Source: Chloroflexota bacterium (GTDB lineage: Bacteria; Chloroflexota; FW602-bin22; JACPRP01). Taken from it: DNA of 30,691 nt. The notes beneath the pieces are model-generated. The model was not told the DNA's origin and searched no databases. It was given only the letters and a program-made list of their open reading frames with translations. The position numbers and the translations under genes were made by a program. Location of the stretch: positions 1 through 30,691 of the forward strand of contig JACQUC010000013.1 in assembly GCA_016210495.1 (NCBI GenBank), given 5' to 3'. Each line of letters opens with the position of its first letter. The stretch's first letter is position 1. This document shows, one piece after another, positions 1-30,691 of this stretch.

Positions 1-66
1 GCGTTGAAGAAGGCGCTGCCCGAGGAGGGGGCTTCCACGGGGCAGGTATTGTCGGGGCAAGTGTAG
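1..66 (+). CDS. possible C-terminal tail of an upstream gene (partial)
   Basis: An open frame runs from the window edge to a TAG at 64-66 and encodes about 21 residues (ALKKALPEEGASTGQVLSGQV). The composition is that of an ordinary soluble protein tail, but there is too little sequence to name a family. It could equally be a chance open frame. Confidence 0.25.
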   Translation, partial: ALKKALPEEGASTGQVLSGQV

Positions 67-101
67 CAGGTTTTGGTGCGAAATGGCGGGGGCGTCGGTG
101 A

Positions 102-398
102 AGTTCCGGGGGGCAACCACGCAGGGTTGCCCCTACAGAGGAACGATCCCCTCGCCCGCAGAGCATGATTCTCGGGCACGTCATCGAGTGGTTCAAAACG
201 ATGACGACAAATGCGTACATTCGCGGGGTAAAACAAGACGGATGGACGCCGTTTTCGGGCAGATTGTGGCAACGCAACTACTACGAGCGCGTCATCAGGA
301 ACGAGGACGAGCTGAATCACATTCGCGAGTACATCGCCTACAACCCGCTCAACTGGGCCACCGATCGCGAGAATCCCGAGGCGTCACCCCAACCGTAG
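102..398 (+). pseudogene. truncated REP-associated tyrosine transposase (RAYT) fragment
   Basis: This is the C-terminal part of a Y1/HUH-type RAYT transposase. From HVIEWFKTMTTNAYIRG to NYYERVIRNEDE and REYIAYNPLNW it is nearly collinear with the full-length copy at 10504-11262. The frame continues upstream of the first ATG (165) through the residues GQPRRVAPT encoded by a REP unit, back to an in-frame TGA at about 99-101. The HUH half carrying the His-x-His motif is missing. The catalytic-tyrosine segment NYYERVIR is intact but cannot work alone. The stop codon (TAG, 396-398) lies in the GTAG foot of a second hairpin. The fragment is therefore bracketed by two REP-type elements and looks like the remnant of a former insertion. 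Confidence 0.75.
110..136 (+). repeat. REP hairpin, CTAC foot at the 3' side (GTAG on minus strand)
   Basis: GGGGCAACC and GGTTGCCCC form a 9-bp perfect stem around a 6-nt loop (ACGCAG), followed by CTAC. Exact or near-exact copies occur at 10648, 10878, 10956, 25318, 25382 and 25483. It lies inside the transposase remnant and is read in its frame as GQPRRVAPT. Confidence 0.9.
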
Positions 399-430
399 GG
401 GTCCGCCTAAGGCGGACGTGGTTGCCCCGG
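395..430 (-). repeat. hybrid REP element (GTAG foot, TCCGCC stem)
   Basis: The element starts GTAGGGG and ends GTGGTTGCCCCGG as in the main REP family, but its centre is a different palindrome, TCCGCCTAAGGCGGA. An almost identical copy lies in the lexA leader at 17300-17335. The GTAG foot supplies the stop codon of the transposase remnant. The strand given is the orientation relative to the copy at 110. Confidence 0.85.
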
Positions 431-494
431 ACCCTTCGCCAGGTCGTACCGTCCATTTTTCCAGCACCGTCGCAACGTCGTACCGCAAGCTTCC

Positions 495-914
495 TCATCG
501 TCCCCCTTCCTGCAGCCAGTTCTCGACAGCGAGCCCGGGGACCCACTGGAAATGGCGAACGTTCCCGGTGACGAGCGTGAGACCGTGGGCGAGCGCAATC
601 GAGGCAATGCGGAGGTCGGCATCCCCTACCTGGATGCCCTGGCGCTCGAGCTCTGCCCCGACCTCGCCATAGTGTCTGGCCGCTCTGGCATCAAACGGCA
701 GAATGGGCAGGTTGGGCAGGACAACTTCGTCAATCCGTTTGAGTAAGGACTCAGTCCGGCCAATCGATCGATGGGCTCCAAAGAATAGCTCTCCAAGAGT
801 AATGCTTGACGTGAATTGCTGCTCGCGCGGGACAGAGGCCAGCCTGGTGATCAGATTGGTCGAGGGACTACGCCTGAGTAGGTTGCTGAGGATGTCCGTG
901 TCGAGCAAGTACAT
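495..914 (-). CDS. vapC: PIN-domain ribonuclease toxin, VapC family
   Basis: This is a 139-residue single PIN domain, the usual length for VapC toxins, which are Mg2+-dependent endoribonucleases that cleave tRNA or rRNA. The expected acidic residues are visible: D5 and D7 in LLDTDILSNLL, E42 in ITLGELFFGA and D100 in GDADLRIA, followed by the typical LVTGNVRHF with N118. The ATG overlaps the TGA of the antitoxin gene by one base (TGATG), the usual sign of a co-translated toxin-antitoxin pair. Both genes would be transcribed from the promoter near 1261-1289. The fold and toxin class are clear; the cellular RNA target cannot be read from sequence. Confidence 0.9.
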   Translation of the reverse strand: MYLLDTDILSNLLRRSPSTNLITRLASVPREQQFTSSITLGELFFGAHRSIGRTESLLKRIDEVVLPNLPILPFDARAARHYGEVGAELERQGIQVGDADLRIASIALAHGLTLVTGNVRHFQWVPGLAVENWLQEGGR

Positions 915-1216
915 CAGTCCTCGATCTCCACAGCCCTCCTGGTGTCCCTCTCGCGCTCGGCGTAGATAGCCGCGACCATTTTGTCCATCTCCTGGTCATC
1001 CAACTCACGCCAGGCCCCCACAAGGGCTAACGCACCCAGAGGACGCTCTGATGTGGCACGTCCCCATTCCAATTCCTCCAGGTCGTGCACGCTCACCAGC
1101 GCGGCGATGGGCTTGCCGCGGCGCTCGATAACATAATGCTCGCCAGCGTAGGCAACGCGCCCCATCAAAGCTGACAATTGCGCCTTCGCCTGCGCTGCGC
1201 TCACTGTCTTGGCCAT
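914..1216 (-). CDS. type II antitoxin, Phd/YefM family
   Basis: This 100-residue protein begins MAKTVSAAQAKAQLSALMGRV and continues with HYVIERRGKPIAALVSVHDLEELE. That is the Phd/YefM fold, in which the N-terminal part dimerises and binds the operator and the acidic C-terminal tail (AIYAERERDTRR...EIED) would wrap the toxin. It is upstream of and overlaps the PIN toxin gene, so it should neutralise that toxin and autorepress the operon. A GGAGGGG ribosome binding site lies at 1225-1231. Pairing a Phd-type antitoxin with a VapC toxin is common. Confidence 0.88.
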   Translation of the reverse strand: MAKTVSAAQAKAQLSALMGRVAYAGEHYVIERRGKPIAALVSVHDLEELEWGRATSERPLGALALVGAWRELDDQEMDKMVAAIYAERERDTRRAVEIED

Positions 1217-1246
1217 AGAATCGTCCCCTCCACGAGTTGGCTAATT

Positions 1247-1289
1247 GGTCATCTTGACCTATTGTACCACGACCCGATGGCGCGGGCAA
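1247..1289 (-). promoter_or_regulatory. promoter and candidate operator of the toxin-antitoxin pair
   Basis: On the minus strand TTGCCC (1289-1284) and TACAAT (1266-1261) are separated by 17 nt. Just downstream, overlapping the expected start of transcription, is the inverted repeat GGTCA-TCT-TGACC (1247-1259). This is a plausible site for autorepression by the antitoxin. The promoter match is moderate and the operator role is inferred from position and symmetry. Confidence 0.55.
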
Positions 1290-1317
1290 CGAGGCGGAGC
1301 CGGTACAAGACTTCGCC

Positions 1318-1346
1318 TTGACAAACCATCCAGGCCGGCGTAGGAT
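1318..1346 (+). promoter_or_regulatory. sigma-70-type promoter for the small ORF and CPBP protease
   Basis: A consensus TTGACA (1318-1323) is followed after 17 nt by TAGGAT (1341-1346). Transcription would start near 1353, about 30 nt before the GTG of the small gene at 1385. Confidence 0.6.
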
Positions 1347-1384
1347 ACCTCATAGGAGATGCGGAATCCTGTGCGTGACATAAC

Positions 1385-1537
1385 GTGAACGTCGATCACC
1401 TCGACATAATCGAGCAGAAGATTGAGGACCTCAAAGCGCGGCTGCCGGCGCACTCGATTCCGCCGAAGATGATACAAGACCTCGAGGAGCTTGAGGAAGA
1501 GCTGGCAGAGGCGAAGGCTCAACAGTGGGCGACGTGA
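1385..1537 (+). CDS. small acidic helical protein of 50 residues
   Basis: From a GTG at 1385 (the first possible start after an in-frame TGA at 1376-1378) the frame encodes 50 residues. It contains IIEQKIEDLKARLP, then AHSIPPKMIQ, then DLEELEEELAEAKAQ, predicting a helix-turn-helix hairpin or short coiled coil rich in Glu, Leu and Lys. The promoter at 1318-1346 points into it and it overlaps the start of the protease gene, so it probably heads that operon. The ribosome binding site is weak. No function can be assigned. Short proteins with a PAHS-PP turn between two charged helices seem familiar to me as conserved hypotheticals, but I cannot verify this here. Confidence 0.5.
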   Translation: MNVDHLDIIEQKIEDLKARLPAHSIPPKMIQDLEELEEELAEAKAQQWAT

Positions 1538-2433
1538 AAGATTCCGCGGTGAGCAGCGACGGGGCTGTTTCTTCGACCTCGCGTCTGGTCGTTTTCTTGG
1601 CCGTTGCCTTCGGGCTGGCGTGGCTGCTGTGGGGCATCGCCTGGATGCTCGGCTTCCAGACGACGGAGCCCTCGACCATCGCCCTTGTCACCGCCTCGAT
1701 GTTCACCCCCGGCATCGGCGCGCTGCTGGCGAGTTGGCCGCTATCGCGCCGGGCGCTGGCGACCCTCGGCCTGCGCCTCGGCAAGCGGCGCTACTACCTG
1801 CTGACCCTGGGCCTGATGCCGATTCTGCTCGCCGCCGGCGAGAGCGTTGCCGTGCTTCTGGGCATACAGCGTCTCAATGGCGACTTCACCGTGCTGAAGG
1901 AGCTCGCCGCCCGGTCCAGCGCGCCATTGCCGGATCCATCGCTGCTGGTGCCACAGATCCTGCTCCCGGCGCTCACGATTCAGCCGCTGATCAACGCCGT
2001 CTTCGGCCTCGGCGAAGAGCTGGGTTGGCGCGGCTATCTGCTGAACAGGCTGCTGCCGCTCGGCGCATCGCGGGCCGCCGTGCTCGTCGGCCTTATCTGG
2101 GGTGTCTGGCACGCCCCGATCATCGTGATGGGCTGGAACTACCCCGGCCATCCGGTGCTCGGGCCCCCGCTGATGGTCGTCCTCACCGTCATCTTCGGCG
2201 TCATCTTCGCCTGGCTGCGGCTGCGCTCCCAAAGCGTGCTCATGCCCGCGCTGGCGCACGGCGCGTTGAACGCGCAGGCGGGCGCGTTCTCGCTTTTCTT
2301 CACGCGGCCCGACCCCCTCCTCGGCGCGCCGGTGGGCCTTGCCATTCTGGTGCCGGCAGGGATTTTCGCGGCGTGGCTGGTTATGTCGAGGCGTCTATCT
2401 GCTTTCCCGGGCCTGGCAGATGAGGCCGGTTGA
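1525..2433 (+). CDS. CPBP family intramembrane glutamic metalloprotease (CAAX protease-like)
   Basis: This is a polytopic membrane protein of 302 residues with the signature of the CPBP/Abi/Rce1-like family. GEELGWRGYLL (E164, E165, R169) is motif 1, WHAPII (H196) is motif 2, and AHGALNA (H245 with N249) is motif 3. Hydrophobic segments begin near residues 21, 50, 92, 145, 183, 212 and 265. Such enzymes cleave within the membrane; bacterial members act in prenyl-protein processing, bacteriocin self-immunity or regulated proteolysis. The substrate here is unknown. The listed GTG (1525) has AAGG seven bases upstream. The GTG at 1534 is an alternative that makes a GTGA overlap with the stop of the preceding small gene. 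Confidence 0.88.
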   Translation: MGDVKDSAVSSDGAVSSTSRLVVFLAVAFGLAWLLWGIAWMLGFQTTEPSTIALVTASMFTPGIGALLASWPLSRRALATLGLRLGKRRYYLLTLGLMPILLAAGESVAVLLGIQRLNGDFTVLKELAARSSAPLPDPSLLVPQILLPALTIQPLINAVFGLGEELGWRGYLLNRLLPLGASRAAVLVGLIWGVWHAPIIVMGWNYPGHPVLGPPLMVVLTVIFGVIFAWLRLRSQSVLMPALAHGALNAQAGAFSLFFTRPDPLLGAPVGLAILVPAGIFAAWLVMSRRLSAFPGLADEAG

Positions 2434-2535
2434 GGAAAGCTGGTCCAATCTTCTCCCTCAGCTTACTAGCCTTTCCACCAGGCGACTGACGTCTTTCCGA
2501 CCGTTCAGACGCCAGCGGCTCGTAGAGGCGGAGAC

Positions 2536-2565
2536 TTGACACGCCCAACGCCCGAGTGGTACCAT
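2536..2565 (+). promoter_or_regulatory. possible promoter in the 2434-2774 gap
   Basis: TTGACA (2536-2541) is followed after 18 nt by TACCAT (2560-2565). The -35 is perfect and the -10 poor. It would give the ARPP-1 gene a leader of about 200 nt. Apart from this, the 341-nt gap shows no convincing gene. A 42-codon frame starting at 2566 has no ribosome binding site and no recognisable sequence. Confidence 0.35.
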
Positions 2566-2774
2566 ATGACTGCCAAGAAGCAGGGCGGCTATACGCTGCT
2601 ATTGCCTCTAAACCAAGGCTGCCCTCAAAGGAATCAACGGCGCGCCTGGCACAAGCACGAGAGAGGGTTGGCCATCCACGGTAAGGGTCATTGAACGCGT
2701 GGCTCAAGCGTACTGAGCACCTCTTCGTACGATCGCTTGATCCAAAGTCTCTACTTTGTGAGGGAGGAGTATCT

Positions 2775-3818
2775 ATGGAGCAGGACAGGATCGCGAACGC
2801 CGCGCAGGTCGTTTTGGATTGGCTAACCGAGCTCGCGGTTGGGGAGGGCGCCGGCCACGATGGCATGGTGGTTTTCCCAGTGCTCGGGCAGGCGGACGGA
2901 GGGGTGGCGTCCTCCCGCGAACCACTGGACTATCGCACCCTCGAAGAAGCGATTCTCGAGGGCTGGGCACTTGTAACCGAGAAGCCGGCAGCCACCGTGC
3001 CCGAGCTTGTGTTGCAGAACCGGGGAAAAGCGATGGTGCTCGTGCTCGACGGCGAGGAAATCATCGGCGGCAAGCAAAACAGGGTCGTCAATGCCAGCTT
3101 CCTGGTGGCCGCGGGGAGCGAGGTCGCTCTGCCGGTGACCTGCGTCGAGCACGGCCGCTGGCACGACGTCTCGCCAGCTTTCTCGGCCGGCGAAAGCGCC
3201 TACCACAGTCTGCGCTACGAGAAGCAGGGCCAGGTGGCCGCGATGCTGCGCGAAACCGGGCGCCCGGTAGCCGATCAGCACGCGGTTTGGGACAGCGTGG
3301 CGCGGCGCCACGCGGCAGCCGGAACCGGCTCGGCCACGGGGGCCATGCACGACATCTACCGCTCGCGCCAGCAAGACATCGACGCCTATCTCCGGTCGTT
3401 CCCTTACGTGGAGGGCGCCATCGGGCTGATCGTCGCCTTGAACGGCCAGGTGGCCGGCGGCGACATCTTCGATCGGCCGCGAACAGCGCGCATGCTCTGG
3501 CCGAAGCTGGTGCGAAGCTACGCCCTCGACGCTCTCGAGGGACCAGCGGCGCCTGCTGTCGAGCGGCAGCGGGCGGTCAACCTGCTGGAGCGCACTCGAG
3601 GTGCCCGGTGCGAGGTGTACCCTTCCCTCGCCGTTGGCGAAGATGTGCGGTTCCAGGGGGACGGGGTTGTCGGCGCCGCCCTCGTCTACCAGGAGACGCC
3701 GGTGCACGTCGGCATCTTCCGAGCCAGAGGCCAGCAGAGTACGACGGAGCCGGTGCGCCTGGCACGGGCATCGGTGAGGCGGGGGTTCCGGGACAGGACA
3801 GGGAGGGTGGCCTTCTAA
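2775..3818 (+). CDS. ARPP-1 (DUF6569) domain protein
   Basis: The start is set by a strong Shine-Dalgarno (GGGAGGAG) just before the ATG at 2775, giving 347 residues. The hallmark segment DGEEIIGGKQNRVVN (about residues 92-106), then LPVTCVEHGRWH (119-130), identifies the ARPP-1/DUF6569 family, named for association with ADP-ribosylglycohydrolase and rhodanese-phosphatase proteins. No catalytic activity is established for the family that I can name with confidence. There is no signal peptide or membrane segment, so it is probably cytoplasmic. It is alone on its strand, with a repeat-filled spacer separating it from the AdnA-like gene, so shared function with those genes is not implied. Confidence 0.8.
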   Translation: MEQDRIANAAQVVLDWLTELAVGEGAGHDGMVVFPVLGQADGGVASSREPLDYRTLEEAILEGWALVTEKPAATVPELVLQNRGKAMVLVLDGEEIIGGKQNRVVNASFLVAAGSEVALPVTCVEHGRWHDVSPAFSAGESAYHSLRYEKQGQVAAMLRETGRPVADQHAVWDSVARRHAAAGTGSATGAMHDIYRSRQQDIDAYLRSFPYVEGAIGLIVALNGQVAGGDIFDRPRTARMLWPKLVRSYALDALEGPAAPAVERQRAVNLLERTRGARCEVYPSLAVGEDVRFQGDGVVGAALVYQETPVHVGIFRARGQQSTTEPVRLARASVRRGFRDRTGRVAF

Positions 3819-3842
3819 ATCTTCTTAGCACGAAAATAGCTG

Positions 3843-3950
3843 AACCGCAAAGACGCCTGAGGCGTCCGCCCTCCGGCGGAACGCAAAGGGCGCGAAGGAA
3901 AATGGGGAATCTTTGCGGCGAGCGTCCGTCCGTTTTCATCCTTGGTGGCG
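3843..3950. repeat. CGCAAAG-type dispersed repeat interrupted by nested hairpins
   Basis: An AACCGCAAAG arm (3843-3852) and an ACGCAAAGGGCGCGAAGG arm flank an inserted block containing the palindromes GACGCCTGAGGCGTC and TCCGCCCTCCGGCGGA. To the right follow CTTTGCGGCGAGCGTC and TTTTCATCCTT. The same outer sequence family lies before the next helicase gene (7157-7250), there without the inserted hairpins. Confidence 0.65.
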
Positions 3951-3995
3951 CTCTGCCAAGGGCACGGAAAACTAACGTGAGGATTTGGGCCGGCG

Positions 3996-6900
3996 ATGGG
4001 GAGCAGGGACATCGGCCTGACGGCGGTCCAGCGCCAGGTGGTGGAGGCGCCGGCCGCCAGAAGGGTCTTTATCGGCGGGCCGGGGGCCGGCAAGAGCCTG
4101 GTGGTCGGCGAGCGTGCGGTCTGGCTCCTCGCCAGCGGCGTCGCCCGGCCCGAGCACGTGTTGCTGCTCGCACCATCACGCCGCGCTGCAAACGCGCTGG
4201 CGGAGCACGTCCGCCGGCGCCTGGGCAGCGGCCTTCTGCCAATCGCAACCACTTTCCATGGACTCGCGGCGGGCATACTCAGGCGCCACTACCGCGAGTT
4301 GGGCTACCAGCGCCGTCCGGAGATCCTGGACACGGCGAGCCATTTCCATCTCCTGCGCCAGATGCTCGCCGCGGAGGATCCTTCGCGCTGGCCGCACTAC
4401 GGGGCGTCGCTCGACACCCTCGCGTTACGGAACACGGCGCACGATCTCATAATCGGTGCGGCGGAGAACGGGCTGAGCGTCGAAGAGTTGTACCGCCGGA
4501 CCGAGCGAGCGCACCGACCAGACTTCGCCGAGCTGATCGAGTTCTACGCCCGCTACCGCCGGCGGCAGCGGGAGACGGGCGAGATCGACTTCGGCGCGCT
4601 GCTCGTCGCCGTCGGCAGGTTACTGTCGGACAATCCGGCCGTCGCCACGACCTGGCGGCAGGCGCACCGACACATCCTCGTGGACGAGTTCGAAGCGGCC
4701 AGCCACGCCCAGGCCGGGATCCTCTGTCACCTCGTCGGCGAAGGTACGGACCTGCTGATCGCGGGCGATCCCGATCAGGCCATCGACGGCTACCGTGGCG
4801 GCAGCGCCGCACACCTCCTGGCGTGCCCGGAGCGCCTCGATGCCGGCGTGGTCGCTTCCTCGGAGAACTTACGCTCTGCCGGAAAGTTGGGCGCGCTCGT
4901 CGAGGTGGTGCGCAAAGCGATGCACACAGACTGGGGCGAACAGCCGTTCGCCCCTACGATAGATTGGAGCGCCACACAGGGATACGTGGAGGCATCGTGC
5001 CAGGAAGAACACCCGGGACGCGAAGGGGTTGCGGGAACGTTGCACACAACGTCAACACAGCAACCCTCCTTCCATTCAGGCCGAGTCGTGCTCCGCTCGT
5101 TCGCCACGCCGGCGGAGGAGGCGCGCTGGCTGGCGGCGGAGGTCGAAAGCCTGGTGCGCGCACGGCTGGCGCCCAGGCAGATCGCCGTTCTCCTGCGCAC
5201 CCTCTCGGCGGCTCAGCCGGTCATCCGCGAGCTGGCGCTGCGCGGCATTGACCACGACGCGCCTGAACGCGGCGTACGGGGCGACACCCTGGTGCGCGCC
5301 GCCCTCGGTCTGCTGCGCTATCTCACGGAAGGTGACGTTAAGTCACTGTCGCAACTGCTTAGCTCGCCATTGTCCGGTCTGCCGCCCTTCGGCCTGTGGC
5401 AACTGCGCCGCGCGGCAGCGCGCGCCGCGCTGGACCCGACGAGTCTGTTAGCGCAAGAGGTCGACCTGGACGCCCTGGCGCTGGACGCGGACGTCCGCGC
5501 CGCCATCGCTGCGCTGCGGGCGCGCCTGGCGACGCTGCGGGCGGAGGCCGATCGTGGCGCGTCGCGGCTGCTGTGGGAGGTCTGGCGGCTTTTTCCGGCA
5601 TTGCACGCGGATGCTCTCGGCGACGGCGCCGGCTCGCGTGCCATCGCCGTGCTGCTCGCCGCAGTGTTGCAGCTTGAAGAGCGGCGGGGATCGCTGGACC
5701 TCCGAGAGCTGCTCGGTCTTTGGGACGACGGCTACTTCGACCACCTGTCGGATTCGGCATCATCACCGGGCGTGGCCATCGCCACAGTTCAGCAGGCCAA
5801 GGGCCAGCAGTGGGAGGTCGTGTTTCTGCCTGGCCTGGTCGAGGGAGATTTTCCTCTCCAAGCTTCGCCTACGGACGTCGTGGGGACGCTGTTGGCCCAA
5901 GACCTCCTCGCCTCAAGTGACGCCGGGCGAGTGGCAGAGGAGGCGAGGGCTTTCTATGTCGCCATGTCGCGGGCCTGCGCCAGGCTTTATCTGTCTTACA
6001 GCCGCCGCAGGGCCGATGGCAGCACAGCGGGCTTGCGTTCGCGCTTCGTGACGATGGCGTCCGGCTGCCCGGGTGTCGACGTCATGCCCGAGGACGACGC
6101 CTCTCTTCCAACCGACATCGGGGGCGCCGTCTTACGTTACCGGCGGATGCTCGCCTCGCCCGACCGTCTGGCGCAAACGCAGGCGGTCTACGCTCTACAT
6201 AAGATGCGCCAACTTTGGCCCGAAGCCGTGCGCCCCGAGGACTGGTGGAGCAACATCCGCGAGACCGAGGGGGCGGCGCCAGCCTTTCCCGAGGGACGGC
6301 TTCGCCTGTCCGCAACCCAGCTCGGCAGCTACCGCGAGTGCCCCCTCGCTTACCAGTTCGGCCACTACTGGCGGCTGGCCGGCCCCAAGGGCCCACCTCT
6401 GGTCATCGGCGGTGTCGTCCACCAGGTGCTCCAGGAGTATCATCGCCCGGCGTCGCCACTGCCGCGCACGCGCGCGGCGCTGGAGGAACTGTTGGAGCGC
6501 TATCTTGCTCCCGCCAATTTTCGCTATCGGCCCATTGCCAGACAGGCCCGGAGGTCGATAGAGGAGATGCTCGACGCTTACTTCGGGCGCTACGGCGAGT
6601 CAGGACCTGCCGTCGATGTTGAAAAGGGGTTCCGCTTCGCCTGCGGTCCCCACGCGATCACGGGCTACATCGATCGCATCGACCGGCTTCCCTCCGGCGA
6701 GGTCGAGATCCTCGACTACAAGACCGGCGCCTCGCCAATGGCGAAGGCTGAGGCCGAGGCGGACCTGCAGCTCGCCATGTACGATCTGGCTTTCTATGGC
6801 GACAGAGACCTACAAGAGCTCGGAAGACCTGCTAAAGTGAGCTACCTGTATCTGAAGAGCATCGGCCCCCGGGCCGACGGCAAGCGCAGCTACGCCCCCA

Positions 6901-7121
6901 CCGCAGCGGGCCGCGCAGCGCTGGAGGCGAAAGTTGCCTATTACGCGGACGGTATCATGGCAGAGCGCTTTCCCTCGCGCTTCGCCATCGCCCAGGCGTT
7001 CGCCGACCTGGACCCGGTCGAACTGGACGCCATCCTGCGTAAGGACCCCTGCCGCCTGTGCGCCTTTGGCTGGCTGTGCCCGGAGAACGAAAACCACGGA
7101 GGCACGGAGACACGGAGGTGA
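3996..7121 (+). CDS. adnA: AdnA-like UvrD-family helicase with C-terminal RecB-type Fe-S nuclease
   Basis: This 1041-residue protein has an SF1A motor followed by a PD-(D/E)XK nuclease. Motifs visible are Walker A GGPGAGKS (27-34), motif II LVDEFEAAS (near 230), motif III GDPDQAIDGYRGG (near 257), motif V TVQQAKGQQWEVV (near 597) and motif VI EEARAFYVAMSRA (near 648). The nuclease has HQVLQEYH (near 808), GYIDRIDRL and EILDYKTG (near 904). Cys in YRECPLAY plus CRLCAFGWLC at the C-terminus form a probable 4Fe-4S staple. Length, domain order and tandem pairing match mycobacterial AdnA of the AdnAB double-strand-break end-resection complex. Motif II (DEFEA instead of DEFQD) and motif V (Q for H) are atypical, fitting a weaker motor. 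The last residues are encoded by an ACGGAG-type repeat. An AddB-like role is the alternative. Confidence 0.82.
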   Translation: MGSRDIGLTAVQRQVVEAPAARRVFIGGPGAGKSLVVGERAVWLLASGVARPEHVLLLAPSRRAANALAEHVRRRLGSGLLPIATTFHGLAAGILRRHYRELGYQRRPEILDTASHFHLLRQMLAAEDPSRWPHYGASLDTLALRNTAHDLIIGAAENGLSVEELYRRTERAHRPDFAELIEFYARYRRRQRETGEIDFGALLVAVGRLLSDNPAVATTWRQAHRHILVDEFEAASHAQAGILCHLVGEGTDLLIAGDPDQAIDGYRGGSAAHLLACPERLDAGVVASSENLRSAGKLGALVEVVRKAMHTDWGEQPFAPTIDWSATQGYVEASCQEEHPGREGVAGTLHTTSTQQPSFHSGRVVLRSFATPAEEARWLAAEVESLVRARLAPRQIAVLLRTLSAAQPVIRELALRGIDHDAPERGVRGDTLVRAALGLLRYLTEGDVKSLSQLLSSPLSGLPPFGLWQLRRAAARAALDPTSLLAQEVDLDALALDADVRAAIAALRARLATLRAEADRGASRLLWEVWRLFPALHADALGDGAGSRAIAVLLAAVLQLEERRGSLDLRELLGLWDDGYFDHLSDSASSPGVAIATVQQAKGQQWEVVFLPGLVEGDFPLQASPTDVVGTLLAQDLLASSDAGRVAEEARAFYVAMSRACARLYLSYSRRRADGSTAGLRSRFVTMASGCPGVDVMPEDDASLPTDIGGAVLRYRRMLASPDRLAQTQAVYALHKMRQLWPEAVRPEDWWSNIRETEGAAPAFPEGRLRLSATQLGSYRECPLAYQFGHYWRLAGPKGPPLVIGGVVHQVLQEYHRPASPLPRTRAALEELLERYLAPANFRYRPIARQARRSIEEMLDAYFGRYGESGPAVDVEKGFRFACGPHAITGYIDRIDRLPSGEVEILDYKTGASPMAKAEAEADLQLAMYDLAFYGDRDLQELGRPAKVSYLYLKSIGPRADGKRSYAPTAAGRAALEAKVAYYADGIMAERFPSRFAIAQAFADLDPVELDAILRKDPCRLCAFGWLCPENENHGGTETRR
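7092..7119. repeat. CACGGAG-type dispersed repeat at the 3' end of the AdnA-like gene
   Basis: AACCACGGAGGCACGGAGAC continuing with ACGGAGG forms a short direct-repeat array with the unit CACGGAG. It encodes the final residues (NHGGTETRR) of the helicase, so the natural C-terminus was probably replaced by the repeat. Confidence 0.6.
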
Positions 7122-7156
7122 TGAAGTTGGGCTCTGTGTCTTGTACGAAGACACGT

Positions 7157-7230
7157 TAACCGCAAAGAACGCAAAGAGCGCAAAGAGAATTATGTGAGAG
7201 CTTTGCGTTCTTGGCGCCCTTTGCGGTGAA
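7157..7230. repeat. imperfect inverted repeat of CGCAAAG arms between the helicase genes
   Basis: The left arm starts TTAACCGCAAAGAACGCAAA (7157 onward). The right arm (7201-7230) ends GGCGCCCTTTGCGGTGAA. The arms are roughly complementary over about 30 nt. The TTG and GTG start candidates of the downstream helicase lie in the right arm. The element resembles the one before the first helicase. Confidence 0.65.
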
Positions 7231-10200
7231 CATCCCTGAGTTTTCATCCTTTTGCCGCATCAGGAGGTGGACGACGTCTAGCCAGTTCACGCCCACACCC
7301 GAGCAAGAGCGCGCCTTGTCCAGCCCGGCGCCGCTGCTGGTAGTGGCCGGGGCAGGCACCGGCAAGACGACGGTGCTCACGCACCGCATCGCGCGCCTGA
7401 TCCAGGAGGGCCGGGCGAGGCCCGACCAGGTGCTGGCGTTGACCTTCACCGACAAAGCCGCTGCCGAGATGGCTGACCGGCTGAACGAGCTTCTGGGCGA
7501 GCCGGGTACGTCCGCAAAGGAGCGCGACGTGACCACAAAGACCTTCCACGCCTTCGGCGATCAGGTGGTGCGCGAGAACCTGCTCTGGCTGGGCATCGAT
7601 CGTGCGCCGGCCGTGCTTTCGGGCGCCACGGCCTGGCAGTTGCTGTCCTCGTTCTTCGACGACCTCACCTTCGACGCCGTCGATATCTCGACCGCCGAGG
7701 TCGCCGGCACCTTCAATCGCCTCCTGCACTTCTTTTCGGAGTGCAAGGACCACCTGGTTACGCCGCAAAGCCTGGAGGATTACATTCGAACGGCCGACAT
7801 CGCGGGGTTGGCATCTCCCGCAGCCGAGGTTCGCGTGAAAAAGGCAGCCGAGATGCAAGACCTCGCCGCCGCCTACCGGCGGTACGAGGACGCCAAGCGC
7901 GAGAAGGGCTTCGTCGACTTCGGCGACCTCCTGCTGCTGCCGGTGCAGCTTTTTCAGGCTCACCCCAGCGTAAAAGCCGCCTACCGGCGGCGCTACCGGT
8001 ACATCTTCGTCGACGAGTACCAGGATACCAACCACGCGCAGCGAATCCTTTTGCTGGAGCTTATCGATCCGTCCCGGCCCGCGATTATGGTCATCGGCGA
8101 CGACGACCAGGCCATCTACCGGTGGCGCGGCGCTATCGTGCACAACATCCTCAAGTTCCCGGAGGAAGAGGTTTTCGCGCGGGGGAGGGTCACGACCCTG
8201 CCAATGACGCAGAACCGGCGCTCCGCACCGCCGATTCTGGACCTGGCGCACCTGGTCATCGGCGAGGTGCGCGAGCGCCACCCCAAGAAGCTGGGCTATC
8301 GCGAGGACGGCGAGACGGGCCAGGCGACGGTCGGACACTACGTGGCCGCGTCGGACAGGCTGGAGGCAGAGTGGATCGCGGCGAGGATCGGCGGGCTTCA
8401 TGCTTCCGCGCACGAGCTCCCGGGCAAGAAGCACGGCTTCGGCGCCTTTGCCATTCTTTGCCGGCGGCGCAGTCTTTTCGAGCCATTGGGGCGAGCGCTG
8501 GAGGCGGCGGGCATCCCTTACGAGCTGATCGGCGGCACCGGCTTCTACGGTCGCTGGGAGATACGCGACATTCTATCATACCTGCGGGTGCTGGCCTCCA
8601 CACACGGCAGTGCAGCGTGCCTCGCGGAGACCTCCGACGATCTGGCGCTGGCCCGCATTCTGCGCTCGCGGCGCCTGCGCCTGGCCAGCCGCGACCTCTT
8701 CCACCTCGGCCAGTGGGTCCGCCAACAGAACGGGGATCGAGGAAGCGAGGAAGAGGGACGCGTGCGGGTCGCCTTGCTGGACGCGGTGCTGCGGCACGAG
8801 GAAGTAACAGGGCTATCCGGTCCCGCCGTCGCCAGGCTGGCGGCACTCCGCCAGGAGCTTCAAGCGTATTCGCGGGACTGCCAGCGGCTCTCGCTGGCCG
8901 AGATCCTGACCCGTGTCATCGAGGGCACGGGCTACCGCCGGGAGCTGCTCGCCGAGCCGGGCTTCGATGCCAAGATGGCCTTGCTCAATCTGGCCAAACT
9001 CGAAGATATGGCCCGCCAGTTCGAGGAGGCCACGGAAGGTGGTGGTCTGGGGGATTTCATCGAGTTCGTGGCCTACGCCGTCGAATCGGGCGAGGAGGAG
9101 GGCGAGGTACGGCCGGCAGAAGAGGAGAGTGACAGCGTCAAGATCATGACCATTCACCAGTCCAAGGGCCTGGAGTTTCCCGTGGTCTTTATCCCCGGGC
9201 TGGGCGAGGGCATGTTCCCCTCGCGAGCGAGGTCCGAGTCGGACACCTGGCACCTGCCGAGGGGTCTGCGCGGGGATCGCGTGTACGTGCCGCACCTGAA
9301 CCTGGCGGCGGTGCAGACCAAAGCCGACCTGCAAAGGGCTCAGGATCAGCACAAGCAGGAGGAGAGACGCATCCAACTCGACGAGGAGCGACGGCTGTTC
9401 TACGTGGCGATCACCCGCGCCCAGCGGCACCTTTACTTCAGCCGGGCGCACTGGTACGGCTCCAGAAAGAGTCCGAGCGAGCCATCGATCTTCTGGGAAA
9501 CGGTTGCCGGCTGCGGGCTCAGCCTCGATCTGGGCCAGGCCCAGCGCCCAGACGCTAACCCGAACCTGCACCCCGACCATACGGTCGAGATGACGAAATC
9601 CTCGAGCACCGGTCCGGAACCGGCAGGCCTGCTGCTGGAGGAGGGAGATCCCAGCGGGTGGATCGAGTCTACTGCCCAGCAAGAGGGACACGAGCGCTGG
9701 ATCCCGCTGAAGGCGGAGGCGGAGGCGCACATCGCGCGGCTCGTCGCGGACAGAGGCACGCCCGTCGCAGAGACTGGGGTCGACATAACCTGCTCTGGCT
9801 TGGTGCACTACCTCACGTGCCCAAGAGCCTACCGCTACGTCTACGTCGACCATCTCCCAACGCGGCCGTCGTGGCGTGCGACGCGCGGCGTCGAGGTACA
9901 CCGGCGCATAGAGGAGCTTAGCCGATCCATCGACCCGACCTTGCGAGCACCGCTAGACGATGCGGTAGAGGATGAGCTCGACGACCGCGAGCATCATGTT
10001 GAAGAACTGCCAGGCACTGCCTGGCAGCACGTGAGCACTGAGGAGATGGTGGCGCATTTCCAGGCGAGCATCTACGCCCGCCGGCCGGCGACCTACGTCG
10101 AGTTGCCCTTCAGCCACGCGCTGCCGGCGGGAACGCTACGCGGGCGCATCGACCGCCTGGACCAGCTACCCGACGGGCGATGGGAGGTTATCGACTTCAA

Positions 10201-10507
10201 GTCTGGTCGGGCCACCCCGGAGGCCACGCCGGGCCATCGCCGGCAACTGGGGCTCTACACACTGGCGGTACGCCAGATCTGGCAAGCCCCGGCGGACCGC
10301 ATTGAGGCGCACCTCTTTTTCCTGCACGACGCCACAGATGTGGCGCTGGGGTTCACGGACACCGAACTCGACGAACTACGCGAAGAGGCCAATGCGGCGC
10401 TACGGTCGATTGGGCGGGAGGAGTTCGGGAGGACGAGGAACGAGCAGGATTGCAGCAAATGCCCATACAACCATCTGTGCCATCTCCCAACGGAGCAGTC
10501 ACGATGA
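7211..10507 (+). CDS. adnB: AdnB-like UvrD-family helicase with C-terminal RecB-type Fe-S nuclease
   Basis: About 1098 residues with a complete SF1A motor: VVAGAGTGKTT (near 44-54), LALTFTDKAAAEM, TTKTFHAFG, VDEYQDTN (near 268), GDDDQAIYRWRGA (near 297), MTIHQSKGLEFPVV (near 646) and RRLFYVAITRAQRH (near 724). The nuclease follows with GVEVHRRIEEL (near 895), GRIDRLDQL and VIDFKSG (near 994), plus CPRAYRY and CSKCPYNHLC for an Fe-S cluster. As the intact motor of the pair it corresponds to AdnB. Both subunits have nuclease signatures, expected for AdnAB and less so for RecBCD. The start is uncertain. The in-frame TTG 7211 and GTG 7226 lie in a repeat, while a good AGGAGGT (7262-7268) precedes no AUG, GUG or UUG in frame, only ACG codons at 7271 and 7274. 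Confidence 0.87.
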   Translation: MAPFAVNIPEFSSFCRIRRWTTSSQFTPTPEQERALSSPAPLLVVAGAGTGKTTVLTHRIARLIQEGRARPDQVLALTFTDKAAAEMADRLNELLGEPGTSAKERDVTTKTFHAFGDQVVRENLLWLGIDRAPAVLSGATAWQLLSSFFDDLTFDAVDISTAEVAGTFNRLLHFFSECKDHLVTPQSLEDYIRTADIAGLASPAAEVRVKKAAEMQDLAAAYRRYEDAKREKGFVDFGDLLLLPVQLFQAHPSVKAAYRRRYRYIFVDEYQDTNHAQRILLLELIDPSRPAIMVIGDDDQAIYRWRGAIVHNILKFPEEEVFARGRVTTLPMTQNRRSAPPILDLAHLVIGEVRERHPKKLGYREDGETGQATVGHYVAASDRLEAEWIAARIGGLHASAHELPGKKHGFGAFAILCRRRSLFEPLGRALEAAGIPYELIGGTGFYGRWEIRDILSYLRVLASTHGSAACLAETSDDLALARILRSRRLRLASRDLFHLGQWVRQQNGDRGSEEEGRVRVALLDAVLRHEEVTGLSGPAVARLAALRQELQAYSRDCQRLSLAEILTRVIEGTGYRRELLAEPGFDAKMALLNLAKLEDMARQFEEATEGGGLGDFIEFVAYAVESGEEEGEVRPAEEESDSVKIMTIHQSKGLEFPVVFIPGLGEGMFPSRARSESDTWHLPRGLRGDRVYVPHLNLAAVQTKADLQRAQDQHKQEERRIQLDEERRLFYVAITRAQRHLYFSRAHWYGSRKSPSEPSIFWETVAGCGLSLDLGQAQRPDANPNLHPDHTVEMTKSSSTGPEPAGLLLEEGDPSGWIESTAQQEGHERWIPLKAEAEAHIARLVADRGTPVAETGVDITCSGLVHYLTCPRAYRYVYVDHLPTRPSWRATRGVEVHRRIEELSRSIDPTLRAPLDDAVEDELDDREHHVEELPGTAWQHVSTEEMVAHFQASIYARRPATYVELPFSHALPAGTLRGRIDRLDQLPDGRWEVIDFKSGRATPEATPGHRRQLGLYTLAVRQIWQAPADRIEAHLFFLHDATDVALGFTDTELDELREEANAALRSIGREEFGRTRNEQDCSKCPYNHLCHLPTEQSR

Positions 10508-11262
10508 AGTTCAGTCCCCACGTGCATCACCGCCATTCCCTTCGTCTGAGGGGTCATAACTACGGCCAGCCGGGCGCCTACTTCATCACCATCTGTACAC
10601 AGAACCGAATCCACTTGTTTGGCGAAATCGTCGGCTGGTCCGACCCTGTAGGGGCAACCCTGCGTGGTTGCCCCGATGCCAGCCTGCGCACATACCCCGA
10701 AATGGAGGTGAACGACGCAGGGCAAATGGTCGTGGGGTGGTGGCAGGAACTGCCCAACAAGTATCCCAAGATTGAGGTGGACGAATACACCGTCATGCCG
10801 AACCATTTCCACGGCATATTGCTGTTAGGATGGGCGGGCGATAGAGAGGATTTCGAGACGGTCGATGGGGCGGGGACGGGGCAACCACGCAGGGTTGCCC
10901 CTACGCGGTCTGACCTGGCGGGAGGGCAATCAGAGATGGTCGCACCTACGCGGGCGGGGCAACCACGCAGGGTTGCCCCTACAGGTACGTCCTCACGCCC
11001 CCAGGCCTTTGTAGTGGGACACGCCGTCGAGTGGTTCAAGGCGATGACGACAAACGCCTATATTCGGGGAGTAAAACAAGAGGGGTGGTCACCGTTTCCC
11101 GGTCGACTATGGCAACGCAATTACTACGAGCACGTTATCAGGAAGGACAACGAGTTCAACCGTATTCGCGAGTACATCGTCAACAACCCAGCCAACTGGG
11201 CGTCGGATAAGGAGAACCGTGAGGCACCCTATCACAAGCCCGACGAGGCTTGGCAAGTCTGA
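10504..11262 (+). CDS. REP-associated tyrosine transposase (RAYT), Y1/HUH superfamily
   Basis: This 252-residue single-strand DNA transposase is of the IS200-like TnpA-REP type. GAYFITICTQNR (24-35) is the usual N-terminal strand, PNHFHGILLL carries the HUH motif (H101, H103) and NYYEHVIR (206-213) carries the nucleophilic tyrosine. REYIVNNPANW ends the family core. The ATG at 10504 overlaps the stop of the AdnB-like gene (ATGA), so it may be translated by coupling to it. Unusually, REP units are embedded in frame. One gives VGATLRGCP (49-57), and two give GQPRRVAPT (126-134 and 152-160) in the linker between the HUH and Tyr parts. RAYTs are single-copy, domesticated-looking transposases that cut and join REP hairpins next to a GTAG foot. 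The dispersed hairpins in this window are the likely substrates. Confidence 0.9.
   Translation: MKFSPHVHHRHSLRLRGHNYGQPGAYFITICTQNRIHLFGEIVGWSDPVGATLRGCPDASLRTYPEMEVNDAGQMVVGWWQELPNKYPKIEVDEYTVMPNHFHGILLLGWAGDREDFETVDGAGTGQPRRVAPTRSDLAGGQSEMVAPTRAGQPRRVAPTGTSSRPQAFVVGHAVEWFKAMTTNAYIRGVKQEGWSPFPGRLWQRNYYEHVIRKDNEFNRIREYIVNNPANWASDKENREAPYHKPDEAWQV
10648..10674 (-). repeat. REP hairpin inside the transposase gene (GTAG-first orientation)
   Basis: GTAG is followed by GGGCAACC, a loop and GGTTGCCCC, the exact reverse complement of the copy at 110. It is read in the transposase frame as VGATLRGCP. Confidence 0.9.
10878..10904 (+). repeat. REP hairpin inside the transposase gene
   Basis: This has the same 9-bp stem, 6-nt loop and CTAC as the copy at 110, and is read as GQPRRVAPT in the linker of the transposase. 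Confidence 0.9.
10923..10950 (+). repeat. degenerate REP hairpin between two intact copies
   Basis: GGGCAATCAGAGATGGTCGC followed by ACCTACG aligns with the REP unit with several substitutions. It encodes GGQSEMVAPT, which still echoes GQPRRVAPT. This points to an older insertion that has drifted while keeping the reading frame. Confidence 0.6.
10956..10982 (+). repeat. REP hairpin inside the transposase gene
   Basis: This is a third forward unit, identical in stem, loop and CTAC foot, 78 nt (26 codons) downstream of the one at 10878, so the phase is preserved. Further degenerate pieces (CAGGGGCAACCCTGTCGTTG at 11270) lie after the stop codon of the gene. Confidence 0.9.
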
Positions 11263-11388
11263 GCCACCGTGCAGGGGCAACCCTGTCGTTGCCTCCTTGC
11301 CCAGACCGACAATGTTGGGATCCTTACGGCGGAAGGATGTCGTTGCCCTCTCGCCAGCCCAACCGGATTGCCGCGCCCAATCAACCCG

Positions 11389-13035
11389 TCACAGGAAATC
11401 CGTCGCGGCAAACATGAAAGCGTTTTCGATGCTGCGATCGATCATCGCGCGTAGCAACGGATGGTCGCCCAGGCGCCGCTCGGCATCTGGAGCCAGTTGG
11501 GCGGCCGCCGCCAAACTCGTGTCCCGCAGCCGCACCTTTCCCGTTCGATCAAGCAGCCAGGCTTGGCGGCGCAGGCGCTGCCTTATCAGGCGTCGCATTT
11601 CGTCGTCGACCAGCCCCTCAATCAGCGGTCGATACTGGCGGTCGGTCATCCTGCCTCTGCTCGGTGGCAGAATCCCGGGCAGCAGCGGCAGGATTTCCTC
11701 GACGTCAAAGAACCAGGAGCCAAAGAACTGGTCCTCCAAAAGCTCTCCGGATCTCTGGTACAGGTCAATCCTTTTAGCGAGCCTGGCATCATCCAGCTCC
11801 GCTATCTCGGCGCGCTCGTCCGGCTCGGGCGGCCAGCGATCGTGGAAGAGCGGCTCCCATATCTCGAAGCCTGGGAGCACAGGCCTTCGACTGGCCGCGT
11901 TGATCTCGACGGCCGCGGCAATAATGCCGCGCGCCTTAGGTAGATCTATCTCGACCATACCGGGGGCGGGCTCGTCGAGCCCTTCAGTGAAAACGCTCAG
12001 AAGGTCCTCAAGCTCTTCTTCTGCAAGATGATAAGTGCCAAAAGCGTCCCTGATGCCCCAGGTATCCTTACAAAGCACGTCCGCGGCCAAAAGCTGGCCG
12101 TTATCCCAGCGACGAGCGAGCACTACCGCCTGGGTTCCGGCTCCGTCCACCGGCGTGGCCCACACCCTATGGACGGGTGGAAAGGCGGGAGCTTCGGGCG
12201 CGACTTCGCCGTGGGACACCACGTGGAACTGAAAGCGCCGCGCAATGGCCGCCGCCTCCTCGCGCACCGTGGCTCCCTTGGCGGTCATCGCCAGCCTGTG
12301 CACCGCGCCGGATGAGGCTTTGTCCCCCAGCCTTACCAGTTCTGCCAGCGCCGCATTTTGCAGCGCCGGTTTCTCCAGGTGCAGGACGGGACGAAGAAAC
12401 CAGGGAAGCACAACCCCTGCGACCTCTCGGGAGGCACGCGCTAGCACCCTCAGTCCCTCCTCGACAGGAATGGCTGCCACGTAGCCCACGGCCTCGGCAA
12501 TTATCTCGCCGTCTGGCGGCCAGAAGGCGCCGCTCTGGCTTACCGCGAGCACCAGCGTCGACTCGGCATCTCGCAACGTCCCCAAGAACGCTCGCCGGGT
12601 CTTCGCTTCGCCCCTTTCCGCCCAGCCCATTCGCCGGCGGGCGCCGAATCGCACAACGTCGGCAGCTCGCCCATCCTCCGCGATCTCTTTGAGAAATGCC
12701 CTCGTCTTGCCTCCCGCGAAGGAGCCGAGCATCTCGAAGGCGACAAAGGGAACTTTCGCTCGACCATAGATCAGGCGCTCGACTATGATCGGTGCCACTC
12801 GTCGCTTCGCCTTCCACAGAGATCCCGTAATACGTTGAACTTTCTTTTCGACGTCCAATCGGTCGCCCGAGATCAGCAAGCTTTCGTATGCGTCCAGGCT
12901 CTGGTTGATCTCCTGATCAAACCGCTCGGGCGCCCGGCCAACCCGCGGGCTCCCGGGCGAGATGGGTTTCGCCGGCAGCTCGATCACAGCCTCCCCTATC
13001 TTCTTTGGTCGCTGGTCGCGTATCTTCTTCGCCAA
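11389..13035 (-). CDS. uncharacterised protein, probable alpha-helical (HEAT-like) repeat
   Basis: This 548-residue protein is of no family I recognise. The start chosen is a TTG at 13035, five bases after a perfect AGGAGG. A GTG at 13056 is upstream of that site and less likely. The N-terminus is basic (LAKKIRDQRPKKIGEAV). The middle, about residues 60-270, is rich in Ala, Leu and Arg with helix-turn-helix periodicity such as LARASREVAGVVLPWFLRPV and NAALAELVRLGD, suggesting HEAT/ARM-type repeats. The C-terminal half has acidic and aromatic stretches (EDQFFGSWFFDVEEILPLLP). There is no signal peptide or transmembrane segment, so a cytoplasmic scaffold or binding protein is likely. It is divergent from the gene at 13188 across a shared 152-nt promoter region. 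Confidence 0.75.
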   Translation of the reverse strand: MAKKIRDQRPKKIGEAVIELPAKPISPGSPRVGRAPERFDQEINQSLDAYESLLISGDRLDVEKKVQRITGSLWKAKRRVAPIIVERLIYGRAKVPFVAFEMLGSFAGGKTRAFLKEIAEDGRAADVVRFGARRRMGWAERGEAKTRRAFLGTLRDAESTLVLAVSQSGAFWPPDGEIIAEAVGYVAAIPVEEGLRVLARASREVAGVVLPWFLRPVLHLEKPALQNAALAELVRLGDKASSGAVHRLAMTAKGATVREEAAAIARRFQFHVVSHGEVAPEAPAFPPVHRVWATPVDGAGTQAVVLARRWDNGQLLAADVLCKDTWGIRDAFGTYHLAEEELEDLLSVFTEGLDEPAPGMVEIDLPKARGIIAAAVEINAASRRPVLPGFEIWEPLFHDRWPPEPDERAEIAELDDARLAKRIDLYQRSGELLEDQFFGSWFFDVEEILPLLPGILPPSRGRMTDRQYRPLIEGLVDDEMRRLIRQRLRRQAWLLDRTGKVRLRDTSLAAAAQLAPDAERRLGDHPLLRAMIDRSIENAFMFAATDFL

Positions 13036-13076
13036 ATCGTACCTCCTTGCTTGCACGAGCGTCGGTACTTGAGAAC

Positions 13077-13082
13077 ATTATA
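13077..13082 (-). promoter_or_regulatory. -10 element of the gene at 11389-13035
   Basis: A perfect TATAAT on the minus strand lies about 45 nt before the chosen TTG start. No good -35 is visible at 16-18 nt, so an activator may be needed or the site may be a chance match. Confidence 0.4.
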
Positions 13083-13125
13083 CCTCAAAAAGCAGGTAGG
13101 TGTTGGGCCAGTTGTCCCGCGCCAG

Positions 13126-13155
13126 TTGGCAGGGACCTGCAAACTGCTGTAGAAT
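13126..13155 (+). promoter_or_regulatory. promoter of the gene at 13188
   Basis: TTGGCA (13126-13131) and TAGAAT (13150-13155) are 18 nt apart. The expected transcription start is close to 13162, about 25 nt before the ATG, which has a GGTGGAGG ribosome binding site. Confidence 0.55.
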
Positions 13156-13187
13156 TGGTATTATCACTCGCGGAGAAAGGGTGGAGG

Positions 13188-13820
13188 ATGGCAGAAGAGC
13201 TTGGCAGAATAGAGAGGCTACCGGTTGATAGCTACAGGACGGGCAGGAAGCTCTTTTTCGTACCCCTGGTTTTCGCTCCCAGGGAACCCGAGGGGGACTT
13301 GCAAGAGCTGGTCACCAGATACTGGGACCAGGTCGAGGCTCACCTGAGCAACCTGGAGGCGAAGCTCGGCAGCGTGAACAAGATCTATCACGAGCTGGTA
13401 CCCATCGGCGGCGAAGAGGGAGCCAAAGCGATCGAATCGCTGAACCCGTGGAGCTATCGCATTGTCCAGCCCAGGCTGGGAAGAGGCGCTCAGCTTCAGC
13501 CCATCGAGGAGCCTGAGCTGCTGGCCGAGTACACGGATTGGGGCAAGTGCCTGGCGTCCGGCCTGCAGAGCCAGGCGGCCATCGCCAAGGTCTTTGAGCT
13601 CTACGCGGATGTCCAGAAGAGAAGAAACGAGCGCATGGCGGAGCAAATCGACAAGACCCTCGAAGACTCCGAAGCCGGGATACTGTTGATGCGGGAGGGA
13701 CATCAGGTGCAGTTCCCGGCGAGCATTCAGGTGTTCTACGTCGCGCCACCTGCTCTCGACGAGATCAAGCGCTGGGTTAGGGAGCGCGAGTCCACCGTCC
13801 AGAATTCGGGCGACTCGTAG
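13188..13820 (+). CDS. conserved-looking hypothetical protein, 210 residues
   Basis: The ATG at 13188 follows GGTGGAGG closely. The N-terminus (GRKLFFVPLVFAPREPEG) looks like a beta strand followed by a loop. A long charged helical stretch follows, including LVTRYWDQVEAHLSNLEAKL (about residues 45-64) and ADVQKRRNERMAEQIDKTL (about 145-163), both likely coiled coil. The C-terminal QFPASIQVFYVAPPALDEIK ends in a short helix. There is no signal peptide or membrane helix. I do not recognise the family. Its style (a KLYF/FVPL start and an NLEAKLG coiled coil) resembles hypotheticals I associate with Chloroflexota, which is memory and not a search result. It is transcribed away from the helical-repeat gene on its left. 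Confidence 0.7.
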   Translation: MAEELGRIERLPVDSYRTGRKLFFVPLVFAPREPEGDLQELVTRYWDQVEAHLSNLEAKLGSVNKIYHELVPIGGEEGAKAIESLNPWSYRIVQPRLGRGAQLQPIEEPELLAEYTDWGKCLASGLQSQAAIAKVFELYADVQKRRNERMAEQIDKTLEDSEAGILLMREGHQVQFPASIQVFYVAPPALDEIKRWVRERESTVQNSGDS

Positions 13821-13874
13821 ATCTCCAACCACCACCCATACCGCCATGCCAACGCACTACCGCTCGCCTTCAGC

Positions 13875-13903
13875 TTGAAACTCGGCAGTCGGGCAGTTAT
13901 AAT
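13875..13903 (+). promoter_or_regulatory. near-consensus promoter of the Nudix-MFS operon
   Basis: TTGAAA (13875-13880) and a perfect TATAAT (13898-13903) are 17 nt apart. The -10 overlaps an in-frame ATG at 13902, which therefore cannot be the start in this transcript. Transcription would begin near 13910, leaving only about six bases before the ATG at 13917. Confidence 0.7.
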
Positions 13904-13916
13904 GGAACTGGAGAAG

Positions 13917-14333
13917 ATGAAGGTGATTCGGGAGACCTCGGCAGGCGGGGTACTGTTATACGACGACAAGGTCCTCATCCTGCGCAAGCCCAATGGCGAA
14001 TGGATCATGCCCAAGGGGCACATCGAGCCTGGCGAGACACCGGAGCAAGCGGCGCTGCGCGAGGTCAGAGAGGAGACCGGCCTGGACGCCACCATCATCA
14101 GGCGGGCCGGAAGGACGCGATACGCTTTCCGTACACCTCTCAACGGCGATCTGCGCCTCAAGACCGTGCACTGGTTTCTCATGAAGTGCAATGGTCGACA
14201 AGTCGTTCTGGAATCCACTTTTGCGGAAGCAACCTTCCTCGGATTCGAGCAAGCCCTTGATACCCTAACTTTCGAGAACGACAGGGAGATCGTGAAGAGG
14301 GCGATGACTATGAGGAAGCGAATGAGGAAGTGA
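13917..14333 (+). CDS. Nudix hydrolase
   Basis: This 138-residue protein carries a complete Nudix box, residues 34-56: GHIEPGE, seven residues, then REVREETGL. It matches the consensus G-x5-E-x7-REUxEExGU. The family hydrolyses nucleoside diphosphates linked to another group, using Mg2+ at the box glutamates. The strands before the box (SAGGVLLYDDKVLILRKPNG, then EWIMPK) are typical of diadenosine polyphosphate or NTP pyrophosphohydrolase-like members, but the substrate cannot be fixed. The start follows from the promoter that overlaps the alternative ATG at 13902. Its stop overlaps the start of the MFS gene (TGATG), implying one transcript and coupled translation. Confidence 0.9.
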   Translation: MKVIRETSAGGVLLYDDKVLILRKPNGEWIMPKGHIEPGETPEQAALREVREETGLDATIIRRAGRTRYAFRTPLNGDLRLKTVHWFLMKCNGRQVVLESTFAEATFLGFEQALDTLTFENDREIVKRAMTMRKRMRK

Positions 14334-15805
14334 TGCAAATGCAAACAGGCTTGTCCGAGGACACTGCCACACAGAACAAGGCATTCGTGCACTCAGGCCC
14401 CTTCGGCGGCCTCACCCGTAACGTCTTTGTCACGGGATTGGTGAGCCTGCTAACCGACGTCAGCAGCGAAATGATCTACCCGATTTTGCCGCTGTTTCTG
14501 GCGAACGTCCTGGGGGCCGGCGCAGTGACGATCGGCCTGATCGAGGGCATTGCCGAAAGCACGGCCAGCCTCCTCAAGGTTTTCTCGGGGTGGCTTTCGG
14601 ACAGATTTGGGCGGCGCAAGCCGCTGATGGTCGCGGGCTATGGCTTCTCCAACCTGATCAAGCCTCTTCTCGCCCTCTCGACGGTCTGGTGGCATGTTCT
14701 GGGCATTCGTTTCGCCGATCGCGTCGGCAAGGGGATACGGGGTGCACCCCGCGACGCCCTGATCGCCGACTCGACGACCCAGGAAGTGCGTGGCAAAGCC
14801 TTTGGCTTCCACCGCACGCTCGACACTATCGGCGCCGCCATCGGTCCTATGGCGGCCTTTGCCATCCTGGCCGCTTTCCAGAACGATTACCGCCTGGTAT
14901 TCGTGCTCTCGGCGATTCCTGGCGTGCTCTCGGTGATCGTGCTGGTCGTCTTTCTCCGCGAGCGGCGCGCGCCACGGCCGCGGGCGAAGGAGTTGCCGAA
15001 GCTAGGATTCGGCTCGCTGGGCCGGCCGTTTCTGGTTTTCAGTCTCATCGCCACCGTCTTCACGCTGGGCAACTCGTCGGATGCCTTCCTGATCCTGCGC
15101 GCCCAGGACCTCGGTCTGGCCACCGCGCTGGTCCCCATAGCTTACCTGACCTTCAACATAACGTACACGCTGCTGGCAATGCCCTTTGGCAGTCTCTCGG
15201 ACAAAATCGGCCGGCGTGCCGTCATCGTCGGCGGCTATCTGGTCTTCGCCGCCGTCTATCTGGGTTTTGCGTTTGCGTCCGCCGCGTGGGCCGTGTGGGG
15301 GCTATTCGCCGCCTATGGCTTCTACTACGCGCTGACAGAGGGCGTGCAGCGTGCCTACGTGGCGGACCTCGTGCCGCAAAACGTGCGGGGCTCGGCGATG
15401 GGGACATTCAACGCCCTGGTGGGCATAACGGCTCTGCCAGCAAGCATTGTGGGCGGCACCCTGTGGCAGGTGATAAATCCATCCGCCACGTTCGTCTACG
15501 GCGCCGCCTTCGCGGTACTTGCCGCCCTGCTGCTGGCCGTCGTTCCGATCAGGGCAGCACGTACGTATCACATCACTTTTTACACCAAAGAAGGCTGCAC
15601 CCTTTGCAGAGGGGTCGAGGGAACACTGGCGGAGCTGCAGCACGAATACAGGCTGCGGATCGACCGGCGCGACATCACCGCCGATCCCGCCCTTTACGAG
15701 GAATACAAAGAAATCATCCCCGTCGTCGTCATCGACGACGATATCCGGCTCTCGGGCCGCATCACCGAAGGGGATATGCGGCGCGGTCTGAAACGGGCTT
15801 CCTAG
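14333..15805 (+). CDS. MFS transporter fused to a C-terminal glutaredoxin-like domain
   Basis: About 490 residues. Residues 20 to about 405 form a 12-helix major facilitator permease. The cytoplasmic loop-2 signature appears as GWLSDRFGRRKPLM and its second-half relative as GSLSDKIGRRAVIVGG. The loop between helices 6 and 7 is short and basic (RERRAPRPRAKELPK). After the last helix (LLLAVVPIRAART) comes about 75 residues of thioredoxin fold: HITFYTKEGCTLC (C422, C425), then VVVIDDDIRLSG and a final helix. This matches the glutaredoxin-like DUF836 type with a CxxC site. The fusion suggests thiol-redox gating of transport or handling of a thiol-reactive solute. The substrate is unknown. Start options are GTG 14330, ATG 14333 and ATG 14339; AGGAAG spacing favours 14339 slightly. 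Confidence 0.87.
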   Translation: MQMQTGLSEDTATQNKAFVHSGPFGGLTRNVFVTGLVSLLTDVSSEMIYPILPLFLANVLGAGAVTIGLIEGIAESTASLLKVFSGWLSDRFGRRKPLMVAGYGFSNLIKPLLALSTVWWHVLGIRFADRVGKGIRGAPRDALIADSTTQEVRGKAFGFHRTLDTIGAAIGPMAAFAILAAFQNDYRLVFVLSAIPGVLSVIVLVVFLRERRAPRPRAKELPKLGFGSLGRPFLVFSLIATVFTLGNSSDAFLILRAQDLGLATALVPIAYLTFNITYTLLAMPFGSLSDKIGRRAVIVGGYLVFAAVYLGFAFASAAWAVWGLFAAYGFYYALTEGVQRAYVADLVPQNVRGSAMGTFNALVGITALPASIVGGTLWQVINPSATFVYGAAFAVLAALLLAVVPIRAARTYHITFYTKEGCTLCRGVEGTLAELQHEYRLRIDRRDITADPALYEEYKEIIPVVVIDDDIRLSGRITEGDMRRGLKRAS

Positions 15806-15812
15806 CGCACCC

Positions 15813-16961
15813 TCAATATCCCAGCAGCGTCAGCATGATCGATCCCGCCGCAGCCGTGCCGAAGACGCCCGCGATGTTCGGCCCCATGGCGTGCATCACC
15901 AGGAGGTTGCGGGGATTGGCCTTGAAAGCCACCAGGTGGGAAACCCGCGCCGCCATCGGCACCGCCGCGATTCCCGCCGAACCGATCAATGGGTTTATCT
16001 TACCCCCTGAAAGCTTGCAGGCCACCTTGCCTGCTAGCACACCGCCCGCCGTGCCCGTGGCGAAGGCGATCAGACCCAGCACGACTATCTGCGCCGTGCG
16101 CAGGTTGAAGAAGTTGTCGGCGCTCATCGTGGCCCCGATGCCCGTGACGAGGAAGATAGTCACGATGTCCAGCAGGGCGCCGGACGCCGTTTGCGATAGC
16201 CGCTCGACCACGCCGCTGACGCGCAGCAGGTTACCGAGCATAAACATCGAGACCAGCGGCGCGATCGGTGGAAGCAACGCGTTGACAAAGACAAGCATGA
16301 TGATGGGAAACAGTATGCGCTCCCGCTGTGAAACGGGGCGCAACTGCTTCATCGAAACCTTGCGCTCAGCCTCAGTAGTGAGCAGCCGCATAATTGGCGG
16401 CTGGATGAGGGGCAGCAGCGCCATATAGGAATACGCCGCCACCGCCACCTGTCCCAGAAGGTGCGGCGCGAGCTTCGAGGCGACGTAGATGGCCATCGGC
16501 CCATCGGCGCCGCCGATGATGCCGATGGCGCCCGCCTCGTAGATGTTGAAGCCCAGCAGCTTGGCTCCCATCAGCGCGACAAAGATGCCGATGTGGGCCG
16601 CCGCACCGAAGAGGACGACCCCCGGATTGGCGATGAGCGGCCCGAAGTCGGTCATCGCCCCTACACCCAGAAAGATCAAGGGCGGGAGCACCGTCAGTTG
16701 CACGCCCGTATAGAAGAGCCTCAGCAGGCCGCCTTCATCCATCAAGCCGGTGTTGGGGATGTTGGCCAGCATCGCGCCAACCCCGATCGGCACGAGCAGG
16801 AACGGCTCGTATCTTCCTTTGATGCCAAGATAGATCAGGAAAAAGCCCACGGCGATCATAAACAGGTTGCCGAAAGAGAAGGCCACGATGCCGGTGGACC
16901 CTATCCATTTCCAGGTAATTTGCAGAAGGGTGGCGACGATGTCTGGCGCTGGCTCTGGCAC
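15813..16961 (-). CDS. sodium-ion-translocating decarboxylase, beta subunit (OadB/GcdB/MmdB family)
   Basis: This 382-residue polytopic membrane protein is the ion-pumping subunit of biotin-dependent decarboxylases. It couples decarboxylation of carboxybiotin to export of two Na+. The family's conserved patches are present: PIGVGAMLANIP, FLGVGAMTDFGPLIANP, AIGIIGGADGPMAIYV (a membrane re-entrant region with the key Asp), GATMSADNFFN and the C-terminal HAMGPNIAGVFGTA. The GTG at 16961 is preferred because GGGAGG sits six bases upstream; the longer frame to 17024 is basic and unlike the family. It starts one base after the stop of the gamma-like gene. No biotin carboxyltransferase alpha subunit or biotin carrier gene lies in the window, so the substrate (oxaloacetate, methylmalonyl-CoA or glutaconyl-CoA) is undetermined. 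It converges on the MFS gene with a 7-nt gap. Confidence 0.92.
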   Translation of the reverse strand: MPEPAPDIVATLLQITWKWIGSTGIVAFSFGNLFMIAVGFFLIYLGIKGRYEPFLLVPIGVGAMLANIPNTGLMDEGGLLRLFYTGVQLTVLPPLIFLGVGAMTDFGPLIANPGVVLFGAAAHIGIFVALMGAKLLGFNIYEAGAIGIIGGADGPMAIYVASKLAPHLLGQVAVAAYSYMALLPLIQPPIMRLLTTEAERKVSMKQLRPVSQRERILFPIIMLVFVNALLPPIAPLVSMFMLGNLLRVSGVVERLSQTASGALLDIVTIFLVTGIGATMSADNFFNLRTAQIVVLGLIAFATGTAGGVLAGKVACKLSGGKINPLIGSAGIAAVPMAARVSHLVAFKANPRNLLVMHAMGPNIAGVFGTAAAGSIMLTLLGY

Positions 16962-16962
16962 G

Positions 16963-17139
16963 TCAAGCCTCCCTCGTGGTCTTGACCTTGACCGCTGGCT
17001 CGCCCTTGCCGCGGTCGATAACATGCACGTACTTCAACGACTTTATCACCAAGCCGATGAGGTACAGCACCACAAACCCCATAACAAAATCGAACACGCT
17101 TAACAGCAGCGCGTCTCCCAGCGTATCCTGTAGAATCAT
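16963..17139 (-). CDS. single-helix gamma-like subunit of the decarboxylase (OadG-like)
   Basis: This 58-residue protein has one transmembrane segment (about residues 10-32, ALLLSVFDFVMGFVVLYLIG) followed by a basic cytoplasmic tail with AVKVKTTREA. Length, topology and position directly before the beta subunit fit the small gamma subunit that assembles the OAD-type complex. Sequence identity to OadG is not obvious by eye, so the name rests on context. The ATG at 17139 follows GGAG with 6-nt spacing; a TTG at 17151 is possible but upstream of that site. Confidence 0.7.
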   Translation of the reverse strand: MILQDTLGDALLLSVFDFVMGFVVLYLIGLVIKSLKYVHVIDRGKGEPAVKVKTTREA

Positions 17140-17184
17140 CTCTTTCTCCAAACACGAAGTTCAATCCGTATCAAGTTGGCCGCA

Positions 17185-17213
17185 AGTATCACACTTCCTT
17201 GCCCGAAAGTCAA
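17185..17213 (-). promoter_or_regulatory. promoter of the decarboxylase gamma-beta operon
   Basis: On the minus strand TTGACT (17213-17208) and GATACT (17190-17185) are separated by 17 nt. The leader would be about 40 nt. It is divergent from the lexA promoter, with the two -35 boxes less than 20 nt apart. Confidence 0.6.
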
Positions 17214-17230
17214 GGAGGCCAATAAGCCTC

Positions 17231-17259
17231 TTGACAGCCCCCCGGCCCGGGTGTATAAT
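17231..17259 (+). promoter_or_regulatory. consensus sigma-70 promoter of lexA
   Basis: TTGACA (17231-17236) and TATAAT (17254-17259) are separated by exactly 17 nt, a full consensus match. The expected transcription start is near 17266. Confidence 0.85.
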
Positions 17260-17272
17260 GCAACCAGATATA

Positions 17273-17286
17273 CAAACATTTGTTTG
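17273..17286. promoter_or_regulatory. candidate LexA operator (SOS box)
   Basis: CAAAC-ATTT-GTTTG is a perfect 5-bp inverted repeat with a 4-nt centre, just after the expected start of transcription of lexA. It resembles the CGAAC-N4-GTTCG type of LexA box of Gram-positives with A/T in place of G/C at the second arm position. LexA autorepression here is inferred from position and symmetry. Confidence 0.65.
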
Positions 17287-17299
17287 CTATTTGTGGCCC

Positions 17300-17335
17300 G
17301 TAGGGGTCCGCCTTAGGCGGACGTGGTTGCCCCGG
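17300..17335 (-). repeat. hybrid REP element in the lexA leader
   Basis: It matches the element at 395-430 except for one base in the centre (TCCGCCTTAGGCGGA). It would form a hairpin in the lexA 5' leader about 85 nt before the ATG, so it could affect translation or early termination. That effect is speculation. Confidence 0.85.
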
Positions 17336-17418
17336 CCTCCATGCATGCTGTGAGACCTGCTATGTAAGTGCCCCTGCACCCGGGCGTATACCGGACAACA
17401 ACTGCGCGGGAGGTGACC

Positions 17419-18030
17419 ATGAAAGACAAACTGACCAGGCGGCAACGCGAGACCCTGGACTTTATCAGAGGCTTCGTCGCCGAGAGGCATTATCCTCCCA
17501 CGGTTCGGGAGGTCGGCGAGGGCCTGGGGCTTTCCTCGAGCCAGACCGCCCACGCCCACCTGCACAAGCTGAGCGAAAAGGGTTATCTCAAGCTCGACGG
17601 CGCGCATCGCGCCATCCGGCTCCCCGGCAACGCAGGGAAAGGCATTCCCCTCATTGGCCGCGTCGCCGCCGGAGCTCCGCTACTGGCCACGGAAAACGTC
17701 GAGGGCTACCTCGACCTTGATAGCATCGCCGCCCGGTATCCCGACGCTTTCGCCCTCAAGGTCAAAGGGGACAGCATGATCGAGGCCGGCATCCTCGACG
17801 GCGATTACATCGTCGTCCGCCCGCAGCAGACGGCGCAAAACGGCGAGATCGTCGTTACGCTTCTGCACGACGAGGCGACGGTCAAGTACTTCTTTCACGA
17901 GGGCACGCAAATTCGCCTCCAACCGGCCAATGCCGCCCTGGCGCCACTTTTCGTGCAAGACGTCCAGATCGTCGGCAAAGTGATCGCCAGCTTCCGCGTC
18001 TATGGGCAGACAGATTGGCACGCCGGCTGA
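17419..18030 (+). CDS. lexA: LexA repressor, SOS response
   Basis: This 203-residue protein is collinear with E. coli LexA. The N-terminal winged helix-turn-helix (about 1-65) includes PPTVREVGEGLGLSSSQTAH. The self-cleavage site is A84-G85 in GRVAAGAPLL. The catalytic dyad is S119 in VKGDSMIEAGILDGD and K156 in ATVKYF. It represses SOS genes and is inactivated by RecA-stimulated autocleavage. The start ATG at 17419 follows GGGAGGTG. The promoter and an operator-like palindrome precede it, with a REP hairpin in the leader. Downstream lies a sigma-factor gene on the same strand, possibly cotranscribed. The AdnAB-like genes elsewhere in the window would be natural SOS partners, but I saw no similar box before them. 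Confidence 0.96.
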   Translation: MKDKLTRRQRETLDFIRGFVAERHYPPTVREVGEGLGLSSSQTAHAHLHKLSEKGYLKLDGAHRAIRLPGNAGKGIPLIGRVAAGAPLLATENVEGYLDLDSIAARYPDAFALKVKGDSMIEAGILDGDYIVVRPQQTAQNGEIVVTLLHDEATVKYFFHEGTQIRLQPANAALAPLFVQDVQIVGKVIASFRVYGQTDWHAG

Positions 18031-18050
18031 CCAACGACGGACCTGCTATT

Positions 18051-18080
18051 CCCGTCTCCCACTTGCGAGAGGGAGAGGGG
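18051..18080. repeat. CTCTCCC/GGGAGAGG inverted repeat between lexA and the sigma gene
   Basis: CCCGTCTCCC and GAGAGGGAGAGGGG flank a short loop. This belongs to the widespread CCTCTCCC repeat type; a related copy lies at 25516-25551. It could act as a weak hairpin between the two genes. Confidence 0.5.
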
Positions 18081-18104
18081 ATTGATGATTCAGTCGAGGA
18101 AGAA

Positions 18105-18686
18105 ATGGATCAACCCAAAGGTGACGGCACTACAACGCAGCTACTCGCCGAAGCCCGCGGCGGCGACGACGGCGCGCTGGGACTGCTGCTGGTGCGATAC
18201 CGGCCACTACTGGCGAGCATCGTCCGGCAAATGGGTGGCCATTCCAACGGCATCCTGGACGCCGACGACCTGCGCCAGGAGGCGGCCAAGGCGTTCGTCG
18301 AGTTGGTCAAGGAGTTCGATTCGCCCTCGCCCACCGATTTCGGCAGCTACTTGAGGCAGAAACTGAAATGGCGACTCACAAACTACCTGCGCAGGGAGCG
18401 CCGCAAAAGTGGCCGGCAGGCACCGCTTGGCAAGGAAGTGTTGGACACGCTCGTCGAAGAAATGAAGCCCGCCTTCGATCTTGACATAAACAATCCACGC
18501 CTCCGTGCCGCGCTGCGCAGCGTGTCTCCCAAGCAAAGGAGCATCATCTTCAGGCTCTACTGGCAGGACCGCAGCGTGCAGGAGGTCGCCGCGGAGCTGA
18601 ACCTCAGCACGCAGAGCGTCACGGCGCTGCGCAGAAGGGCAGAGAAGCGCATCAAGAAGATGGTTGATCCAGCGTCACCGCCATAA
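18105..18686 (+). CDS. RNA polymerase sigma-70 family factor (ECF-like)
   Basis: This 193-residue protein has only sigma regions 2 and 4. Region 2 (about 25-110) includes LLLVRYRPLLASIVRQM, ILDADDLRQEAAKAFVELV and YLRQKLKWRLTNYLRRERR. Region 4 (about 142-190) includes LRSVSPKQRSIIFRLYW and the helix-turn-helix VQEVAAELNLSTQSVTALRR. It should direct RNA polymerase to an alternative promoter set. Alternatively it is a diverged phage-like or sporulation-like regulator. The ATG at 18105 is chosen because GAGGA lies five bases upstream; the frame stays open further up, overlapping lexA by 16 nt. No anti-sigma gene is adjacent. Confidence 0.82.
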   Translation: MDQPKGDGTTTQLLAEARGGDDGALGLLLVRYRPLLASIVRQMGGHSNGILDADDLRQEAAKAFVELVKEFDSPSPTDFGSYLRQKLKWRLTNYLRRERRKSGRQAPLGKEVLDTLVEEMKPAFDLDINNPRLRAALRSVSPKQRSIIFRLYWQDRSVQEVAAELNLSTQSVTALRRRAEKRIKKMVDPASPP

Positions 18687-18739
18687 TGAAATCGTTGCCG
18701 AGCCAGACTGGGCCAATCCAAGAGCGACTCGAACAAACC

Positions 18740-18768
18740 TTGACCCGCTTCCTGACCCGGTGTATACT
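18740..18768 (+). promoter_or_regulatory. orphan promoter with no gene downstream
   Basis: TTGACC (18740-18745) and TATACT (18763-18768) are separated by 17 nt. The next 180 nt contain no convincing reading frame or tRNA, and the following gene is on the opposite strand. It may drive an unannotated small RNA, or RNA antisense to the 3' end of brnA. The rest of 18687-18949 holds nothing I can identify. Confidence 0.45.
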
Positions 18769-18949
18769 AACGCCAATCGACTCGCTTGCCGTTCTTGTTT
18801 GGCCATCCAGTCGCCGACGGGCTGAGCACCCTCGCTCCAATCCTAACGACTGGCATACGCTCGCGGGGTTCTCGCTTTGCAGCTAATCCTTCAAGCAATA
18901 GCATCCTGCTTGACGCTAAGCGCGCCAGAGACACGGCTAGGCGCTGCGT

Positions 18950-19237
18950 CTACCTCGCCGCCTTTTCCTTCTCCTCGAGTTCTTGGAGGTGCTCAAGAAT
19001 CCACATTCGCGCCAGGGTGGTAGGTCCTATGCCTTTTGCGTGCGCGCGCGTGCGCAACTCATCTAACGTCTCGACGTCTAATCGAATGGTCACCCCTTCG
19101 GACAGCTTCCTGGCAAAACGGACCTTCACAGGCCTAAATTCTTCTTCGTAGTCGGCGGTATCGTGGGTATCCCAAAACTCAGCTTCCTCTTCGATGCTGC
19201 TAAACTTCGGGATACGGCTTTTCTCAAGTTCAGTCAT
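18950..19237 (-). CDS. brnA: BrnA/CopG-type antitoxin
   Basis: This 95-residue protein has the N-terminal toxin-binding signature IPKFSSIEEEAEFWDTHD followed by the ribbon-helix-helix stretch KVRFARKLSEGVTIRLDVET and LDELRTRAHAKGIGPTTLAR. It is the CopG-antitoxin type that pairs with BrnT. It should bind the operator upstream of brnT and neutralise BrnT. It lies six bases after the brnT stop, in the toxin-first order normal for BrnTA. Confidence 0.9.
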   Translation of the reverse strand: MTELEKSRIPKFSSIEEEAEFWDTHDTADYEEEFRPVKVRFARKLSEGVTIRLDVETLDELRTRAHAKGIGPTTLARMWILEHLQELEEKEKAAR

Positions 19238-19243
19238 TTGGCT

Positions 19244-19519
19244 TCAGCCCCCTTCTCGCTGCTGGTAAAGACGGCGCTCCTTGCGGCTAGCAGGCCGTGC
19301 CGTAACAAGGTAGTAGACCCCTTCTTCTTTTGCGGCAAGGATCACTGTGAGCATCCGGCCTGCGAGCGTTGGCCCGACCACGCGCAGACGATCTTCAAGG
19401 GTCGTGCTCGTCATCGGCCGGCCGTGGCAAACCTCCTCCACTTCCTCCGGAATAACTTGGTGATCGGCAATATGAGCCACGTTCCACGGATCCCAGATCA
19501 GGCGGCGAATGATCACCAT
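19244..19519 (-). CDS. brnT: BrnT-family ribonuclease toxin
   Basis: This 91-residue protein belongs to the RelE-like BrnT family. The typical start IRRLIWDPWNVAHIADHQVI (family: WD..K...N...H.V) and end VYYLVTARPASRKERRLYQ (family: ISAR.A...ER..Y) are both present, with the catalytic-type Arg and Tyr in the last helix. Members cleave mRNA and are induced by stress. The ATG at 19519 is chosen over an upstream TTG because a promoter places the transcription start at about that base, so the mRNA may be leaderless. Confidence 0.88.
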   Translation of the reverse strand: MVIIRRLIWDPWNVAHIADHQVIPEEVEEVCHGRPMTSTTLEDRLRVVGPTLAGRMLTVILAAKEEGVYYLVTARPASRKERRLYQQREGG

Positions 19520-19525
19520 AGACTG

Positions 19526-19553
19526 ATTGTACCACAATGCAATACGTCGTCAA
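19526..19553 (-). promoter_or_regulatory. promoter of the brnT-brnA operon, possibly leaderless
   Basis: On the minus strand TTGACG (19553-19548) and TACAAT (19531-19526) are separated by 16 nt. Transcription would begin six or seven bases later, at or next to the A of the brnT ATG (19519). No Shine-Dalgarno lies between. Confidence 0.6.
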
Positions 19554-19958
19554 GAAGAACGGCACCCATATTGCACATGTTCACCATTTCCGCTATGTTC
19601 ACGACAAGAGGGAAGGCAACGGCGACGTGGGAAAACGCAGTGAAAGTGGACCGGTACCATCCAGACGGGCGGTGATGGCTCGGCGGTTCTTCGACCAGGC
19701 TGTTGTCGATCTGGAAGCCGCTCGTGAGAATGACGGCAAGAGCTGCTGGAGGGTGGTTCCCACGGACCGAAGCCGGAGGCTGGGGCAGGGGGCTGGACCT
19801 GCACTGCCTCACGCCAAAGGAGTTTCGCGAGGAAACCAGGTACGGGTGGGGCTGTCTGGAGGGCTCGAAGCGCAGAGGCGAGTTGGTCAGGGTAAGGGTG
19901 GGAGCGCGCGAGCGGAAGGGCACGGCCCCCTAGCCAAGCCCTACGTCGGGCAGATTAT
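19554..19958. other. 405-nt stretch without a supported gene
   Basis: Both strands have open frames here, including a plus-strand one from ATG 19537 to a TAG at 19960-19962. None has a ribosome binding site or a recognisable motif. The plus frame contains MARRFFDQAVVDLEAAREND, which is compositionally plausible protein, so a decayed gene cannot be excluded. Confidence 0.4.
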
Positions 19959-19987
19959 GTAGAGACGACCCGCCGGGTCGTCTCTAC
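19959..19987. repeat. perfect palindrome with GTAG/CTAC feet
   Basis: GTAGAGACGACCCG and its exact complement CGGGTCGTCTCTAC flank a single C. Both ends carry the GTAG foot of the REP family, with an unrelated stem sequence. It lies 17 nt after the end of hyuA and could also act as a terminator hairpin, although no T-run follows. Confidence 0.85.
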
Positions 19988-20004
19988 AGGGCCTCCGGCC
20001 TACC

Positions 20005-22083
20005 TCACCAACCCCCTATTCGCGCACCGTCGACCATCACATAGTTGCCATAACAATCGCACCTGACCCGATAGCCCGTTGGCACCAGGATCGTCGTGGT
20101 CACCTGCTCGATGACCGCCGGGCCGTGCACCTCGTCGCCGCAGCCCATCTGGTCGCCGTCCCAAACGTCGACCTCAGCCATACGATGCTCCGCGGGCAGG
20201 AAGATGGGCCGGCGGCCCTTGACGGGAAGATGGCCCTCGGGCCGCGCCGGCGCCTCGGGAAAGCGCAAGCGGGGCATGCGGCCCACGCAGGTCAGGCGCA
20301 CGTTCACTAGCTCCACCGGCTGGCCCTCGAGACAGTAGCCGAAGATTCGGTCGTGGGCGCGGTGGAACTCGCCTTCCAGCGCCTTCAGGTCTCCCGCCCG
20401 AACGGCCTCCCGGCTAGTAGGCACCTCTACCTCGTGATACTGCCCGACGTAGCGGACGCTCAGCGCGTAGGCCATCTCCATCCGCTCGGCGGAGACACCC
20501 TCGGAGGCGAGCGCGGCGCGACCCTCTTCCTCCATCTCACCACACACCCTTGCCAGTTGCGCCAGGTCCATCTCGTCCAGGATGCCGAAGAAGGTCCGCG
20601 TGTAGTCGTGCTTGAGGTCTGAAAGCAGCACGCCACCGGCGGTGAAGATCGAGGAGTGCCTGGGAATTATGATGATGGGGACCTCCAGCTCGGCGGCGAT
20701 CATCGCCGCATGCACCGGTCCGGCGCCCCCCGCCACGACGAGCGGGAAGTCGCGCGGGTCGTAGCCGCGCTTGATGGTGACCTCTTTCACCGCCGCCGCC
20801 ATGTTGACGTTGACCACCTGGTAAATGCCGGCGGCGGCCTGGAGCAGATCGAGCCCCAGCGGCTCGGCAACCCTACGCCGGATCGCCTCTCGCGCGAGCT
20901 CCTGGCGCAGGCGCATCCGTCCGCCGAGGAAGTAGTCGGGGTTCAGGTACCCCAGCTCCAGATCGGCATCGGTCACCGTGGCATCCTGACCGCCGAAGCT
21001 GTAGCAGGCCGGGCCGGGATCGGCGCCCGCACTCTGCGGCCCCACGCGCAGCAGGCCGCCCTCGTCGATCCAGGCGATGCTCCCACCGCCGGCACCCACG
21101 CTGTGTACGTCCACCATGGGCAGGGCAACGCGATAGCGGTTGATGCTGGCATCGCTGACGACCACCGGCGCGCCATCCTTGATCAGCGCCACGTCCAGGC
21201 TCGTGCCCCCCATATCCACCGTAATGCAATCCTTGTATCCCTGGAGCTCGGCATAGGCAGCACCGGCCACCGCCCCGGCAGCAGGACCGGATAGCGCCGT
21301 GCCCGTCGCCGTCTTCATTGCCTGCTCCGCCGACATCACGCCGCCGTTCGCCTTCATGATCAGGAGCGTTCCCCGAAAACCCGCGTCCAGCAGCTTCTGT
21401 TTGAGCAGCCCCAGGTACCCGGCCAGGATGGGCCCCAAATAGGCATTCATCACCGTCGTGCTCACCCGCTCGTAGAAACGGATCTCGGGCAGCAGCTCGG
21501 TAGATACGGTCACGTACGCGTCCGGCATCTCACGCGCCAGCAGCGCTGCCGCCACCACCTCGTTTTGAGTGTTGGCGTACGAATTCAGCAAGCAGACGGC
21601 TACCGCCTGTACGCCGTGCGCGCGAAACCTCGCCGCCGCGGCCTGAATGTCCTCTTCCGGCACCGGCGCCAGCACCTCGCCCCGGTCGCTCACCCTCTCC
21701 CTTACCGGCAAGCGCAGCCTTCGCGGCACCAGCGGCTTAGGATGGGGATACTTGTTGTCGTAGATCTCCTCCTTGATGCCCCGCCGCATCTCCAGGGCAT
21801 CGCGAAAGCCATACGTGGTCAGCAGGCCGGTCTTAACGCCCGTGTTCGTGAGGATCGCGTTCGTCGTCGCCGTCGTGGCGTGGACGATCATCTCCACGCC
21901 CGCCAGAAAATCGGCGAGCGAGGCGCCGCACTGCTCGGCCAGGTCGCGGAGGCCCCGCATCACGCCCTCCGAGCGATCGGCCGGAGTGGTCAAGGTCTTG
22001 TGGATCTCGAACGTCTTTTCCTCGTCGACCATCAGAAAGTCGGTGAAAGTACCGCCGACGTCGATGCCAATTCTATAGGCCAT
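20005..22083 (-). CDS. hyuA: hydantoinase/oxoprolinase subunit A family protein (HyuA-like)
   Basis: This 692-residue ATP-binding subunit belongs to the family of N-methylhydantoinase A, 5-oxoprolinase and acetone/acetophenone carboxylase subunits. The nucleotide-binding signature IGIDVGGTFTDF is at residues 5-16. Further family motifs are VHATTATTNAILTN, TVDMGGTSLDVALI and VAGGAGPVHAAMIA. It is expected to activate a cyclic amide or ketone using ATP, with HyuB as partner. The start ATG at 22083 has GGAGGTG six bases upstream and overlaps the end of hyuB by 11 nt, so the two are translationally coupled. Which reaction is catalysed cannot be told from sequence; the UbiD neighbours make carboxylation chemistry as plausible as hydantoin hydrolysis. 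Confidence 0.93.
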   Translation of the reverse strand: MAYRIGIDVGGTFTDFLMVDEEKTFEIHKTLTTPADRSEGVMRGLRDLAEQCGASLADFLAGVEMIVHATTATTNAILTNTGVKTGLLTTYGFRDALEMRRGIKEEIYDNKYPHPKPLVPRRLRLPVRERVSDRGEVLAPVPEEDIQAAAARFRAHGVQAVAVCLLNSYANTQNEVVAAALLAREMPDAYVTVSTELLPEIRFYERVSTTVMNAYLGPILAGYLGLLKQKLLDAGFRGTLLIMKANGGVMSAEQAMKTATGTALSGPAAGAVAGAAYAELQGYKDCITVDMGGTSLDVALIKDGAPVVVSDASINRYRVALPMVDVHSVGAGGGSIAWIDEGGLLRVGPQSAGADPGPACYSFGGQDATVTDADLELGYLNPDYFLGGRMRLRQELAREAIRRRVAEPLGLDLLQAAAGIYQVVNVNMAAAVKEVTIKRGYDPRDFPLVVAGGAGPVHAAMIAAELEVPIIIIPRHSSIFTAGGVLLSDLKHDYTRTFFGILDEMDLAQLARVCGEMEEEGRAALASEGVSAERMEMAYALSVRYVGQYHEVEVPTSREAVRAGDLKALEGEFHRAHDRIFGYCLEGQPVELVNVRLTCVGRMPRLRFPEAPARPEGHLPVKGRRPIFLPAEHRMAEVDVWDGDQMGCGDEVHGPAVIEQVTTTILVPTGYRVRCDCYGNYVMVDGARIGGW

Positions 22084-23851
22084 TGCCAGCACCTCCCACG
22101 CGTCGCGACTCACGCAGCGCCTCGGTCGCCGCGTAATCGATCTCCAGGGCCGCCGGGTCGATCACCACGCCGTAGTCACGGTGGGCGGCCTCGACGGACA
22201 CAAACTCGTCCAGGACGTCCTCCAACACCGCCTCGGGCGCTCGCTCCAGCGGATCGCCAAAGCCGCCGCCGCCGCCGCTGTGCTGCTCGACAATCGTGCC
22301 AGGGGGCAGGGGATCCTTGATGATCTCTTTGCAGCGGGTCGCATGGGTGGTCCCGTCGGGATAGATGAGACGCGAGCGATTGGGCACGCCGTCGCGGCCG
22401 CCGAAGACCCCGTAGCCCCCCTCGTCCTCACCCTGCACGATCGCGACACCGTCCCGGCCGTCAAAGCGCCAGGAGGTCGTGTTGCCCAGGCCACCCCGCC
22501 AGCGACCGGGCCCGCCCGTGTCGACCTCGTACTCGTGATGAATCAGGAAATGCGGGTCCTGCAGCTCGAACAGCTCGTAATCTTGCGTCAGGGTGGAGAC
22601 AGAGTAGATCGGCGCGGCGTTGGAGAAGCCGTCGAGACCATCGCTGGCCCCGGCGCCGCCCTTGAAAGCCACAAACAGAATGTCGCCGTACCGTCGGCCG
22701 CGGCGAGGGTCCCAACCCGTGATTCGCCAGGCGTGGCACTTAGCCCAGCCGGCCGTCACCCGCTGCGGCAGCGCGGGCGCAAAGGCCCGGAAAATGGCGT
22801 CGGCGTGCGGCGCCGAGGTGAAGTTGCCGTAGAAGGTGGCCGCGGGCGGACGCGGGTTCAGCATGCAGCCCTCAGGGATATTGAAGTGCACCGGACGCAG
22901 CGAGCCCTCGTTGTGGGGCACCTGCGGGCTGACCAGCATGAAGACCACGTTCAGAGCGGCGGAGATGCTGGAGGAGAGGGGCGCGTTGGTATAGGCCTCG
23001 GCCTGCGGGCTGGTGCCGGTGTAATCCAGCAACATCTCGTCGCCGTCCACAGTGACTGTAACGCGAATGGTGTAGGTGCGATCCTCGTGGATGCCATCGA
23101 ACGTGATGTGGGTCTCGCCCGTGTACGTGCCGTCGGGAATAGCCTGGATCTCCTTGCGCATCATCCGCTCGGCAGAGTCATAAATCGCCTCCACCAGCTC
23201 GAAGAAGGCCGCGTGCCCGTAGCGGGCCACCAGCGCCTGGACCCTACGCTGGCCCAGCATGCAGGCGCCGATCTGCGCCCGCATATCCGGCTCGATGATC
23301 TCCCGCAATCGCATATTAGAGAAGATCAGGTTCCAGACGTCGCGCTTGAAAACGTTCTTCTCGTAGATCTTGACCGGCGGAATGCGCAGCCCCTCCTGGT
23401 AGTACTCGGTAGCCAGGGGATTGCAGGAAGAGGGCACCGGGCCTCCCAGATCCAGTTGGTGCCCCTTCGTCGCCGCCCAGGCGACCAGTTGTTCGCCGTC
23501 GAAGATCGGGATGTAGATGCCGGTGTCCGAGAGCTGCTGGCCTCCGGCAAACACGTCGTTGTGCAATATTACGTCGCCGGGCGCCACGTCGTCTCCGTAG
23601 AAGCGGACGACGTGCTGGCAGCCCCGCGGAATGGCAAAACAGAAGAGAGCGCGGAACTCGTCCTGCTCCAGCATTCCCCCTCGCGCGTCCATCAGCCCGG
23701 AGCCCATATCGCGGGCCTGATTCTGAAGCGGCGAGCGTGAAGCCCGCAGCAGCGCCTGCGATATCTCCCCCGCGATGGACTTGAGACGGCGCTGCAGCAC
23801 CGACACCAGCACCGGATCTACCTTCGTTCCCGCAACGTGTGATTCTAGCAC
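22073..23851 (-). CDS. hyuB: hydantoinase/oxoprolinase subunit B family protein (HyuB-like)
   Basis: This 592-residue partner of HyuA has family signatures at the N-terminus (DPVLVSVLQRRLKSIAGEIS), ILHNDVFAGGQQLSDTGIYI (usually NDPY-GG-H-D; here Q replaces the His), TGTSPQAEAYTN, FNIPEGCMLNP and a glycine-rich end (HSGGGGGFGDPLER). The GTG at 23851 follows GGAGGGG. In transcription order hyuB precedes hyuA, as in many acetophenone-carboxylase-like and hydantoinase clusters. Only two subunits are present, so it is not a full multi-subunit acetone carboxylase. Glutamine at the usual histidine of the NDP motif may affect metal binding. Confidence 0.92.
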   Translation of the reverse strand: MLESHVAGTKVDPVLVSVLQRRLKSIAGEISQALLRASRSPLQNQARDMGSGLMDARGGMLEQDEFRALFCFAIPRGCQHVVRFYGDDVAPGDVILHNDVFAGGQQLSDTGIYIPIFDGEQLVAWAATKGHQLDLGGPVPSSCNPLATEYYQEGLRIPPVKIYEKNVFKRDVWNLIFSNMRLREIIEPDMRAQIGACMLGQRRVQALVARYGHAAFFELVEAIYDSAERMMRKEIQAIPDGTYTGETHITFDGIHEDRTYTIRVTVTVDGDEMLLDYTGTSPQAEAYTNAPLSSSISAALNVVFMLVSPQVPHNEGSLRPVHFNIPEGCMLNPRPPAATFYGNFTSAPHADAIFRAFAPALPQRVTAGWAKCHAWRITGWDPRRGRRYGDILFVAFKGGAGASDGLDGFSNAAPIYSVSTLTQDYELFELQDPHFLIHHEYEVDTGGPGRWRGGLGNTTSWRFDGRDGVAIVQGEDEGGYGVFGGRDGVPNRSRLIYPDGTTHATRCKEIIKDPLPPGTIVEQHSGGGGGFGDPLERAPEAVLEDVLDEFVSVEAAHRDYGVVIDPAALEIDYAATEALRESRRVGGAGNGL

Positions 23852-23867
23852 CAGGTTTACCCCTCCA

Positions 23868-23897
23868 CTACGGCACGTACTTACTTAATTGAGGCAT
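23868..23897 (-). other. short remnant resembling the 3' end of a substrate-binding protein gene
   Basis: Ten codons ending PQLSKYVP-stop mirror the last codons of the substrate-binding protein at 24092 (KQLGKYVP-stop), with matching DNA (GGCACGTA then TTA). It sits just before the hyuB start. The match is short, so chance or gene conversion remains possible. Confidence 0.35.
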
Positions 23898-23952
23898 GGT
23901 CATTAATCAAACAAGGCGCGCAAAAGCGGACTGGGAACGTTGAGCCGGGAGC

Positions 23953-23996
23953 GCCCCGCTTTGCGGGGCCCGCCCCCTCGCGGGCGAGACGCCCGC
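23953..23996. repeat. two adjacent GC-rich hairpins between hyuB and the SBP gene
   Basis: GCCCCGC-TTT-GCGGGGC (23953-23969) and GCGGGCG-AGA-CGCCCGC (23980-23996) lie in the 240-nt spacer. They are dispersed-repeat-like and could attenuate transcription from the SBP gene into hyuB. No T-run follows, so a classic terminator is not supported. Confidence 0.6.
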
Positions 23997-24091
23997 ACCC
24001 CCAGATTCGTCCCAGGCAATTATGACCAAGCCTCACCTAACTGCTTCCTGTGGAGCCTTGATTCATCAAGGCGGGGACTCCCCCCGTCTAT

Positions 24092-25267
24092 CTATGGCAC
24101 GTATTTACCTAGTTGCTTCACCGCGTTATCTGCGTACTGTGCATCCAGAACCCTCTTCGGGTCCAGATCCTCTTTGAGCAGGTCGCGGCCGCGATACCAT
24201 TTCAACTGGCTCTCGAGGTCGGAGAGCTTGATCTCGCCGTTGGAGTCCAGGCCCGGCATAACCATTTTCTCGTACAGTGCCGCATCTTTGACTGACGTCT
24301 GCTTGGTGAGTAGCGTGATGATGGCAGCACGGTCTTTCTTCTTGGGCCCGAAGGCGTCGTTGTAGTCGCGCACTCCCTTCAGGTAGGCCACCATCCAGCG
24401 ATTCGCCGCGTCGGACATCTTGTCCATGAAGTGCGGCGCGTAGAGGATCGACGCGCCCACGGAGGGGTCAAACTCGTCGGCGCCGGCAATCTTGACCACC
24501 AGCCCCTTTTCAACCCCCTCGGTCACCAGCGGCTCCAGCAGAATCGACGCCTCGAGCGCCTTGTTGCCGTAGGCGGCAAGCTGAGCCGGGTGGCTGAGGG
24601 CGATGAGGTCAACATCGCTGACCTTGAGCCCGCCCTTGCCGAGCGCTTTCTCCATCTGTATCTCCGACCCCCCGCCCAGGTTGCTCACGGCTAGCTTCCG
24701 GCCTTTGAGGTCTTTGTAGCCGCGCACCTGGCCGCTGTCGTAGAGGTCTTTGCGCACCACCAGCGCGGCAAAGCCGTGCCCCGCGGAGTTGGTTCCCTTA
24801 TCGGCGACGGCTTTCATCGGGATATTCCTTAAGATTGCGTTGAAGAGCCCGGTGCTGAAGGCGCCGCCGCCCACCTCCAGTTGGCTGCTGGACATCGGCG
24901 CGATCATTTGACTCGCGCTATCGAAACTAACCATCTCGAAATCGATGCCCTGCTCCTTGAAGTAAGCCTTTTCCAGCGCGACGTAGACGCCCGCGTCGGA
25001 AAGCGAGCCGACGGCGCCCACGCGCACCTTCACGGCCGGGGCAGGCGGAGCCTTGGTCGGCGTTGCCACCGACTTGGCCACCTCGGCCTTGGGTGGCACA
25101 GCCTTGGTCGGCTCGGGCTTTGCCGATTCGGCTTTCGCCGGCGCGGCTTTGGTCGGTTGCACCTTCGCCGGCTCGGTCTTGGCTGGCGCCGGCGCGGCCG
25201 GCGCGCAGGCGACCAGGAAAAGCAGCGCAAAGGCTAACACGCGAAGAAGGAGATGTTTTCCCGGCAT
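24092..25267 (-). CDS. ABC-type substrate-binding lipoprotein (NMT1/SsuA/TauA-like)
   Basis: This 391-residue extracytoplasmic binding protein has a signal peptide ending in the lipobox LVAC, so C21 would be lipidated. Residues 22 to about 80 are a long Ala/Pro/Lys/Thr/Glu linker made of near-repeats such as PTKAAPAK and PTKAVPPK. The folded part starts VKVRVGAVGSLSDAGVYVAL and continues FKEQGIDFEMV, GGGAFSTGLFNA and LKGRKLAVSNLGGGSEI, the layout of the SsuA/NrtA/THI5-like family for sulfonates, nitrate, pyrimidines or aromatic acids. The ATG at 25267 follows AAGGAG. No permease or ATPase gene is nearby. Its place between UbiD and Hyu genes suggests it captures their substrate. Confidence 0.9.
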   Translation of the reverse strand: MPGKHLLLRVLAFALLFLVACAPAAPAPAKTEPAKVQPTKAAPAKAESAKPEPTKAVPPKAEVAKSVATPTKAPPAPAVKVRVGAVGSLSDAGVYVALEKAYFKEQGIDFEMVSFDSASQMIAPMSSSQLEVGGGAFSTGLFNAILRNIPMKAVADKGTNSAGHGFAALVVRKDLYDSGQVRGYKDLKGRKLAVSNLGGGSEIQMEKALGKGGLKVSDVDLIALSHPAQLAAYGNKALEASILLEPLVTEGVEKGLVVKIAGADEFDPSVGASILYAPHFMDKMSDAANRWMVAYLKGVRDYNDAFGPKKKDRAAIITLLTKQTSVKDAALYEKMVMPGLDSNGEIKLSDLESQLKWYRGRDLLKEDLDPKRVLDAQYADNAVKQLGKYVP

Positions 25268-25300
25268 AATAGTGGCTCCTTACTGTTAGCAAAGAATATC

Positions 25301-25408
25301 TGTTGCGAAACAGGTCCGGGGCAACCACGCAGGGTTGCCCCTACGTTCCTCGTTAAGACCGTGTGTTGCGAAACGGGTCCGGGGGCAACCACACAGGGTT
25401 GCCCCTAC
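25301..25408 (+). repeat. two tandem 63-bp-spaced units each containing a REP hairpin
   Basis: TGTTGCGAAAC(A/G)GGTCCGG precedes the REP hairpin at 25318-25344 and again at 25382-25408 (one loop change, ACACAG). The common segment means REP and flank were duplicated together. The 357-nt gap 25268-25624 holds only such repeats and no gene. Confidence 0.85.
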
Positions 25409-25482
25409 ATACCGTCCGCCGCCAGGTCAGCCGCGTGACCGGCCGTATGGTTCTGACAACGAGGGCGCGAGGAGACGACCCA

Positions 25483-25509
25483 TAGGGGCAACCCTGCGTG
25501 GTTGCGCCC
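25483..25509 (-). repeat. diverged REP hairpin, reverse orientation
   Basis: ATAGGGGCAACC, the loop and GGTTGCGCCC match the family, with the foot changed from GTAG to ATAG and one mismatch in the right arm. It faces the two copies at 25318 and 25382, giving an inverted arrangement like a REP cluster. Confidence 0.75.
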
Positions 25510-25515
25510 GTCCTG

Positions 25516-25551
25516 TCCCCTCTCCCGCTGGGAGCGGGTTAGGGTGAGGGT
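25516..25551. repeat. CCTCTCCCGCTGGGAG-type dispersed repeat
   Basis: CCCCTCTCCCGCTGGGAGCG followed by GGTTAGGGTGAGGG is a widespread bacterial intergenic repeat type. It is related to the element at 18051-18080. Confidence 0.55.
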
Positions 25552-25624
25552 CGTCCTCTCGCATGCATCGGTCTCTACCCCTCCACAAGCGACTCTCGCC
25601 CCTCCAACATGTCCAGTATCGCCA

Positions 25625-25969
25625 CTAAGTCGACAAGCGCCTCACTCTGATTCGATCACGATCCGCGCCCCGCTCCGCGAAACCCTCACTAATCAAAATC
25701 GGGCCGACGTAAGAAGTGCCGCACCGGCTGTGCTTCCCTTTGAGCCATTCCCCGAGGCTGCCCTTCGGAGGATTTGAGAAGCTAGTGCCGATACTCACCT
25801 CTTGTCCCGAGAATTGCGCTAGCATACTAGCGTAGTCGTTTCCCTTGATGGTGAACTTATGTTTGAAATTGCGCCCAACATAGACAGTTGTACCCTGGTG
25901 AACCGATCCCTCGTACTGGAACTTCGCCCGCCCATCCCACGTCGGTAAGGTTATCCTGGTCTCAGACAT
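25625..25969 (-). CDS. hypothetical protein, 114 residues
   Basis: A small protein beginning MSETRITLPTWDGRAKFQYE and continuing with VYVGRNFKHKFTIKGNDYAS, then SLGEWLKG, GTSYVGPILISEGFAERGAD and a basic end. Alternating hydrophobic and polar residues suggest a beta-rich fold. There is no signal peptide and no motif I know. An AGGAGG lies 11 nt before the ATG, slightly far. It lies between a UbiD gene and the SBP gene on the same strand, so it may belong to that operon. GC content is lower than its neighbours, which could indicate separate acquisition. Confidence 0.6.
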   Translation of the reverse strand: MSETRITLPTWDGRAKFQYEGSVHQGTTVYVGRNFKHKFTIKGNDYASMLAQFSGQEVSIGTSFSNPPKGSLGEWLKGKHSRCGTSYVGPILISEGFAERGADRDRIRVRRLST

Positions 25970-26074
25970 AGAGCGACCATCCTCCTAGACTCAAACTGAC
26001 GAACCTCCGTACCAATGGTAAATCCAGCCTGCCAGTATACACGCACTACAACATTTCCAGCTAAACGTTTGGCT

Positions 26075-27487
26075 TCAAGGCAGATACTCCTCCAGGCGCA
26101 CGCGGTCCAGCACGTCAGGCGCCGGGTGGCCGATTTCGTCGTACGCCTCGCCCACGGCCCTTGTGCTGTCGATCACCAGGCCGCCCACGGCGGCGTCCAC
26201 CCCGCTTGCCGTGCCCGCCGCGCCACTGGCCGATGGGTCCTGCCGGCCCAGCGGCGACAGGTTAGGCACGACGTAGGTCTGCCGGTTGGCGTCGACGCGG
26301 GTGCCCATCGCCCACATTACGCTGCTGAGGTCGAACGGGTCCACGTCGTCGTCCACGACGATGACGTGCTTCACCAGGTCGGCGTAGCTATGGGCGAGGC
26401 CCACCAGCCGCCCCACATCGCCCTTGCGCGTAGGGTGGAACTGCACGACTATCACGCCCGGCGCCGCGAAGTTGATGGCCCCCACCGTGGGGAAGCGACT
26501 CGCCAGCAGATGGCGCAGGTAAGACCCCGTGGCCACCTCAGTGTAGATGCCCTGGCCGACCCAGATCGCCTGGAACATCGGCGACTCCCGCATGTTCACC
26601 GCCGTGAGCGTGATAGCCGGCTCCAGGGTTTGCGGGGCGTAGTAGCGCTGCATATCCACCCAGGGACCGCACAGCTCGCGCTCCCGCGTGGAGATGTAGC
26701 CCTCCATCACCACCTCGGCGTCGGCCGGAATCATCAAGTCCTCGCCCCACGTCTCGGATGGCGTGATGCGCAGTGGCTCGCCCAGGAGGCCGCCCGCGAA
26801 GGCGTATTCGTCCATATCCTGTCCCGGACGCAAGGCGGCGGCGAGGCCGAACTGCGGGTGATGGCCAAAGACCTGGGCAAACGGCACCCGGTCCTCGCCG
26901 CGCTCCCTGTACTTCATAACGATCCGCCACATGTCGCGCGGCTCCATCTTGCAACTAGCGCGGCTTGGGGAGACGATCATCGCGCGATGCCAGGAGGTGT
27001 TATAGCGGCCGTCGTCGGGGTCTTTCCCCACGATCACGCCCGTGAGCCAGCCGGGACGGGCATCTTTCTCGTTGCCGCGGTACCCGGGCAGGTCGAAGAA
27101 GCTGATCTCGGGCGCTCGGAGCACCCGCTGCTTCACCGGCGCCTCGCCCGGGTTCACCACAACGGGGGCGAAGGGCCGTCCCGCCCGCTTGGCCGTCTCG
27201 ACCTCCACGTGCAGCGGCGTCAGACGCTCGCGGGGCAGGCCATAGCCCGCGCCGAACTTGCTCCAGGTGCCGTCTACCTGAAATGCCACGCTTCCTGGCC
27301 AGCGATCTCCCGCCAGCGTAGTCACGTGCTCGAAGACCGCCAGCGGCCGCCGGCCCTGCCCGAACAAATGGTGTAGAATGGCGACGCACTCGCCCTCGGC
27401 CGGACTGAGCGGCCCCCTGGATACGCGCACGATCTCTTCCGGCAGCTCGCGCGCCAACTGCGCGGCAAAAGATTGCAGGTCTTTCAC
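26075..27487 (-). CDS. UbiD family (de)carboxylase, copy 2
   Basis: 470 residues of the prenylated-FMN-dependent UbiD fold, which reversibly decarboxylates aromatic, heteroaromatic or alpha,beta-unsaturated acids. Family features are FFDLPGYRGNEKDARPGWLT, GRYNTSWHRAMIVSP (cofactor and metal-binding Asn/His and catalytic-type Arg), PADAEVVMEGYIS (conserved Glu pair) and VVDDDVDPFDLSSVMWAMGT. It is shorter than copy 1 and diverged from it, so it probably acts on another substrate or as another subunit. The GTG at 27487 lies only four bases after the stop of the decayed SBP gene, so translation may be coupled to it. No UbiX-type prenyltransferase gene is in the window. Confidence 0.92.
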   Translation of the reverse strand: MKDLQSFAAQLARELPEEIVRVSRGPLSPAEGECVAILHHLFGQGRRPLAVFEHVTTLAGDRWPGSVAFQVDGTWSKFGAGYGLPRERLTPLHVEVETAKRAGRPFAPVVVNPGEAPVKQRVLRAPEISFFDLPGYRGNEKDARPGWLTGVIVGKDPDDGRYNTSWHRAMIVSPSRASCKMEPRDMWRIVMKYRERGEDRVPFAQVFGHHPQFGLAAALRPGQDMDEYAFAGGLLGEPLRITPSETWGEDLMIPADAEVVMEGYISTRERELCGPWVDMQRYYAPQTLEPAITLTAVNMRESPMFQAIWVGQGIYTEVATGSYLRHLLASRFPTVGAINFAAPGVIVVQFHPTRKGDVGRLVGLAHSYADLVKHVIVVDDDVDPFDLSSVMWAMGTRVDANRQTYVVPNLSPLGRQDPSASGAAGTASGVDAAVGGLVIDSTRAVGEAYDEIGHPAPDVLDRVRLEEYLP

Positions 27488-27491
27488 TCGG

Positions 27492-27853
27492 CTACTTGTA
27501 CTCCCCCAGTTGCTTCAAGGCCTGATCCAGGAAGCGGCGATCCACCACGGTGGCTATGTTAGCCTTCTTCTCCTAGCCGTGGTCGGCGTACCAATCCTGC
27601 TGGTACCGAATGTCGTCCACCTGAAGCTCGCCGTTGGCGTTGTACTGGAGCACGCTCATCTTATTGTAGAGCGCACGGTCCTTGCCACCGGCGCCGGTGT
27701 TGCGGCGGCGGCCGGCTTCGCGGGCGCCGGAGCTGTCGTGGGCTTGGGGGCCGCGGTAGGCGTCGGCTGCGCCGCCGGCGTGCAGCGAGCGACCAAGACG
27801 AACCCGAGAACCATCGCGAGAACAGACCATAGAGCCTTGCGGTTGACGAGCAT
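27492..27853 (-). pseudogene. decayed substrate-binding lipoprotein gene with internal deletion
   Basis: The 5' part encodes a lipoprotein signal (ALWSVLAMVLGFVLVARC) and a Pro/Ala/Thr linker (PTPTAAPKPTTAPAPAKP). After a frame change near 27700 the sequence resumes as KDRALYNKMSVLQYNANGEL and QQDWYADHG, aligning with the C-terminal region of the SBP at 24092 (KDAALYEKM..., LKWYRG). A TAG then interrupts (probably a former Trp), followed by FLDQALKQLGEYK and the stop. About 250 codons of the binding domain are missing. It sits between the zinc-ribbon gene and UbiD copy 2. Confidence 0.85.
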
Positions 27854-27881
27854 CACCTTGAATCTCCTCCCTTCAAGCTAT

Positions 27882-27911
27882 GGGCGTCCTTCCGCGGAAG
27901 GACGCCCCTAC
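27882..27911 (-). repeat. palindromic REP-like element with GTAG foot
   Basis: GGGCGTCCTTCCG and CGGAAGGACGCCC form a perfect 26-bp palindrome, with GTAG reading on the minus strand at 27911-27908. The TAG of the foot is the stop codon of the zinc-ribbon gene. Confidence 0.8.
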
Positions 27912-28075
27912 TGGGTCCTGAAGTTGGTCGACACTATCCTCCCCTCGCTGCGCGGGAACCGCGCCATGCACATTGGACAGTACATTAGGAACTCCTCGCC
28001 CTGATCCCAGACCATCTTGTGAACGTTGTAGACGTGCCCGCAGTGCGGGCACTCGACATAGAATATGGGAGCCAC
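27908..28075 (-). CDS. small zinc-ribbon protein linked to UbiD
   Basis: A 55-residue protein too short to stand out. GTG at 28075 follows AGGAGG with five bases between. It carries two CxxC knuckles, YVECPHCGHVYNVH (C9, C12) and MYCPMCMARFPRS (C33, C36), spaced as a single zinc ribbon, followed by a short basic tail. Such ribbons act as small accessory subunits or nucleic-acid or protein docking modules. Its position between the two UbiD genes, 91 nt after copy 1, suggests an accessory subunit of the decarboxylase. The role is inferred from context. The stop codon is provided by the GTAG foot of the palindrome. Confidence 0.8.
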   Translation of the reverse strand: MAPIFYVECPHCGHVYNVHKMVWDQGEEFLMYCPMCMARFPRSEGRIVSTNFRTQ

Positions 28076-28119
28076 TTGATCCTCCTACTTGACCATACAA
28101 AGGTCCGGGCCCACACGTT

Positions 28120-28146
28120 GTAGGGGCGGACGGCGCAGTCCGCCCC
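28120..28146 (+). repeat. REP-type hairpin with a different stem, GTAG foot
   Basis: GTAG then GGGGCGGAC (overlapping the G of the foot), loop GGCGCA and GTCCGCCCC. It has a 9-bp stem and 6-nt loop, the same architecture as the main REP but with an unrelated stem sequence. It lies between UbiD copy 1 and the zinc-ribbon gene. Confidence 0.85.
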
Positions 28147-28166
28147 CGGGGGTGGGGCATCGCCGG

Positions 28167-29756
28167 CTAGCTCTTCACCCTGTTCTTCGCCAGCTTCTCC
28201 CCTGTCTGGTAGTGCTCGCCACGGAGGGCAAGCTCCGCTTCCAGCTCGTTCTCTTCCGTCCAGTGGCCCAGAGAATAGCCATACCAGGGCGATTTGGGCG
28301 TCAGCATCGGCAGGTCCAGCTCCTCCCAGATCTCCTTCGCCCGCTCCATAAAGTCCTGCCGAGGCAGCGATACGGGCGGATATGGCCACTTTGTGGTGGC
28401 ATCTATCAATATGGAGGACGACCCAGTGGGCTGTGGATACAGCCTCTCCTCGGTGGGAGTGCTCGGCGGCGCCGACGAATGGTCGAGATTGAAACACCTA
28501 CCCGGCACGATGCGAATGTCCCTGTGCGGCTGCACCCTGAAGCTCATCGCCCAGTTCACGGCGTCGGCATCTCGCGGGTCGATGTCCTCGTCCACGGCGA
28601 CCACGATCTTGGGATACGAGCCCACGAACGCGACGGCTCCGTTGAGCGCCTGCCAGACGTGCGCAGGGTGCATCTTCTTGAGCTTGATCACGCACAGCGC
28701 CACGGCGCCGGCGCTCTCGGGATAGGCCACATCCAGGATGCCCGGAATGTTGCAATCGTGCTTCAGGAACTTGTAGTAGGTGGCCTCGTGGCCGATCTGT
28801 CTGATCTTGCTGCTCTCGCTGGGCGGAAACTGGCTCAAGATGGCGTGGTAGATCGGGTTCTTGCGGTGGGTGATGCAGGTCACCTCGAAGATGGGCATCG
28901 TCTCCTCGGCGCCCATAAAGCCCGTGGCCTCGCCAAAGGGCGCCTCGCGCTCGCGATAGTCGGTCGGCAGCCGACCCTCGATAGCTATCTCCGCCGTCGC
29001 GGGAACCTCGATGTCGACGGTCTTGCACTTCACGAGCTCCATCGGCGCACCGGCGATGCCCCCCGCGATCCCGTATTCGTCGGTGCCGTACGGAATCTTG
29101 GTCACGGCGGCGTAGCCCAGGTTGGGGCTGGCGCCGAGGACGATGGCCGCTTGCAGCGGAATACCCAGCCGGCGGCACTTTTCCCAGTGCGTGCGAATGT
29201 GTTGGACGCCCAGGCAGCAGATGCCCGTCCTGTTCGGGCTCTTGATCATCGCCCTGTAGACGCCGATGTTCCTGACGCCCGTCTCCGGGTCCTTACTCAC
29301 CCAGCAGGCGCTGGTAAGATACGGGGCGTTGTCGAAACCCGGCGTGGAGATAGGAACGGGCAGCTCTCCCAGGCCTCCGTGCTCCAGGAGCGCCTCTCCG
29401 ATATGTACCTCCTGGTGCACGGGGCCGGTGTCGACCATTTTGGGTTCGTTTGGATGAAGCTGGGCCTGCGTCCACTTCTCCATAATGTCTTTTGTCGTAC
29501 ACTGCATCCCCAGGGCGTAAACATCTGCCGAGGCGGCATGGCAGGCGACGAGCACAGGCATATCGTATCTCTTCCCCTTTGCGTCGACCACGTTTTCGAA
29601 GAGAAATGCCTTCCGCTGCTCCTCCGGAAGGCCACGGAACTGCCACCTGACCAGTGGCATCAGCTCCGAATCCTTGCTGATCTCCTTTTTCACCCTCACA
29701 AGCTTGCCGTTAGCTTCGAGCACCTCCACGTACTCTCTCAGGTCGCGATAGTACAT
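28167..29756 (-). CDS. UbiD family (de)carboxylase, copy 1
   Basis: 529 residues of a UbiD-type prenylated-FMN enzyme, near the family's usual length. Visible are YYRDLREYVEVLEANGKLVR at the N-terminus, GVRNIGVYRAMIKSPNRTG (cofactor site with Asn and Arg), PYGTDEYGIAGGIAG, ATAEIAIEGRLPTD (conserved Glu pair), and KIVVAVDEDIDPRDADAVNW. It is probably cytosolic, acting on a carboxylated aromatic or heterocyclic substrate as decarboxylase or, in reverse, as carboxylase. The ATG at 29756 has GGAGG five bases upstream and lies downstream of an extended -10 promoter, which excludes the longer frame to 29813. It opens the catabolic operon and is followed by the zinc ribbon. Confidence 0.94.
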   Translation of the reverse strand: MYYRDLREYVEVLEANGKLVRVKKEISKDSELMPLVRWQFRGLPEEQRKAFLFENVVDAKGKRYDMPVLVACHAASADVYALGMQCTTKDIMEKWTQAQLHPNEPKMVDTGPVHQEVHIGEALLEHGGLGELPVPISTPGFDNAPYLTSACWVSKDPETGVRNIGVYRAMIKSPNRTGICCLGVQHIRTHWEKCRRLGIPLQAAIVLGASPNLGYAAVTKIPYGTDEYGIAGGIAGAPMELVKCKTVDIEVPATAEIAIEGRLPTDYREREAPFGEATGFMGAEETMPIFEVTCITHRKNPIYHAILSQFPPSESSKIRQIGHEATYYKFLKHDCNIPGILDVAYPESAGAVALCVIKLKKMHPAHVWQALNGAVAFVGSYPKIVVAVDEDIDPRDADAVNWAMSFRVQPHRDIRIVPGRCFNLDHSSAPPSTPTEERLYPQPTGSSSILIDATTKWPYPPVSLPRQDFMERAKEIWEELDLPMLTPKSPWYGYSLGHWTEENELEAELALRGEHYQTGEKLAKNRVKS

Positions 29757-29803
29757 CCTATCCTCCACACCTTCCTGAAGCCCGCATAGGGTCGGACGTC
29801 CCC

Positions 29804-29812
29804 AGTATAGCA
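29804..29812 (-). promoter_or_regulatory. extended -10 promoter of the UbiD operon
   Basis: TGCTATACT on the minus strand is an extended -10 element (TG, one base, TATACT). Transcription would start near 29797, giving a leader of about 40 nt before the ATG at 29756. No clear -35 is needed for this type. Confidence 0.5.
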
Positions 29813-29860
29813 TATTCAGGATTGCGATAGAACAAGCAGCGGAGAGGGGTCAACCGGAGA

Positions 29861-29951
29861 GGGTCGAGAGTCGAGGGACGAAATTCCCTCACAGTTGCAT
29901 CCGCTTATCAATATTCATACCCGTTGGGGCTAGTCGCTCGACTCTCGACCC
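29861..29951. repeat. long inverted repeat with TCGAGAGTCGAG arms
   Basis: GGGTCGAGAGTCGAG (29861-29875) and its exact complement (29937-29951) are 61 nt apart. The right arm is extended by a partial direct repeat (CTCGACC). The AT-richer spacer has no gene. It lies between the end of the CBS gene and the UbiD promoter. It may be a mobile or dispersed repeat, and its arms could pair as a bidirectional terminator. Confidence 0.75.
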
Positions 29952-29968
29952 TCGACCCTCGTATCGCG

Positions 29969-30691
29969 TCAATCGCCCCTGGGTCCGGCTTCCAGCCGGG
30001 ATTTGGTTAGTCGCACCCTTTCGATGCGCTTGCCATCCAGGCTCTCGACCCGGAAGACGTAGCCGTCGAGCCTGACCTCATCACCTGGCAAAGGCATTCG
30101 TCCCAGCCTGGCCTGGACGAAGCCGCCGAGGGTATCGAACTCGTCGCCGCCTTCGATGTGCAGCCCGAAGCGCTCGTTTATATCGTGGACCAGGGCCAGC
30201 CCGCCGATGAGGGCGTCACCTTCGGGCGTTATCTCGATGGAATCCTGTGGCACTTCTTGCACGTCGAGAAGAGGTCCTACCAGCCGCTCCACCAGATCGT
30301 GGATGGTCACCAGCCCCGCTGTGCCTCCGTACTCGTCCACCAGAATGGCCATCTGAGCTCGCTCGGCACGCATACGTCCCAGGAGCTTATCGGCCGTGAT
30401 CATCTCCGGCACCGTAAGGGCAGGGCGCATCAACTGCCTCAGCTCACCGGAGCAGCCCGTCTGACACGCTCTCACGACGTCCATCAGGTGCACAATCCCC
30501 ACAATGTCGTCCAGGTCCTCGTGGTAGACCGGGAGGCGCGTATGGTGGTGCTCTGCCCCCACTGCCAGTACCTCCTCGAGCGAGGCGTCCACAGGCATGC
30601 CGATCATTTCCACGCGCGGCACCATCACCTGCCGGGAGGCGAAGTCGTCCAGCTCGAAGGCCCGCTCGACGATCTCCTCGGCCTCCTGGCC
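29969..30691 (-). CDS. CBS-domain protein of the CorC/TlyC (hemolysin-like) family, partial
   Basis: The gene enters from the right edge of the window. Upstream of the first ATG the frame continues as QEAEEIVERAFELDDFASRQ, typical of the linker before the CBS pair. Two CBS motifs follow: the first spans VMVPRVEMIGMPVDASLEEV to HTRLPVYHEDLDDIVGIVHL, the second ALTVPEMITADKLLGRMRAE to MAILVDEYGGTAGLVTIHDL. The C-terminal transporter-associated CorC_HlyC domain is ALIGGLALVHDINERFG and DTLGGFVQARLGRMPLPGDE. Full-length members also have an N-terminal DUF21 membrane domain, out of view here. They are linked to Mg2+/Co2+ efflux. The direction and adjacency do not tie it to the UbiD cluster. Confidence 0.93.
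   Translation of the reverse strand, partial: GQEAEEIVERAFELDDFASRQVMVPRVEMIGMPVDASLEEVLAVGAEHHHTRLPVYHEDLDDIVGIVHLMDVVRACQTGCSGELRQLMRPALTVPEMITADKLLGRMRAERAQMAILVDEYGGTAGLVTIHDLVERLVGPLLDVQEVPQDSIEITPEGDALIGGLALVHDINERFGLHIEGGDEFDTLGGFVQARLGRMPLPGDEVRLDGYVFRVESLDGKRIERVRLTKSRLEAGPRGD

Follow-up and report, generated by a model that had tools for sequence, protein, structure and literature searches.

Stem classes of GTAG-footed REPs in a Chloroflexota contig, with REP copies inside their own RAYT gene, probably belong to different transposase lineages

The GTAG-footed hairpins in the analysed stretch of Chloroflexota DNA (a contig of 30,691 nt, hereafter the window) are REPs of a known transposase kind (RAYT), and copies of these REPs also lie within the RAYT gene itself; the stem classes are probably tied to separate transposase lineages, not to one enzyme. 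A sequence-only reading of the window had described a family of such hairpins with at least five stem sequences; every hairpin that it listed was found in its place, and six GTAG-footed classes, A to F, were counted (Table 1).

Table 1. RAYT genes and REPs of the window, by class.
Feature	Position	Strand	Remarks
Intact RAYT / TnpAREP gene	10504..11262	+	252 aa; motifs NHFH, WQ, YIVNNP
Truncated second RAYT	102..398	+	C-terminal part only
Class A REP	110..136	-	in truncated RAYT, position equivalent to 10956
Class A REP	10648..10674	+	inside RAYT gene, codons from 49; peptide VGATLRGCP
Class A REP	10878..10904	-	inside RAYT gene; peptide GQPRRVAPT
Class A REP	10956..10982	-	inside RAYT gene; peptide GQPRRVAPT
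Class A REP	25318..25344	-	intergenic
Class A REP	25382..25408	-	single base change in loop; 64 nt from copy at 25318..25344
Degenerate class A REP	11271..11296	+	GCAG foot; directly 3' of RAYT stop codon
Diverged class A copy	25482..25508	+	ATAG foot instead of GTAG; mismatched stem
Class B REP	395..428	+	class A ends, core TCCGCCTAAGGCGGA
Class B REP, second copy	17300..17333	+	97% over 38 nt
Class C REP	19959..19987	+	perfect palindrome, GTAG/CTAC paired at both ends (GTAGAGACGACCCG...)
Class D REP	27882..27910	-	GGGCGTCCTTCC-type stem of 11 bp; one end GTAG, the other degenerate
Class E REP	28120..28146	+	GTAG and GGGGCGGAC stem, 6-nt loop
Class F REP	4933..4957	-	GTAGGGGCGAACGGCTGTTCGCCCC; within UvrD-like helicase reading frame 3996-7121

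Judged by its motifs and by its sequence and fold matches to a known TnpAREP, the predicted product of the intact RAYT gene is an HUH/Y1 TnpAREP. The HuH and tyrosine motifs are present at residues 100-103 (NHFH) and 224-229 (YIVNNP), and both are invariant or nearly so in an alignment of 30 relatives; the WQ motif occupies residues 203-204, and residues 109-166 form an insert after the HuH strand. The homologous proteins number 121, and the readings given here rest on part of them, among the matches listed. TnpAREP 4er8 was the best match in the profile search (E 8e-05) and again in the fold search (E 2.2e-04, TM 0.37 normalised to query length); counting against the assignment, the scores against NCBIfam REP_Tyr_transpos (49.4 bits) and Pfam Y1_Tnp (18.5 bits) fall below the curated cut-offs of 80 and 23. 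The feature list in the available part of Quentin et al. (2018; PMC6006769) served for assignment to TnpAREP subclass 2.4, which corresponds to Bertels' group 4 in Table 1 of that paper. The window RAYT has the NH[IFV]H (here NHFH), WQ and YIxNNP motifs and the variable insert after the HuH strand; the bases of class A, B, E and F REPs read GGG(G), class C is a double-foot element, and three class A copies lie in frame within 10504-11262. In motifs, REP type and insert position, the predicted protein and its REPs match this subclass.

The start codon of the RAYT gene overlaps the stop codon of the upstream helicase gene (ATGA). The sequence-only reading had not noticed that the copies at 10648, 10878 and 10956 sit inside this gene, where they map to regions with pLDDT below 50 in the predicted structure. 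The first of these (+), together with the other two (-), has the layout of a REPIN, with inverted REPs close together and GTAG pointing outward. The second RAYT is preceded by an in-frame stop at 99-101 and aligns over 94 columns with residues 149-241 of the intact protein at 69% identity; its reading frame closes at 396-398 with the TAG of a class B foot. Class B consists of GTAGGGG followed by TCCGCCTWAGGCGGA and CGTGGTTGCCCC, that is, the foot, basal stem and 3' arm of class A around a different core. The earlier proposal of unrelated stems on a common GTAG foot was right about the foot, but class B as an unrelated stem had to be rejected, because it retains the outer ends of class A. Since classes A and B share their ends and their RAYT lineage, both are likely to come from one RAYT lineage. 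In the class of the relative that matched best in the host-relative search, class B was found in 0 of 29 genomes at up to 3 mismatches; that search gave no close relative of the host, the gene at 11389-13053 having matches in 40 of 400 genomes (from the phylum of genome G005), the best of them 47% identical.

Class C has a 'double foot', with GTAG within the stem at both ends; it had been noted before as sharing the common GTAG foot, and GTAG is indeed present, but paired inside the stem. The element at 25483 stands as a diverged class A copy, but not as one with a GTAG foot. Class F and the degenerate class A copy at 11271-11296 had been missed. For classes C, D and F the resemblance is to double-foot REPs, and their most likely source is another RAYT lineage that lies outside the contig or has been lost.

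The GTAG foot is strongly enriched in the window. A search for perfect stems of at least 8 with loops of 3-8 returned 19 hairpins, 10 of them with GTAG/CTAC near the foot, against means of 4.8 hairpins and 0.07 footed hairpins (maximum 1) in 30 dinucleotide shuffles; the ten are not independent, since six are class A copies. Under a stricter test, GTAG accompanied 9 of the 9 window hairpins with a GGGC or GGGG arm base and 1 of the 10 others, this one being class C. When perfect hairpins with the same arm base were collected from RAYT genes, with the foot left out of the search criteria, GTAG was present in 82 of 90, and in the flanks of RAYT genes in 103 of 142, where 20.4 were expected. Across genomes, the foot test covered nine Chloroflexota-titled genomes reached via RAYT loci. 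Here the foot excess of the G005 and G008 contigs and of contigs C4, C10 and C40 of G003 is biased upward, as these contigs were chosen partly for pattern matches; contig 16 of G003, the only one sampled systematically (200 kb), showed no foot enrichment (1/8 vs 1/29), nor did the pattern count in G004 (14 vs 15), and both results count against. One hairpin set in an unbiased scan of three relatives had GTAG in only 1 of 37 hairpins.

REPs inside RAYT genes recur widely: among 80 related loci, 63 contain GTAG hairpins within the RAYT gene, although the remaining 17 have none, which counts against. Hairpin density is 2.37 per kb inside RAYT genes and 0.40 outside; the members follow the REPIN-like order '+ then -' in 29 of the 80 loci, and 39 of 44 '+' members share the same reading frame. 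The constant part of these REPs is GTAG plus GGGC, not GTAG alone; GTAG as the sole constant element was rejected, the basal GGGC being equally constant. The figures for foot constancy come from the foot-free hairpin search and from a set of 73 single-foot hairpins in which only columns 5-13 are informative, because they were aligned on GTAG. The expectation that the foot is under stronger constraint than the stem was borne out, in that GTAG and the basal GGGC vary less than the mid-stem. Of the 29 '+-' pairs, 20 could be compared within one RAYT gene (eight of the nine omitted differ in length, and the ninth, L007, is of equal length but out of register, with 10 mismatches; one 3' C was trimmed in L010 and L049 to retain them). 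Members differ in 19 of the 20 pairs, with compensated mid-stems, and 30 of 32 changed mid-stem pairs are compensated; the zero foot difference between members is by construction, as an exact GTAG was required in the intragenic counts. The upstream member mostly carries AGAC and the downstream member mostly GAAC (8 of 20 each). At stem positions 9-10, REPs of one gene differ as much as REPs of different genes, whereas positions 11-12 are common within a gene (0 of 5000 permutations as low). As a caveat, at positions 9-10 the dispersed REPs in the neighbourhood also agree with the local RAYT (difference 0.452 vs 0.62; 0 of 3000), so family identity is not absent from this part of the stem, which counts against the preferred explanation.

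The sequence-only reading had suggested that one RAYT may mobilise several hairpin classes; the relationships between dispersed REPs and their local RAYTs do not show this. Of the 133 REPs lying no more than 10 kb from one of 38 RAYT genes, 63 reproduce exactly an inner stem found inside that gene, compared with a mean of 7.7 and a maximum of 30 in 2000 permutations of genes (double-foot elements count once per strand); against the preferred explanation, 70 of the 133 have no match to the local RAYT. Foot architecture changes 5 times on the RAYT tree vs 10.4 times when shuffled (0 of 500), and 10 of 11 double-foot RAYTs fall into one of two main branches, so that a single enzyme for all classes is disfavoured for the double-foot types; as a count on the other side, that branch also holds 12 single-foot RAYTs. 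The loop-proximal stem type follows the tree as well (6 changes vs about 16; 0 of 500). By stem matching, foot architecture and loop-proximal stem type alike, the classes are not independent of RAYT lineage. Genome G008 contains two RAYT genes that each harbour their own class; a third RAYT was not found on contig 15 of this genome by tblastn (60 kb of 91.8 kb). Together, the local stem matches, the double-foot branch and the two RAYTs of G008 point to class-specific RAYTs for classes C, D and F. Counting against this, genome G003, which may be incomplete, has three large stem classes and one RAYT found; this would suit a RAYT with several classes, and within one lineage such an arrangement may still hold.

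It is probable that the window holds a REPtron of the subclass 2.4 kind, with classes A and B derived from its RAYT lineage and classes C, D and F from another. The HUH/Y1 RAYT gene carries class A REPs in frame in two loops of its product that are predicted to be disordered, with another class A REP at the 3' edge of the gene; classes A and B would be the output of a lineage represented in the window by an intact gene and a truncated one. Cutting and rejoining of REPs is known for other RAYTs, and by analogy we infer that the window RAYT recognises and mobilises its REPs: it would be expected to read GTAG, the basal GGGC, the loop-proximal pairs and the loop of single-stranded REPs, and to cut and rejoin them. 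The outer-middle stem pairs, if left free by the enzyme, could drift via compensatory changes. A more far-reaching model is offered tentatively, and is doubtful in its present form: a three-zone code in which universal GTAG-GGGC ends enclose a free middle while the loop-proximal stem and loop name the RAYT, an intragenic inverted pair that serves as seed stock, where new stem classes would arise by compensated drift and then spread, and an intragenic REP that acts as a barcode.

Several other readings were weighed against this one. A single RAYT that reads little beyond the GTAG foot and mobilises all hairpin classes of a genome would account for the foot common to all classes, for the differing but compensated mid-stems within one gene (19 of the 20 pairs compared), and for the three classes of G003. 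It is quite unlikely, as the stems of local RAYTs are matched by nearby REPs far above permutation, loop-proximal pairs and foot architecture track the RAYT tree, the two RAYTs of G008 each hold their own class, and each tnpAREP is associated in print with its own REP family (PMC6006769, available part). A reading of the hairpins as ordinary terminators, or as palindromes of no kinship, with a coincidental foot is extremely improbable. Strong hairpins lacking GTAG are common (282 of 424 flank hairpins have no GGGC/GGGG base, and 248 of those 282 have no GTAG), but the foot is enriched over shuffles and over random flanks, and near-identical copies are repeated.

The zone pattern could also reflect common descent of the REP pair together with selection acting on the peptide that it encodes, instead of enzyme recognition; this reading is rather unlikely, but has several observations in its favour. 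AGAC upstream and GAAC downstream recur, most '+' members share one frame, and part of the protein is encoded by REPs. Yet REPs outside the gene have the same fixed ends, as seen in the flank hairpins, and descent alone leaves unexplained why difference within a gene equals that between genes at positions 9-10 but not at 11-12. The preferred reading, a subclass 2.4 REPtron with separate lineages for its stem classes, bears on how REPs are assigned to their enzymes. Usually, the assignment of a REP to a RAYT is guessed from flanking copies; since the gene carries its own putative substrate in frame, cognate pairs become readable from the DNA alone, in at least 16 phyla by the record labels of loci with intragenic hairpins. 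The zone pattern yields direct predictions for cleavage, and the available parts of the literature cited here describe no such assay for this RAYT group. Should new classes arise from the intragenic pair, the origin of REP diversity would be located; if the three-zone code is true, the REP inside the gene would be a barcode by which REPs in any genome could be assigned to a RAYT.

The window was compared with published systems as far as the available text of each paper goes. The general idea of a GTAG superfamily that embraces many families of stems has been published before (Di Nocera, 2013; PMC3733652); as in the window, the foot is kept over 24 families with differing stems, several families occur per genome, REPs lie inside genes, including UvrD/Rep helicase and recB, and the TAG of the foot provides the stop codon of a neighbouring ORF. 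In contrast to the window, the available part of that paper makes no mention of REPs inside RAYT genes. Orthologous RAYTs that have switched REP class were described in Pseudomonas and Stenotrophomonas (Nunvar et al., 2013; PMC3686654), where, as here, different REP classes flank orthologous RAYTs and class abundance depends on the cognate RAYT; those RAYTs belong to another group, and their REPs flank the gene, whereas here they are also inside it. In vitro work on REP recognition by TnpAREP of groups 2 and 3 (Corneloup et al., 2021; PMC8266576) agrees in that foot and loop matter most and an exchange of much of the stem sequence in group 3 had a modest effect; the differences are that in one system binding withstood single changes in GTAG, and that the models there are of groups 2 and 3, whereas the window RAYT resembles group 4. 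The closest likeness is to TnpAREP subclass 2.4 (Quentin et al., 2018; PMC6006769), with its long REPs, three G-C pairs at the stem base, and double-foot REPs as a second type. That account already reports in-frame REPs between the HuH and Y parts of tnpAREP, along with the double-foot REPs, and the notion that intragenic REPs are new to science was rejected. Beyond the available part of that account, the present analysis adds the '+ then -' order, the compensated differences between members, the zone-wise conservation and the test of foot architecture on the RAYT tree.

The GTAG-footed hairpins (REPs) that the sequence-only reading had reported are present in the window. Perfect hairpins with a stem of at least 8 number 19 there, against 4.8 in 30 dinucleotide shuffles, and GTAG lies near the foot of ten of them (six being class A copies) against 0.07 in the shuffles (maximum 1). 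The foot accompanies a particular stem base: GTAG occurs at 9/9 hairpins with a GGGC/GGGG arm base and at 1/10 of the others. Class B, previously taken for an unrelated stem, is instead class A with a different core; GTAGGGG and CGTGGTTGCCCC are retained, and TCCGCCTWAGGCGGA replaces CAACCCTG. Its two copies match at 97% over 38 nt and diverge outside. Class C is a perfect palindrome carrying the foot within the stem at both ends (double foot). One pair of class A copies resembles a longer segment duplicated in tandem.

Features of the window, with positions on the full stretch
Position	Feature	Observation
99-101	In-frame stop of truncated RAYT	Directly ahead of the REP at 110
99-136	Truncated RAYT	Similarity to the intact RAYT fades near the REP at 110 (single case)
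395, 17300	Class B REPs	
428	CCCCGGACC	Also found here, after class B
495-1216	PIN-domain protein and Phd/YefM antitoxin pair	Adjoin the truncated RAYT
3911-3943	Related copy of one arm of the repeat at 7155-7231	
3996-10507	Two neighbouring UvrD-like helicase genes	Both with C-terminal PD-(D/E)XK nuclease domain
4933-4957	Class F REP	In the first helicase gene; absent from the sequence-only list
7155-7231	Imperfect inverted repeat GTTAACCGCAAAGAACGCAAAGAGCGCAAAG	Between the helicase genes
10504-11262 (+)	Intact RAYT gene	
11271-11296	Degenerate class A copy	Absent from the sequence-only list
19959	Class C REP	
20005-29813	Hydantoinase A/B genes, NMT1-like binding protein, two UbiD-like decarboxylases	
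25290-25420	Pair of class A copies	64 nt apart, each beside TGTTGCGAAAC(A/G)GGTCC
27882	Class D REP	
28120	Class E REP	

The intact gene is a RAYT; its product scores 49.4 bits with NCBIfam REP_Tyr_transpos (cut-off 80) and 18.5 bits with Pfam Y1_Tnp (cut-off 23), and profile and fold searches both return TnpAREP 4er8 as the closest solved structure. Its ATG overlaps the stop codon of the preceding helicase-nuclease gene (ATGA), and it may be translated together with the helicase-nuclease genes upstream, which have an AddAB-like layout. Three in-frame class A REPs within the gene encode the peptides VGATLRGCP (once) and GQPRRVAPT (twice), and the REP-encoded residues fall in segments with pLDDT <50 (49-56, 117-147, 149-157, 159-163). 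The second RAYT comprises the C-terminal part only (69% identity over 94 columns) and takes its stop codon from the TAG of a class B foot; it appears, in this one case, as if the break had occurred at an internal REP. The genes from hydantoinase to UbiD-like decarboxylase possibly form a catabolic cluster.

Homologs of the window RAYT amounted to 7,476 protein matches, 120 of them listed; the relatives considered here are the best 80 loci, from a scan that took one genome per species. Their RAYT genes hold 108 perfect hairpins in 45.6 kb (2.37 per kb), compared with 424 in 1,050 kb of surroundings (0.40 per kb). Sought regardless of foot, 85 of these 108 carry it: 82/90 with a GGGC/GGGG base versus 3/18 others. 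GTAG marks 103 of 142 flank hairpins with this base (20.4 expected from random flanks) and 34 of 282 with another (10.8 expected). In all 73 single-foot REPs GTAG is followed by GGG, and the C that comes next is changed in two; positions beyond GGGC carry low information, with 29 different ten-base stems. Across nine whole genomes, GTAGGGGC-(8-16)-GCCC and its reversed pattern occur 52:3, 109:41, 142:17, 14:15, 307:17, 79:18, 48:21, 167:16 and 45:11 times, the excess being absent only in G004; systematic sampling of 200 kb from one genome likewise gave no foot enrichment (1/8 vs 1/29). The sequence-only reading had expected GTAG enrichment among equally strong hairpins elsewhere in the genome; given the flank excess and most genome counts, this expectation holds near RAYT genes and in most of the nine genomes, but not in G004 or the 200-kb sample.

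Under a looser hairpin criterion with GTAG obligatory, 63 of the best 80 RAYT genes contain at least one tagged hairpin, and these loci bear 16 phylum labels. The orders are '+-' (an inverted pair) in 29, '-' in 13, double foot in 11, '+' in 5, other in 5 and none in 17. Where a HuH motif is recognised, 41/54 '+' or double-foot elements start 4-12 residues past it; 39/44 '+' members start at a codon boundary, and '-' members are scattered among the frames (29, 17, 3). The RAYT region of a Chloroflexi-titled genome (L094, 1286-1470) has long G and C runs where others have the REP pair. Within 20 '+-' pairs, 1/80 of the basal four positions differ, 32/80 in mid-stem (0.417 between genes) and 24/113 in the loop; in 30 of the 32 changed mid-stem pairs both sides are altered with pairing kept. 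In 34 genes with at least two REPs, the within-gene difference is 0.549 at positions 9-10 (0.585 shuffled; 1411 of 5000 as low) and 0.216 at positions 11-12 (0.528; 0 of 5000). For 92 distinct flank REPs at 30 loci, the difference from the local gene is 0.452 at positions 9-10 (0.62 from other genes) and 0.221 at positions 11-12 (0.538), each 0 of 3000. Positions 9-10 are thus free inside a gene, yet show family likeness among neighbours.

Whether one RAYT serves several stem classes can be weighed on the same loci. At 38 loci, 63/133 nearby REPs are identical in their four inner stem bases to a REP within the local RAYT gene (mean 7.7, maximum 30 in 2,000 gene permutations). On a RAYT tree of 81 sequences and 147 columns, with many unresolved forks, foot architecture changes 5 times against 10.4 shuffled, and the loop-proximal pair (AC vs others) 6 times against about 16 (each 0 of 500). 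One of two main branches holds 10/11 double-foot RAYTs, together with 12 single-foot ones; the window RAYT falls in the single-foot branch, near L011 and L021, relatives with class A's AACC stem within their RAYT genes. Genome G008 has two RAYTs with intragenic classes GCAAC and GTCCGG, each also found elsewhere in it. Local match, tree and G008 suggest RAYT-specific classes; G003 counts against them, with one RAYT found and three stem classes (GCAC 29, AGAC 24, GGGT 18 among the 80 hairpin-forming of 100 hits listed out of 142, double-foot elements tallied on both strands). There, GCAC is intragenic and AGAC lies at the gene edge; almost all GCAC elements scattered through the genome have a double foot, however, and differ in the loop. 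A single loop base separates class F from a double-foot REP in a Planctomycetes-titled RAYT (GAACGGCCGTTC vs GAACGGCTGTTC; L057).

Most likely, the folded single-stranded REP would be bound by the RAYT through foot, base and loop end, and then cut and rejoined, as is known of other TnpAREP. In PMC8266576, cleavage requires the foot in two TnpAREP systems and the foot directs the site in one; in group 3 TnpAREP, loop bases are decisive and most stem swaps have a modest effect. Classes A and B would be products of the window RAYT's lineage, and classes C, D and F of a double-foot RAYT lineage absent from the contig.

Earlier work already describes GTAG families with varied stems (PMC3733652) and REP class change on orthologous RAYTs (PMC3686654). 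Three results are additions with no match in the open-licence literature consulted on REP/RAYT and in-frame insertion: the statistics by stem zone, the compensated changes between members of an intragenic pair, and the tree test. TnpAREP subclass 2.4 is already known to have in-frame REPs within its tnpAREP genes, a GC stem base and REPs with a double foot (PMC6006769), and the window system resembles it in all three respects.
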